Under the pieces are notes generated by a model. It ran no database searches. It had not been told where the DNA came from and was given only the letters and a program-made list of their open reading frames with translations. Source: Boothiomyces macroporosus (taxonomy: Eukaryota; Chytridiomycota; Chytridiomycetes; Rhizophydiales; Terramycetaceae). Taken from it: a stretch of DNA of 64,000 nt. The translations under genes and the position numbers were made by a program. This document shows, piece by piece, positions 1-64,000 of this stretch (positions within the stretch are counted from its first letter, which is position 1; each line of letters starts with the position of its first letter). The stretch lies in the NCBI GenBank assembly GCA_027604185.1, contig JADGKB010000071.1, positions 1 to 64,000 on the forward strand, given 5' to 3'.

Positions 1-154
1 GAACCAAAGTCAATCTGGCAAAAGATCTCTGACATTATTGCTTGATTTCAATAAACTTAGATGTTAAATAATTGATCAATATCCGTTGTTCGTGTTTTAA
101 AAAAGATCATACTTTAAAACAATATATTATTCATCAAAAAAGATTATATACACT

Positions 155-475
155 TTACTGTCTAATTACAACTCGCTTGGATTCAATCAAAAACAAGTTC
201 CGCTTTTTAATATGGTACTTCCAACCAATAAACATTTCACAATCTACACAACGCATTTCAGATACTTGAAACCCACTCTTGTAATACGCTTTTCGTCCAA
301 ATTTACAATTTTCCCTATCGTTAGCTTTAGTGTACATTTGCGGAAATAAATAAGCTTCGTCTTTGCTCGACCGCAGTTCATTAGATATCATGTCATCCAA
401 ATAGCAAAAGTGAGAGCGACATTTGGAGCAACATATAACTTGTCCATTCAGCAGCTGCGGTATTTTAATTCCCAT
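155..475 (-). CDS. Yippee-like zinc-binding protein, copy 1
   Basis: Predicted 99-residue protein after removal of a 21-nt intron at 315-335. Yippee-family proteins are small single-domain zinc proteins, and their molecular role is not settled. Visible in the sequence are two zinc-ligand pairs, C16xxC19 and C69xxC72, followed by FIGWKY, which matches the family's GWKY end. The N-terminus MGIKIPQLL places the first cysteine pair at the usual distance. In-frame upstream ATG at 520 is possible, but the 475 start fits the family better. A paralogue at 39520-39842 has an intron at the same place, which supports splicing here. This intron is unusual because it is a multiple of three and has no in-frame stop, so retention would add seven residues. 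Confidence 0.8.
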   Translation of the reverse strand: MGIKIPQLLNGQVICCSKCRSHFCYLDDMISNELRSSKDEAYLFPQMYTKANDRENCKFGRKAYYKSGFQVSEMRCVDCEMFIGWKYHIKKRNLFLIESKRVVIRQ

Positions 476-1046
476 AACAATGAATTCGACACCATGCTTT
501 TTATAATCTCCAAACCACATGGTACCACTGTTAAACGCTTGCACTAGCCACAGATTTTTCCAGGATCCACACTGTTACCATGCGTTACAAAGAATGAAAA
601 AAGAAGGAAGCTTTTAAATCTACATTTTTGTATATATGAAATCAAAAAGGGTTTGTTTTGGTTATCTTTATGTCTTTAATCCGAGTTGCTAACCAGCTGG
701 AATGAGGCACTGGCGTAAGGTGGCCAAAAGAGCAATTGAATGAGGCGCACAAACAGAAGAGATTCACATCCATCACTGGTCACAAACCATACATGGCTGA
801 TAGTCCTGCATAACCACTTCCTTGTTTTCAAGTTGGACCACTGATCATCACCAGTAAGCCCTCAATCAAGCTGGAACAACCTTCCAAATGCGAATTCATC
901 TACTGAGCAGTAGCTTTTTCTTTCAACCAACAAAATTCCTCTTTGAAATCATGTTGATTGGAATAATAAGCTTTTCAATCCTCGGTCTAACTCGGGATTT
1001 TTAAAAGGAAACTCAGAGTAAACGGTTTACCAAAATTTTTAACAGA
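476..1046. other. Intergenic, no gene recognised
   Basis: No convincing coding exon was found. Positions about 545-580 resemble the stretch just upstream of the second Yippee gene (shared GGATCCTGGAA and ATCTGTG blocks), so this is probably duplicated 5' flank. The missing first exon of the downstream ankyrin gene may also lie here, but I could not define it. Confidence 0.4.
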
Positions 1047-3407
1047 GAATTACTTTCAAAGGATTTGTTATTGTCAATAGCCGGTCATTTGAATTTGATC
1101 GAGTATCATCAGTTTAGATTCTCAGGTTGCAATGGCTTACCAGCGGAGCCAGAGCTGACATTTCAAGCAATGAAAGAATCCTTACGGAATAACGGTGGAG
1201 TATTTATCAGAGCTAAAATGAAACCGGACGATTATGAACATTTGCTTTCCGTTTGGGATGTAGAGTTGCTCCCAGTAATGTGTTTTCAAAGAGAGAAACA
1301 GTTGGTAATGAAATGGGCAACTTCAGAAAATCTCATTGACACAAGCTTGATCTTTAGATTGGTTCTTGGCAGCGAATTTACGAGTATAGAGTTCACAAGG
1401 TAGCAGGAATGTAATTCTAGAATATTCATGAAAGCAAGTTTCGTAGGTAGCGAAAGCCTTTTCGATTACACACTTGAAAAAACGATTGACGTGAACAATG
1501 CGTTTAGATTCGCTAGTGCCGGCGGCCATTTTCCTTTAATCAAGAAGTTGCTGCAGTGTGATAGAGTAGATTTACAATTGATGAAAACAAACAGCTTTCC
1601 TATTTTGGTTTCAAGGGGATATTTTGATATTGTATTGTACATATGCGAAAGAGTTGAAGGATGTATTGATGCTCGTTGTCTTCGGTTGGCTGTGAATGGA
1701 GGACATTACGAAATGACTAGATATTTTTTACCGTTTATTGATCCCTCATTAGATAATAACTACTGTATACGATCGGCGATTCGAAATGCGCATTCAGATA
1801 TTGTAGAATTACTGCTGAATGATGTTAGAGTTACTCCAAGCTCAGAAGGGTAAATTTGTATTCACTTTAGGTTGAAATTTGCAATATCCAAAGAGTATAT
1901 TGAAATAACGAGATTACTGCTCAATGATTCTAGAGTTGAAGTGGATGGATGTTTAAAGTTGGCCGTGGATGTTGGAAATATTGATATTGTTCAAATGTTA
2001 ATGGGTAGTTATAGTCTAATTGTAGAACATTCCTACTACAAACAAAGCAATTCAGTTGTAAAAGAACTGGGAAATTCGAACCCTGCATTATGTCCATTTG
2101 AGAATGTAGACGAAAGCAAAAAAGTAGCAACACCTTTTAGACAAAAGAAACTAGAAGAAATACCAAAATGTCCAACTTTACCTTCTGGCGAATCAGAAAT
2201 GTATTTTTCAGAAAAAGAAAAGGATTCAGCTCTGCTTTTAGCAATTAAAAAGAGTGATGAACACATATTTAACCTGTTATTATCAGATCCTTCCATTAAT
2301 CCTAGCTTATCAAATAACGCTCCAATTAGGGCGGCGATAAATGCTCAAAATATGGAAATGGTTGCCAAACTACTTCAAGATAGTCGCGTAGATCCATCAG
2401 AATACTCAAACTACTGTTTATATTTAGCAATCAAACTGAAAAATATCAATATTCTCACTATATTACTGAGACATCCAAAGGTCAATCCAATGTTTATGGA
2501 AAACAATGCAATCAGTTTAGCAGTGCAAAGTGAAAATATAGAAATTTTGATAGCACTATTACACGATGGAAGAGCTGACCCTACTGCCTTAAATCAATAT
2601 CCACTTAAATTAGCAGTTATGAGGCGGTTACCCATTTTTGTATCTGTTTTGCTGAAGGATAATAGAGTCGATCCTTGTGCTGATTCTAGTTTTTCATTAT
2701 GCGAAGCAGTTAGATTACAAAATATTGAGATTGTGGATATGCTTTTGAAAGATGGACGAGCAAATCCAAACGATAATGGGCAATATTGCATAATGGAAGC
2801 ATGTAAATCTGGAAACTTGGATATTGTTAAATTGCTTGTTGCCGATGAACGCGTAGATCCAGCGTGTAATGATAATGCTCCAATCAGATTTGCTGTGGAA
2901 AGCGGGAATTTTGAACTTGTTGAATATTTTGTGCAATTACCAAATGTCGATCCGAGTGCTAGCAATCAAGACGCAATCCACTCTAGTATAGTTATTGGCA
3001 ATTACAATATATTTAAACTGCTTTTGCAAGACAAACGAGTTGATCCATCACAAAGAGAAGATGAATCGTTGATCAATGCAGTAGCAAGAAACTCTATTCA
3101 AATAGTTCAAAGTTTACTTGATGATCCCCGTATATCCATCGAACTGGACGATTACTACACTTTTCGATTGGCAATACAGTTGCAAAATGTAGATATCGTA
3201 AAGATGTTTTTAATGTGTCCCACTCTGGATCCAAATGCTGATGACTCTTTTGCTTTACGATATATTTGCTTTGTAGGTAATAGAGAAATACTCAAACTAC
3301 TTCTTGCAGATGCTCGACTTTTAATTACACAATCTGCGCAGGATTCTGCTACAGCTGGCGGTAATCTAGATATATTTGAATTACTTGATGATCATAGAAA
3401 TAAATAA
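1047..3407 (+). CDS. Long ankyrin-repeat protein (5' end unresolved)
   Basis: About 772 residues are readable after removing 21-nt introns at 1400-1420 and 1850-1870. Both are multiples of three with an in-frame stop, and joining restores continuous repeats. The N-terminal ~110 residues (SIAGHLNLIEYHQF and a GGVFIRAKMKP segment) are an F-box-like or capping region rather than ankyrin. From about residue 150 there are some 15 degenerate ankyrin repeats with the recurring LLxDxRVDP signature. Around 2030-2230 lies a charged, Pro/Ser/Lys-rich insert that breaks the repeat series. Ankyrin stacks bind protein partners, and no partner is indicated here. The frame is open upstream to 1005 without an ATG, so a first exon is missing or the 5' end is lost. 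A relative lies at 26323-27738. Confidence 0.8.
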
Positions 3408-3437
3408 GTAATTGTTATATTAAGATGGTGTTTATAA

Positions 3438-5624
3438 TCATTTCAAGACATTGACAATTCTTTTGCTCTGGTTTACAATCACGTTTTTGTAATGCTCTAT
3501 CCCCAAATCGTTTAAAACAACTTTTTTCAAGAGCTCATCTTCCATTTCTCCAATCTGCATTTCTTTGACTCGCTTTCCATTTACAAGTATTCTATAACTG
3601 TCGTTTACTTTTTCTGTTTGTGTGTGTTTAGGAAATTCGAGCATTTTCCCAGGTTGTATCTTTTCATACAATCGTGATGCGGTTTCTGGGGTGAAAATTG
3701 ACAGCATTTCTAGCAAACGCTTCATACCCTCGGTACTATAGCTGGTGTGTAAACTTGTGCAAAGCTTCATTAATTCGGTTATTGCCAAATTGAACTGAAA
3801 ATTTTCAATATATCGGGTTACCTATATCAGTTGAAATTACTTTGGTTACAGTTGTGTTAGCTAGTCTTTCCTGTTCAAGGTTTACTGTAAAGGGGGTTTC
3901 CACTAAATCTTGCACTCTATTCAAGAAACGTTGCATTCCTACAATCGCAGTTGCATCCCAAGCCAATTCATCTTGGGGAGGCGCCTTGTAAAGAATGAAC
4001 AATCTCGTAACATCTGTTCCATACTGCTGGATAACTTCATGTGGATTGACCCCATTGAATTTACTTTTGCTCATCTTTTCAAATGTAACTTTTACAGGAC
4101 TAGAAGTTGATTTCGCTCTTGGTTGATTATCAACATATTCAATTTCGTTTGATGGAATATAGCGGTGGGTGTTTTGACATTTAAAAGTGATTCCAGTAAC
4201 CATTCCTTGTGTCAGCAGTTTCTTGAATGGCTCTCCTTTTGGAATATCAATCAGCTTGATATCCGTTAGAAATTTGGATATGAATCGGGCATACAATAAA
4301 TGCATTATTGAATGTTCTATTCCTCCAACGTAGATGTCAACTGGAAGATTGTTCAGCTTTCCCTTTGAAATCAATTCTTTGTTGTTGTGAGAATCTAGAA
4401 ATCTTATCCAGTACCAAGACGAGTCCACAAACGTATCCATCGTATCACTTTCATATCGCGAATCTGCCTTGCACCTAGAATTAATATAAAGTACTTGGGA
4501 CATTCTGGGGTTTCATTTTTATTCTCTAGTTTCAAAGGCAAATCAGATTCGGGAATAGGCACGGCTTTACATGATGGACAATGAATGACTGGAATGGGAG
4601 TTCCCCAATATCGCTGTCTAGATACTAACCAATCGCGTAGCTGATATTTAGTTACTGGTGGATAGCTGTCTTTTGATAGACTTGCTGAGTAGTTGATGCC
4701 ATATTTATCAATGTATTTTTGATGTGTGGGATTATTGTACTCTCCCAATTCACATCCTTCGATATCATTTAACATAAACCTCGTTATATGTATAGGGATC
4801 TCCTTACACTCTGAGTTTGATGCGTAAAGCCCAGTGAATATTCCATCGATTTCTTTTGAAGAATTGCGGTCCAGTAATACACTGTCAACATACTGTTTAA
4901 TTTCCGGGTTCTTTCTCAAATCTTTAACCAACTGATGACTCAGTCCAATGGCTATGAAATGCCCACTTGTAACTGATTCAGATGAAAAGCATTCCAGGGT
5001 TTGTCCTTTAACGGTGAATTTGATCAGCCTTCCGGTTTTTGGTTTAATCCAATTTCGCTGTTGCTGCTTTACAGCCTCTGGCCAATCCAACTCATCTAAA
5101 TCCTTGTATAATCTCTCCGCATACTGTGTGATTTTAAAATACCATTGCTTCAAGTATTTCTTTTCCACAAGGGCTCCGCTACGCTCACCTTTTCCGTTAA
5201 TCACTTGTTCATTCGCCAAGACAGTCTTGTCCACGGGATCCCAATTAACTACACTCTCTTTCTGATAAATCAATCCCTTTTCGTACAGTTTCAAGAATAT
5301 ATATTGAGTCCATTTGTAATATTTGGGATCGCTGGTGTACAATTCATTTGTCCAGTCAAAATCAATATTCATTTTCAAAAGCTGATTCTTCATTTGACTG
5401 ATATTATGATTGGTCCATTCTTGCGGGTCTTTATTGTTGAATTTGGCGGCATTCTCTGCTGGTAATCCAAAACTATCCCATCCTATGGGATGCGTTGTCT
5501 TGTAAAAGCGAGAAATTACATCCGCGATAGTGTATACTCGTAGATGCCCCATATGCAGCAACCTGTTTAGTTGAATTCGTTACCCTGAGGGATATGGGAA
5601 CATGGCGAGGATATATTTTTTCAT
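3438..5624 (-). CDS. LARS2: Mitochondrial leucyl-tRNA synthetase, reduced editing domain
   Basis: Class I synthetase charging mitochondrial tRNA-Leu. It is 708 residues after removing introns at 5563-5583 (21 nt), 4475-4494 (20) and 3822-3840 (19). Each join restores family sequence: FPYPSG to the HMGH signature (residues 17-20), the TPECPK/CKADSRYESDTMDTFVD join, and VTRYIENFQFN. KMSKS is present near residue 500. The protein is shorter than the roughly 860-900 residues usual for bacterial and mitochondrial enzymes. The CP1 editing insert is about 130 residues instead of about 190, and its TTRPDT-like and GTGAVMAVPAHDQRD-like motifs are not recognisable, so post-transfer editing is probably lost. 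The start ATG at 5624 lies only seven codons before MFPYPSG, so the usual N-terminal helix and a clear targeting peptide are missing. It is divergent from the gene at 5661, with 36 bp between the starts. Confidence 0.93.
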
Positions 5625-5660
5625 TTTTCGCCGATTTGAAAACTTGAATATTTTTGGGAA

Positions 5661-7636
5661 ATGAAGTTGCTTTGTGCGGTGATCGGGATAGCTCTAGCGA
5701 AAAGAAAGATGGATTTCGAATCGGAACTGCGATCTAAATGGTTTACGGAATTCCAAAAACAAGTAGATCTTACGAAAGCTTATCCAGAAGCATTTAGTTC
5801 GATTTTTTACAAACTGGACGGCGATCGTGAAGTATACGTAGATTTCAATAACGGCACATGTTATACTTTGGATGGAGAATCGAAAGGCGCTCCAGACTCG
5901 GATACGCTATGGAGAATAGGAAGCGTGACAAAGATGTACACTGCAAGTGCAGCATTTCAATTGATTGAGCAAGGCTTATTGGATAGAACTGCACCAGTAG
6001 CAGACTACCTGCCTTGGTTGCAAGATCAAGTCAAAGAGCAAAATCTATTGGTTCAAGATTTGTTGCAGCATACAACTTCATTTGACGAAGGAGGTCTTTG
6101 GAATAAATGGCCAGTTGATTTCCCACATTCTCCAACACCGCACAAGGACAGTTTTCAGAAATTTACTACAGATTATATTGATAAAGTCGGGGTTTTTGGT
6201 GGACCAAGCTATTCTAACCAAGGTTGGGTGCTTCTCGGGGCTATAGTTGAAGAAATAGTTGGAAACCCTCTAGGTGATTACCTAAAACGAAACATCTTTA
6301 GCAATCTGGATATTAAATCTAGTGGATTTTCCTATCAACAGCCGAATTTAAATAATCTGTGCTTTTCAAAAGATGCGAAAGCAAACCTTGAATTGTTTGA
6401 TGTTGAAGGGTATGCTACTGGTGATATGGTATCAAATCCCAAAGATGTATTGCGTTTCTTTCGTGCAATGTTGAACAACGGTAAAGGAATCTTCAAATCT
6501 CAATCAACCATGGATTTAATGAAGAAGCCAATGTATTATCACGATTGGTATGGTGAAAATGGATATATTAATGGGTTTGAGTTTCAACAACATGGAAGCA
6601 TAAAGATTTGGACCAAAGGTGGGGCGATTCCTGGGTTCTCTTCTTTTGCATTTATCATTCCAGAATTTAATGAAGCTGGAGTGTTCTTTAGCTCTCCTCT
6701 CATTCACCATTACCCAAAGGCCCTAAACGCGTATTTAAACATTCTGCATCCCAGCGAATTGAATGCTGTATCTTCAAAGTACAAGTTTGCGCAACCAACT
6801 CTGCAAAATATTGCTGCTACTCAAAAAGTAAAGGTGCTCTAGAATTAAAACAGGGACATTTTAGAAACAAGAGAACTATTTGGCATGGGGTTTTAAAGTA
6901 TTTCATGATGCCATATCCTCCATTTATTATCCGTCCTCTTGCAAATTCCAACAAGATTGCAGTAATACTAAACTCTATGCAATACAACTTGCAACTAGTA
7001 GAGAAAACAAATAGTTCTGACCCGCTACCAAATAATATTTTACTGTTTCAAGACCTAAATCGAACGCTGTCAATATCAGTCATCTTTCAGAAAAAGAGAA
7101 TTAGTAAAATAGTAGTATCTGGCAGTTCGCAAGGAACCCAGACTACACACTACCCAAAGACTCTACTCGATGGTTATTTTCTTGTTCAAGCTGGGCTACT
7201 GGTAAATGCAGGGACGCATTTACTGTCATTTGTTTTAGCATTCCTGGCAATCAAGAGATTTGTTGAAAGTAAATCAGAAAACGACGAATCAACACCACTT
7301 ATTAATGCAGCACTTGGAAGCAACCTATGCCAAAGGATTATTGATATCTTGGCCGTTACTACTCCTTTATTTAGTTTGCTATTTCTTTCCATAGTGGTTA
7401 AACTGTTAAACAGCGGGAGTGTATCTATTGAAGACAAGCCAAGAATTATTGTTGCTCAAGTATCCCTCTTACTATTTATAATCTTTATAGGATTAATTGT
7501 ACTGGTAACTGGTGTTGGCTGCTTCAAGAAAGCCAAAGTTGCTAATCGGTGGTTGATCCTCCCCATTGCAGTACTTCAGGTATTTGGCTTGATTCAAGTG
7601 ATTAATCTGAATTTAATCCAATTCAGAGTATGGTAA
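5661..7636 (+). CDS. Beta-lactamase-fold serine hydrolase with C-terminal membrane segments
   Basis: Predicted 651 residues after removing a 20-nt intron at 6834-6853. A hydrophobic N-terminus (MKLLCAVIGIALA) suggests secretion. The class C beta-lactamase/penicillin-binding fold is shown by the SxxK motif SVTK (S88, K91) and the YxN motif YSN (184-186). Fungal relatives act on esters, amides or peptides, and the substrate cannot be inferred. The second exon adds a beta-rich stretch and then about four hydrophobic segments (roughly genomic 7165-7630), so the catalytic domain would be tethered to a membrane facing the lumen or outside. Without the splice the enzyme would end at 6842 and the membrane part would have no credible start. 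It is convergent with the stress-protein gene at 7673, with 36 bp between stops. Confidence 0.85.
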
Positions 7637-7672
7637 ACTGGAATTGGTAAATAAAACATTTATACAATTTTA

Positions 7673-8164
7673 TCAAGTAACGATAGTAACTGGTATCGAA
7701 CAAGTTTGAACAACATGGTTACTAACAGATCCAAGCAAGAATTGTTTCAGCGATGTTTGGTTTCTTCTTCCCATTAATATCAAGTCATAAGTTCCTTCTT
7801 TTAGATGCTCGTCGATCAAATATTGAGCCTGTCCTTTTTGAATATAAGCTTGAACATGGAAACCGTCACTAACGAGATCCTTTACCAACTTTTCCATCAT
7901 CTCAACAGCCCTTTGCCTAATTCCTTGCTGCAATTCAAGCGTTTCTTGTCTATACCTATCCAAATTAACTTTGGCGCCGTGGGTTATATCAGCATAAGCG
8001 TGAAATAACACAATCAAGTCAGTCTTTTGAAACACGGATTTTTTACCAAAATTAACTAGTTTTTCGGCTGAAGGTTGGTCAATTGGTACGAATACTTTTC
8101 TCGTTGGGACAAAGTAAGATGGAGCTGTGTGTACAGTTTCAGCGAATTCAGTTCCAAATGTCAT
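7673..8164 (-). CDS. Universal stress protein (USP) paralogue 1
   Basis: 163-residue UspA-fold protein, intronless, ATG at 8164. The fold is seen from the KVFVPIDQPSAEK N-terminal strand and helix and the C-terminal DLILMGRR...LLGSVSNHVV segment. USPs are cytosolic nucleotide-binding or dimerising proteins induced by stress. The ATP-type motif G-2x-G-9x-G(S) is incomplete: Asn stands at the second glycine (GRRN), so this copy may not bind ATP. It is the most diverged and the downstream-most of five same-strand tandem copies. A TTAGTAA element lies at 8213-8219, 49 bp before the start. Confidence 0.92.
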   Translation of the reverse strand: MTFGTEFAETVHTAPSYFVPTRKVFVPIDQPSAEKLVNFGKKSVFQKTDLIVLFHAYADITHGAKVNLDRYRQETLELQQGIRQRAVEMMEKLVKDLVSDGFHVQAYIQKGQAQYLIDEHLKEGTYDLILMGRRNQTSLKQFLLGSVSNHVVQTCSIPVTIVT

Positions 8165-8563
8165 TGGTTGGATAGGATTTGGTGGGTATTTATGTCAGTT
8201 GATAAGTCAGAATTAGTAATTGCATGAGTGTGACTACAATGGAATGATTTTCATTCAACTTGTAGAATATTCCAATTTGACCCTTTGAAATTATCCATTG
8301 AATTTGGCATGGATATTGCGGTAATTTCAATGTAGCTTCTTGTCATTGCCTGCGTTCCGTTCGCCATTTGTATTTTTTATTTCAACACAGACGTGAGTAC
8401 AAATTTACTCATCATGATTCTCTTTAGACCAAGGTTGTTCATCAGTCATCCAGCATTAGCCATACAGTTCATCGTGATCTATCAATTTCCCTCTGCCAGC
8501 ACTGAATTTATTATCCACACTTGATCAATATAATCCTCTAATATATGTAAAAAGAGGCTTTAT
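8165..8563. other. Spacer between USP copies 1 and 2
   Basis: No coding exon was seen. The right part is the 3' flank of the copy at 8564-9139 and the left part is the promoter of the copy ending at 7673, with the bZIP-like element at 8213-8219. This is the longest spacer of the array. Confidence 0.5.
8213..8219 (-). promoter_or_regulatory. Yap/AP-1-like site upstream of USP 1
   Basis: TTAGTAA, 49 bp before the start at 8164. It matches the fungal Yap-type TTASTAA consensus. Similar sites precede the other four USP genes at nearly the same distance. A binding role is inferred. Confidence 0.45.
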
Positions 8564-9139
8564 TTATGGAACAAGAATAATCGGCACTTTGGTAGAATGT
8601 ATCAAGTGGTTGGAAATGCTTCCCATAAACATTTGCTGAATCTGCCCCAACCCTCTTCTCCCTATAATAACAACATCCGGGTGTTCATTTTCGATTTGTT
8701 CATCAATTAGTTTCTTTGGAGATCCACTAGCAACAACGCCTTTCACTCGGATACCATTTGAATTGAGTACGTTTCCTAGCTTCACGATCAGATCAACCGC
8801 TTTCTGTCTAAACTCTGTATGAACATGTTCGACAGTGTCCTGATACTTTGCAGTGGTTTTTGGCCCGCCTGTCGCATTGTAAGGAGAAGCAAACACGTTG
8901 AATAATATAACCAAGTCGGAGGTTTTCAAAACGTTGTTTAAAGCCCAGTCTACAACCTTTTCAGTGTATACTGATCCATCAACTGGTAGAAAAACAATCC
9001 TCTTTGGGGTGAAATCCGTTGCCTGCTCAATAACTTGTTCTTTAAATTCAGTGAGAGATAACTCGTGCAGTACCTTTTGGTTGTATTCTCGTAGCTCGTT
9101 TAAATCAGGGATAGAACGCTTGCTTTGTAAATTATTCAT
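8564..9139 (-). CDS. Universal stress protein paralogue 2
   Basis: 191 residues, intronless, ATG at 9139. It is longer than its neighbours because of a ~45-residue N-terminal extension (SKRSIPDLNELREYNQK...). The UspA domain follows, with RIVFLPVDGS at its start. The C-terminal nucleotide motif is intact: IIGRRGLG, nine residues, then GS, giving G-2x-G-9x-G(S). ATP binding and a stress-related regulatory role are therefore plausible from family knowledge. A TGAGTCA element lies at 9188-9194. Confidence 0.92.
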   Translation of the reverse strand: MNNLQSKRSIPDLNELREYNQKVLHELSLTEFKEQVIEQATDFTPKRIVFLPVDGSVYTEKVVDWALNNVLKTSDLVILFNVFASPYNATGGPKTTAKYQDTVEHVHTEFRQKAVDLIVKLGNVLNSNGIRVKGVVASGSPKKLIDEQIENEHPDVVIIGRRGLGQIQQMFMGSISNHLIHSTKVPIILVP

Positions 9140-9187
9140 CGATTTGGTTATTCACGTTGGAGGTTAAATACCAAAAATTACGTTGGT

Positions 9188-9194
9188 TGAGTCA
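9188..9194 (-). promoter_or_regulatory. TGAGTCA (AP-1/Gcn4-like) site upstream of USP 2
   Basis: Perfect TGAGTCA 49 bp before the start codon at 9139. The regulatory role is inferred from its recurrence in the array. Confidence 0.5.
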
Positions 9195-9318
9195 AGATGC
9201 GTAATTTTATCAGCAGCCAGCTGCGGCATCCAGAACACTTGGATTAATAAAAACCCGCATGATATTCAACGGTTAAGAGCTGTGCTTATATTTGAACACA
9301 AAATTACTTGCAAATATT

Positions 9319-9789
9319 TTATTCTTTTGATGGAGGAACTACTATTACAGGTACAGACGAGTTGTGTAAAATATGATTGGATATGCTTCCCATAAACACC
9401 TGTTCTACTTTACCCAGGCCTCTCTTTCCAATAACAATCAAATCCGGCTTTTCAATTGCAATCTGTTCATCTATTGCTTTCTTTGGATTGCCAGGAATAA
9501 TAACTCCCTTGACATGAATATGGCCCACATTGATTATCGCAGCATATGATTTTACAAATTGAAAAGCAGCTTTTTCATGCTGCTCTTCTAGTTCTTTAAT
9601 TGCATCTGCATAAGCGCCGCTGCCAATCATTGCAACTTCAGAAGCGATATCTTTGTATACGTGGAATAAGATTACCAAATCTGTTGGTTTGATTAAATTA
9701 TCTTTTGCCCATCTGATTACGTGTTCTGATCTTTCAGATTTATCAATTGGAATGAAAATCTTGCGGTCTGGTTTGAATTCTTCAGTCAT
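9319..9789 (-). CDS. Universal stress protein paralogue 3
   Basis: 156 residues, intronless, ATG at 9789. UspA fold, starting KIFIPIDKSERSEHVIRWAK. The nucleotide motif is intact (VIGKRGLG, nine residues, GSISNHIL). It is close to copies 2 and 5 over the C-terminal half, consistent with tandem duplication. Three TGAGTAA elements lie upstream between 9849 and 9898. Probably cytosolic and stress-induced by family analogy. Confidence 0.93.
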   Translation of the reverse strand: MTEEFKPDRKIFIPIDKSERSEHVIRWAKDNLIKPTDLVILFHVYKDIASEVAMIGSGAYADAIKELEEQHEKAAFQFVKSYAAIINVGHIHVKGVIIPGNPKKAIDEQIAIEKPDLIVIGKRGLGKVEQVFMGSISNHILHNSSVPVIVVPPSKE

Positions 9790-9848
9790 GCCGAGAATAC
9801 TTTTCCTTGTTTTTATACTAAAATTTACGAGTTATGAATCATTTTTGA

Positions 9849-9898
9849 TGAGTAAGAATGAGTAATTTTTATGCGTAATTTCGTGTCACGATGAGTAA
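9849..9898 (-). promoter_or_regulatory. Three TGAGTAA elements upstream of USP 3
   Basis: TGAGTAA at 9849-9855, 9859-9865 and 9892-9898, the nearest 60 bp before the start at 9789. This is the densest set in the array and is compatible with a bZIP factor. Inference only. Confidence 0.45.
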
Positions 9899-9945
9899 AC
9901 AAGATTTCTCTTAAATCATAAACCGAATCATAGCTATTCATTTAT

Positions 9946-10389
9946 TCATGGAACAATGAGGACTGGTACATGGCAGGAATTCAATACGTGTGAAGATACC
10001 GAACCCAGTAGCAAGCGGTGTACCGGATTCAATCCACTTCTCTTTCCCATAACTATCAAATCAATCTTTTCTTTCTGAATTGTATCATCTATTAATTCTT
10101 TGATATTCCCGCTCTGAATTATTCCTCTAGCGTTGTAACCCATATCCAAGAGAGACTGGATGTGCTTTTTTAAAAGCTCTTGAGCTACTCTTTGGTTTTC
10201 GTCCGTTAGAGCAAGGATAGCCTCTTGGTACTTGCCAGTCAAGATGGAATCAGATTGGTCGTAGATAGACGAATACACGTGGAATAGGATTATTTCGTCG
10301 CCCTTGTTGAGGATGGTGGAAGCGAATTTGATTACGTGGGCTGCGGTTTCAGTGTTGTCGATTGGAATCAAAACTCGTCTCGTTTCCAT
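9946..10389 (-). CDS. Universal stress protein paralogue 4
   Basis: 147 residues, the shortest copy, intronless, ATG at 10389. It has essentially no N-terminal extension (METRRVLIPIDNTE). The nucleotide loop is altered to GKRSGLNPVHRLLLGS, with the second glycine shifted by one position, so ATP binding is less certain than for copies 2 and 3. TGACTCA lies at 10436-10442 upstream. Confidence 0.92.
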   Translation of the reverse strand: METRRVLIPIDNTETAAHVIKFASTILNKGDEIILFHVYSSIYDQSDSILTGKYQEAILALTDENQRVAQELLKKHIQSLLDMGYNARGIIQSGNIKELIDDTIQKEKIDLIVMGKRSGLNPVHRLLLGSVSSHVLNSCHVPVLIVP

Positions 10390-10435
10390 TTAGAAAAAGC
10401 ATAAAATTTCTTGTTTAAATATTCACGAATCATTC

Positions 10436-10442
10436 TGACTCA
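10436..10442 (-). promoter_or_regulatory. TGACTCA (AP-1/Gcn4) site upstream of USP 4
   Basis: Perfect TGACTCA palindromic core 47 bp before the start codon at 10389. The role is inferred. Confidence 0.5.
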
Positions 10443-10469
10443 TTATCTGAATTATAAATATTCGTTTAT

Positions 10470-10934
10470 TCATGGAACAATGAGGACCGGGATATCGCGA
10501 GTGTTCAAAACATGGTTAGATACGCTTCCCATGAATATTTGCTTGACTTTACCCAAATCTCTCTTACCCATCACAATCAAATCTGGTTGTTCTATATCCA
10601 ACAACTCGTCAATAAGCTTCTTTGCTTTTCCAGCTCCCAAAACACCCTTGACGTGGAAATCATTCAGTTCGTTAGCATAGGTAGTTAAAAGAGATTTAGA
10701 TGCGTTGTGGAACTCGGAGTTGTATTTCTGAACAGTTTCCTTGCTACCGCCACCTGGTAATTCATCGCTAGCAGATTTGTGAGCATTGAAGAGGATGACT
10801 AGATCGCCTTCTCTTAATACGTTCTTTCTAGCCCAAGCAACGACGTGAGGGGTACGTTCAGAGTTGTCTACAGGCATGAATACCTTGCGCTTTCCGAGTG
10901 CGGTCGTGTTGATTACTGTTTCAAATGAAGACAT
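10470..10934 (-). CDS. Universal stress protein paralogue 5
   Basis: 154 residues, intronless, ATG at 10934. UspA fold starting KVFMPVDNSERTPHVVAWAR. The C-terminal motif reads GKRDLGKVKQIFMGS: the second glycine is Asp, while the terminal GS is kept. This is the first gene of the array in the direction of transcription. TGAGTCA at 10981-10987 and TGAGTAA at 11006-11012 lie upstream. Confidence 0.93.
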   Translation of the reverse strand: MSSFETVINTTALGKRKVFMPVDNSERTPHVVAWARKNVLREGDLVILFNAHKSASDELPGGGSKETVQKYNSEFHNASKSLLTTYANELNDFHVKGVLGAGKAKKLIDELLDIEQPDLIVMGKRDLGKVKQIFMGSVSNHVLNTRDIPVLIVP

Positions 10935-10980
10935 TTGCTCTTTTGCAGATTTTTTCCTTATTTATATTACTCTGTCACAA

Positions 10981-11012
10981 TGAGTCACAATTAGTCAAAT
11001 GCAACTGAGTAA
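10981..11012 (-). promoter_or_regulatory. TGAGTCA and TGAGTAA sites upstream of USP 5
   Basis: Sites at 10981-10987 (47 bp before the start at 10934) and 11006-11012. The spacing matches that of the other copies. Confidence 0.5.
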
Positions 11013-11150
11013 TTCAGACCCAAACAAATATTAAAGGGATATTTAAAATCACTGGATTAATTCGGCACATGTAAAGAGAAACTAAAAAACCGGTAGAAGA
11101 TCCATTGCTAAAACCATGGATCAAATAGGTACTATTTAAAACATTTTATT

Positions 11151-12944
11151 TTATAATTCACTCAGTGCGGCTCTGAGCGCTTCAATATCGACCCGCTTGG
11201 ATTCAGGATACTCTTTCCAAGCTTCCACTTGTTTCAAAATACGCGCCTTTTTCAATTTGAAATGATGTTGCACCACTTCTTTGAAATTTGGTGGCGGATT
11301 CTTTATCTGATCTATCATTGCATATTTGACCACGTTCACTCTAACATCTCCGCTGTAACGTTTGCTAGCTAGGCTATCTTCAGGGTCTCCAAATCCAGGC
11401 TCGTTAAAGTATGGTCTGTTCACCAGAATCATTGCTTGAATAGATATTATTACTTGTAGTAGCGTTGATTTTCCAGGGATCCATTGATTAGCTGACCAAG
11501 TATTTAATACGGATAGACAAACTTTGCCATTATTGTATAGGTTTGGATTAGCCCTCCAACTTCCGTTTCCAGTAGTTTTAAAAGTAAATTTTGGGGGTGC
11601 AAGTGGATAAGTGTTTGGAAGAACAATATCAAATATGAATACTCCATTTGCGTAAGGGGTGCCCTCTGGACCAACCAAGCATAATTGCATAAGATGCATA
11701 CTGTGCTCATCTACCCTCAAAAAGGCACTAGTTCCATAGTCTATTGGGATAGAGTTTGCCAGTGTAGCAATTTCCTTTGCAACGATTTTGGAACGACCGT
11801 CATTTTCAAGGATACCTGGAAAGTTTTCCACATCCAACTCTTGCATCGCAAAGCTATATGGCGACAATGCTTGTATATACTGCGAAATGGTCTTTTCATC
11901 TGGTAATTTCATTTCAACATCATATTCATGTTTCACTATATCTGTTACACTATCACTTGAATCTTCAACCATGGTCACATCATTTTGTAAACTGAGAAGA
12001 GAGAGTATTTCTGTAATAAAAGGCAAAAAGTCTTTGTATTCATTCTGCTTGTCTTTAATTAGCTTATTGTATTGCAATATTTGCTTTTCCAGGCGAGAGA
12101 TCATCTTGTAGATAGTGTCCTCTGTGAATTCCATTTCGTTTCCCAAAATACCAGAGTTTGTATTGAGATCAGTGAGAAGATACGAGTTCAAGTCCCCATG
12201 CTTTGCAATTAAAAGCAATAATCGCAAAAACTCGACGTATAGCTTTGGGCGAGTCTGCAAATCATGCAGCGTTGCAATTTTAAAGGCAGATTTAAGGCAC
12301 GGACCCAATATCGAACAGGCAAGCAGATCTTTTAAGGCGGTATGTGGCGTATAATCGAATGTGTACTCTCCTCTATCTATTGATGGTATAAACTGCCTCA
12401 TATTGACCAAGGCATCAACGATATTATCATCTCTGCTTGAATCTACAATGCTCTGTTCGTCCCGAATATCATTAAATATATCTTCTTCAGATGTCTTGTG
12501 GCTAGCATACCCAACGCCATTATCCTTTGATTCAGTGTTCACTGCTTTCAATTGCTCCACTCGGATATTTTCAATGCTGTTCGCTTCATTATGAATTCCT
12601 TCTAGAAACATCAAGTAGTGGTACACGGCATAGAAGGAGGAATCGGTACAATGAAACAAATTGTTGTCTTCGTTGTTCTGGAACTGAAACTCTTCCTCGT
12701 CAGAATCCTGCACATCACTGCCATAACTCTCGGAAAAGTAGTCTCCGCAAAATTTGCATATATTGGTCTGGCAGTTGAAGCAGTAGTGCGCTCTGGATTC
12801 CAAGTATAAGGCATCTTGAAATTGCGAAAGCGACAGCCCCAACACTTTGAGGATTTTGACTGATTTATGGTGCGAGTCGCCGCATTTTGAGCAGCCAAGC
12901 TCTCCTGTTGTGATATCCTTGATTGCTTTTGTTACGCTTTCCAT
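11151..12944 (-). CDS. BIRC6/BRUCE-type ubiquitin-conjugating (E2) protein without BIR domain
   Basis: 597 residues, intronless, ATG at 12944. The C-terminal third is a UBC fold of the BIRC6 class: PEGTPYANGVFIFDI, the NPNLYNNGKVCLSVLNTW motif with catalytic Cys476, and the STLLQVIISIQAMILVNRPYFNEPG helix region. E2 enzymes of this type carry ubiquitin as a thioester and can act as E2/E3 hybrids. The N-terminus has cysteine pairs C18/C21, C55/C58 and C63/C66, a likely zinc site, followed by an acidic stretch and a helical middle region. Animal BIRC6 is several thousand residues long with a BIR domain, and here only a short N-terminal module precedes the E2. Activity is expected because the cysteine and NPN-type loop are present. 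The role is inferred to be ubiquitin conjugation in the cytosol. Confidence 0.85.
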   Translation of the reverse strand: MESVTKAIKDITTGELGCSKCGDSHHKSVKILKVLGLSLSQFQDALYLESRAHYCFNCQTNICKFCGDYFSESYGSDVQDSDEEEFQFQNNEDNNLFHCTDSSFYAVYHYLMFLEGIHNEANSIENIRVEQLKAVNTESKDNGVGYASHKTSEEDIFNDIRDEQSIVDSSRDDNIVDALVNMRQFIPSIDRGEYTFDYTPHTALKDLLACSILGPCLKSAFKIATLHDLQTRPKLYVEFLRLLLLIAKHGDLNSYLLTDLNTNSGILGNEMEFTEDTIYKMISRLEKQILQYNKLIKDKQNEYKDFLPFITEILSLLSLQNDVTMVEDSSDSVTDIVKHEYDVEMKLPDEKTISQYIQALSPYSFAMQELDVENFPGILENDGRSKIVAKEIATLANSIPIDYGTSAFLRVDEHSMHLMQLCLVGPEGTPYANGVFIFDIVLPNTYPLAPPKFTFKTTGNGSWRANPNLYNNGKVCLSVLNTWSANQWIPGKSTLLQVIISIQAMILVNRPYFNEPGFGDPEDSLASKRYSGDVRVNVVKYAMIDQIKNPPPNFKEVVQHHFKLKKARILKQVEAWKEYPESKRVDIEALRAALSEL

Positions 12945-14926
12945 TGCCAAGTACAAGAAATTTTCTCCTTTATGCAAAGTGGAGGTGAGTCACATGACTC
13001 TGATCTACTATTAATACTTGAAACACTTTGTCATTTACCATAAATAAAAAAGTGGCTCTAATCTTTCTTTACGCAGTCCAGGTGAAGAGCAGCTACTGTT
13101 GTTGGATCTCATAGAGTCGATTAGAGGATGAGTTCCTAATAATCCATAGTTGCAGAGTAATTTTGGTGTAGTAGATTTGTTCTAGTCAAATAATTTTCAA
13201 ACCGTTATCCATGAAAACAATTCTTTATTGAACAAACGACTATACTTGAAGAAGATTTTTTCTATTCATAATGCTGTTCTGAGTATTTCCCGATGCAGAG
13301 TTTGTTGACAAATAGTGCGGCTTGCTAACAATGAGATATGATGCGGTGCTTTGGGTTTCGAGATACCTAGTAACTTCCTTTCAGTGAGAATTCTTGCAAG
13401 GACGGGGAAGGCAGTTATAGACATTGCAACAAGGTTCACGCGAACATACACAATCCCTTTCGTTCCAATCCGGCAAAAATCGATCATCCAGTAGATCAAT
13501 GAAGCAATTTGAACCACGCACATTGCTACTCTTTTTTAGACGTTATGGAATAACTGTCTATTGCGTGAGTATCCTCACTATGCCGACAGCCACACGTGTG
13601 GCTTACTCCGTTTCCGCTGAAATACTTACTTTGTGCGTACAGTAGGGGACAATGTTGGGCCAAGTTCGTAAGTGTGATTGTATATTTTCGTGTGTTTAAT
13701 ATTTTACTGCTCACTAGCAGAAATTTGCGAGGCACGTGTCTTTTTACATTCAAAGTCATGGTGGCTGTGAGCTGTCACCGATCTAAGAATAAAAATGAAG
13801 CCAATCACACAGCCAGGAATTAAGGATTGCTACAAGCATGTCTTTATCAAGCCAGGTACTCTTCTTGATTAAAAAGTGATCTTTGGGAAATATTGGCCAC
13901 TGCTTTACCAAAATCTTGAAAGAAATCCTTTTGAAATGAATCACATCTGGATATCCAAACCAAATAGAGATTCAATTCTTGGGCTCGATCATTTTAGAAT
14001 CTCATTTTTGTAGTGCCTTGATTACGTTAGACATTTTTATGACTCAAATCCTGGTATCTGTTATGTTCTCCAAAGAAGGATATCGCAATAACCCATATTC
14101 TGTCACTTGCTATTGTGAATTAAAGCTACTCAACATCAATATATAGCAATCGGGCCTCAAATAATAATAGTAATTTTGTAGATATGCAAACAATGGACAA
14201 TTGTTAACCCGTGATCTTGGTTTTCAATATCATCTGAATAAGGAAATTAGAAACCGCTTTAAAGTCAAACAACAGAACACTACTGTCAACAAGTTTTCGG
14301 TGCTTTGTCTTAAACATCGTTTCAAGGAGTGGTCAACTATCTCAAAAAGTACTATTCAAATATTCACAAGTCCAACATGCATTATCTGGATATACTAATG
14401 AACTGTTGATTGATAGAATACAGTGATAGTAAGAAAAGATGGAAATTATTCAAAGAATTGTATTCACCAGCACTGTTCAACAATAGTCAATTTTAGCTAT
14501 ATGCAAAATTTAAACTTGGAATATTAGTGCTAACGGGACAAGAACCACAACTGTAAACGTTACCATTTTCAACCAGCGCTGAATTCTATTATGACAAAAA
14601 ATGAATAATCACTCGCGATCTACAGGGTAGATTGGAATTTTGAGCTTTCAAAAATATATCAGGTCCTGTACCTGCATACTATCACATCAATACCAGAAAT
14701 CTGCACAAAAGAAAGACATTTTGAGATGGATATGCCAATATCTTACGCAGTCCAACATTCGTTTGATTTTGAATGTAGAATCCTACCTCATTCATTACAG
14801 CATTTTTCGTCCTAAATTCATGTTGGCTCTGTATGGTTAAACACAAGTTGTTTAGAGTAAACAAAACGCCACTCAGGTGGCTGAAAGGATAAAAGAGCCT
14901 TCCAATTTCATTGCTCTTCACAAAAA
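12945..14926. other. Gene-poor stretch of about 2 kb
   Basis: The largest gap in the window. The only recognisable content is a 22-codon antiporter relic at 13365-13430. No intact gene, tRNA or repeat family was recognised. Short open frames elsewhere here lack family similarity that I can see. Confidence 0.5.
13365..13430 (-). pseudogene. Relic of a CPA2 cation/proton antiporter (22 codons)
   Basis: On the minus strand the 66 bases encode VAMSITAFPVLARILTERKL plus LG, identical in protein sequence to residues of the intact antiporter at 15399-15464. Yet 13 of 22 codons differ silently. The match stops sharply on both sides, and the flanks have no antiporter sequence. This looks like the surviving fragment of a diverged functional paralogue, not a recent copy of the neighbour. 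The functional state is unknown. Confidence 0.7.
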
Positions 14927-17246
14927 ATGGTTCAGTCTGTTGCCTCTGATTCATTCCTGACAGGTATGAATCCGCTCTCGCAGAACATCTCGCTATTCCT
15001 TACGCAAATGGTGATTATAGTGTGTACAGCGCGCATCATAAAAATATTTTTGCAGTATCTAAACCAACCATCTGTTATCTCGGAAGTAGTAGGAGGAATT
15101 ATATTGGGTCCAACAGCTCTATCAAGTATTCCGGAATTCCAACGTAACGTTTTCCCTACTTCATCATTACCTTTGCTAAAGTTAGTTGCAGATATTGGGT
15201 TGATTTTGTATTTGTTTATGATTGGAATGGAATTGGATCCAATTAAAGTTGCAAAAGAATTCAAACAGTCTGCTGCAATTTCACTTGCTGGAATTATATT
15301 ACCTTTTGGAACAGGAGTTGGGGTTGCTAAGCTTGTATATGATTTGTATGGAGATCACTCAGTGCCATTTACTTCTTTTGTTGTGTTTTGTGGTGTAGCA
15401 ATGTCAATCACTGCTTTTCCTGTTCTTGCACGTATTTTGACTGAAAGAAAACTTCTAGGAACACCAGTTGGCAATTCAACTCTTGCTGCTGCCGCCAGTG
15501 ATGATGCTATAGCTTGGAGCTTGCTGGTCTTGGTTGTTGCTCTTATCAATAATCCAGCCGAAGCTATTAACGCTCTTTGGGTGTTTTTGCTTGTAGTTGC
15601 CTGGGGACTCTTTCTTGCCTTCACCGCCAGACCTCTGTTCATATATTTGATCAATAATTCAGAATCTGAAAATGGTGCTACTCAATTCAATGTATTTGTC
15701 GTTTTCATTATCATGGCCATCTCTGCATTCTTTACTCAGGCTGCTGGTGTAGATGCTATTTTCGGAGCCTTTTTAGTGGGTCTCATGGTTCCTCATGACA
15801 AGGGCTTTGCGATTGCCATGACTGAAAAGATTGAAGATTTAGTCTTGATCTTGTTTTTACCTCTCTACTTTGCATACTCTGGACTAAACACTCGATTAGG
15901 CACATTGGATGATGGACAAACATGGGGCGTAATCATTCTGATTATTCTCACTGCTTGCGGAGGAAAGATTCTAGGCTGTACCTTTGCTTCTAGAATGGCA
16001 GGTATACCATGGAGGGAATCGTGGACTATTGGTTTCTTGATGAACACCAAAGGGTAAAAGCTGCATTAACTATAGACTGGTTGAAATTATTGTTTTGAAT
16101 CTTGGTTTACAGGCACAGGTAATTTCCCCAAAGATTTATGCCATGTTTTTGATTATGGCACTGATTACAACATTCATGACTGTTCCAATTGTCAGTTGGA
16201 TATATCCACAAAGCTTGTATTTGCACAAAGGAGAACAACCTTTGCAAGATTCTTCACTCACTATTGCTAAACAACCATCAGTCCTGGACAAAATGCACAT
16301 TCTAATCTGCCTTCCAAGTATGAAGGTTGTCCCTGCTGTCATGAATCTCAGTCAAATACTTTTTACCAGTCCAAAGGCGCTAGACGTCTATGCCCTTCGG
16401 CTAATCGAGTTGGGTGAAAGAATGTCCAAAGTCATGCTTGCAAACGAATCCTCCCACACCCTTCAATCAGATCCTGTTATCAACATCTTGCGCACTTTTG
16501 GGCAACTAAACAAAAAGTCAATCAAAACCTTAATGTCAGTGTCTCCACATTCAAACTTTTCCGAGGATATTGTTGACGCTGCCAGCACAATGGAATCAAA
16601 TTTGATTATCTTCCCAATCGAAGCTAGCCCAACCACGTTCCCTAAAGGATGGGCTGCAGTGACTGCCAAACAGTTGTGGCTCCATGTTCCTTGCCCTTTG
16701 GCTTTCTTTGTTGACCGAGGCTTTGGAGTTTCCAATTTCGCGCAAACAGAATTTGACACTATTGCTAATCCAGGAGAAAACCAAAAAGTCTTTTTCCCAT
16801 TCTTTGGAACAGATGACGATGTTGAAGCTGCTGTTATCTTGAACTACATGGCTCACGCTGCAGCAATCAAAATCTTTATATTACAATTATTTGATCCAGA
16901 ACAAGATTCTGCAGGTGCTCTTGCTTTAGCTGCTCTCGGATCATTCCCAAATGTAATGATTGAAAAGACAGAAAACAAAACCAACATGGCTGCTCTAAAT
17001 CGTGCCGCTGACTTTGGAAAGAAGGACTTGATTGTGATTGCCTATGATAAATATGAATCGCCTGCAGATAATGACGACTCGATCAAGCTTTATCTCGAAT
17101 CTCAAAGCAGTGCCTCCTACATGATTGTAAACAAACCACACTACCTTTCTACCAATTCTGCTTCAAATAATACTCAAAATAGCATTTCAAACATACTACG
17201 AAGAAGAGGAAAGAAGGAAGAAAAATCTCCTGTTGTGATTGCCTAG
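14927..17246 (+). CDS. KHA1-type K+(Na+)/H+ antiporter, CPA2 family
   Basis: 765 residues after removing a 22-nt intron at 16054-16075, the longest intron resolved here. The join gives FLMNTKG/LVELIVLNLGLQAQVIS, the conserved end of the transport domain. About 12 membrane segments occupy residues 25-430, with SEVVGGIILGPTA, the FPVLARILTER segment and the ASDDAIAW double-Asp ion-binding motif. The ~330-residue C-terminal part resembles two USP-like cytosolic regulatory domains, as in yeast Kha1. The family exchanges K+ or Na+ for H+ at internal or plasma membranes, controlling pH and ion balance. The ATG at 14927 follows the gene-poor stretch that holds a relic of a related gene. Confidence 0.93.
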
Positions 17247-17335
17247 TTTCATTGTTTTCAATAAATATTTTGAATTTCCCATTATCCACGACATTCATCC
17301 ACAAAAATCCACGTCCGAATTCTTACCTTAAACTT

Positions 17336-18475
17336 ATGCAGCAAACACAAATTAATTGGTATACTCCCAATTGCCAAGGTTTGCCAGCAAGTTCAGTGGC
17401 ATTTGCTGGGACAAATCCAACTGCCCTTTCATCCATCGCGACTAATTTCACAACATGCTCACTTTCACCGACAACTTCAATGTCAAACTGCTGCATTAAT
17501 TCTGCTACTAGTGGAGGGTTTAACGGGTACTCTTCCTTTGCCATATTTCCCTCTAGTGCCTCAAAAATCCTTGCAAATACCACATTTTGCCAAGTGGTCA
17601 ATTCTACAACTACTTACTATCTCCAAAGCGATAGCTGTATTGATGGGAATTTTATGTGTACACCAGCAGGGCTGTATAAATATACATCTAGTGGTTGCAG
17701 AGGCTCTAGAAGATTGCAACCCAGCACATTTACGACCACTGCTCCAGTTGGCTTTTCCAACACCTGGAATGCGTGCTATCCACTATCCAGCTGTTTACCA
17801 AACTACGCTTCATTAAATCAAACAATCGGTCTATTCGCGGCATTAATCAGCGCTGTAATTTGTGTCTTTCAATTCATTAGTGCCATATTTTCAAAACAAG
17901 CAGCTTTAATACCAATTTCGATAGTACTCTTGGTAGAATCACTATTCGCGGTCTCTAAAATGTTTTCAGGTGTCAATGTGGATTTTGCCCTCGTTGAATT
18001 GATAGCTAGCTTTACGATTACAGTCTATAATGGAATCAGTGTGGGTGCTAGTATTCTGGTCATTCTTCCTCTTGGCTTGGGAATATTTTTGTACCGTTTC
18101 CACCAATCGTTATTGTGCTACTACCAATTAGTCGCAGCAGCAACTTCCTTGGGACCAACAATCATGATGATCAAATCCACAAACAAATTTGGTTGGGTAG
18201 CAATCCTTATTTTGCAACTGGTTTTACTGGTTGTATTTTATGTTGCAATCTATGCGCAAACTACTGGACTAAATATGTCTGGGGATATGGACTATCTATC
18301 AATTTCAAATATCATTGTGCTATTTACTAGTGTCCTTGGATGGTTCTCTTCATGGCTGTTTGTAATGACATTTAGAGCAAACAGCAAGGTCGAAAAGGAA
18401 GAAAAGTTTGACAAGAAGAATGTTGATCAAAGGGTAACTAATTCGATTGAGGACAAGACTGTTTTTCAAGTTTAG
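17336..18475 (+). CDS. Orphan multi-pass membrane protein with Cys-rich N-terminus
   Basis: 379 residues from the ATG at 17336, intronless. I do not recognise the family. The first ~190 residues are Ser/Thr/Cys-rich with about a dozen cysteines and many N-glycosylation-like NxS/T sites, and no clear signal peptide. The remaining part has about seven hydrophobic segments (for example IGLFAALISAVICVFQF and VAILILQLVLLVVFYVAI) and a short charged tail ending in DKTVFQV. This suggests an extracellular disulfide-bonded head on a seven-span membrane domain, perhaps receptor-like. It is convergent with the next gene, with 28 bp between stops. Confidence 0.7.
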   Translation: MQQTQINWYTPNCQGLPASSVAFAGTNPTALSSIATNFTTCSLSPTTSMSNCCINSATSGGFNGYSSFAIFPSSASKILANTTFCQVVNSTTTYYLQSDSCIDGNFMCTPAGLYKYTSSGCRGSRRLQPSTFTTTAPVGFSNTWNACYPLSSCLPNYASLNQTIGLFAALISAVICVFQFISAIFSKQAALIPISIVLLVESLFAVSKMFSGVNVDFALVELIASFTITVYNGISVGASILVILPLGLGIFLYRFHQSLLCYYQLVAAATSLGPTIMMIKSTNKFGWVAILILQLVLLVVFYVAIYAQTTGLNMSGDMDYLSISNIIVLFTSVLGWFSSWLFVMTFRANSKVEKEEKFDKKNVDQRVTNSIEDKTVFQV

Positions 18476-18503
18476 TATGTTTGCGAAATAAAGAATTTAT
18501 TGA

Positions 18504-19153
18504 TTACAGGTCTGGATCAGCGAGATACAGCTTTGAACGGTATCCTACATACCAGTAATTCCAGCATGTTAGGGAAAACAGAGTGCCAAACAAAAGTATC
18601 AGAGATATGTAGCCCAGTACAACCGTGTCGATATGGTAAATCAGATAGATTCTTGTAAACGCTTCACATACTAATCCAGTACCCCATACTATACACATGA
18701 ATCTAGTTACAGATTTTATCAGTTCATGGCTCCACAAGTCATCCAGTTCCTCATTACTCTTCCCAGACAGTTGCCTATAAAATCTCCATAGTAGATTCTC
18801 TTCAAAAAGCAATGAACTCCAAAACCCAGTGGCAAAGAACAATGTAGTGATGGAGTCTTTAACCAGAATCAACTTTGGGTCTGATGAAATAATGACAACA
18901 CCAACACTGAACAAGATTGATAAAATGACAATGAAAGCTATCGCATCAATCTTCCTATTCACAATGATGTAGTATAGTCCATCCAGCACTGACGGTATCC
19001 CAGAAATAATGAGTGCAATCAAGACTGAAGTTTTTGGCTCCAAAATAGTGTACAGTACCAAAGGGCTATAAAGTTGATCAATGAAGTCCTTGCGATTTCC
19101 GTCAATACCGCTTTCGAGGTGAATTCAATCTGGTCTAGCGGATTTCTCTTCAT
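18504..19153 (-). CDS. VC0807-like multi-pass membrane protein
   Basis: 209 residues. The first exon (19109-19153, 15 codons, MKRNPLDQIEFTSKA) joins the main exon by removing a 20-nt intron at 19089-19108. Without it the main frame has no ATG. There are four to six hydrophobic segments, with the pattern SGIPSVLDGLYYII, SVGVVIISSDPKLILVKDS and SSLLFEENLLWRFYRQL typical of the poorly characterised VC0807-like family of bacteria and fungi. Transport of an unknown compound is possible, but no function is established. The intron is less certain than the others because no close homologue covers the join. Confidence 0.6.
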
Positions 19154-19351
19154 TGAAGCAACAAACTTTTCCGTGGCGCATTTCTGGTGAGGGAAAAATT
19201 GGAAGGGAAATTCAAATGTCTGTGGTAATGAAAAGGTTGCGGACTGGAAATGTCTTTGTGAAATACTTTATAGAGTCAGGCTACTGTTTTATTTACCAAA
19301 TACAAACAATTGGTGCGGATAAATTGATTATCTAAGGAACTCGACACGAAA

Positions 19352-20269
19352 ATGTTTCAAATGTTTTGGAAATCAAAGTCAGCAATTACTAAAGACCCCT
19401 GCGAGTATGTATTTGTGGTTTCTGGATGCGATTCAGGTATTGGGTTTGAATTGGTGAAACAGTTGGGTCCACAAGGATTCGTGGTGTATGCTGGCTGCTT
19501 TAGCGAAAGTGGAAGAGAAGCAATCAACGCATTGGGCTTTGATAATGTGCATCCAGTGTCTTTGGATGTTACCAAGCAAGAGTCAATTGATACACTGGTG
19601 GATACTGTGAAACAAAAACATCAATCCATCTTTTGCCTGATAAACAACGCTGGTATCCTTAATTCCTTTTATTTGGAGTGGGGGACAGTTGAACAGATTC
19701 AGCAAATGTTTGATGTCAACGTCTTTGGGCAAATCAGAATGTGCAAAGCATTTGTCCCCTTGTTGCGCAATGGAAAGAATGGCAGAATCATTAATATCTC
19801 TTCGGTTGCCAGTTTTGTTCCTATGGGTGGACTAGGCGGATACGGCGCTACCAAGGCAGCTTCGAGAATGTACTGCAACTGCATGCGAATGGAATTGGGT
19901 AACTTTGGGATACATGTGGTTTGCGCAATGCCTGGGGGATTCAACACCAATATTCAAGCTCAAGAGGCTACAATCAAAAAGAACTTTGAAGAGGCACCTC
20001 AAGATATCAAAGATGTTTATGGTCAGGCATTTTGCGATGAATTCGTCAAAGCATGGACCGCTACCGCAAGTGCATTCCCAGAACCTGTTGCAGCTGCCAA
20101 GCAATTGGTTGAATGCGCTTTAAAAGACAGTCCTCCACTGGATTTACCTGTGGGAACTGACGCGGCAGCAGCATGGAATACAATCCCGCTTTTAGGAACT
20201 GGCTTGACCGAGTACCTGTTCAAGACTTTGATGAAGCCAGCTCCTTACGCTTGGAATTCAAAACAATAA
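19352..20269 (+). CDS. Short-chain dehydrogenase/reductase (retinol/17-beta-HSD-like)
   Basis: 305 residues, intronless, ATG at 19352. Classical SDR Rossmann fold with the cofactor loop SGCDSGIG (24-31), NNAG (98-101), the catalytic serine region INISS (about 150) and YxxxK at Y164/K168. The TGCDSG-type loop and general layout resemble the 9-cis-retinol dehydrogenase and 17-beta-hydroxysteroid dehydrogenase group (SDR9C), which use NAD(H) on sterols or retinoids. In a fungus the substrate is probably a lipid or sterol-like alcohol, but this is inference. Its stop lies only 16 bp before the VAC14 start on the same strand. Confidence 0.88.
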   Translation: MFQMFWKSKSAITKDPCEYVFVVSGCDSGIGFELVKQLGPQGFVVYAGCFSESGREAINALGFDNVHPVSLDVTKQESIDTLVDTVKQKHQSIFCLINNAGILNSFYLEWGTVEQIQQMFDVNVFGQIRMCKAFVPLLRNGKNGRIINISSVASFVPMGGLGGYGATKAASRMYCNCMRMELGNFGIHVVCAMPGGFNTNIQAQEATIKKNFEEAPQDIKDVYGQAFCDEFVKAWTATASAFPEPVAAAKQLVECALKDSPPLDLPVGTDAAAAWNTIPLLGTGLTEYLFKTLMKPAPYAWNSKQ

Positions 20270-20285
20270 AAAAAGTTTAATTTTC

Positions 20286-23020
20286 ATGTCAGAATCGCAA
20301 GGAGGATATTTTCAATCACTTCAACCAGACAAACCACAAGGAATTCTATCAGCGCAGATCGCAAGAGGGCTCAGTATTCTTGGTTAATACAGGTGACAAG
20401 CTGTACGAGAAGAGGAAACAAGCTGCGTTGGAAATTGAGAAATTGGTGCGTGATGCAGTACAAGCCAAAGATCACACTAAAATAACGTTATTATTACAAA
20501 CGCTGGTCCAGGATTTCACTTACTCTATTGTTCCAAATTCTAGAAATGGCGGATTGATTGCATTGGCTGGTAATTTAATTTAATTCAGCAACCGCAATTG
20601 CACTAGGAGGACTGGTGCAGATACACCTGAAGCAAATAGTTCCTCCAATTCTAACTTGTTTTGCAGATCATGACTCTAGAGTGCGCTATTATGCTTGCGA
20701 ATCAATGTACAACGTGGGTAAAGTTGCACGCCATGCATTATTAGGATGGTTTAACGAAATATTTGACGCACTCACAAAATTGTCGATTGACCCGGAACTA
20801 TCCGTAAAAAATGGAGCAGAATTATTGGATAGATTGATCAAAGATATCGTATGTGAAAAGCCAGTTTATTATCACCCGGAATTTGAGCAAGAATACAAGA
20901 ATCTTGCTGAAAATGTAAATAATTTGCAAATAGCTGGTGGTGGGGATCATCCACTTTCGGCAAGTCCACCACCAAATATATTTCCTCCTGTACCTGGATC
21001 CATTCCATTACAGCCCGGGATGACTCCATTGACATTCAATCTACCCAGATTTATTCCACTGTTAAAAGAGAGAATTAACGTAGTAAATGCTCCTGGAAGA
21101 TTATTTCTGGTACAGTGGATTCTCGTATTAAACAGCGTGCCAGACTTGGAGCTTGTTACTTTTCTTCCAGAGTTCTTGGATGGATTATTTGTATATCTAA
21201 GCGACACTAATGCGGATGTTCGAACTGCCACTTTGAATGTTCTAGGTGAGTTTTTAAAAGAAATCAGCAATATATCGACTATTCAAAGAGAAAATGGACC
21301 GCTAAAGTTTGTTAGTCCCGATAAATCCACACCCCACAATCCGTATGATACAACCTTGGAATTATCCAAAGTACTGGAAGAGAAGCGGACAGGACAGATT
21401 GCGAATGACCCTTATATTCCTGGTCAAGGCGTCATACTAGATTTTGGCAAGATGACGGAAACTCTGGTGAAATATCTTCCCAGTAAAGGTAGCATATATT
21501 TGATGCAGATGAAGAAACTCAAGCGACTGCTCTTCGATGGGTTAATTCCTTTATAGTGCTGGCTAAAGCAGCAATGCTTCCTTTTACTTCTCAGCTTCTT
21601 GGTGCAATCCTACCAATCCTATCCCATCAAATAGACACTATAAGGTCGCTAGCGATTGATGCGAATACTAATCTGTTTACATTAGTTTTGGAGTGGTCGA
21701 TGCAACATTCTCCAGGAATAGCCCATGATGATCCATTTGATATAGTAAACACCGTTGGGACTCTTCTCCAACTATTTCAAGATGAACATGAAGACACTAG
21801 GGTAGGTTCACTGGAGTGGCTATTAATGCTCCACAAAAAGTATCCCAAGAAAGTAATGAATGCTGATCAAACTATTTTCCAAGGACTCTTGAAAACGCTT
21901 TCTGATTATTCAGAAGAAGTCGTTCGACGAGATTTGCAGTTGCTAGCGCAAATATCACACTCTTCTGACGGTAGTTATCTCTAATGTAGATGAATATTTT
22001 ACAAAATTCATGATTAATTTAATGAACTTGTTTACTATTGACAGGCGACTACTAGAAACGCGGGGAAGCTTGATAGTTAGACAATTATGTTTATCTCTTA
22101 ATCCCGAAAGGATGTATCGAAGCTTTGGCGAAATACTTGCTCAAGAGGAGGTTAGATAGTTTAACCAAAGGATTTGGAGTTTGCTGGTACAATGGTTCAA
22201 ACACTAAACTTGATTTTGATAACAGCCCCTGAACTTGCTGAAATGCGACAGACGTTAAAGAATATAGAGACTCGGGAAGGATCCGCACTTTTTTCTGCTC
22301 TTTACAGATCCTGGTGCCATAATCCAATAGCAGTTTTTTCTCTTTGTCTGCTCGCACAAGCCTACGAGCATGCCTCCAACTTGATGACTAGTTTTGGGGA
22401 GTTGGAAATTACAGTCCAATTCTTGATTCAAACAGACAAGCTGGTGCAACTCCTGGAATCTCCTGTATTTACGCAGTTGAGGCTGCAGTTGCTCGAGCCG
22501 GATCGCTATCCATATCTCTACAAATGCCTTTATGGCATACTGATGTTGCTTCCCCAGAGTAGTGCGTTTAGCACACTTAGAAATAGATTGAATAGTGTGA
22601 ACACGCTAGCTATGCTTTACGCAAATCCTCCGGCAACAGCCCCTAGCCCCCCTCCGCCTACACAAAGTAGGAGGTAGATATATATTAATGTAGTGCATCG
22701 AAAAAACTCCCGACTCCGGAGACAAACTCAAATTCCGTCTTTAAATGGGCAGACTACTTGCAGCACTTTAAGAATATACAAGCAAGACATGAAAGAGCTA
22801 GAAGAAACTGTACTTATATTTAACACTAGTGTCTCGAGCTCAACCTATTCATGAAGAAGACAAAGCATTTTCAAAAAGAGGTAGATCTGGCTCCGTTCCA
22901 CCAACTGGCAGTTCCACACTACCTTCACTAAGTGTCGGACTACCTCGATTTTCAAGGGTAAGACCGCCAATGAGTGCTACACCGTCCTCATATGACTTGA
23001 GAGACAAATCTAAAAAGTGA
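20286..23020 (+). CDS. VAC14: VAC14, scaffold of the PIKfyve/Fab1 lipid kinase complex
   Basis: 865 residues from eight exons, with introns at 20374-20392 (19), 20570-20588 (19), 21489-21508 (20), 21971-21989 (19), 22151-22170 (20), 22674-22693 (20) and 22810-22829 (20). Each splice restores family sequence, for example LSDKLYEKRKQAALEIEKL, the ALAATAIAL join, KDEETQATALRWV, the SSDEYFTKFM join and FKWADYLQHFKNIQARHERA. VAC14 is a HEAT-repeat protein that holds Fab1 and Fig4 together on vacuole or endosome membranes to make PI(3,5)P2. The N-terminal PNSRNGGLIALA, RVRYYACESMYNVGKVAR and SVKNGAELLDRLIKDI blocks and the C-terminal Fab1/Fig4-binding region are all present. A ~60-residue Ser/Pro-rich tail follows. 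It is the best single demonstration of the tiny introns. Confidence 0.96.
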
Positions 23021-23112
23021 TCATACCGTGGATTTTGGTAAATATTTATGCTTTCGTGAAAATAAACAAATTATTATATAAATCGATTGACTAGACAAAT
23101 ATTTCCATCAAG

Positions 23113-23295
23113 ATGAAAGTTAGCACTGTCATACTCTGCGCTTTAGTTTTTGCAGCTCCTTTAAACAAGAGGGAAGCTATTCCAAACCCAGTACCTAAAC
23201 CTCAACGAAACCATGGTGGACTACGAGATGCATTCATGAATATGCGCTGGAAAAGAAACCAAAAAAGGGAACCAATCCTTATACATAAGTGGTAA
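23113..23295 (+). CDS. Small secreted peptide precursor with Kex2-like sites
   Basis: 60 residues, ATG at 23113. A signal peptide (MKVSTVILCALVFAAP) is followed at once by LNKREA, a Kex2-type KR site with an EA dipeptide like that trimmed in yeast alpha-factor. Two more KR sites follow (WKR, QKR), so cleavage would give a ~27-residue peptide starting EAIPNPVPKP and a final octapeptide EPILIHKW. No family is recognised. Processing and any signalling role are inferred. It sits between VAC14 (same strand) and the lipase gene, whose stop is 27 bp away in the convergent direction. The short length leaves some doubt that it is translated. Confidence 0.6.
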   Translation: MKVSTVILCALVFAAPLNKREAIPNPVPKPQRNHGGLRDAFMNMRWKRNQKREPILIHKW

Positions 23296-23322
23296 AGTTG
23301 AATAAATTCATGCATTGTTTTA

Positions 23323-24640
23323 TTAACCCGCCTTTGAAATGAATAAACTTTCAATTCCAAATCTGGATGTAGGTTGCTCATTTAAAGTAGGCGACCAAGT
23401 TTGTTGAAGGATTTCAATCACTTGGTCCCATATTTTTTCTTTGGCATCGATTGCCCACACCGTATCTAAATGCTCGTAGCCCTGGGTAAAAGATAATGTA
23501 CCTCTAGAGTGTAAATATCGCAATGATCTGGCAAATTATTCTTTAAATACTCGATATCCGACAGGTTATCAGCATTTCCACAAAATAATGAAATCGACGT
23601 AGTTATATGTTTGGTTGGAAATTTTACAGGAGGAGTTGTTGAAGGTGTTTCTGTGAAGGGTAGTCTGTACATATCTTTGACATCCAGGTAGGATGAAAAT
23701 CTTCCATGTTCCATAATTTGGAACCAATGCTAACTTAGTAATAATTACCACTACTGATTGCACGCTAGTTGGGGAATAGATGTTTCTGTATAGCAAGAGC
23801 TGTCTTTCCATTTCACCCAAGTTTTCCATCTTCCATCCAAGGCAGCCTCCCAATATATTCTTTATAATAAGTCTGGTGTGTTCACTCCTACACCATGGCA
23901 ATATGGTATTCGCAATTGTAAAGAATCCGTGGTTCCCGAGCACGTAATACAATCCTTGCGGTCCAAAGAAGCTAATGTACTTGCTTAAAAAGTTGTCTGG
24001 TATTTCTAGATTACTTTATGACTACCGTTTGGTTTCATTGCAGGCGCGAGGCCGATTAAGTGGTTAATCTTGTGGTTCAAGTCGTCATTGAGAGCCAAAG
24101 CTGCAATTGCTAAGTTAAAAGAAGGAAACCTTGGGCTGACCCCTGAGAAAATCCTATATAAGAAACCTTTTCTCTTTTAGTGTAAGACAATACGTAATCA
24201 ACTACTGCTGGAACATCGAAATTAGCCAGGTGGTCAATCGAAAACTCCCAAAACTTTTTGAGATCACGTTTATCATTCAAATTGAGGTATTCATGTTTGA
24301 AAGAGTAATCCGTCCCTCTCGCATTGCCCAACCAAACATCGAATCCGGCATCAGCTAGCACAAAAGCTAAACTAGACTCTGGATTTGACGCTACAAACAT
24401 ATCGCTTGAATTTGACAGTCCGTGCCAAACAATAACAGGGAAATTTGACGGAGTAGGATGAATTTGGTTTCTACTGTATGGTATTCGTTGTAACCCAATA
24501 TGATATCCGTCTCTGGTAACGACATTATGCTCTTCGCAAGGATACCCCCAGTATTTGATTATATTCGCTGCTCCTTTAATTTTAAATAGATCTGAAGTTT
24601 TCCTCAACTTGTCAACCCTACTCTTAATCGATACTTACAT
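23323..24640 (-). CDS. Acid/steryl-ester lipase, alpha/beta hydrolase
   Basis: 405 residues from six exons. The introns are 24618-24638 (21), 24110-24129 (20), 24006-24025 (20), 23730-23748 (19) and 23482-23501 (20). The family is the lysosomal acid lipase/Tgl1/Yeh1 group, which hydrolyses steryl esters and acylglycerols. Signs are the N-terminal KYWGYPCEEHNVVTRDGY block, HGLSNSSDMF, the nucleophile elbow GFSQGS, the acid region CGNADNLSD and the catalytic histidine in GYEHLD, which is restored only by the last splice. The start codon itself appears to be split: AT at 24639-24640 and G at 24617, with the 21-nt intron between. In the main frame there is no other upstream ATG. No clear signal peptide is visible with this start. 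Confidence 0.9.
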
Positions 24641-24990
24641 TACTGGGAAAGATTTTCAAAGCCATGTTCACCTGATATTTTTTACAGAGCTCACAGACAA
24701 TGTGAAAGTGCAATTTTCGTGCCGATCTAGATCAAGTGAAATGTTTGCTTCTGCTTAGCAAGAGATCTGTTGGTGACTTGCTATCCGATACTCAAAAACT
24801 ACGCGCGTTCTTGGTGTATGATTTACCTAGTAAAGGCAAACGATAGTCTTTATCATTCCGGCCGGCACCAAGTGGAAAAGACTGTTTCCAGTTTAATATT
24901 CTAGAAATGTTGGCTTTTGGAAAGAGTGCCGTATGGGAAATTTTAAAGTGTTAAAATTGAACTCGAAAAACGATAGTAAATATTATCAAT
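24641..24990. other. Spacer between lipase and EB1
   Basis: About 350 bp holding the lipase promoter and the EB1 3' flank. No exon, RNA gene or repeat was recognised. Confidence 0.5.
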
Positions 24991-25819
24991 CTACAATTCT
25001 GCTTCTGGATCTGGGGCTTCAAATCCATCTTCAGTCTGGATAAATCACCAATTACCTTGTACATTATGTTTTGGATATCTTTAAACGCTGCATCCAAATT
25101 GGAGTCGATTCCGCCTTCGATTCGGGATTGTATGTATACTTCAATCTCTCTCAACTTGCCAAAGTAGAATTCCCTTTCCTTTTCTACTTGATCAACAGTA
25201 ATCTCGTAAATTAGAAGGTACCTTTAGCTCATTGACTTGTAAAGTGAGATCATTAGCAACTTTTTGATATTCATCAATAAGATCGCGATGAGTATTTGGT
25301 ACAGCTGCAGCTGCAGCGGCGGTCTTTGGAGTTTTCAACAATCGGACAGGCTTTGGGTGCTCTTCGACAGAATTATTGGAGAGTGATTTCTGGAACGGCT
25401 TTGCTGTGCTGGCAGTCTTTTTCTTTACAGAAGTAGCTTTGCTGTCATAGCTTCCGCCTGGATAGTACTGATCCCAGAATCTATGTCAAATATCGGAAAC
25501 TTTTTAATCCACTGTAAAAATTCCAAGTTGTCTTGAAACTTGCACTTGATTAAACGCTCTACAGGGATCGCGTTGTCGATTTTATGTTTGTCGAATATGG
25601 TTTGTAATACTTTGAAATTGGCGACGTATTCCCACTCATGCTTTGCGTTGAATTTGACTTTGGAAAGTGGGACCTGTTGTTAGTCAGAGTTACATCTCTA
25701 AAGATTGAATCCATGATCAAGCAGTGGCCTGCACCGGTTCCAAATTGCTCGACCTTGGTGTAGTTTTGCTGTGAGAGATCGTTGTACCAAGCAAGTAACT
25801 CTGTTCTAGATTCCGACAT
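24991..25819 (-). CDS. EB1/Bim1/Mal3 microtubule plus-end tracking protein
   Basis: 249 residues from five exons, with introns at 25674-25693 (20), 25481-25500 (20), 25203-25221 (19) and 25036-25055 (20). The N-terminal calponin-homology domain (SRTELLAWYNDLSQQNYTKV, FRDVPLSKVKFNAKHEWEY, WIKKFWDQYYPGGSYDSK) binds growing microtubule ends. After a Ser/Lys/Ala linker comes the coiled-coil EB-homology domain (TVDQVEKEREFYFGKLREIE) that dimerises and recruits partners. All joins fit the family exactly. The tail ends DPEAEL rather than the EEY/F of animal EB1, so CAP-Gly partners that read EEY/F would not be bound that way. Length is typical for the family (about 250-300). Confidence 0.96.
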
Positions 25820-26322
25820 TAGATTACTGGAAGAATTGAAAAAATAAATTTCGAAAAATCAAGCAGGAATAAAGTCACTACCATTAGCAAACAAGAGGGA
25901 TCTGGATCGATTGTACCCTTGATCGCCATGCGAATCGATTAATGTCCGAACCAAGCTGGACAAGTCATCTCTGACTGTTTATTGGTAATATGCTCCTATT
26001 TCCTTCCGTCTCTTGGTAGATAATAGCATCCCTTCTGCGGCTCAGTCTTGGAACATTCTGGTTCACTAATTGGTGTGACTCGATTGGAGCTTTTCTTTGT
26101 TCTAGAATGCTCTAGCTATCACCTGTTCAGAATCTGAATAAGGATTCGGATAACTCTATGGATCTGAATAAATCGCTATCAGTGAGCTGTTACCCAAATA
26201 CCATCTTGTCCTTCAAAGCCTTAGTTTAGAATAGGATAGCTGGTGTAATAGCATTTCAAGTCAAATCTAACCATAAAGTCTCAAATGAATGCTCAAGTAT
26301 AGTGATGTTTATTATTTCCATC
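25820..26322. other. Intergenic, nothing recognised
   Basis: About 500 bp upstream of EB1 and downstream of the second ankyrin gene. No coding exon, tRNA or tandem repeat was seen. Confidence 0.45.
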
Positions 26323-27738
26323 TCACCCACTTTGATTAACCTTTGTCATGAATACGCTATCGCTTTCAAACAATTTTGTAATTTCACTCGATGGATCACG
26401 CTTTTTGGCCATGTTGTAAGCTTTGATTGTAAATTCAAATTTTGGGTGTGCTGCTAGTAATTGCACAATGTCTAAACGATCAATACTGACTGCCACTTGT
26501 AGGGCAAATCCACCTCCTCCATTTGGGTCTATTCTTTTATCAGCTAGTAACAGCTTTATTGCATCCAACTTTCCCCTACCACAAGCGGAAGCTAGTGGAA
26601 ATCCATCTCTGCAGTTAACATTCACATCCAACGCAAGTAGTAGCTCGATTACTTTTGAGTGTCCTTTTTCACAAGCCAATCGAAGAGGTTCATAGTCATC
26701 ACATGCAATATCTACTCTTTTATCGTCAATAAGCAGTTTCACAATTTCATGGTGGTTATAGTTGCAAGCAAATTTGAAGGAAGCATTACCATTTGCAGTA
26801 GGGTCTGCACGACCGTCTTTCAACAGAACTTGAACAACTTTTGTATTTCCACGAGCACACGCTTCTTGTATAGAATAGTCACCTTCGTCTCTTGGATCTA
26901 CTCTAGGATCTTGAAGTAATAATTCCACAATTTTATCGTGGTTGTTCATGGCTGCCTGACGAATGCATTCATTCCTAATTACAGATGGATCAACTCTGTG
27001 GTCTAAAAGTAAGAACTGTACAATTTCCAAATGGCCGTAGGTACACGCCTGTCTAATCGCTGCGTTTTCTTGTGCAAATGGATACACATTGGGCATGTTG
27101 TAAAGCTTTTTAAGGATTGAAAAGTGCCCTCCCTTTGCTGCCATTACAAAAGGAACATTATTCTTGCATGCTGGATTTACTCTTGGATCAGCTACCAGGA
27201 TGTCAAATATCTGTTCGTTTCCATTGCTTGAAACATTGATAATAGCGCGATTTTCTGCTTCTGAAGGATCTACATTATATTTGCCCTTTAGATGCATAAA
27301 CAAATCCAGTAGCCCATGTTTACAACACCCTGTATACACCAATGATATTTCCGATTGGGTTAATTTCGGCTCCAAGTAATAAAACAATTTCCGAATCGTA
27401 TCGAGTTCTAATGTAGAGTCATTAACAGACCAAGATAACAGCGTTGATTTCTTTTGTTCCAATGAAGTCCCCGGATTCAGAATGATTCCATTGATTTGCC
27501 GGTTGCATTTCTTTGCAAGCAGATATTTAAAATTCGCATCGTCAAGCATATCCGTATTGAGAAACATTACCGTCGATGGATCCTTTACTTTTATTTTCTG
27601 TATTGACTCTTTGAATACGCTTGGGTTCAATACCGGAAACGGGATCGGAATATTTACGGAATACACGAGGTTGTAATATTCTACGATATTGAGATATTTC
27701 GTTATCAATTGTGTTTCCCGTGCAATCTTTTCAATCAT
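26323..27738 (-). CDS. Ankyrin-repeat protein 2
   Basis: 471 residues, intronless, ATG at 27738. The first ~165 residues form a non-repeat helical region, whose LITKYLNIVEYYNLV recalls the HLNLIEYHQF start of the ankyrin protein at 1047-3407. From about residue 165 there are roughly nine ankyrin repeats, with the pattern LLxDxRVDPxxxxxxxIRxAxxxGHxEIVxLL. Ankyrin repeats mediate protein binding, and no partner is apparent. The two genes probably belong to an expanded lineage-specific family. The stop is followed at once by AT-rich spacer and the promoter is shared with no divergent gene. Confidence 0.9.
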   Translation of the reverse strand: MIEKIARETQLITKYLNIVEYYNLVYSVNIPIPFPVLNPSVFKESIQKIKVKDPSTVMFLNTDMLDDANFKYLLAKKCNRQINGIILNPGTSLEQKKSTLLSWSVNDSTLELDTIRKLFYYLEPKLTQSEISLVYTGCCKHGLLDLFMHLKGKYNVDPSEAENRAIINVSSNGNEQIFDILVADPRVNPACKNNVPFVMAAKGGHFSILKKLYNMPNVYPFAQENAAIRQACTYGHLEIVQFLLLDHRVDPSVIRNECIRQAAMNNHDKIVELLLQDPRVDPRDEGDYSIQEACARGNTKVVQVLLKDGRADPTANGNASFKFACNYNHHEIVKLLIDDKRVDIACDDYEPLRLACEKGHSKVIELLLALDVNVNCRDGFPLASACGRGKLDAIKLLLADKRIDPNGGGGFALQVAVSIDRLDIVQLLAAHPKFEFTIKAYNMAKKRDPSSEITKLFESDSVFMTKVNQSG

Positions 27739-27842
27739 TACAATTTGTAATCTTGGCTTGTATTTATGCTGGCAAAGTCTTTGGTGAGCCTAGCCGAAGT
27801 TTAGCAGACAAAAAGACTCTTTAACTGTAATTTATTTAAAAA

Positions 27843-30800
27843 CTATTCCGCGGCTATTCTATCGCTTTGCAAAGGCGGTAAGGAACCTACATCAAGCTTC
27901 ACGTACCTTCAGTGTTTCCAGAGTGTCCGGAATTCATACTTTTGTTGTTCTTTAGCCCTACTTCCAGTGCCTTTTCCTTTTGCTTGATCATTTGAATATC
28001 CCGTCTTAGGCTATTGATCTCGCTAATCAAAACAACATTTTCCTGCATAATACGAACATTGTCCATCTTGTGCATCACTTGGTCCTTGCTCTGTTTCTTG
28101 CGAAGAGAAGTGACTGTTCTTTCAAGGTACTCTCTTTGGCGCGCATATTCCTGTTGCGGATCAGTATCATTCAGAGTTTCTTCCTTTGCCGATGCTTCGA
28201 TGCAGTACTTGTGATACAGCCTCTTTAATGAGGTCTTTAGCAGTTTTGGTTCTTGAATGTATTGAATACACTCTTGCAAATCTACTTTGAATCGCTATTG
28301 TTAATAGCATGTACTCTAATTAATGAAACCCCATTTTGAACAACCATTCGCTCGTTTTGAACTTCCTTTTCAGAAGCACGCAGTTTGAGTTTCAAATCAG
28401 CAATAGCCAATTCCAGCTCGCTAGTAGCTCTGTGGTAATTCTCCAACTCTATATCCATATCTTTGATTTGTTGTGTCATTCCCTTAATATCTTTTTCGCG
28501 GGGCTCGATTTGCTTCTTTAATTCCTTAATCTTGTAATCCAAGACGAATTTGAACTTTTCCAACTCTTGGTTCTTTTTCTTTAGGTCATAGATTCGCTTT
28601 TCTTTGTCTTGAATAGTTTCATCTCTTTCATGAATCTATATCAATGGAATAATACTTCTTTTTTCAATCCAGCAATATCTTTTTCGAGAGATTTGATTAC
28701 TGAATGTAGCTTTTTCTCTTCATTGTACATCTTTGAAATTTCACCTTTGTGTGTATCAATTTCACCTTGGAGAGTGTTGAACTTTTTCCTCATGATACCG
28801 TTTTCTCCCTTTAATCGAAGTACAATTTCTCTTTCATCCTTTAGTTTCTTTTCATATCGATGCCTCAATTCAATAACTTCCGCGTCTGCGTCTTGCTCTG
28901 TTTCTTTTGAAGTTTCTTCGTATTCTAATAAATGCCGTTTAATTTCTTCTTGCAGCTTTCATAAAAAATGGATTACCTGATCCATCTCGTTTTGCTTTTC
29001 TTGCAACCTCTGTTCAAAATGCTTGTTGAGTTCTTCCAAGGCAGTATTTTTTGATTGCTGCATTTCTCGCATTTGGTGCTCCCACTGATCCTGTAATTCT
29101 GCCGTTTTGATTTGCAATTCTTGGTACTTGTCATATTCAGCCATTAGTTTGACATTTTGGCTGTTTTCCATCTCCAGTAAATCTTTGGCATGTCGTTCTT
29201 TCTCCTCAGCCATCTCTTCTTCATGTCGCAACTCTTCCTTTTCCTTGTCTGTTCGTAAAACTGTAGAGGTAATCTTTAATGTCTCAATTTCTTGCATGAA
29301 CTTTTCTGTAACCTGCTTGATCTTTTCACTAAAGTTCATATCTTTGAGTCGCAGTTGGTATTCATTTTCCATCTTTAGTTCTTCCACTCTAGTCTTTAAT
29401 TCAGACATCATAGAGTTCTTTTCTTCAAGATCCGATTTAGTGACAAGAATCTTTTGTTAGTTTATAGTTACTTCGTCTGCATGTATAATTTCTCGTTCTC
29501 TTTTCATTGCTCGCCCATCTTTATCGTAAATTTTAAAGATGTAGAAACTTCCGTCTTCCGAAACTGAAAATAAGTATTGGTCGTCATAGCTGATTGCAAG
29601 CTTTGACACTGGTGATGAATGCGCTTGATGTTCCTGGTAAGATCCTGCTTCTGTAGTTGTAAAAGGATACTTCATTGACCGGATTGCACCATTCGATGTA
29701 CCCACAAACATCATTTTTCCAGAATGAGACAATAGTACTTGCGTTAAAACAGTTTCAGAGTCTAATTCTCTAATGATTTGACCATCAGCAATTTCCTTTA
29801 GAGTTTTATCATTTCCAACAGCGTACACAATCTTTCCGTCAGAAGTCATACAACAGCATGAGTAGCTGCAAGATTTCAAAATACTTTCGGATTCTCTTTT
29901 GATACCTTGGCCTTGGTGTCCACTCATATCTTTGAGGGACCATTCATAAATGGCACCATCCGTACCAGCGGTCACAATTTTAGAGTCGTCGTAGGTCCAA
30001 TAAACAGATCGTACTTTGCCGTTATGCCCTTTCAAGTTTCCAAGATTTTCAAAATTCCATGTAGAGTAAATTTGAACAGAATTTCCAGAAACGGCAGCAA
30101 AGTATTGCCCACCATTAGAAAATCGACACTAAATTAGCGTATATTACCTCTTTACAACCTCTAATTGTGAATTCTCTAAATGGTCTGATATCATCAATTA
30201 GCAAATTCATTAATCTGAGTTTATCATTGAATCCGACTAGAATGTACAAGCCGCTTGGATGAATAGCAACGGAAAAAGATTCTTCAGAGAAATATTTGAC
30301 TAGTTCTGAAGTATTTTCCATATAATTCCATACGCGCACTGATCTATCAGTCGAACAAGTGACAACCAAAGGCTTTCTAATACACGTATCCATACCCGTA
30401 ACTTGCCCATGATGAAACGGTTGTGAGAATATTTCCATTTTGCTTTCTTCGCCTTTTACATCGGTATTGGATAATGAACAATAGAATATTTGGGCATTTG
30501 CAGTTGAGCAGACGAAATAATCTTCAGCTGGGTTGATTGCTAATTTCGCTATTGGCTGATGCTCATCAGGTAAACAAAACTCTCTGGCTTTTCTATAAGC
30601 GTCTTTGTTTATAACAGCTTGTTGTTGTAACAGTGTAGCGTTCTCTTCCTTGTCATATAGCGATACTTTACCACCGTGACATCCAAGTAAGATTCCTTTG
30701 GAACTGTTAATCATTACATTGATTGCAGATGGTGCCTGACCAACAGTATGAACAAGTTCAAATTTCAATTCACCACTCATTTCAAAAATCATTAGCTTCC

Positions 30801-31541
30801 CACATTCAGTTCCACATCCAATTCGCTCATCTGGTAACCAACAATGAGTTTGGATATTTCTCTGCTCTATTTTTGGCGATGCCACCAATTTCAATGCATT
30901 TTCAGCGTATCTAAATATCTTGAATATTCCATTTCCAATGACCGACATTAACGTACTATCAGAAGGGTTCATTAAGCATTGACATACAGTTGTACCAATT
31001 AGAGATTCTTTTTGTTCTTTTGCGGTAGCAGCAAGTAACGCCAGATTCTTTTCTACAATATTTACAGTCTTGACTGAAGCCAATATTTTTGATTTCTCCC
31101 AAGACCAGAAATGCATTAGCCAGTCTGGTCCGGCGGTCTGAGTCACAATAAATTTAGAGTCTGAAGAGAATGACATTGAGATTATTTCCTATGTTAATTG
31201 AATATACTTTGGATTCCATTTCCGGAAAGTTCATAGTCTTTCTTTTTCTCATTGTCGTTAATTCATGAAAGACTATTACTGGTCTCTTTCCTTGTTCTGC
31301 CACAGCTAGCCATTTCTTGTTCAGTGAGCAAGCGATACTCGTGATTGAATCAGATTTTTCAGTTAGGTGAATAAATCGTTGAGATTTACTTTCGTGATTG
31401 TATAGAATAATATTTGATCCAGAAGGATACATTACAGTGTGTTCATCCACAAACGACAGATTTCCTGTGGTTTCTGTTCTTAGGCCGAATGCATGTCTGA
31501 TTAAATTGTATTTACCTGTACTCTAAACCTGCAATTGACAT
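27843..31541 (-). CDS. CFAP57: CFAP57/WDR65, flagellar axoneme WD-repeat protein
   Basis: 1179 residues from nine exons (human CFAP57 is about 1250). The introns are 31497-31515 (19), 31189-31207 (19), 30129-30147 (19), 29451-29471 (21), 28956-28976 (21), 28636-28655 (20), 28295-28314 (20) and 27887-27906 (20). The N-terminal ~670 residues hold two WD40 propellers, beginning [20 protein letters not shown]. The rest is a long coiled coil ([52 protein letters not shown]). The protein helps dock inner-arm dynein g on the axoneme and is needed for flagellar beating. It is found only in organisms with motile cilia or flagella, so this species has a motile stage. The last 20-nt intron gives a short [10 protein letters not shown] tail. 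Confidence 0.96.
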
Positions 31542-31989
31542 TTTTCAAAAAAAGTACGCGTCGTGCTTCTGATTTCTTTCGACAATTATGATTGGAGATC
31601 TTTCTTATGTAGTTTCCAATATTATCTTTCAGCATTTTCAAGGTGGATGTATTCAATCAACAAGTATCTCGGTTTCAAATATCATTTAAATCTCACTATT
31701 TTTGTGAACATGCAAGCCTTAAAAGGCAGTTTCATGTTTCAAATATACATCTCTGCGTCAAAAAGTTTATTTCATTCTCTAATTGGCCGAGTTGTTTGTT
31801 CTCCAATTAGCCTAGTTGTTTGTTTTCTAATTGGTCAATTGTTAAGTCTAAACTTGCATCTATTCTCTGATTAGTAAAAGATCTAAACTTGTATCTATTC
31901 CCTAATTGGTCATTAAAAGATGCAGTCCAACATCCAATAAAACCATTGTAAAAAAATAAAAAAAATAATATTAAATTACATTTATAAAG
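31542..31989. other. AT-rich spacer with tandem repeats
   Basis: Contains the CFAP57 promoter side and the repeats at 31777-31915. An open frame on the plus strand at 31563-31874 runs through the repeats and is not believable as a gene. Confidence 0.5.
31777..31915. repeat. Degenerate 24-bp tandem repeat and adjacent ~36-bp repeat
   Basis: Two 24-bp units lie head to tail at 31777-31800 and 31801-31824 (CTCYAATTRGCCKAGTTGTT and so on), with a third partial unit after them. Next come two copies of a longer unit beginning TCTAAACTTGYATCTATTC, up to about 31915. Confidence 0.75.
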
Positions 31990-32368
31990 TTACTCTTCCT
32001 TATGAGGATATAACTGTTGTTTCAAATTATAGTTTTCCATATGTAAGTAATGCAATTGATCTCTCAATTCCATAATTTCTGCATTTTGAGCTAAATTAAA
32101 AACAAATACCATTGATAATTTCATTCAATTTTAGGTGGCTTTCATTTAGGGTTTGTTGAAGCTGGTGGATATAATTTCTGTCCATGGTTTGGGTCCAAGA
32201 AATATCAGCTATAATGCGATTTGCATGTTCTAGCTGCGACTGAAGGGACTGAATAGTTTCTTCGTCTTCATGAAATTTTAATGTTCTACTTGTTTCCGAA
32301 TCAGAATCTGAAGATATATTTGTAAGTTTGGATTCAGCAGCTACAAATGCCTTTCGTTTGCTCTTCAT
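31990..32368 (-). CDS. Small coiled-coil protein
   Basis: 119 residues after removing a 19-nt intron at 32091-32109, ATG at 32368. The join gives INAQNAEIMELRDQLHYLHM, which keeps the heptad pattern running across the junction and adds 37 residues before the stop. The N-terminus is basic and then Ser/Asp-rich (TNISSDSDSETSR), suggesting nuclear or phospho-regulated behaviour. The rest is a coiled coil with Leu/Ile heptads. No family is recognised and the function is unknown. Confidence 0.6.
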
Positions 32369-32480
32369 TTTTTTTGTTTGGAAAAAAGGGGAAAATTTCC
32401 AGACAGAAATTAGACTTGTTCTAGAAAATAATTATAATCTCGGTATTTATTTCTACAGCTCTTGTTTCCCGCAATGGAAA

Positions 32481-33039
32481 TTAAGCCTTTGTTTTTAAGG
32501 AAATACAGAAAAGGACGGTTTCTATGGAAATACAGAATAAAAGCAAATTATCTGATGATTGGATGAAATACCATATCCCGATTCCTATATATAAAAAGAT
32601 CCTTGACATGTACAAGAAGTTGTTGTGTTGGTTTTTTAAATACAAAGTGTTTAAAATGTAATAATACCCAATCAAAAGAGCGAGAAATAAATCTCTTAGT
32701 GTGTTTCCGAATTCCTGGATAAAAACCAAATTACCTGTGATAAATTATTTACACCCTAAAATTAAAACTCTTTACCTTTAGCAAGTAAATATCCAATCCA
32801 ATTTTGAAGAGCGGAACTAGTAAACCGAATTTTCCTATTCTCTGAGTGATTAGTAAGTCTATAGGGACCGTAAGAATGAATTGAAATTGATACTCGCTGA
32901 AAGGAGTGTTTAAATCCTGTAGCAATAGATTGAATATCTGAAGCACGATTGATGTTTTCAAACAGATATTCTTTGTTTCTAAATATCTCCCAAGAATGCA
33001 GAAACTAAAGTAATTACAGATAAAGCCAAAGCTGTTCAT
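32481..33039 (-). CDS. Small multi-pass membrane protein with a 21-nt micro-exon
   Basis: 172 residues. Introns of 20 nt at 32756-32775 and 32715-32734 flank an exon of only 21 nt (32735-32755, encoding GVNNLSQ). Removing both keeps one frame from the ATG at 33039 to the stop at 32481. There are about five or six hydrophobic segments (FICNYFSFCILG, FQFILTVPIDLLI, LFLALLIGYYYIL, FLYIGIGIWYFI, LLLFCISIETVLFCI). The family is not recognised. The model depends on intron patterns alone, without a homologue, so it is moderately certain. It is divergent from RMD1 at 33308. Confidence 0.55.
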
Positions 33040-33160
33040 TATCAATAGGAAATTTTCTTTAGTTTTTATGGTAGTGAAACAATGCTGATTGTACTCTTGC
33101 TAAATTTGGATATAGAAAAAATAATTGCTCATCTACTATTTAGGTTACTCAGCACTCTAT

Positions 33161-33208
33161 ATATTCTTTAGTATCTGTTGGTCAATATCCTTTAGTATCT
33201 GTTGGTTA
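33161..33208. repeat. 24-bp tandem duplication
   Basis: Two 24-bp units, 33161-33184 and 33185-33208, sharing TTTAGTATCTGTTGGT and differing at two or three bases. It lies in the shared promoter region between the membrane protein and the RMD1 gene. Confidence 0.8.
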
Positions 33209-33307
33209 CTTGTATCAGCTCATTCACTACTGGTTAACGTAAATCAAAATCTATTGGTCAAAATAGATACTGATGATCCAATGAAAGCTTAAAATTCAAC
33301 TTTTTTA

Positions 33308-34382
33308 ATGCAAAATCGTAATCTTCAACACAAGGAAGAAAGACTTCCCCAGCGAACAACAAAGTTAACCCAAAAGTTGGTATTACTGCCCGGAGAAGAC
33401 TTGTATCAACCAGACGAAGCTCAAACCGAAGCAGAGAAATTAAACAAACAAGATCGGTCATTTTTACCTCGAGTAACTTCATACTGCCTCGCAGAATCAT
33501 TTAAACTGGAAGAAATTTCAAAATATATCACGCATTCACATGGCGTAGCTACAAAGCAATACGACGAATGTTTATATTTCTATTACGAGAATAACGTTAA
33601 AGAACGAATGTTTGGACTAAACCCGAGCAACTGTAAACCCGAAATGCTGGATAGAGGCGAAGTCTTTGTGTTCGATTATGGAGTAATGGTTCTGTGGAAT
33701 TTTACAGAGATTGAAGAACATGCGTTTCAACAGCACATGAAAAACTTTGGAATTAATTTACATGAAGTGGAAACTGAAGATTTTCATTATCAGTATGATT
33801 TCAATAGTAGTCAGCCACGTATATTCAATGATATGATTACACTAAAGAGTGCTTCTCCTTTAATTAAACTTACCATCTCACATGGGTTATCGCAGTCTGT
33901 AAAACTGTCTTATTTTGAAAATATAATGGAAGAGACGATAGAGAATGCTGGTAACTAATATTAACGCAGTACCATTACCAAAGATGATGGCTATATATGG
34001 TACAGTTAAAATGAACAGATCCAAAATCATGAAGATTATTGGCAACTTGTATACACTGAAAATGAATGTAAATTTGATATCCAATGTGCTAGGTATATAT
34101 TACTAACAAGATACACCAGAAATGTTTTGGTCAGAGCCAGGATTGGAAGGGCTTTACAGTGCAATCAGAGTATATTTGGAAATATCACAGAGAGCACAGT
34201 TACTGAATAGTCGTGCTGATGTATTAACAGACCTGTTATCTATGCTATCTGATCATTTGAATTCTGATGAGATGACTTTTATCACGTGGATTATTATCAT
34301 TCTTATTCTTATTGCTGTTGTTATTGCTATTGCTGAAGTGTTTGTGAAAATCATTCGCTTGAATGCTGGTTTTGAAGATTAA
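33308..34382 (+). CDS. RMD1/RMND1-family protein (DUF155)
   Basis: 345 residues after removing introns at 33951-33969 (19 nt) and 34093-34110 (18 nt, the shortest in the window). The joins give ENAGVPLPKMMAIYGTVKM and ISNVLDTPEMFWSEPGLE, matching the family. DUF155 signatures are GEVFVFDYGVMVLWNFTEIEE and the WSEPGLEGLYSAIRVYLEISQR helix, followed by a C-terminal membrane anchor (FITWIIIILILIAVVIAIAEVF). Family members act in mitochondria (RMND1) or in the cytoplasm with Sif2/Rmd1-like roles in septation or meiosis. No clear targeting peptide is seen, so the compartment is uncertain. Confidence 0.9.
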
Positions 34383-34440
34383 AAATCATTGTTTTTAAAG
34401 GTATTGAAATCTTGAAGCGCGGTTCAAAAATAAACATATT

Positions 34441-34505
34441 AAATCTAATCATTTACAAACTAGTGAATCTAATCATTCACAAACTATTAAATCTAATCAT
34501 TTATT
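34441..34505. repeat. 24-bp tandem repeat, about 2.7 units
   Basis: Units at 34441-34464, 34465-34488 and a partial at 34489-34505, with the core RAATCTAATCATTYACAAAC. It overlaps the stop codon of the minus-strand gene at 34504 and follows the RMD1 stop. Confidence 0.8.
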
Positions 34506-34935
34506 AAACCAAGAGTTCTTGTTTTTCATATTCATTGCCTTCTGGAACAGTATACGCCATCAAAAGATTATAAAGCTTGTACATACATACCAACGAATCA
34601 GCAGCAATAGCACAACCGAAAATCATCAATTGAGCGCCATCATAAACCAAGTCTAAAATATAATACAATGCCAAAAGCGAAAAGACACTCGATAATAAAT
34701 CAACCACAAACACACTACTAACCTGACCAGCGCTACACTTTTTCGATAACAAGAACAAGCTAACCAACCCCAAAAAGAAATCGATCGACAACAGGAATAT
34801 TGTAATGTGAATCTTGTGCAAATCTAGGTGTGGGTTGTTTATTGCATAGTAAGAGAATAATAGCGAGATTAGTGGTGATACGATTGAAGCTGATAGGGAT
34901 TGCTTGAAATAGTATTGTTTGTCAACTTGCAACAT
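34504..34935 (-). CDS. Small four-span membrane protein
   Basis: 143 residues from the ATG at 34935, intronless. Four hydrophobic segments are spaced as a compact bundle (IVSPLISLLFSYYAI, ITIFLLSIDFFLGLVSLFLL, VVDLLSSVFSLLALYYIL, MIFGCAIAADSLVCMYKLYNLLM). The tail is acidic (PEGNEYEKQELLV) and may be a sorting signal. No family is recognised. Its stop lies within the 24-bp repeat at 34441-34505, so the C-terminus may vary between strains. Confidence 0.55.
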   Translation of the reverse strand: MLQVDKQYYFKQSLSASIVSPLISLLFSYYAINNPHLDLHKIHITIFLLSIDFFLGLVSLFLLSKKCSAGQVSSVFVVDLLSSVFSLLALYYILDLVYDGAQLMIFGCAIAADSLVCMYKLYNLLMAYTVPEGNEYEKQELLV

Positions 34936-35149
34936 TTTTGACAAGATTTTCTCTGGACGCGGTTGGGTTGATCTGCGTGTCGGACTTTAGATCGGAGAAT
35001 ATAATAATGGTGGAGAATGTCTGTTTGTGGTTTTTGTTATTAACTGCAGTCTATGAAAGCTTAATTTCAATTGAAATTGGTCGTTTCTTTGATCTAGTAG
35101 ATCTGGTGCATTGACAAAGATCAGGGTCTAAAAAATGAAATTAATTGGT

Positions 35150-37185
35150 TTATTGCAATAATTCATCTAGGATTTCAATTCCGCTCTTTGAAGCTTCTCT
35201 GGTTCGTTTCTTTCCTTTCTTTTGTGGTTGATCTGACTTTGCAATTTTGACTTTTAATTCCTTGTATTCCTTTTTCAACTGGCTAGAAATTTCAGGAATA
35301 TTGGATTCGAAGAGAGCAATAAAGATGAATGCAAGCCCTGAGGTATTGCTTGGGTTCTTGGCACAGTGGGCGATTAATTTCTTGAAATTTGGTTTGATCA
35401 CTGACCAAATTCTCTTGGCAAAACTAGTTTTCCATTCTAACGGAGATTCTTTTGCGGAAATCAAGAATTTGATTGCAAATGTTGCGGATCTGGAAACCAA
35501 TATAGGTTCAGAGAGGTCAATCCCCTGATCCAACTTTCTTTCAGCATCCTTTTCAGCCTTCATTTTCTTTACAACGTTCACAACTTCGTCTTGAGTTTCT
35601 TCAACAGCCTCATGTACTAAGTCACCGTTTGCGCTCTTTTCTACAAAGTCAACAACTGTATCCAAAATGCTGTTGATATCTCCTTTTGCTTTTTGACAGG
35701 TTTCCAACAACAAAGTGGCTCCATTTCTATCGTGTAGTAATTCATTTGCATATAAGGCTACTTTTGCAATCAAATCAGGACTGACTGCATCCAACAGTTG
35801 CTCTTTGCGAAGAGAATCTTCTTTCTTGGAAGTCACTTTTCTAAAATCAAATCGAGATTACCTAGTTTCATCAGTCTCTTCCAATTCATTAATTAAATAA
35901 GATGGTTGATATTTGCGATTTCTTCCACATAGCAAGTACAAGAACACCCTGCTGCCGTACTGGTCACGAAGTAGTTCGTTTACAAGATGCTCAGGAGACG
36001 TTGGGTTAAACAATTCCCCAATAATCGATTTTGAAAGAATAACTGTGTCGTCTACACATTCAAACAAACTGATCAGCACAGAATGGCCGTATTGCTCTTT
36101 GGCGATAGAATGCACAAACCCTTTGAAAGACTTGATAATCTGTTTACGGTCTTTTGGCCCTGCATGCAAAATACAATACTGTGTAACCCGTGCACCTTCT
36201 CTGGTATGCAGCATATGAACCAAGTGATCCTTTAACAGTTCAATCAGGTCTTTTGCCACTGAGGCATCAGCATGAGTGACATAATCTAAAATTGCACGGT
36301 GTAAAATTGGAGTCTTGCCCACATTGAAAGAGCTTTTTTCCAAAACCGAATCGATCGCAGTTCTCAAGTATTTCAAAATATACTGTTTCTTGAGCGGTTG
36401 CGATTTCAATAGCTCTTCTAGTGTATGCGAAGAAGCGGTAGCATCAGTGCTTTTAAAGACTGCAAACTCTGGTCCATAAAACTCTTCCATTAGTGCGATT
36501 CTCTGAGCAGAGTTGGCATATTGGCTGTAGGCTTCATCCAATACAATCGAGGCTTCCTTTTGTTAGCAAAGTTTACCTTGTGCCTGATGAGCTTGCGAAC
36601 TTTACCATAGAAATCAGCAATTACGGCATTTCTATACTTTGGAGAACAGTACTGCAAAATCTTGGAAACAATAAATCTCCCATATTTGCTGGTTGATAAT
36701 CTTGCATATTGGCCAGATAATTCTTCTGCGACAGAATCGCGCTGTGCTGGAGAGCCATACTTTACACAGCATTGAACAATTCTACTGGCATCATGTTTGA
36801 AGATGATCTGAAATTAAAATAAGCTTACATCCAATGCTTTTCCGGATACCAATTTCATCATTTGGTCCATCAACTCTTTTCTTTCTGGTTTTGTCAGTCG
36901 CTTCTGACGCAGTTGCTCCCAAATCTTTTTCGCTTCCATAATCATTTCTGAATTTGGCTTTGCCATCTTTCTCTCGAGCGCTTTCTGCTTCTGCTCCAAC
37001 CTCGCAGCTTTTTGTTTTTCAATTTCTTCTAGAGTTTTGGAGCGTTCTTGGGCTTGTTCCACTTCTCCGTCAGCTTCAACAAAGTCTCCTTCAGCATCTT
37101 CAAAACCCTCTCCTGCTTCGAACCCTTCATCTCCACTTTCGTCGTGTTGATCAAATTCGAATTCCTGGTCGCTTTCTTCTGACAT
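35150..37185 (-). CDS. PUF6/PUM3-type Pumilio RNA-binding protein
   Basis: 657 residues from four exons, with introns at 36808-36828 (21), 36557-36576 (20) and 35841-35861 (21). An acidic N-terminus (SDQEFEFDQHDESGDEGFE) is followed by a Lys-rich helix and Pumilio repeats (FKHDASRIVQCCVKYG, STSKYGRFIVSKILQYC, LHTREGARVTQYCILHAG, KEQYGHSVLISLFECVDD, RDQYGSRVFLYLLCG). The CPL domain is in the C-terminal third and a basic nuclear tail (KKGKKRTREASK) ends the protein. Yeast Puf6 works in 60S ribosome assembly and ASH1 mRNA repression, and PUM3 is nucleolar. All junctions fit the family. Divergent from the acyl-CoA ligase, with 111 bp between starts. Confidence 0.94.
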
Positions 37186-37296
37186 TTTTTAAAGTTGATT
37201 TTTTTCAAAAAAAAATTATAAGCCGGGCTGGGCTGGCTGATTAGGGTTGTGGGAGCCCTAGCGTATGGTGGCGAGGTCTCTCATGGTTAATGGGGC

Positions 37297-39038
37297 ATGA
37301 CATTCTTTGCTCAGCACCCATCAATGATCAGAGGATTTCGAAGATTGGCTACAAAGTCCCTCTCAATTGGCGACACTTCAATTCCCCTCCTTGGTCAAAC
37401 AATTGGTGAAAATCTTCGACAAACTGTTCAACGATATCCCAACAATGATGCGCTTGTTGTTATGCAACAGAAATACAGAGCCACTTACAAGGAGTTTTGG
37501 GATCAAGTTGGTGTTGCAGCGCAGAGTTTGCTTGCCATAGGGGTCAAGAAAGGAGACAGAGTTGGAATTTGGGCCCCAAACAGATTTGAATGGATGGTAC
37601 TCGATTTTTCACGGTAGGTTATTCAGTATGCAACTGCTAGAGTTGGTGCTGTTATGGTTGCAATCAATCCTGGATACAAAGCGCACGAACTTTCGTATGC
37701 ATTGCAGCTATCCCAGACTAGTGTCTTGTTCCATTCAAAGACTTTTAAAGACTTGAATTATGTCGACATTCTATCCAGCATCAGACATGAGGTGACTGAT
37801 CTCAGGCAAAATATTGTCATGGATTATGACTGGAAGGATTTCCTTGGCGAGTCCAGAAAGTCATCTTTGGAAGAATTGAATGCAATTGAATCTACTCTCA
37901 CTGAATACGATCCAATCAACATACAATTCACTTCGGGCACAACTGGCAATCCAAAGGGAGCGATGCTTTCTCATAGAAACATTCTGAATAACGGGTATTT
38001 CACTGGAAAGACTTTGAAACTAACAGACAAGGACAGAATCTGTACCCCTGTACCTTTCTATCACTGCTTTGGAATGGTACTTGGTAACTTGGCGTGTACC
38101 ACGCATGGGGCTACGGTTGTAGTTCCAAGTGATGTTTTCAACCCAAAGGCCTCATTAGAAGCAGTTCAGGCTGAAAAATGTACCGGTTTATATGGTGTAC
38201 CAACCATGATGATTGCTACACTCGACGAACCAGATTTTGACAAGTATGACTTGTCCTCACTCCGCACTGGATTAATGGCAGGCTCTACCTGTCCAATCCA
38301 ATTAATGAAAGAAGTGGTAGGAAAACTCAACATGAAGGAAGTTTCCATTGGTTACGGTATGACTGAAACGTCCCCGTTATCAACGCAAACAAAACTGACT
38401 GATTCAATCGAAAAGCGAGTATCCACTGTTGGCCAGGTTCACCCTCATGTAGAAATTAAAGTCATTGACCCTGATACAAATGAAATTGTTGATCGTGGAG
38501 TTGCCGGGGAGTTGTGTACCAAAGGTTGCGGTTGTTAATACTAGGGTACAGTGTAATGCATGGCTACTACAGAAATCCTGAGGCTACTGAAAAATCAATT
38601 ACCGACGGATGGATGCACACTGGAGATTTAGCGGTTATGGATGAAGAAGGCTATGTCAATATTGTTGGAAGAATCAAGGATTTGATTATTCGAGGAGGTA
38701 TATTTGACTAACCGGCAGGTGAAAATATATATCCTAGGGAAATCGAAGAGCTTTTGCATACTCACCCAAAGGTTTCTGAAGCACAAGTTATTGGACTGCC
38801 AAGTGAATACTATGGAGAAGAGCTTTGTGTTTGGGTAAAGGCAAAGCCTGGCGAGAACCCTACTGAAGAAGAATTGAAGGCTTTCTGCAACGAAAATACC
38901 GCTGATTTCAAAGTTCCAAGAATCTGGAAATTCGTTGATGGTTTCCCTTTAACAGTAACTGGGAAGGTTCAAAAGTTCATTATGAGAAAGGAGAGTGCTG
39001 AGGAATTCCATCATTTGTTAAGGCAGCGTAAGCATTAA
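37297..39038 (+). CDS. Mitochondrial acyl-CoA ligase (ACSF2-like)
   Basis: 559 residues from four exons, with introns at 37597-37617 (21), 38525-38544 (20) and 38698-38718 (21). The splices restore [39 protein letters not shown] and [18 protein letters not shown], three conserved blocks of the family. The AMP-binding motif [18 protein letters not shown] begins near residue 204 and the YGMTETSP motif follows. The catalytic lysine region [10 protein letters not shown] is near the C-terminus. The enzyme makes acyl-CoA from medium-chain fatty acids, ATP and CoA. The basic N-terminus ([12 protein letters not shown]) looks like a mitochondrial targeting peptide. Confidence 0.95.
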
Positions 39039-39519
39039 AGCAATAAAACCTTACTTTAAGTTGTACCGTCGTAGCTCAAGACTGAAGAGCAGCATGACAA
39101 TTAGAGGTAGATCATATCGCTGTTAAAGTAATCCCACCAGCAGAAGATCCAGGTTTGACTGCTCTGGACAGATGGCATCGATTTCATTAGTGTCCCTTGT
39201 CTTAAGATGATTTGATTTCCTAAAGAGCATCTCCCCTCTGTCAAAGTGGCCGCAGATTCATCAATAGTCATCATCTCTTTAGGTCAGTGCCACGTTTTGA
39301 GAAACTGAAATTGAAAACGCAAGACCACCTCGACCAATCTTGAACTTTTCGCATATAGATTCAGCATTTGTCGAGTTTCGTTCTCTTTGTTTGTTTCTGG
39401 AAATTAACGGGTTTGATCTTTGTACTTGAAAAAGTACATTGCGGATCCTGGAAATCTGTGAATTAACACAGCGGGGACATGTGGATGGTGATTATAAAAA
39501 GCCTATAATTTTAAAAAAT
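39039..39519. other. Intergenic upstream of Yippee copy 2
   Basis: About 480 bp. The last ~80 bp share short blocks (GGATCCTGGAA, ATCTGTG, GATTATAAAAAGC) with the flank of the first Yippee gene at about 495-575. Nothing else was recognised. Confidence 0.5.
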
Positions 39520-39842
39520 ATGATGGGAATAAAAATACCGCAGCTGCTAAACGGGCAAGGTCTATGTTGTAGGAAATGCAGACAGCGATTCTGCTACACG
39601 CAAGACCTGATATCCAGCGATTTCCAATCTAGTAGACAGAAAGCTTATTTATTTCCCCAAATGTAATTCTTTGCTGATTTAGTGAAAATTTCAAGTTAGG
39701 ACTGGAAATGTTTTACAAGAGCGGATTCACTGCCACAGAGGTGTTCTGTGCCAACTGTTTATTATTTATTGGGTGGAAATACACCATCAAAGAAAAGAAA
39801 TACTTTCTGGTGGAGTCTAGAAAGGTTGTAATTAGAGAATAA
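39520..39842 (+). CDS. Yippee-like zinc-binding protein, copy 2
   Basis: 100 residues after removing a 20-nt intron at 39663-39682. Left unspliced, the frame stops at 39664 and the gene would look like a frameshifted pseudogene. Spliced, it reads LFPQIENFKLGLEMFYKSGF, aligned end to end with copy 1 at 155-475. Zinc pairs CxxC occur in LCCRKC and FCANC, and the family ending FIGWKY is kept. The intron lies at exactly the same codon as in copy 1 but is 20 rather than 21 nt. Two tandem ATGs (39520 and 39523) could serve as start. Role as for copy 1, unknown in detail. Confidence 0.8.
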
Positions 39843-39929
39843 AGTAGTTTTGTGTATAATTCTCATTTCTTTACGGTCAAAGTGGCAAACACAAAATGAG
39901 GTGGTGGCGATAAAGAATACGATGAATAA

Positions 39930-40199
39930 CTATTTATTAGCGTCACAGCAGACGCAGTTTCTTTTCTTTTGTCTTCTTTGTAACTTTGGAAACAAAGCTA
40001 CTTCATCTGAATTGATAGCAACATCAGGTATATTTTCTTCTTCCATCAACCATACGTCGATATTGTGTGTTTGAGCGTAAGCTATAGCTTTTGATCTACA
40101 CACTTGCATGTCGTTCAGAACGCAATCCACTGAACAGTATACACAGTCTGCTGGTACTTGCTTGTTGCAAATTATGCACCAAGATAGATGATAGTCCAT
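39930..40199 (-). CDS. Ecl1-like small zinc-finger protein
   Basis: 89 residues, intronless, ATG at 40199. The N-terminus has the fungal lifespan-regulatory (Ecl1) cysteine pattern WCIICNKQVPADCVYCSVDC, a small zinc site. In fission yeast Ecl-family proteins extend chronological lifespan and respond to nutrient starvation. The C-terminus is basic with another CxCC group (NCVCCDANK). The short length fits the family (about 80-100). This family is known from fungi, which supports the taxonomic call. The match is by motif only. Confidence 0.7.
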   Translation of the reverse strand: MDYHLSWCIICNKQVPADCVYCSVDCVLNDMQVCRSKAIAYAQTHNIDVWLMEEENIPDVAINSDEVALFPKLQRRQKKRNCVCCDANK

Positions 40200-40581
40200 G
40201 AAAATTGTTAATCAATTTGCCAGTCCATTTATGGTTGACTATAGTTCTCCTGTGGCTGGTGAAAAGGCAAAGGTGGCTCATGAATGGCGCCATTCGAGTG
40301 GCTTTTGTGACTGGATAGGTACTCAAAGGAATCCATGTTCAGCAGTCGTGATATCCGTTTCGATAGAATACAACCAAGAAGCTTTTAATTTTCTTTTTGA
40401 AAGTGCGCGGGATTTATTGGGCAAAGGATATACTATCAAATACTGGTTGATTTCGCCGGAAAAACTGGCTCCAGTGTTACTATCTGCAATATTCAATTTC
40501 TTTTCTGATCCTTTTATCTTTGGTCTGAAATCATATTTTCTCTTCCTGTATGCATTATTTCTTGGTGTTAAACATAGCTAG
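40198..40581 (+). CDS. Doubtful ORF divergent from the Ecl1-like gene
   Basis: 127-residue open frame whose ATG at 40198 overlaps the ATG of the opposite gene within one palindromic CATG. The segment EKAKVAHEWRHSSGFCDWIG looks protein-like and vaguely recalls the start of PLAC8 (DUF614) proteins, but the CPCC core is absent. The C-terminal part is hydrophobic. It may be a decayed gene or chance. A GT...AG segment of 24 nt (40319-40342) could be an intron but is longer than any confirmed one. Confidence 0.25.
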   Translation: MKIVNQFASPFMVDYSSPVAGEKAKVAHEWRHSSGFCDWIGTQRNPCSAVVISVSIEYNQEAFNFLFESARDLLGKGYTIKYWLISPEKLAPVLLSAIFNFFSDPFIFGLKSYFLFLYALFLGVKHS

Positions 40582-40855
40582 TCAACGGAGTTTTTAACCC
40601 ACATCAATTTCATGGGTTCAAATTAGTTGGAGTTTTACAAAATATCCGCTGCGCTATTATGCAACTATTTTTGGCATATGTTCTCTATAAATTGTAGAAA
40701 TGATACATTGTTTCTGTTATCTAGCGCTTGTTTTGCCCATTTTGAGTACCTTTCAGGATGTGGCTGGTGTGGCGTCACCTCATGACTCGAAAGGTCCTCA
40801 TTTTTGATTTCGAGAGAAGGTATAAATAGCAACAGATATTCAAAATTCTCATTAA
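40582..40855. other. Promoter region of the ZIP gene
   Basis: Short spacer with a TATAAATA box near its right end. If the doubtful frame at 40198-40581 is discounted, the unexplained stretch is about 650 bp. No other content was recognised. Confidence 0.5.
40821..40828 (+). promoter_or_regulatory. TATA box of the ZIP transporter gene
   Basis: TATAAATA 28 bp before the ATG at 40856. It implies a very short 5' leader if used as a standard TATA element. Confidence 0.5.
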
Positions 40856-41878
40856 ATGTTTCGAAAACTATTACTTGCTCTCCTCTTTGCCTTTGTTTCG
40901 GCTCAAGCTGCTGGTGAATCTCAAGGAAATTCTACCTCTTGTACTTCAGGCTATGGTAATGACTATGATCTCAACTTTCACATTGGCGGTGTCTTTATCG
41001 TATTCGCAATATCTGGATTGGGTATGTTTAGCTCAATGTATATTGACGGGTTTAAGCTTCCTATTATAGGAAATGTGCTTCAACTGCTGAAAATGTTTGG
41101 TATTGGCATAATTGTGTCGACTGCTTGGATCCACTTGCTTCCAGACGCTTTCTCTCAGTTTTCAAACCCATGCTTATCCGTTGGTTGGCAATCGTATGGC
41201 ACAAATTATGTTGGGCTATTTGGTGTCGCGGCTTCATTCATGGTTCAATTGCTTGAGCTAGCGTCATCTCAGCATACCCATCAACATGAATATGAATACA
41301 AGGACAATGAAACAGCAACTGTGGTACAACCAGCTGGTGAAACGGTTTTTGTGTTAGTCGATGGCACTTCTGCAGTGAAAGAAAAAGTTGAACATGCTCC
41401 AAAGAAATTTCAAACAGTTATCTTGGAGTCTGGCATTCTTGTTCACTCCCTGATTATTGGATTGACTTTGGGTGTAACTCCAGATTCAGGGTTTAGCACA
41501 TTGCTGGCTGCTATTTGCTTTCATCAAATGTTTGAAGGAATGGCTCTTGGAGTTCTAGTTTCAAATGCAGAGTTTGATATTAGAGGAAAAGTATTGTTGG
41601 GTATCATGTACCCGTTGACAACTCCAATTGGTATCGCGGTTGGTATTGCAATCCGCAACCAGTTCAATGAAAACAATGACAGTGTCATCTTGGCTCAGGG
41701 AATTTTAGACTCTATATCTGCTGGTATTCTTTTTTACAATTCATATGCTGAATTGATTAGTAACGAAATCAATCACAGTCCGTCGTTCAAACGATACGCT
41801 AAAGGCTTCAAGACAATGTGCTTTTTCTCAATGTATTTGGGAGCAGCAGCTATGGCCGTAGTTGGAATTTGGGCCTAA
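40856..41878 (+). CDS. ZIP-family zinc/iron transporter
   Basis: 340 residues, intronless, ATG at 40856. A signal peptide (MFRKLLLALLFAFVSAQA) is followed by about eight membrane segments. The ZIP signatures are present: ESGILVHSLIIGLTLG in TM4 and CFHQMFEGMALG in TM5 form the intramembrane metal site. A short variable cytosolic loop carries QHTHQHE, a histidine-rich metal sensor, as in fungal Zrt1/Zrt2. The protein imports Zn2+ (or Fe2+) across the plasma membrane. Regulation by metal is likely from the family but no site was identified. Confidence 0.95.
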   Translation: MFRKLLLALLFAFVSAQAAGESQGNSTSCTSGYGNDYDLNFHIGGVFIVFAISGLGMFSSMYIDGFKLPIIGNVLQLLKMFGIGIIVSTAWIHLLPDAFSQFSNPCLSVGWQSYGTNYVGLFGVAASFMVQLLELASSQHTHQHEYEYKDNETATVVQPAGETVFVLVDGTSAVKEKVEHAPKKFQTVILESGILVHSLIIGLTLGVTPDSGFSTLLAAICFHQMFEGMALGVLVSNAEFDIRGKVLLGIMYPLTTPIGIAVGIAIRNQFNENNDSVILAQGILDSISAGILFYNSYAELISNEINHSPSFKRYAKGFKTMCFFSMYLGAAAMAVVGIWA

Positions 41879-42287
41879 TCTTTGATTTAATAAATTATCA
41901 CAATTTCAAATTAGTATTTAACGCTGAAATATTTTTCGTTTGGATGCCAATGCAGTCCTCCGCCTATATCTACGGCCTAAACTTCACCGCTCGTTCAGTC
42001 TAAATATCTCCAACTACCAAATGACTGACTAGGGCTAGCCCTCGCCATTTTTCAAATTCTGTTTTCGTGCAAAATCAGCGCTCGATGGAATAGAAAAATT
42101 TTGATTGAATTCCAAGCTAAAACACATGGAAAGGCTGGCGAAAGCAAAAAGGATGGGTTTAACAATTTCGGTGGGCGATGTGTTTCATATAATGCAAATT
42201 GGTCCTAATTAGGACTGGACTGGGCCTTTTGGAAAAATCAGAGCGGCCAGCTTTTTGAACTTCATATTAGAAATTAATCCCCTCATA
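41879..42287. other. Intergenic, nothing recognised
   Basis: About 410 bp between the ZIP gene and the arrestin-SH3 gene. No exon or repeat was recognised. Confidence 0.45.
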
Positions 42288-45200
42288 ATGGATTCGCTAT
42301 TCTCCAGAATTCAGAAAACGAACCCTAGCGAAAAGCTGGATATACAGTTAGAGTTATACAACCAACAAAAGACGCCATCTGGTGCAGTACTCCATATCCT
42401 CAAGGAACCAATTCCAGTAATGTCCGGCAAAGTAGTTGTGAAAAACACAGGCAATACTTCCATCACAATCAAGAAGCTGTCAGTCGTGCTGCTGACTGGG
42501 GAGGGCTACACCGGACACCAGTTAGATGTAGACCCTGAGACAGCAGACGTTAAGCCTCTATTTGCACGACCATTACGCAGAAACGGCGTTATCCTATGGG
42601 AAAAGGGGAAAAAGATTCTCCCCGGAAGGTATTTTGATTTAATATTAGACACGAATTCCCGTTCAAAGTCACCTTTCCAGCTTCCGTTCCCCCAACGCTC
42701 AAATTCGCTGATGCAGAAAAGTGCATCACCCACATAGTGCATGTGTGCGCCAGACTTGCCAAAGAGGAATTGATTATCAAAGCTTCTGAAGTACACATTA
42801 ACCGTTTAGCCGTAACTTCAGAAGCCAAGCAGGTAACTAAAGCAGGATTAGCCAGCGGCGGCAAGATATACTGCACTCTATCTACCACTGATTATATTTG
42901 GATTGATGAAGAAGTAGAGATTGGGAAATTGGTGCTCGCTACAGCGGATAAAGCCACTCCACAAGTGTATTTGAAAAGAGTGGATTGCAAATTAGTGGAA
43001 AAGGTTACTCGCAATACAGATGCGGAGCCTAAAATTACTGAAAAGCAGTCTGGCCCAACTGTTACATATCATATTGAAACCGAAAACTGTGAAATAGACT
43101 CGTCGCCAAGCAAGGAGTTGGGCATCTCGTTCCCATTCGACTCTGAAATGCAGCCTGATTATGCCCAAGAAAACATGGCTTTGGCCCACGAAGTAGAATT
43201 CCAGCTACACTTTTCTACTTCCTTGATGGCTAATACAAATCTGATTGCAAAAATTAGGGTACCAGCGGTTTTGTGTTATAAATACAGCACTGAGCCAGTC
43301 AGACGAGACTCTCTTCAAATATCGGATGCAGGATCCTTCCATGAAAGACAGTCCCTAGATGTTTATTCGCCTCGCAGCTCAATTGATGAATTTAGAACTG
43401 CGCACTCTAACCGCTCTCTAACCTCAATCTCTTCAATATTGAAACCAAAGAGCTCCAAAAGATCCGGTGTATTTTCATTTGCATCATTTTTCAAGAAAGA
43501 AAAGAGTATGCCCGAAGTCAAAACCAAAGTTTCATTCAAAAACACTAGTAGAAAAGCTGTTGATTACAGTTCGGCAGACCATGGATCCGACAGCGACTCT
43601 TCCCTTGATATGCATCCAGAAATTCGCGCCAAAGATTCCATGATGAAGTTGAAGCGCTCCAATTCTGAATTTGTGAAGCCAAAGGTTTCAATGGAAATCC
43701 AGCAGCTGCACCGATCCAACAGCAATCCAAATTCACTTGGAAGGTCGACTTCCAAGAATTCATTTGCTGAACTCTACAACAGATTGGAAAGTATCACAGA
43801 CAAGTATGAAGAGAATGCAAAAAAAGAAAGAGAAGGTTTAGAACGGCCATCCACACCTCTAGGATTGTATGCTGATCCAATTGATGCTGATAATGAATCA
43901 CTTGCTAGCAAAGAAAAAGAAGTTGAACCAGCTCCTGAATCCAGAGATGAACAACACGTATCTTATGAAACATCGGACTACAAGGATTATGACAACCATG
44001 AGGAGGAATATCCTCCAAATGATGACAACGATCGTTATGAGTCAAACGCTCATTATGATGATTACGAAGCCCAAAGATATGAAAGAGAAGAAGAATTCCA
44101 TATTCATTCAGTAGAAGTTTATGAAGAAAAAATGCCTTCTGCCAGAATTGAAGAATTGGATCAAGAAGAGCTTATTGAAGAACCTGAAGACGAAGAAGCC
44201 CGATATAACGAAGTTTATGGTATCCCCGAACCAAATGTCGTACAGCAATACGAAAATTCAAATGCTCGTCCTACCTCGGTTTCTTTGGTTGAAAATGATG
44301 TGTTCTCGCATGGGTCTGATATTCCTCCTTCCCTTCTTAGTAAGGACGGAAACAACTTTAGGGACTTTGGCGATGGCTTGTACAGTGACATCAATGATTC
44401 CAAACCAAACTTGCAAATTGTTACAAATTCAAGGAATGCTCCTGAACCAGCTCCAATCGAATCTCCAAATGACTTTGATTCGATGGATATTAAACGTCAA
44501 TCATATGCCTCAACTATTTACTCTGAGCTGAGCCCTTTTGTTCAATCAGCCCCAATAATCACTGGGAGAGAACTCCCTCCAAAATTAGAATCACCAATGT
44601 CACCACAAAGAGAAAAGCCATTTATTCAATCCGCGCCAATCGTCATTGGAGGAAAAGATTCAAACCAACATATCGATTCCCCTAATTCGCCTACTTTACA
44701 AACTCTTCGTTCTTTAGAGTTAAAGAAGGGAGTTATTCGCGGTCCTAAAATCCATGACTATCGCAAAACTCCTGGAAGTCCGTTAGCTGTGGCTCATTCT
44801 ATGCCATCGCCCCTACCAAACCCTGATCTACAACCTATTGAATCACCAATGATTAATGAAAACCAGTACCAGGATTATAATGAGCAGAATGAAGATTATG
44901 TAGAAAGAAACGACGAAAATGTAGATTATCCTACTAGAGCAGCAACACCACAGAACGAGTCCTATCAGCCAATTACTAGACCAGTCACCCCGCAAGACTT
45001 TTTAAACAGACCACCAACCCCACAAAATGAAAACTTCAGACCTTCTTCTCCAAGCATGACCAGAACAACTTCCAATAGAACACCTCCATCGCACACTCCA
45101 ATTGAAATTCCTAATGAACCTACTACACCATCCTCAAAATCGCAAACCACTATTCCGAGTCAAAACACTTTAACAGAAAAGATCCCACCAAGACCTTCAT

Positions 45201-45721
45201 CATTACTACCTGTATTTAGTGCCAAGACTACTTATCATCCGAGTAGACCAGATGAATTGCTTATTAAAGCAGGTCAGCTGTGCCAAATCAAAGAGATTGT
45301 ACATGAAGGGTAAATACTGCTAATGTAGATGGGCTTATGGACTAAACATGCAAACCGGCAAACAGGGAATCTTTCCAATGCTTGTTTTTGATGTTCAGCT
45401 AACAAGACAAGAGCTACATCAGTATTATGGCAAAGCAACCAAAATAGAAAAAGTTCAAGTTTCCAGCCCCTTGATAACATGTATCTGCACACAGCGCTAC
45501 ATACCACAGAATGAGACGGAACTAGAAACCTTTCCAAATGACAAAGTCACTCTAATGTAATATTGATTAATGGCAGGGTTGATTATGGAAATGGATGGGC
45601 TTATGGTAAAATCAGAGATATGGAGGGAGCTATCATGACCAAAGGCTTGCATTGCCAAGGCATCCCATATCTGGTAAAGTACAAAAACAGTCCTATTTTA
45701 ATGTCCAATCTTGTTCAATAA
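42288..45721 (+). CDS. Arrestin-fold protein with C-terminal SH3 domains
   Basis: 1124 residues after removing introns at 42629-42648 (20), 45310-45328 (19) and 45557-45576 (20). Residues 1-360 form an arrestin-like pair of beta-sandwich domains (IPVMSGKVVVKNTGNTSITI; the first splice restores LPGRHEFPFKVTFPASVPPTL). The middle ~600 residues are disordered, Ser/Pro/Glu-rich and acidic. The C-terminus has an SH3 domain (DELLIKAGQLCQIKEIVHEG / WAYGLNMQTGKQGIFP) and a second SH3-like unit (RYIPQNETELETFPNDKVTL / WAYGKI). Alpha-arrestins usually recruit ubiquitin ligases through PY motifs to drive receptor or transporter endocytosis, and here SH3 units may replace them as the partner-binding element. 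Function is inferred. Confidence 0.85.
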
Positions 45722-45954
45722 TAAAATTCTTAACTTGATTCGGTTTAGTATTTGTTGGTCTTGTAAGACGGTTGGTGAGTTGTCCTCCTACATTGGGAAT
45801 AGAGCACATCGTCTGCTATTCCATATGTGTCTGCATCATGGTTCTAGAGGCTATTGCAAGTTGTACTTTCACTGCTCTTTATTGACGCCGTGAATAGTAT
45901 AATAATGTTTGCTCGGATTATATAAAATAACAAACAAAAAGGTTATTTTTTTAA

Positions 45955-48900
45955 ATGTGGAATCTGATCTTGACTCTATTTGTAATCCTGCTTTCGTGGT
46001 ACTTGTTCTCCCTCCAAAAGATAATCCGGATAGAATCAGTAGGTTTCCTATCTCTGTGCAACATCACCATTACTCTAAAGCAAGTAATCAAGATCAAGAA
46101 ATTAACTGTCTATCCAGGCAAGAAATTTGTCTTTCATTTGAACGGAACCAGAGTGTATATAGAAAAAGAAGAGTCGGAAAAGGACGTGATTAAAGATACG
46201 AAACGGATCGTTAATCAAATCAACCAGCTGTGTCGAATTCCCTTGTTTATTTTTTCATTTTTTAGGATAGAACTCAATGATCTGTTGGTATATTTTGTGG
46301 ATGATTTCGAATACTGTTTACAAGTAGATGAAATTATCTTGGATACCAGAGTTGGTAATTTTAGCTGATTCTAGAAACTATTCAGTGTTTGAGTAGTATA
46401 ACGTCACAGGAATCTGTATCTTCCCAAGCGACGCTACATTCGCCTATTAAAGAATCCATTCAGAAGAAAAAGACAATTGGTTACATTCAAGTCGGTTCCT
46501 CCAAAGTGCAAGTAGGGAAAATCAATATTTGCGAATTTGATTCTTTGGATATTCAGTTCAAGCAGTTTGATATCACGGTTGTTTTAAATGATTTCAATCT
46601 CTACGCCAGTCAATTAAAAGATTTACAAAAACATAAACCTAAAGAATCGTTGATTACAAAAATTGAAACAATTCTATTGCAGTTATCTCTTGTACAGTTG
46701 GAAGCGGATATTCAATTTTATTTCAACAGTATTAGAACAGCAGTATTTATAGATGATATGATGCTGATGACTGATTGTGATTTGTTTATGTCTCAGTCAA
46801 AACAATCATTAGAGCTAAGCAACACTAGTGTAGATAAAGATGTAGAAATTGCTAGTATTGAAAACCTCAAAATCACCAGCTGTATTTCTATCATGCAGAA
46901 AAAAGACTTTGTCAACTCTTCATTTGAATTAATGATTGAATGCAAAATAATATGTAATAATGGATTCTTTATTCTGCAGCAGTCGGAAAAGAAAGAAAAA
47001 GAGGATTTGCCCGTTGTTTACCTGCTGGATTTGATTAAGCTGAAGTTGGACTTTGAGCTAAACAATTTCACACTATTGGTACCACTAGTTACCACCGATG
47101 TATATTTTGAAACTGATGAAATTGTTGATGACGAACATTTAAAGTTGAATATTATAAACACCAGTTTATCAATCAAACCGATTTCTATTCCAAAAAGAGC
47201 TTCCCAAATTGGACCTGCAAAATTCATGGACGGTATTCTAGAATGTAGAGGAATCAGCATGGAAATCAACAAGCCTGTTCTAATTGTGGACATGTTACGA
47301 ATATCTACCATTGTTAAGACTGATTTATCATTCGATTATTCAATACTAATCCCAAAAGTAATGCTTGATGCCACTGAAGTCGCTGATTACAAACCTCAAT
47401 TCTCTACTGATGATTCTGAAAAGGAAAAAACAATACAGTTGAATGGAAGTATCAATTTCGATATTGATAATATTCAAGTAGAAACCAGGAACAAGCAAGA
47501 TGAAAAAATGAATCTATTGGGCCAAGTTAAAAAGCTGAATGGATATGTATTATTACCTGAATCGACAATTAAATTAGAAGTACATGCGCCAGTACTACGG
47601 GCGATTCATGGAAAATACAGTTACGATATTATCAAAACTTCATGTATAAGCGTTAGTCAAAACTGTTTAGGAGCTCCATTCATTGTTCATACAAAGGATA
47701 TTCATTTAGATATATCAATCACAAAGATCTATATCGGCCTGTTATCTGTATTGCAATTTGTAAAACCTGGACAAGACTCTAATCCCCAAAGATTTGAAAT
47801 CAAAGTACCCCACTTTATATTTAATCTTGAACTACCAGACAAAGTCTTTCTACTGTTTAGTTTCAAAAACAATAGATTGACCAATAACAAGAAAGATTGG
47901 AATATTACCTTTGATGAATTAAATATCTCGGCTGAAAAAAATGAAAAGGTTCAATTGGCAAATATGATTGAAAACCAAATTGATTTTATCGAAGGTTCTT
48001 GTTGCTAATGTAGGCAAACCAATCACATTAAATTTTTCCACTAGTTTTATCAGAATTACTATTCCGCATAACTGGCCAATGTTTAACGTCCTAGAAAATA
48101 TGATTAGCCTACACAAGACTGTAAAACTGCTGCTCGTTACACATTTAAATGCTTCAATGACAAAGTTTGAAAAAGGAAACAGCACGTACGATATGGCCAA
48201 CTGTCCAAACGTTTTCTTGAAAACCAGCTCTTTACAGGTACTATTTGAAGACGATTACTTTGAATCAAAACTATCCCGAAATTACCAACTCGCTTTTGAT
48301 GAAAATATTTCCAGACTCAAAAGAGAAAAAGAGTTTATAAAGTATGCGAAAACTAGATTAAAGTACAAGGAGCACACAAACTACATTCCATTTGAATTAT
48401 TTGACAAGACTACAAAGAAAGCTTATGATTTGCTGCAAGAATATGATTCCAAATCATATATTGATGTTATTAATTCTCATCCTACAAAGCTACCTCCTTT
48501 AATGGAAGCAAATTTCTATAGTCTTACAATCAAAGTGTCATTGGCAAAAGTAAAAGGATATCTGGAAGAACTAATCCATCAAATTGATATCACCACTCCA
48601 AGCACATTGGTTTACTCTGATCTCTTGCCCCTTGACCTTAAAGTGCTGTTTTGTGGGTGTGAAGTTCGACTTCGAGACTATTCCAACCCTATACTGTATT
48701 TACCACAAAGTACTTCATTTTGGGAGACGAATGGATTACTGATCGTTGCGGATCCAGTATCACCAAAAGAATCAGAGAAAATACTGGATATACCTTTGGA
48801 TTATGGAGATGTAATCAAAATCAAACGCAATGTGAATCCGACAAAGCTATACACACAATCTGAAACTGTAGTGAATACCTCGGTGATTCAAGTTTGTTTA

Positions 48901-51900
48901 GGGGCGGCTTTTGAACCATGTGTGGCAAATCTAATTACTATAATTGATAATTTCACGCTTCCTAGCGAAGATCCTAGTGAGCCTGTTGGTTGGTGGGATA
49001 AAATCCGCATGATACTGCATGGATCAAATACAATCAAGGTTAACAGCGGAGATTTTAATATGCGAATTCTAGGAAGTATGTCTCCATATTTTGATCCAAA
49101 GAAACATTTCGGAGTGGAAGGAATAGAGTGGAGCATGTCCAAAACAGTTACCATTACATTTGGTGGTGAAACTGAAAAAACGCAAATTATATTCGAATGC
49201 GGAGAGTTTAAACTCAATATTCCAAAGAAAAACACTGTGTGTTTAGGCAAACTGTTTGGTGGTGTGCGAATCGGCTTTACTATCGATTACCTTACTATAT
49301 TGAATGGGAAAATAGTTGAACCAACTAAAAATCACTACCAAGTAGAACTTCAAACCAAAAACGGAAAAATCAAGGATTCTTTTGAAGGATTTAGGAGTAG
49401 CAATATCAAAGTGATCTTGGAAATCCAATCTCCGAGAAAGTTTTATAGTGATTTGCCATTCAGTCAAAACTGTCTATTTTTGAATACAGAAACCTTGCAT
49501 GGAATAGAAAAGATTTTCCAGGTTTATCAGTCATTGATTACCAACTTGCCAGTCAAGCGTGGAAACTTGTTTAATGGAGACAATTTATTACTCAACAAAC
49601 CCAAGCTAGGGCGAGTGATTAGTTTTGTCCATTTGAAAACCATTTTTCAACCTTTAATGCTCAGCTATATACTCGAATGTGAGGATTCCAATGATTTTGT
49701 AGGGCTGCGTTTGCAAGCTGATCAAATGATTACAGACTACCAGTTTAGACAGTATGATGTAAAATTAGAAAGAACTTCATTGGACAGAAAGAACGTTACC
49801 AAATGGATCAGAGAACACAGCTCTCTTTCTTTTATTGAAATTGAAGGTAGAGTGTTATCGTACTGTTCAGATGACTCGGATCTGTATATTCCTAATCATT
49901 ATGAAACCCCAACTGAAAAAATGAATGATTTGTTCAACTGGATATTCACCGAAGACACTCAATTCAAGAACCTGGATTTACTAGAAATGACAACGTGTAT
50001 ATGGGCTCCACGTGTTGATTATATGGGAATAGAAACCAGCAAACAAACTTATGAAACCGAGAAAGAGTCTACAAAGACTATATATGAAATTCAGTACCAG
50101 CTTTTCAACCAGCGATTAAATGAACTGAATTCATTGATATGGGAGCACGAACAGGAAAAGAGACTTTCTGAAAGTCGAGGTGCAGTCTTTTTTGATGATA
50201 CTAATGAATCCACTGCCAAATTTACAGACATGCTCTCACTTTTGCTTGCGAAAAAAAAGGTCATTATGGACAACATGGAAAGATGCAAGTTCAAAATCTT
50301 TGGATATACTGATAAGAGTGAAATTGATGTTTCGCAGGCTTTCGACAGCAAGTATATCGTACATAACCTTCGACTTTTATGGAACAGTAATTACTTAATA
50401 ACCTAGTACCTATTCGAAACATCATTTTTAGGCTGGTTGAAATGCACAGCAAAAACTCTGCGTTAGAGTATTGTATGTCAAATGCAGCCGCGCAAGTTGC
50501 AGCTGAACTGGTTGAAACGCTAAACAAGGAACAGACTATGAAAACTAGGCGGGAAAGTATATTGAAAGTCAATAATAGCTTTGATCCAGAAAAAGTTCTG
50601 AAAATGCTGTTGAGAGATTTGGAGACGGGCAATAACATTGTCTACTGTGAAACTGATACGGCGCCAGTAATTCAGGAAGAGCTGGCTTCTACTACGTCCC
50701 TATTTCCACCAAACAAATCGTCTGTAGATTTGACGCATCCAATCGATCACGATGTCCTAGTCAGATTCATCAATCCGCAAATCAACTTTGAAGTTCTGCA
50801 AGATGATTCTAATAGCTCGGTTGTTTTGGCTGCCCATCGTATGCAAGTGAAATTTCTTCGGCTATTAGATAAGCTAAAGAATATTGATCAAGAAGGACAA
50901 GACAACATTATCAAATTTAGGAATATATGGTCGCTTGAAGAAACCCAGCTACTTGTTCAAGAATCCAGTCGTAAAGAAAAGCCTTTGTTTAGTATAGATA
51001 CTATAGAGCCTTATCCAGTGTGGGTACCAATAGAATCTTTGTTGGACCACAAGGTTGTTGCTCCTAAATTTGGTAGAATTATCAACAAAGCACATTTGGT
51101 GTTCCAGACTGATAAACCAAATCCATTGTACATTCAACGGCACAAGAGCGAGTTGGTAGCGGAAGAGCCAATTACATATCACTTCACTATTCCAAACTTG
51201 GAGATGACTTCGACTTCGAGGCAGTATTTGATCTTTTACGATCTGTTCCGTAATCTTTTGGTTTATATGGATCCTGCCAGAGGTGAAAGGGCAGATAGAC
51301 TAAAGAAAACATTACTGGCGCTGGAGCAAGCAGATGATATAAAGTACTATCAATATGCGTTGCTTGCTCTTCAAGAGAAAGTCAATGATACCGAATTTGT
51401 TCTAAAGTACGGAAAGAATGGGAAATTACTCTCTGAATCAGAATTTATACTTACAAGACAGAATTTGTCTGACTTTCGCCAAGATTTGTATATTTTAATG
51501 GAAGCTTTGAAGAATTTGCAGATTATTGAGAAACAGCGACAGTCTTTGAATGTTGCATGGCAGTTATTAGTTAAAATTGACAAGTATGTCTGGAATTTAG
51601 ACTTGGATAATTCACAGCCACTTTGCAGATGGACAATGAACGAACTATCATTTGTGTGGATCAATAATGAAGATCAGTCATCCATCAACACACTTGAAAT
51701 CGATCATATGGAATTGGAAAATCTTACTCCATCAGCCTATCGACATGTAATATCCCCGTACAATCCTCAGCAAAAAGATATTAATTTTGAAAAACACAAG
51801 ATGATTAGAGTTTATTGGAGAGAGAATGCACCAGTTGCTGGAATCCAAGTTGTCGATCACTTTGAAATCAATATTCATCCGTTGTTGATCCAGGTTACTT

Positions 51901-52593
51901 ATGAATTTGGCAAGTTATTTGCGCAATATATATTCCCTCAAAAAGACAGGAAAACGATTGAATTAAAGAGAGAAGAAAGACGGCTCTCAGTCCGCGATAC
52001 TCCGGTATCTACTCAAATCAGACAAATGCAGGTTCGAGCTAATGAAAACAAGTCATTTATTCACATCAAAGTACCTGGAGTTCAACATTGTTTATCTTAC
52101 AAAGGCTCAAAGGAAAAGAATATTGAAGACTTGCACATGTTTACTTTTAATCTGCCAACTTTAGAATACAGAAACAAGACCTGGACCTGGATGGATTTCC
52201 TTCAAGCAATTCGAAAGGGTAATTTGCATTAATCCAGATGCACTAAGAGCTGCTTTGGCCAACACTGGGGCCCTAGTACGTGAAAAGCTGTTTGTTAAAA
52301 AAGACGAGCCTCGTTCAAGTGTTGGTGAACGATCTATACATTCAAATGATTCCCTAGATTCTATCAAAGGAGAAACAACGCTATCAAAATCCATCAAAGG
52401 AGAAACAACCCTGTCAAAATCTACAAAATTTATAAAAAAAGCGATTACCAAAACCAAGGAAATGACTGAGACTGGACTGGATAAATTTGAACAGCTTGTT
52501 AGGGATGAAAAAAATGAAGAATTGTCACTGATTAATCAAAAGGGCAAGCTCTTCTTTGGAAAGCATTTTAATATTGCTCAAGAGAAGCACTAG
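45955..52593 (+). CDS. BLTP2/FMP27 (Hobbit/SABRE) bridge-like lipid transfer protein
   Basis: 2186 residues from five exons (human BLTP2 about 2235). The introns are 46355-46374 (20), 47995-48013 (19), 50387-50406 (20) and 52219-52237 (19). It starts with an N-terminal membrane anchor (MWNLILTLFVILLSWYLF) and continues as a long repeating-groove protein. Family blocks include ITLNFSTSFIRITIPHNWPMF, RIIFR-like FRLVEMHSKNSALEYC and HNLRLLW just before a splice. These proteins bridge ER-plasma membrane (or ER-mitochondrion) contacts and move phospholipids in bulk. A 10-residue tandem repeat (SIKGETTLSK twice, about 52356-52415) lies in the tail. All four joins keep the frame and fit the family. 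Confidence 0.93.
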
Positions 52594-52821
52594 ATTAATA
52601 TACCATTTTTGAATACGTGGGTTATCCAATCACTCTGTTCCGCTTATTGATCGCATTTACTAGATGATATAAAGTAGTTAGTTTCAATATCTCTGGTTGA
52701 ACGCAGTTAATCTTGCTTTCAAATTAATCCTGGTGGCTCTTTCCTATTACGAAAAAGAAACGAAATCCACAATTCACAAAATCCTTTATTCTGATTTAGC
52801 TTTCCTAGCATTAAAGCCAAT

Positions 52822-53239
52822 TTACATTTTCAAACGAGCTTGCTGCAGCATGTATTTCTTCCTTTGCAATAACATTTCTGCTCTCTTTTCTGCATTGTCG
52901 GTCCATTCTGCTTTTGGAGCTTCAACAACTTCATCCGTCAGATATTTCGAAATATCTGCTTTTTTCGGTTGTACTTTTTGTGGTTGAGGAACAACTTGGG
53001 GTGTTTGGATTATAGGCTAGTTAGTATTAAAGTACCAATCTCCCACTTAGTATATTTTCTATGGTTTGCTGTGTATTTCCGGTAATTTGCAAGTCGTTGA
53101 TGATGGACTGTCGGGAAACGTTTGGGAATAAGGACTGTATTTGGTCTATTTGGTCTGTAGTTATTTGCGGTTTGAAAAATACTCGTAGCAGGATAAAAAG
53201 AATTACAAGCGCTATTCCAAGCTGTATGAGATTCGACAT
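52822..53239 (-). CDS. CUE-domain membrane-anchored ubiquitin-binding protein
   Basis: 132 residues from the ATG at 53239 after removing a 19-nt intron at 53017-53035. The N-terminal membrane anchor (LIQLGIALVILFILLRVFF) is followed by a CUE domain (ITTDQIDQIQSLFPNVSRQS ... TIENILSGRL) and a basic helical tail (WTDNAEKRAEMLLQRKKYML). The splice links SGRL to PIIQTPQVVP and on to the tail, as in yeast Cue1/Cue4-like ER proteins. Cue1 recruits Ubc7 at the ER for protein degradation. The tail here may play the same E2-binding role, but this is inference. Confidence 0.85.
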
Positions 53240-53719
53240 TCCAGAAAAAGATTTTGACACTCGAAATTGAAGAGGTTACAAGTGCTGGTTCTCACTGTGA
53301 ATACATTTGCTAAATTGGTTGCGGGTACTTTGAAGGAACTCCTGGAAGAGTCTGTTTTGTTTAACACATTGCAACGCACCATGAGTTATAGCAGCAGTTG
53401 GGTTGTCGATACCACGAGAGCCTCCTAGAATTCCCACACTTCCACTAGGACGCCTACAAGTAGTCAGTTTCCTCCACTATCTGATTTGCCTGCAGCCGAA
53501 AGTGGTTTCTCCCATTCTCTTTAAAGACATTTTAAGGTATCAATCTCTCTAATTACTCAACGATCCTAATCCAACGCGCCAATATGGAAGATCCAACTCA
53601 TGCTCCATAAAAAAATCTTTTACACGTTATCCAAATGCTTTTATTAACCACCCAATCTGTGCGGAAGCTTTCCGGTCTTTTTGAAATTTCTTTGTTTCTT
53701 TAACCACATCTATATTAGT
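53240..53719. other. Intergenic, nothing recognised
   Basis: About 480 bp between the CUE gene start and the PAM17 stop. No exon, RNA or repeat was recognised. Confidence 0.45.
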
Positions 53720-54288
53720 CTATTTTACTCTGTAGTCTTTGACAGATTGAATTCTTTCCCCAAAGTAATCCAAATATCCAACATTATCTCCAGCGCCAAC
53801 ACTAGCATAATCACTTGGTCTGTACTTTTTCAATCTTTTCAAGAATTGTGTTTCCATTGCGTCAAATTCCTTCAAGGTTTGTGATGAGCGCAGTACCCTC
53901 CATAACGGAGTGGCAACCAAGTTACCAGCAACAAAAGAAAGTGCGCCAATGAGAATCATTTCAATTGCATATGCAAACAATGGATCAATACCGAAAATCA
54001 TTTCTGTAGGATCAAATTTAGCTAGAAATAAAAAGTAAAATGAAGATATGTTCAATCCAAGGAATCCTGTTGTTATCATTGATTACCGCTGACGATTCCG
54101 GTTCCTAATTCGTATCTTTTGCGGGACTTGCGGAGGGTAAAGAATGTCTGCCAGTCCATTGGTTTCTTTTCTGTGGCAAATGTGCGGACAGAGTATATTG
54201 ATTTGAAAGCAATTGGCGCACAAGTTAATCTCAGTATCGAAGGCTTCTGTCTTTGTATGGGAGTGAATATGCGTTGCATCCTATTCAT
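53720..54288 (-). CDS. PAM17: PAM17, TIM23 import motor subunit
   Basis: 182 residues after removing a 20-nt intron at 54067-54086, ATG at 54288 (a second ATG at 54279 is possible). The presequence is basic and hydroxylated (RMQRIFTPIQRQK ... SVRTFATEKK). The family blocks are MDWQTFFTLRKSRKRYELGTGI, the DPTEMIFGIDPLFAYAIE loop between two membrane spans, and the GYLDYFGERI end. Pam17 stabilises the TIM23 presequence import motor on the mitochondrial inner membrane. This is a family of fungi, one of the best taxonomic clues in the window. Confidence 0.92.
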
Positions 54289-55043
54289 TTTGAATCTGAT
54301 TGAAAAAAACAATTTTTCTCTAGATCCAATTTGGATTCAAACTCGAGTGAATACAAGACCAAGACTTGAACTTGGTTCTGTATCGTATTAGAATCAAGCA
54401 GGCGGGTTGATTCTTTGTGTGTTGTTGGCCCTATTTCTATTTGGTCATTAAATCCGGTAAAAGCTGAGCAATTTGGAATCGCCTTTCTAGTTGAAATGGA
54501 CTGATGTGTCTATTGAATGGATTTATTTAGGCTTTTCTTGGGACTGTCAATCAGTTTTGAACACAGACTGCCGCCACAAAACTTTCATGTGGCTTCAACA
54601 ATCGACAAGGCCGCTGTCAGTGCATGGTAATCACGCTGATTTCATTAATCTTTGACAGGCATTCATCTATCGCCTATATATAAGCCTACTAGTATTTTTA
54701 TTAGTTTCCTATTAAGTGCATCTATCATGCTTATTAGCGCTACTAGTAATTTCAATTTAGCAAAAAAGATTTTATATTTCCAGCTCATGTGCCAAATCCC
54801 CTGTATTCCGGCATGAAAGGCCACATTAGAGAAATAATTCCCATAGTTTATTCACAGCCCACTAATACTCTCGGCAAGTAGTATAATGAAAAATTCCTTT
54901 GAGCACCGGAGCATACACTTTCCCCGTGTATTTTTTTAGTTTTGAAACAATAATTTACGTTTTTGGAATCCAACTAAATGGATCGGTAACTAAAGATCAT
55001 CCAAACTTAAATACAAGAGATTTTCCGTCTCGCAAAATAAAAA
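54289..55043. other. Intergenic with TATA-like box
   Basis: About 755 bp. A TATATATA run lies at about 54673. No coding exon or RNA gene was recognised, although the length leaves room for one. Confidence 0.45.
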
Positions 55044-55899
55044 ATGTCCCTAGAAATGTCAATGTACGGCGGTGTCTTTGGCATAGGAATCCCACTAGTA
55101 ATATCCCAATTATACTGTACAGGATGGATTATGCATAAAATATTAAAACAACCAGACATCACTTTGCTTCCAATGACAAAAAAGTTTCCCTTATACCTCG
55201 CTTTCATTGATTTCTGTCTTTCGCTATCACTGATTTTAGACCAATCGCATTCAGTTATTTTTAGACAAGTTTGGCAGGATTCCACTTGTCAGTTATCAGC
55301 TGGAATTGTGCAATTCTTTGGAAGTGCAAATATGATTCTTGTACTTGCAATTTCATTTACCACTTATCTGGCAGTATGTAGAAATATTACTATCGAATAC
55401 GGGCTTTACGACTACAAGCTTTTATCTGCCATTGGAATAATGAGCTTTTTAACAGTGGTACTTTACATTAATGTAGGTGTTTTCAGCTAGCTCTCTCGGG
55501 CCAAGTAGGTACTGGTGCTATGCAGATATATACTCTACAGATAAGCGAGTAGCGATTGTAACCAGCTTCCTCCAATTCATTGCTCTAACTTTAACTATAA
55601 CGTTCTTTACGCTCGTGTATTTAGAGATTAGCAAGACAGTTTCACCAGATCAGGAAATTGGGATTATAAAGGATGGAAGGAGGATTACAAAGTCGATACA
55701 TCATCAGACTACTATGAAGATGGTTAGCTATGTGTTCAATTATATGTTTCAGTGGCTACCAACTGTTCCTTATTTGGTTGGAGTTACTGTTGATTACAAT
55801 GAAGATTGGGTTTATGTCCTGTGTGAAATTGGGCTTAATCTGGGTGGGATACTGAATATGCTTGCTTATATTAGAAACGAAGGATGGAAGTCTTTATAA
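55044..55899 (+). CDS. Seven-transmembrane receptor (GPCR-like)
   Basis: 278 residues after removing a 19-nt intron at 55458-55476, ATG at 55044. The join gives SFLTVVFSASSLGPSRYWC. Seven hydrophobic segments are seen, with a short N-terminus, a cysteine at the start of TM3 (DSTCQLSAG) and one in the second outer loop (RYWCYAD) that could form the typical GPCR disulfide. Intracellular loop 3 is basic (KDGRRITKSIHHQT). The layout recalls cAMP-receptor-like or Git3/STM1-like fungal receptors. The ligand is unknown. A 22-nt donor alternative (55455) would drop one Val. Confidence 0.75.
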
Positions 55900-55941
55900 T
55901 ATATCCTCATTATACTGATATGACTATTTATTCTATACATT

Positions 55942-57483
55942 TCAATCTTGTAGATATCTTGAATTTAATACACGTTGTATATCCCATCTCTCATCGGCAT
56001 TCTTTTCCAATAACCCTTGAATGACTTCTCTTTCATCTCTTCCTTCTATTTTATCAAGGTTATATTTGGCGTTGAGAATCTGCATTTGAAGTCGAGGCAA
56101 AAAGGAATCATTGAAAGGCAGAGTGCCTGTTAGTAATGCGTATAGAACGCACCCAAGCGCCCACATATCACAGTGTGGTTTAGGGAACTTTGGAAGGGAT
56201 AGTGCATCTACAGGAGGTGGTCTTAAGCCTTCAGGTGCGAGGTAATGGAGACTCCCGGTGTTGATGGAGTACTCTTTGTTGATTCTTCGTGGTAGAGATA
56301 TCCGAAATTGATCAGAATTGGGATTGTACATTGAACAGCAGAAACCTTGGCAATCTGAAGGATGATCCTGAGAATCTAGTACTTGATGATCCAAACCAGG
56401 GAGCAGTGGTATTATTTCTTCAGATAATCCAAAATCAGCAAGCTTGATGTTTTCCTTTGATAGCAAGATATTTTCCAATTTAATATCATGGTGAATAATA
56501 CCAACTTGAAGGTGCAGATATGCAATTGCAGAGCAGAGCTGCCTGAAAAACTTTTTTGCCAAGCTCTTTTCCAATCCTGGAGTTCCGTTTTTCTTTATAT
56601 AGTCAAGAAGAGTGCAATCGGCCAATTCACTGACTATAATTGTGTGCGTGTCTAGCTGTATCATATCAGTCATTTGCAAAATGTGAGGGTGAGATAACCT
56701 GGACCACAGGGCAGTTTCTCTATCTATTTTTTTCAAATAAGTACATTTCTCTTCTTCCTCTTGGTCTCCAAGCGTAAATCTTCCTTGGAACTGAGTCTCC
56801 AACTCTGCATCCTCCGGTTTTGGTATAATTTTAACTGCAACTTTCTCATCAGCGTTGTGCGATTGAATAGTAGTAGGTGTCTCTTGAGTAAGAGGTTTTC
56901 CGAATGTTTCCGAGCTGAAATTATTGTTGTGAGGCGTAATTTCAGTTGACGGACTATCAGCTTTCTTGATAATCTCTGCTTCAAATACTTGCGAGTAAGC
57001 ACCTTTTCCAATAGCGCGAAGCAGTTTATAGTCTCCAATATCATCTCCCACTGTAAAGTCTTCGTCATCATCATCATCGAGCGAACACACGCTCGCCCTG
57101 TTAAATGAAGAAATGAATGATGCAGCCGGAGAAGGGTTGATAGAGGAGGGAGTTGAAGGCGTTTGTGTAGAAAACGAGGCTTTTCGTTTAATTTGGACAT
57201 GCGACGGTGACCATGAAAGGGCATTAAACGGCGAAGTAGACACTGATGGCTGCCTGCTTAATCTAAACCCGGTTCTGAATTGCGGCCTGTCTTCAATAGC
57301 AAACTCTGGAGTAGAGTGGACCTGTTTCAACTCTACTTTTTCTAGTTCGGGTTGCTTAAGCGAAGTGCCGAGGGCTGATATGGAGGGTTTATTAGCAATT
57401 GGCTTACGTCCGAAATCGTCATTTGTTATTTGGTCTGTATGTATTTTTAGCGACGTTGAAAGTAACGATTTACTTTTGTGCAT
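55942..57483 (-). CDS. Serine/threonine protein kinase with long N-terminus
   Basis: 513 residues from the ATG at 57483, intronless. The first ~150 residues are Ser/Pro-rich and disordered with an acidic cluster (SLDDDDDEDFTVGDD). The kinase domain runs from ~152 to the end. It has GKGAYSQVFEA (P-loop), VAVKI (catalytic Lys), HHDIKLEN (HRD with Arg replaced by His), DFG and APE. Between the P-loop and VAVKI lies an unusual ~40-residue insert. A second insert sits between DFG and the APE region (about QDHPSDCQGFCCSMYNPN). The SNF1/CaMK-like layout (HCDMWALGCVLYALLTGTLPF) suggests a nutrient or stress kinase. All catalytic residues for activity are present. Confidence 0.92.
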   Translation of the reverse strand: MHKSKSLLSTSLKIHTDQITNDDFGRKPIANKPSISALGTSLKQPELEKVELKQVHSTPEFAIEDRPQFRTGFRLSRQPSVSTSPFNALSWSPSHVQIKRKASFSTQTPSTPSSINPSPAASFISSFNRASVCSLDDDDDEDFTVGDDIGDYKLLRAIGKGAYSQVFEAEIIKKADSPSTEITPHNNNFSSETFGKPLTQETPTTIQSHNADEKVAVKIIPKPEDAELETQFQGRFTLGDQEEEEKCTYLKKIDRETALWSRLSHPHILQMTDMIQLDTHTIIVSELADCTLLDYIKKNGTPGLEKSLAKKFFRQLCSAIAYLHLQVGIIHHDIKLENILLSKENIKLADFGLSEEIIPLLPGLDHQVLDSQDHPSDCQGFCCSMYNPNSDQFRISLPRRINKEYSINTGSLHYLAPEGLRPPPVDALSLPKFPKPHCDMWALGCVLYALLTGTLPFNDSFLPRLQMQILNAKYNLDKIEGRDEREVIQGLLEKNADERWDIQRVLNSRYLQD

Positions 57484-57890
57484 TTTGAATGGCAAGAAAT
57501 TTCCAAGTGGTTCTCCAGCCTGTACCGTGAAACAATGCAGGGGTAACTAAATTTTATTCGCACCGATATATTCCGAATGATTGATTTAGACTTTCTGATC
57601 TCATCCTTTCATCATTTGACTGCCACTGGTGGCTGCGGTAACATGATGTCCAACTTTTGGTAGTGCCATACGAGCAGAAATTTCTGGAAGATATTGCCGG
57701 TACAGAATTCTCTTTGGCGGTATCATCTCCACCGATTGTTCCATTCCAGTCAGTGGTTGGTATTCTTTGTTGTCTCTATGGATTGTTTGATCAGTTTGTC
57801 TTTAGCTTGTGGTGGAATGAACCAGAATTACCAAGAAACATTGGTAAATTGAGCGCTTGATTACGGAATGTCTTTGAAACTTGATTCACT
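57484..57890. other. Spacer with one doubtful small gene
   Basis: About 400 bp between the kinase start and the stop of the lipase gene. The only content is the doubtful frame at 57577-57860. Confidence 0.45.
57577..57860 (+). CDS. Doubtful small membrane protein
   Basis: A frame of about 85 residues is obtained if a 26-nt GT...AG segment at 57638-57663 is removed: MIDLDFLISSFHHLTATGGC then VPYEQKFLEDIAGTEFSL. One membrane segment (FQSVVGILCCLYGLFDQFVF) and a charged tail follow. The 26-nt intron is longer than any confirmed one, so this model is weak. No family is recognised. Confidence 0.3.
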
Positions 57891-59110
57891 TCAATGATGG
57901 AATACTTTATTAGCGAGATATACTAAAGGATAACGATATTCGTCGCTGTTGAATGGCTTTCTTAGCACTATTGCCGCATGAGCATTAAACGCCTTGTCAT
58001 TATAGATATCGACTTTTTCCCACTCTAGCTGATTGAGATTGTGAATCATTAGCTCTCTCACAGTTTTTTGTTTCAAATCAACTTCATCGATAGATTCTTC
58101 TACTTGAATTGCTGGTGCTTCTGTCGATAGTAGTTTGTTTGGATCTTCTAAATCTGAATCGTTGATCTCCTCTATATGGGTAGCTTGCAGATTTTCTTTT
58201 GAAGACTGATCAAGGTTTTCTTTGGATATGTCATCAATGTCTTCTCTAGAAGCTCTGACCCAGCTGTTTTCAATAGCGAGAGAGTTTTGCCTTACTTTGG
58301 CTCTGGTGGCATTGAAACCAAGACCAATCGTGGCAACTGGAAGCCAAATCGAAAGAAGCACAGGAACTGCAACTAATTTCAGCGCAGTTGGTGCAATATC
58401 ACTGACCGTCCATGGTACTGGTTGTTTTGGTTTAGTTTCGTCTGGGCACACTATTTGAGGATATTCTGGGTCAATTATTCTTGGCTCAAATCGATTGTAT
58501 GGATTCGTACTAGTAATTGATGCGGTACAATATCTACATTAGCAATCTAGTACCTAACAGATCGATCCCCAAGTATATTTGCAAAACACGACCGCCTCTT
58601 GAATAGCGCCAAGCCTTTGTAGAAATCGTACTCTGGGTCCGACATTATCACAAGCAGCGGTTTCCCGTCAATATAATTGTCTTGGAGATTGAATTGGTAG
58701 CCAACGCGTACTAGTACATTGGTTTGAATAGAATTGAAAATGCTGTTTAATACGCTCTGCTTTCTGCTTGTCCCTAGATTTGGACTGGCAAGTGTAACAA
58801 AATTCATTGGCGTAACTATTTTAAAGAATCCTTCATTGTAAAGCCTTCCAACTGCATATCGCAAAATTAATCCGCCCAATGAATATCCAATGAATGAAAT
58901 CTTTTCAACAGGATTGGTTTCCATGAATTTATGAATATCTTGTACTACTCGATCGCCGCAGACGTCCATTCCATCATATGTGAGATTTCCTTGATTAGTG
59001 TCGATATTGAGAAAGAGCAAGTCGGGATGCTGTTCCTTTAAATGCGGAATCACTGATTCTACATGGCTAATGTTTCCCCACAGTCCGTGGTGCAAGACTA
59101 CCAAATGCAT
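57891..59110 (-). CDS. ROG1-like lipase (DUF676 alpha/beta hydrolase)
   Basis: 399 residues after removing a 20-nt intron at 58534-58553, ATG at 59110. The N-terminal half is a DUF676 hydrolase: LVVLHHGLWGN, the nucleophile elbow GYSLGGLILRYAVGRL, and the LASPNLGTSR block. The splice gives ILGDRSVRYCTASITSTNPY, with the catalytic Asp region. A hydrophobic segment (LKLVAVPVLLSIWLPVATIG) may dip into a membrane. The C-terminus carries the conserved NQLEWEKVDIY block and the histidine-containing AHAAIVLRKP. Yeast Rog1 is a monoacylglycerol lipase on lipid droplets, so acylglycerol hydrolysis is likely here. Confidence 0.92.
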
Positions 59111-59254
59111 TTGTACAGCCGAAAAATTCTCAAACCTTTTATACTATTTTTCCACCCATTGTTTTTTGTGCCACTCACCCGTCGGGTATCAGATACAAAC
59201 ACAATTTAATCGAATATACAAAAGAATTTAACAATGATGGAATAATTTATTGTT

Positions 59255-62200
59255 CTACCCTGCAATACCCAAGAGCTTCCTGAATCCAGCCATGCTCTGT
59301 TCACCAGTCTCTTCAGCCATACTCCTAAACATACCATTGGTCTTTGTCATCAAATTATATGGCGTATCAAACTCGCATATTTCACCCGCATCTAGAACCA
59401 GCACTCTATCGTAATCCATGATAGTATTCTACATTAGAATGATCTTACCAATCTATGAGCAATTGTGAGGATAGTACAGTTGGAAAGGTTTTCTCTGATA
59501 CATTTCTGGATAATTGCGTCTGTTTCATAATCTACATTCGCCGTTGCTTCGTCCATAATCAATATCTTGGGCGTGCGTAGCAAGGCTCTTGCCAAGCACA
59601 GCAGCTGTCTTTGACCAACAGACAAGTTTTCACCTCCTTCTTGAACAAATCCATCCAAACCTCCGCACTCAACGACTTTTTGCTTGATATTTGCTTGTTC
59701 CAAAGCAGTCCATACTTGCTGATCAGTATATTCAGAGAATGGATCCAAGTTTCTTCTAAACGGACCAGAAAACAATACCGGGTCTTGAGGGATAATTCCA
59801 AGCTTGGAACGCAAGTCCTTCAGCCCAATCTTCCAAGTATCAATACCATCGATAATAATCTTTCCATCAGCCGGCTCAACCATTCTAAACAAAACTTGCA
59901 TAATAGAAGATTTTCCGGAACCAGTACGACCAACGATACCAATCTTTTCATTATCATTCACTTTGAAGGAAATGTTTTTCAATACCAACGGTAATTCTGG
60001 AGAGTATTTCATTGCAATATTCTCAAATGAAATTTCACCTTTGGTTGGCCATTGCTTGTCAGGACGTGTTTCTGTAATATGTGCGTTTTCTTGTGGCAAG
60101 TCAGTTCCATAATAAGTTACTCTTTCAACTGCATTCATAGCGATTTCAGTATCAGTTAGTTGGCGAATGCACCAGGATAGTGTTCCAGTTACTTGAAGAG
60201 AGTAGGAAAGAGTCAATCCAAATAATGCAGCAGAGAACCATGGAGAAGTTCTGGATAAAAGACCAAACAGGGCACAACAGAATACCAGCACGGCACCAAG
60301 GACTTCTAATCTTAAACTGAGCCATCTAGCGGTGCAAATGAGTAGGAATAATGGTGAATTGTTGTGATCAACATAGTCTTCATTTGCTTTGATAAATCTA
60401 TCCTGTTCTCTGTAAGCTCGAATGGTTCCAAGCCCAGTAAGAGTTTCACCAATATGGGCATACATCGGAGATCTAGTCAGTGAATCCAATCTCTTTAGTT
60501 CTCTTGAAACAGCGCGGTAATAACCCTGAATAATCCAGTATAATGGGAGAATAATCACTAGCGGCACAGCAAAGATTGGTGTAGATACAACAATAAGCAA
60601 AAATACAGCGATTGTATCCGAAGCAGTGGAAAAGAACATTCTGAAGGAGTCTGGCAATGTGTTGTCAATAACATCTAAATCTTTGGAAAACCTGTTAATC
60701 TATCGTTAAACAAATCTTACAATTCTACCAAGCGGTGTTGCATCGTAAAACGATACCGGTGACTTTATGATTCGTTTGAACGCATTTTCGTGTAATAGTT
60801 TTGCAGCTTGAGTTCCAAAGTATGCAAACGTCATTCCAAGGTTGTACGAAAACAGTGTTTGCGCAAACCCTAAAGAAAGATATACACCAATGTAGGCACC
60901 GGTAGAGAAATTTGGGAAGGAGTTATTGCTCCACTCGACTAGCCACAGGTTTGTTCCAATTTGAGCTGCTTCATACATAATCAATCCGAAAATAGTTGCT
61001 ACTAAAAATGTAAAACTTCCAGCGGCTTTGAAATATCCAAACCAGATACTAGATTTAACTGTACCGATTGCACGATCTTCGGCTTCAGTCAGTACAAACT
61101 TTTCCTTCTTTGCTTTACTATCCATGTTCTTTTCAATTCGATCCAAGGCTTGGTCGTCTGAAGCAGCACTAATATCATCATCTGAATCAGATTTATGTTC
61201 AGCACTGCCATAGCTGTTCATTAAAGTACAGAACTCTCCCTTTGCCTCCATTAATTGTTCATACGTGCCCTGTTCAGCAATTCTTCCATTGTTCATTACT
61301 ACTATATAGTCAGTTTGTGGTAGGAAGTGAAGTTGATGGGTAACCAAGATCCTGGTTTTTCCTTCCATAGCTTTTGAGATACAGGTTTCAAACAGGTATC
61401 TTCCAACGTGGGCATCAACAGCAGAGAGGGGATCATCCATAAGAATGATATCTGGACTGTAATACAGCAACCGTGCCAAATTAACTCTTTGTTTTTGACC
61501 ACCAGACAAGTTGATTCCTCTTTCGCCAATTTCAGTCAAGTCGCCGTCAGGCAAAACAGTGAAATCTTTTTCCAATGAACAATCTCTAATGACTCGAAGG
61601 TATTTCTCTTGATCATAAGGCAACCCGAAAAGAATATTTCCTTGCACAGTGTCGTTTTGAATCCAGGCTTGTTGAGCTGCATAACCAACTGACCCTGAGA
61701 ATGACACTTTTCCTTTTGTCTTTTTGGTTTCACCGATTAAACTGCTCAGTAAAGTAGATTTTCCTGATCCCACTGTTCCAACTACCGCAACTAGTGCACC
61801 TTTCGGAATTGTCAGATTGACATCTTTAAGAGTTGGCTCTTCAGTCTCTGTTACATTTTCATCCCAGTAAAAGTTTCCATCTGTTACTTTGACAGCTTCG
61901 GTCATTGACGGATCAGGCTTTTCTTGGGGATCTAGTTCAGAAGCCAAAAGTAATTCTTGAATACGAGTGATTGCAACTTTAAAGTCTACAAATTGGACGA
62001 TTGACATTGGAATAAAGATCATTGGAAATCGAAGCTGGTTGAATAGTGCAAGAGCGGCAAAGATATTGGCAGGATTGAGTGTATTTGTAGCACCGTAAAT
62101 GATAAGGGAGATAGCTGCTGCAAATACAGGGACAGAGAATGCCAATGCCATAATAAGAGCTTGAGTGAAACTAGAATAAGAATCAAATTACCTTCTCAAG

Positions 62201-63123
62201 CGGACAAGCTTGACTTCGCTATTTCTTGTATCTTCAATGACTTTGGAGAATGGATCTTCCCAAGTAAAGAATTTGATTACACGAATACCAGAAATGATTT
62301 CCTGGGTTAGTTTAACTCTTGAATCAGTAACAGGAGCGACTTTTTTTCTGATTCCTTGGATTTTCATCATCATTTGTCTTTGGATAGGACCCAAAACGGC
62401 TAGCAATGCAACACCAGCGAAAGCAGCAGGACCAATCATTGAAACTAAAATTCCAATAATTATCACCATTTGAACAGGAGAAGTCCACAACACGTGACAC
62501 ATACCAGTAAACATTTCGATACGATTGCAATCAGTGGAAACCAAATTTGTAACTTTTCCAGAGTTGAAGTTTTGTCTAGCGCTTGAAGATAGCTTTGCAG
62601 ATTTTCTAAAGATGAGTCCAGTAAAAGCAGATCTTGTTAGCATTCCTTGAGTTTGTGAAACTTGAAAGAATTTGTTTTGAACGACTGTAATGTAAACTTG
62701 GATGCAGAAAAGCGCCAAAGCGTATGACAGCCCATAGTAGAATGACGGCGGTGTTTCATTGCTTTTCAACGCTTGCTGACTGGTAGTCATAAAATTAACA
62801 AGGTATTTAACGAATATTGGAGACAAGTTTGTCCCCATGTCAGAAATAAATCTAAGGAAACCAACTGGAAATACTTGCCAAAACATCAAATCCACCGTAG
62901 CTTTCAATAAACTTGGATTTGGTTTTTGGCGTTCAATCTCCCACTGGGCCTCAAGTTTATCTGTCAAAAGCTTGGACTTTCTGTCTGGATCCATTTCCCA
63001 TAAATCTTCTTTTTCTAAAGGCTTCCTTTTTCCTTTTGCCATTAATTTATCCATCCAAATGTATGTCCATTTACTCCAGAACGGTGCTGAGCTCTCTGGA
63101 CACACATAGTCTTTTTTTTCCAT
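59255..63123 (-). CDS. ABCC/MRP-type ABC exporter, short form
   Basis: 1268 residues from four exons, with introns at 62171-62191 (21), 60700-60720 (21) and 59429-59448 (20). Layout is TMD1, NBD1, TMD2, NBD2, with no N-terminal TMD0, as in MRP4-type or plant/protist short ABCC proteins. NBD1 has GTVGSGKSTLLSSLIGE, LSGGQKQRVNLARLL and IILMDDPLSAVD, and NBD2 has GRTGSGKSSIMQVLF, LSVGQRQLLCLARALL and ILIMDEATANVD. In NBD1 the acidic residue after the Walker B Asp is Asp, as in the degenerate site of many ABCC proteins. The splices restore VRLRSFTQALIMALAF, PLGRIINRFSKDLDVIDNTL and IAHRLNTIMDYDRVLVLD. Substrates are likely glutathione conjugates or organic anions. ATG at 63123. Confidence 0.96.
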
Positions 63124-63983
63124 TTCCCTTGAATTTTAATTTTTGTTGCAGAGACGTTTTATATCGAATGGAAAAATATTTTGCCACCCATTTTTCCACC
63201 AAAAGTTCCCCGCCATTCCCGTCGGATGAAGAGCATTTCCGGACTTGGCATTCAACTTAATGTTTATGCGGGATTTGGTTCATTTCAGTTTTGGACATTA
63301 TAAACGCGTTTTCTCGCGTGTTTTAGGACAATTGATCTGCTTGACAAGTTTTACGTGCCTTCTGCATTCCCATTTATGACTGGTATTCTAGATCACTGGT
63401 TGAAGTTAAAAGACTAGAGTAGATTCAACCATTCGCAATTCTTAATGTACAATATACTTGGAATATTCCTTGCAAAAAATCAATTTACTGGCTGACTTTT
63501 ATTCTTACGTTTAACCTTGGAACGTTGTGGACTCTACTCATTAGGCGGCTCCATTTCTAACTCCGAGTACTTGCAACGGCCAGAGTTTGAATAGACACTT
63601 TCAAACGTGATACATCCGTTTTAACCAACTGCTTGAAATGGGTTTGGCTTTCAATCGCTTGCTATAAATGAATGCTTTCTAAACCGGCTGTTGAGATATG
63701 AATGAGCCAACCAAACAGGACAAAGTAACTTGTTCAAGGATCTCAAAGACCTTTACTTAAAGTGTTGGCTTGAACAATTATTTCTCACACCACCTTGAAA
63801 TCCACCAGATATGATTGAAATAACTTTATAAATCGTGACTTGAAGATACGTTCAACTGAAAAGGAGGATTCAAGAACCCTTTCGGTTGAATGTATAAAAG
63901 CTGTCCACGAATCAATCGCCGTTTATTTCTTTGTTGCATAAGGAAGGAATGGGCACCAAAGACAACGTTTAGTTTGTGCTACC
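63124..63983. other. Intergenic with TATA box near its right end
   Basis: About 860 bp holding the promoter of the ABCC gene on the left and that of a gene running off the right edge. A TATAAAAG box is at 63893-63900. No other exon or repeat was recognised. Confidence 0.5.
63893..63900 (+). promoter_or_regulatory. TATA box of the edge gene
   Basis: TATAAAAG 84 bp before an ATG in an ACCATGG context at 63984. Confidence 0.45.
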
Positions 63984-64000
63984 ATGGCGCCGCAAGTATA
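63984..64000 (+). CDS. Possible start of a gene cut by the window edge
   Basis: ATGGCGCCGCAAGTATA at the window end, in a good ACCATGG context with a TATA box upstream. Only MAPQV can be read, and the GTATA could be the start of an intron. No product can be named. Confidence 0.35.

Follow-up and report, generated by a model that had tools for sequence, protein, structure and literature searches.

The window, by which we mean the whole 64-kb stretch of DNA from the chytrid fungus Boothiomyces macroporosus (hereafter Boothiomyces) analyzed here, contains protein-coding genes interrupted by predicted introns of very small size, listed with their positions in Table 1. Named homologues upheld the identification of VAC14 and CFAP57 in the original prediction. 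Pfam matches bore out its names LARS2 (leucyl-tRNA synthetase), EB1 (EB1), BLTP2 (Hobbit/BLTP2), PUF6 (CPL and PUF, of the PUF6 type), PAM17 (Pam17), ROG1 (DUF676, of the ROG1 type), and RMD1 (DUF155, of the RMD1 type). The genes that it had called ACSF2 and ABCC were placed by Pfam at the family level, as AMP-binding and ABC transporter, respectively. The spliced PAM17 protein matched PF08566 over residues 35–189 with a score of 132.7 bits. An Rfam scan of the window and a tRNA scan both gave nothing.

Introns in the window were counted under several settings of the gene finder. A permissive run, in which lengths of 17–24 nt were allowed at low penalties, gave 61 introns in 23 genes, with lengths of 18 (1), 19 (19), 20 (26), 21 (14), and 22 nt (1). 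The outermost were those at 315–335 and 62171–62191. This reproduced closely the earlier count of 59 introns in 23 genes between the same limits, 315 and 62191, with lengths of 18 (1), 19 (16), 20 (28), 21 (13), and 22 nt (1). Two stricter runs each gave 52 introns; in one 50 were 18–22 nt long and the other two 26 and 29 nt, and in the other all were 18–22 nt. When lengths were limited to 17–24 nt, a 26-nt call at 6828–6853 became a 20-nt intron (6834–6853), and a 29-nt call at 38516–38544 likewise became one of 20 nt (38525–38544); the 29-nt version leaves the ligase three residues short relative to its best solved homologues. The calls at 13856–13876 and 18791–18809 scored poorly, were doubted, and were dropped from the intron list.

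Table 1. Predicted introns, and the VAC14 and CFAP57 genes, in the window
Feature	Position	Strand	Remark
Intron, 21 nt	315..335	-	permissive run only, PWM 4.9
Intron, 21 nt, ankyrin-like repeat gene	1400..1420	+	
Intron, 21 nt, ankyrin-like repeat gene	1850..1870	+	
Intron, 21 nt, ankyrin-like repeat gene	2005..2025	+	lower-penalty runs only, PWM 4.9
Intron, 19 nt, leucyl-tRNA synthetase	3822..3840	-	
Intron, 20 nt, leucyl-tRNA synthetase	4475..4494	-	
Intron, 20 nt	6834..6853	+	weak donor GTGCTC, PWM 2.0
Intron, 22 nt, putative cation/H+ antiporter-like gene	16054..16075	+	
VAC14 gene	20286..23020	+	7 introns
Intron, 19 nt, VAC14 intron 1	20374..20392	+	
Intron, 19 nt, VAC14 intron 2	20570..20588	+	
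Intron, 20 nt, VAC14 intron 3	21489..21508	+	
Intron, 19 nt, VAC14 intron 4	21971..21989	+	
Intron, 20 nt, VAC14 intron 5	22151..22170	+	
Intron, 20 nt, VAC14 intron 6	22674..22693	+	
Intron, 20 nt, VAC14 intron 7	22810..22829	+	
Intron, 20 nt, alpha/beta-hydrolase	23482..23501	-	
Intron, 19 nt, alpha/beta-hydrolase	23730..23748	-	
Intron, 20 nt, alpha/beta-hydrolase	24006..24025	-	
Intron, 20 nt, alpha/beta-hydrolase	24110..24129	-	
Intron, 20 nt, EB1	25036..25055	-	
Intron, 19 nt, EB1	25203..25221	-	weak motif, PWM -0.2
Intron, 20 nt, EB1	25481..25500	-	
Intron, 20 nt, EB1	25674..25693	-	
CFAP57 gene	27843..31541	-	8 introns
Intron, 20 nt, CFAP57 intron 8	27887..27906	-	
Intron, 20 nt, CFAP57 intron 7	28295..28314	-	
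Intron, 20 nt, CFAP57 intron 6	28636..28655	-	
Intron, 21 nt, CFAP57 intron 5	28956..28976	-	
Intron, 21 nt, CFAP57 intron 4	29451..29471	-	
Intron, 19 nt, CFAP57 intron 3	30129..30147	-	
Intron, 19 nt, CFAP57 intron 2	31189..31207	-	
Intron, 19 nt, CFAP57 intron 1	31497..31515	-	
Intron, 19 nt	32091..32109	-	
Intron, 20 nt	32715..32734	-	permissive run only, PWM 6.5
Intron, 20 nt	32756..32775	-	permissive run only, PWM 5.9
Intron, 19 nt, RMD1-type/DUF155	33951..33969	+	
Intron, 18 nt, RMD1-type/DUF155	34093..34110	+	
Intron, 21 nt, PUF6-type	35841..35861	-	
Intron, 20 nt, PUF6-type	36557..36576	-	
Intron, 21 nt, PUF6-type	36808..36828	-	
Intron, 21 nt, AMP-binding ligase (earlier: ACSF2)	37597..37617	+	
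Intron, 20 nt, AMP-binding ligase	38525..38544	+	
Intron, 21 nt, AMP-binding ligase	38698..38718	+	
Intron, 20 nt, putative arrestin/SH3-like gene	42629..42648	+	
Intron, 19 nt, putative arrestin/SH3-like gene	45310..45328	+	
Intron, 20 nt, putative arrestin/SH3-like gene	45557..45576	+	
Intron, 20 nt, BLTP2/Hobbit	46355..46374	+	
Intron, 19 nt, BLTP2/Hobbit	47995..48013	+	
Intron, 20 nt, BLTP2/Hobbit	50387..50406	+	
Intron, 19 nt, BLTP2/Hobbit	52219..52237	+	
Intron, 21 nt	52805..52825	-	
Intron, 19 nt	53017..53035	-	
Intron, 19 nt, PAM17	53710..53728	-	spliced protein matches PF08566
Intron, 20 nt, PAM17	54067..54086	-	spliced protein matches PF08566
Intron, 19 nt	55458..55476	+	
Intron, 19 nt, ROG1-type gene	57905..57923	-	lower-penalty runs only, PWM 1.8
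Intron, 20 nt, ROG1-type/DUF676	58534..58553	-	
Intron, 20 nt, ABC transporter (earlier: ABCC)	59429..59448	-	
Intron, 21 nt, ABC transporter	60700..60720	-	
Intron, 21 nt, ABC transporter	62171..62191	-	

Lengths, motifs and reading frame of the introns

A motif-free DP gene finder was run with introns of 10–120 nt, a flat penalty, and a codon table taken from long ORFs. With GT-AG ends, 30 of the 52 introns called in the window were 18–22 nt long, whereas ten other dinucleotide pairs gave 0–5 of that size; in 200 kb elsewhere in the genome the figures were 134 of 254 versus 9–23 for nine control pairs. The window and these 200 kb together made up a sample of 264 kb on three contigs, out of a genome of 15.2 Mb. 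A motif model with flat lengths called 305 introns in this sample, of which 265 were 18–24 nt long, with a mode of 20. When each of the three stretches was scored with splice motifs trained on the other two, under a codon table common to all, 44/49, 120/144, and 94/108 introns fell in the same range. Twelve permutations of the motifs gave 2–92 introns of 18–24 nt versus the 265 real ones; nine gave 21 or fewer, and the other three 55, 59, and 92. The narrow length peak below 25 nt across the sample fits the known tiny-intron genomes (Stentor, mikrocytids, nucleomorph). Extrapolation from the 264 kb gives about 19,000 introns in the genome. The number of introns in Batrachochytrium is of the same order.

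Longer introns were sought in the 264-kb sample with lengths up to 200 nt. The real motifs gave 11 calls of 25–60 nt versus 10–36 in the permuted-motif controls, and 29 calls of 61–200 nt versus 21–71. Because the real calls lie within the range of the controls, an intron class of ordinary length was not detectable up to 200 nt in the 264 kb. This agrees with the original prediction, which had found no ordinary 50–100 nt intron and had proposed a search of the assembly for introns above 30 nt. The motif model made 40 calls of 26–196 nt, and a few real longer introns may be among them.

The inferred branch motif was YTAAY. In 228 of the 265 introns G1 and the A lay 13 or 14 nt apart, the tail after the branch A was 5–6 nt in 246, and T occupied position −2 in 262, although this motif belongs to the model that selected these 265. 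Introns called by the motif-free finder also showed GT, YTAAY, and AG at fixed spacing. Their exon flanks were AG upstream and A downstream, not TA, in calls for which the finder allowed GT-AG ends only. Ciliate IES boundaries are TA-type direct repeats. Such boundaries were not found here, and the control dinucleotide pairs, TA-TA not being among them, gave no peak. Judged by the GT-AG ends and a branch motif complementary to the U2 sequence GUAGUA, these segments would be U2-type spliceosomal introns.

Retention of a 21-nt intron would preserve the reading frame, and 58 of the 59 introns of this length carry an in-frame stop, versus 59% at other lengths (19 nt, 44/76; 20 nt, 94/146; 22 nt, 14/34). 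Fisher tests gave p of about 1e-4 under three settings, with every high-scoring candidate within an exon counted as a translatable intron. The value of 58/59 depends on the setting, because at a lower penalty five or six stopless 21-nt introns were called and 57 of 63 had a stop. This deficit of stopless 21-nt introns points to selection against translatable introns of the Paramecium type.

Exon junctions and deposited gene models

The original prediction held that splicing rejoins known protein blocks, and in VAC14 and CFAP57 all 15 junctions fit this. Each was crossed without a gap in the alignment with at least one relative, and nine of the 15 in the alignment with every relative aligned (for CFAP57 five, and for VAC14 four, of 120 listed homologues, Batrachochytrium being in both sets). 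The four junctions of U2AF65 also fit the relatives (six of 120 listed homologues aligned), so that for the three proteins combined 19 of 19 junctions fit. The deposited Terramyces VAC14 crosses junctions 2–7 without a gap. The deposited VAC14 of Boothiomyces JEL0866 crosses junctions 2 and 3 and skips a stretch from junction 4; a JEL0866 CFAP57 crosses all eight junctions. These Terramyces and JEL0866 proteins are consistent with tiny introns that were called correctly, but equally with different gene structures. In Globomyces VAC14, 10 additional residues stand at intron 1, with ends such as retention of a 30-nt phase-1 intron would leave; this is a single case, seen in the protein alone and not counted as evidence.

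The deposited VAC14 model (HK103_006596) contains none of the seven tiny introns; it reads on past junction 4 and then stops. By comparison, three of the four tiny introns of U2AF65 (20, 19, and 19 nt) are present in its deposited model at the places called by our gene finder. Because some are already in the deposited annotation, these introns are undescribed, as far as we found, but not unseen. Two deposited models contain five longer introns of 52–253 nt: those of 62, 70, and 52 nt delete blocks kept by relatives, and those of 146 and 253 nt fuse neighbouring genes. Public gene models for this species can miss or distort tiny introns, so part of its predicted proteome is wrong.

Spliceosome components

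The search for spliceosomal components that had been suggested earlier indicated that the major spliceosome is largely encoded. The genome contains a U6 gene carrying ACAGAGA and two U2 genes with the sequence GTGTAGTATCTG, both of which we take to be of the standard type. A U1 candidate with the 5' end ATACTTACCTGG scored 68.8 bits, 0.7 bit under the Rfam cut-off. Genes for U4, PRP8, and SF1 are present. U2AF65 scored 230.7 bits exon by exon, below the family cut-off of 310.3, and was confirmed by homologues. U5 gave no match to its covariance model in a search in which the prokaryotic controls were blank too. RED was not found in the genome, a result with the same limit as that for U5, the control being prokaryotic. 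Strong reduction was not seen in the genome, which has 15.2 Mb and encodes the flagellar CFAP57, or in the spliceosome as sampled, in which SF1, U2AF65, and U1 are present.

ISY1 and CWC25 are also present in the genome. The CWC25 N-terminus MGGGDLNLKKSWHP aligns from residue 1 to the CWC25 chains 5yzg and 5gmk, presumably human and yeast, respectively; the yeast chain reads MGSG at its N-terminus. The gene model has 43 further in-frame residues upstream of the chosen start, and the second ATG was taken because homologues start there. If this usual start is used, CWC25 would keep its N-terminal GGG plug. A 55-nt intron was called in the later part of this model, and introns of 49 and 46 nt in that of ISY1. 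The Pfam Isy1 match runs from position 4, and the first exon of the model is uncertain; a non-conserved N-terminus is a trait of the Stentor type.

Proposed mechanism and comparison with known systems

We conclude that nearly all detectable introns in the sample have almost certainly been reduced to 18–24 nt, with a mode of 20, and are removed by an ordinary U2-type spliceosome; splicing itself we infer from sequence. Motifs, junctions, and encoded spliceosome agree in this with the original reading of tiny spliceosomal introns throughout the genome of a zoosporic fungus. Alongside them, ordinary fungal introns in sizeable numbers could have been missed by the gene finder, since the sample covers 264 kb, lengths were modelled only to 200 nt, and deposited models do contain introns of 52–253 nt. 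We consider this improbable, because the calls of 25–60 and 61–200 nt stay within their permuted ranges and each of the five longer introns in two deposited models either deletes a conserved block or fuses genes.

It is a good deal less probable that the segments are real insertions mostly kept in the mRNA, yielding frameshifted or truncated proteins through gene decay or sequencing errors, even though the deposited VAC14 model does end after junction 4. Random errors would produce neither the fixed spacing of GT, branch motif, and AG, which was also seen motif-free, nor the 19 restored junctions, nor stops in 21-nt segments far above expectation. Excision from DNA, as of ciliate IESs, or by a non-spliceosomal RNA mechanism has the smallest chance of all; some excised DNA elements resemble these segments in their fixed tiny lengths, but the GT-AG ends and a YTAAY that stops five to six nt short of the 3' boundary are spliceosomal features, and U1, U2, U4, U6, PRP8, SF1, and U2AF65 are encoded.

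For spliceosomal removal, we propose that branching uses the A of YTAAY, at nt 14–15 of the intron. The helix of U6 on the 5' splice site would be separated by only about two nucleotides from that of U2 on the branch site, so that U1 and U2 probably cannot both occupy their usual places; the handover from U1 to U6 would take place before or during U2 engagement. The 3' AG would come so soon after the branch A that a polypyrimidine tract would not fit in between. We further propose that NMD destroys unspliced RNA, as nearly every retained intron would bring in a premature stop. Tentatively, and with somewhat more doubt than confidence, we combine these steps as follows: a fungal spliceosome that has kept the CWC25 plug, SF1, and U2AF65 would act almost exclusively on introns with 13–14 nt between 5' splice site and branch A, without U1 and U2 bound together; the U6/5' splice site and U2/branch helices would abut and make 18 nt a hard floor of the geometry; and the lengths would be bounded above by deletion bias and NMD-coupled selection, which would also impose stops on introns whose length is a multiple of three. 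In human systems about 50 nt must separate the 5' splice site from the branch site, far above 13–14 nt, and short introns require RED (PMC6692369, in part); given that requirement, we found no structural precedent for a mechanism at this spacing.

Genomes with tiny introns were found in print, in sources available in part, for heterotrich ciliates, mikrocytid parasites, and an algal nucleomorph and, with somewhat longer introns, for Paramecium, but for no fungus. The original prediction knew of no description in a zoosporic fungus, and we found none for a chytrid or any other fungus in the literature searched, most subscription papers being outside its reach. As far as found, Boothiomyces is a fungal addition to these genomes, and its extrapolated 19,000 or so tiny introns would allow a test, in a fungus, of how short spliceosomal introns can become.

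Introns of the Bigelowiella-type (chlorarachniophyte) nucleomorph have nearly the same narrow range (18–21 nt), but they sit in the relic nucleus of an endosymbiont, whose roughly 300 genes carry >800 of them (PMC10245619, in part), whereas Boothiomyces has a 15.2-Mb nuclear fungal genome. Mikrocytos and Paramikrocytos share uniform introns (16–17 nt) with conserved sequence; they are parasites, however; M. mackini has 224 introns, and the spliceosome is reduced to 17–19 proteins, with no U1 or U5 identified, according to the part of that source available, whereas U1, SF1, U2AF65, CWC25, and ISY1 are present in Boothiomyces. The nearest short introns met in fungal relatives, those of Encephalitozoon cuniculi (22–76 nt), are few and broad in length range, in an intracellular parasite with a reduced spliceosome (PMC3629993, in part). 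Paramecium also has short introns (20–34 nt) with selection against translatable ones, but uses a single stop codon and avoids lengths divisible by three (PMC11334263, in part); in Boothiomyces the avoidance operates mainly through in-frame stops within 21-nt introns.

The stop enrichment in 21-nt introns and, given the usual start, the keeping of the CWC25 plug are what is new here. Stentor coeruleus, a heterotrich ciliate, likewise has genome-wide tiny GU-AG introns (15–16 nt) of near-fixed geometry, in which 5 nt follow the branch A, but its branch A lies at nt 10 without a strong consensus, versus nt 14–15 and YTAAY in Boothiomyces, and its CWC25 lacks the GGG plug, a loss proposed for that organism (PMC9505925, in part). 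The plug encoded in Boothiomyces argues against the view that small lariats of this size can form only if it is lost.

Calling of tiny introns and their anatomy

The 64-kb window (C71:1-64000) comes from the public assembly of B. macroporosus (Rhizophydiales, Terramycetaceae), which contains 15,203,306 bases in 216 contigs. B. macroporosus is a free-living saprotroph; the closest relatives of the VAC14 protein encoded in the window are Terramyces, Globomyces, and Boothiomyces proteins.

Introns were called with a motif-free gene finder, which was given a codon-usage table derived from long open frames, the start and stop codons, and a single pair of intron-end dinucleotides; introns of 10–120 nt were allowed at a flat penalty. 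With GT-AG, 30 of the 52 introns called in the window were 18–22 nt long, compared with 0–5 at that length for each of ten control dinucleotide pairs. For 200 kb on two other contigs the result was 134 of 254 with GT-AG, and 9–23 with nine control pairs. The codon table was later retrained on gene models permitting introns of 15–30 nt, and a motif model was built by training splice motifs on the calls and giving all lengths of 12–200 nt equal prior weight. For the window and the other 200 kb together (264 kb), this model placed 265 of 305 introns at 18–24 nt: 18 (2), 19 (63), 20 (120), 21 (47), 22 (28), 23 (4), and 24 nt (1). The remaining 40 were spread across 26–196 nt. Twelve permuted motif models gave 2–92 introns at 18–24 nt; at 61–200 nt the real model gave 29 and the permuted models 21–71. 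Held-out motif runs, which shared the codon table, gave 258 of 301 introns at 18–24 nt. The original prediction of 59 introns of 18–22 nt in 23 genes of the window was closely matched by a permissive run, which called 61 in the same number of genes; two of these calls appear spurious and were excluded from the feature list. Of the 148 gene models on the 264-kb sample, 101 carried introns, 333 in all, and extrapolation to 15.2 Mb gives a genome total of about 19,000 introns.

The donor consensus was (A)AG/GTAATT, with A at +3 in 92% of the introns, T at +5 in 49%, and G at +5 in just 13%. The branch motif YTAAY had T at −2 in 262 of 265 introns and A at −1 in 208 of 265. Placed by the motif model rather than by measurement, the branch A lay 13 (106), 14 (122), 15 (28), 16 (7), or 17 nt (2) downstream of the first G. 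The tail after the inferred branch A was 4–8 nt (5 or 6 nt in 246 of 265), leaving no space for a polypyrimidine tract.

Splice junctions, deposited models, and in-frame stops

From the coding sequence we infer that the tiny introns are removed. CFAP57 (eight introns) was aligned with 5 of the 120 listed homologues and VAC14 (seven introns) with 4 of 120. Each of the 15 junctions was gap-free in one or more of these alignments, and 9 were gap-free with every relative, Batrachochytrium being among those aligned for both proteins; the others lay near ends, in variable stretches, or where a relative had an insertion or was incomplete. With its two tiny introns spliced out, PAM17 gave a Pam17 match of 132.7 bits. 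These results agree with the earlier claim that splicing joins reading frames into known protein blocks. For U2AF65, compared with 6 of 120 listed homologues, all four junctions fit. At junction 1 a 19-nt intron restores the block MFLLPCHLLK (LFLLPCHMLK in Globomyces, MFLLPSHLLK in Kappamyces), which is lost under the 52-nt intron of the deposited model.

Globomyces VAC14 (P0002) has 10 extra residues exactly at the position of intron 1. An insert of this size and position would be compatible with retention of a 30-nt phase-1 intron, a hint that short introns may extend outside Terramycetaceae.

The deposited VAC14 model (HK103_006596) aligns to the window across 781 residues without a mismatch, but all seven tiny introns are absent from it. 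Its own introns measure 146, 70, and 62 nt, and the second of these pairs the true donor with a later AG; the model is fused with the adjoining short-chain dehydrogenase gene and stops shortly after junction 4. The deposited U2AF65 model (HK103_002678) maps to contig C2 with 0 mismatches in 578 residues. Its introns of 20, 19, and 19 nt coincide with called sites, and another of 19 nt lies in the upstream gene; it also has a 253-nt intron fusing two genes, as well as the 52-nt intron. Because tiny introns are found in the U2AF65 but not the VAC14 model, the annotation pipeline could detect them, although unevenly, as judged from two models. Their presence in the deposited annotation is independent support for the called introns, and weakens any claim that they had gone unseen. 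The original note knew of no description in a zoosporic fungus; none was found for a chytrid or other fungus in the literature searched, where subscription papers were thinly covered, but the deposited annotation already holds some of these introns.

A retained intron with a length not divisible by three would shift the frame, and a 21-nt intron would be translated unless it contained a stop. An in-frame stop was present in 58 of 59 called 21-nt introns, and in 44 of 76, 94 of 146, and 14 of 34 introns of 19, 20, and 22 nt, respectively. Because the finder favors stop-bearing introns, in-exon candidates were scored as translatable introns, counting all that reached the lower quartile of intron scores. 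In the corrected count, 41 introns with lengths divisible by three had a stop and 5 (1 called, 4 in exons) did not; for other lengths the numbers were 120 and 80 (Fisher p ~1e-4). The p value was about the same at lower (40 with, 5 without) and higher (41 and 5) penalties. This is the selection against translatable introns described in Paramecium and other eukaryotes (PMC11334263). As a separate kind of evidence, the excess of stops supports the view that the segments are introns and that transcripts retaining them are under surveillance, most likely through NMD.

Spliceosomal components and intron geometry

The original prediction had proposed searching the assembly for spliceosomal components, and U1, U2, U4, U6, PRP8, SF1, and U2AF65 were present; U5 and RED were not found in the genome search, for which prokaryotic controls were equally blank. 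The U1 score was 68.8 bits, slightly below the cut-off of 69.5. The U1 5' end, ATACTTACCTGG, the segment GTGTAGTATCTG in both U2 copies, and ACAGAGA in U6 (reverse strand of locus L021) are of what we take to be the standard type. In the 264-kb sample the donor had T rather than G at +5 despite this U1 5' end. Introns of 19–24 nt were found inside the gene models for PRP8 (two, in the first part of the gene covered), SF1 (three), and U2AF65 (four).

The U1 and both U2 genes (3/3) have a TATAAATA box upstream and a ATTAAAATGAAA box downstream. With both strands of the 264-kb sample searched, the core TTAAAATGAAA occurred once, and an exact search found neither box at the U4 or U6 loci. The shared boxes are possibly a chytrid snRNA 3'-end signal.

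According to PMC6692369, human spliceosomes require ~50 nt from the 5' splice site to the branch site, and the B-complex structure implies ~52 nt. Taking the U6/5'SS and U2/branch pairings as ~6 nt each (our estimate), a spacing of 13–14 nt would leave ~2 nt between them; U1 would therefore probably have to depart ahead of U2 engagement or during it, or else bind differently. For Stentor, PMC9505925 proposes that space for the small lariat was gained when CWC25 lost its GGG plug and the N-terminus of ISY1 changed. Here, CWC25 read from the ATG where homologues start begins MGGGDLNLKKSWHP and aligns from residue 1 onward to solved CWC25 chains; an alternative in-frame ATG lies 43 codons upstream. 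If the usual start holds, the plug lost in Stentor is encoded here, and its loss would not be needed at this intron size. The ISY1 family match begins at position 4, and the first exon of its gene model is uncertain. In Stentor the branch A is the tenth of 15 nt and is followed by a tail of 5 nt; the tail here is alike and the loop 4–5 nt larger.

The CWC25 locus is present in two copies (L031 on C49, L032 on C100), identical over 3,111 bases, and equal-score matches recur for a kinase (C10 and C65) and for RRM (C20). These duplicates are either unmerged haplotypes or recent duplications.

PMC10245619 gives intron sizes of 16–17 nt for mikrocytids, 18–21 nt for the chlorarachniophyte nucleomorph, and 15–16 nt for heterotrichs; PMC3629993 gives 22–76 nt for Encephalitozoon. 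The Boothiomyces introns, in a 15.2-Mb genome, are no size record overall, but among fungi they would, as far as found, form the shortest set that is genome-wide. Distinguishing features would be the encoded CWC25 plug, if its start holds, and the intron-rich fungal host.

Other genes in the window

The window also contains a tandem array of five putative intronless universal-stress-protein-like genes with a putative cation/H+ antiporter-like gene nearby, and two putative ankyrin-like repeat proteins in which a D-x-R-V/A-D-P motif recurs.

Positions of features in the window and at the snRNA loci
Feature	Sequence	Position	Strand
Stress-protein-like array (putative)	window	7673-10934	-
Antiporter-like gene (putative)	window	14927-17246	
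Ankyrin-like protein (putative)	window	1170-3407	+
Ankyrin-like protein (putative)	window	26323-27738	-
VAC14 intron 1 (predicted)	window	20374-20392	
snRNA-flanking boxes, U1 or U2 gene	L022	1472 and 1708	
snRNA-flanking boxes, U1 or U2 gene	L023	1472 and 1695	
snRNA-flanking boxes, U1 or U2 gene	L024	1471 and 1676
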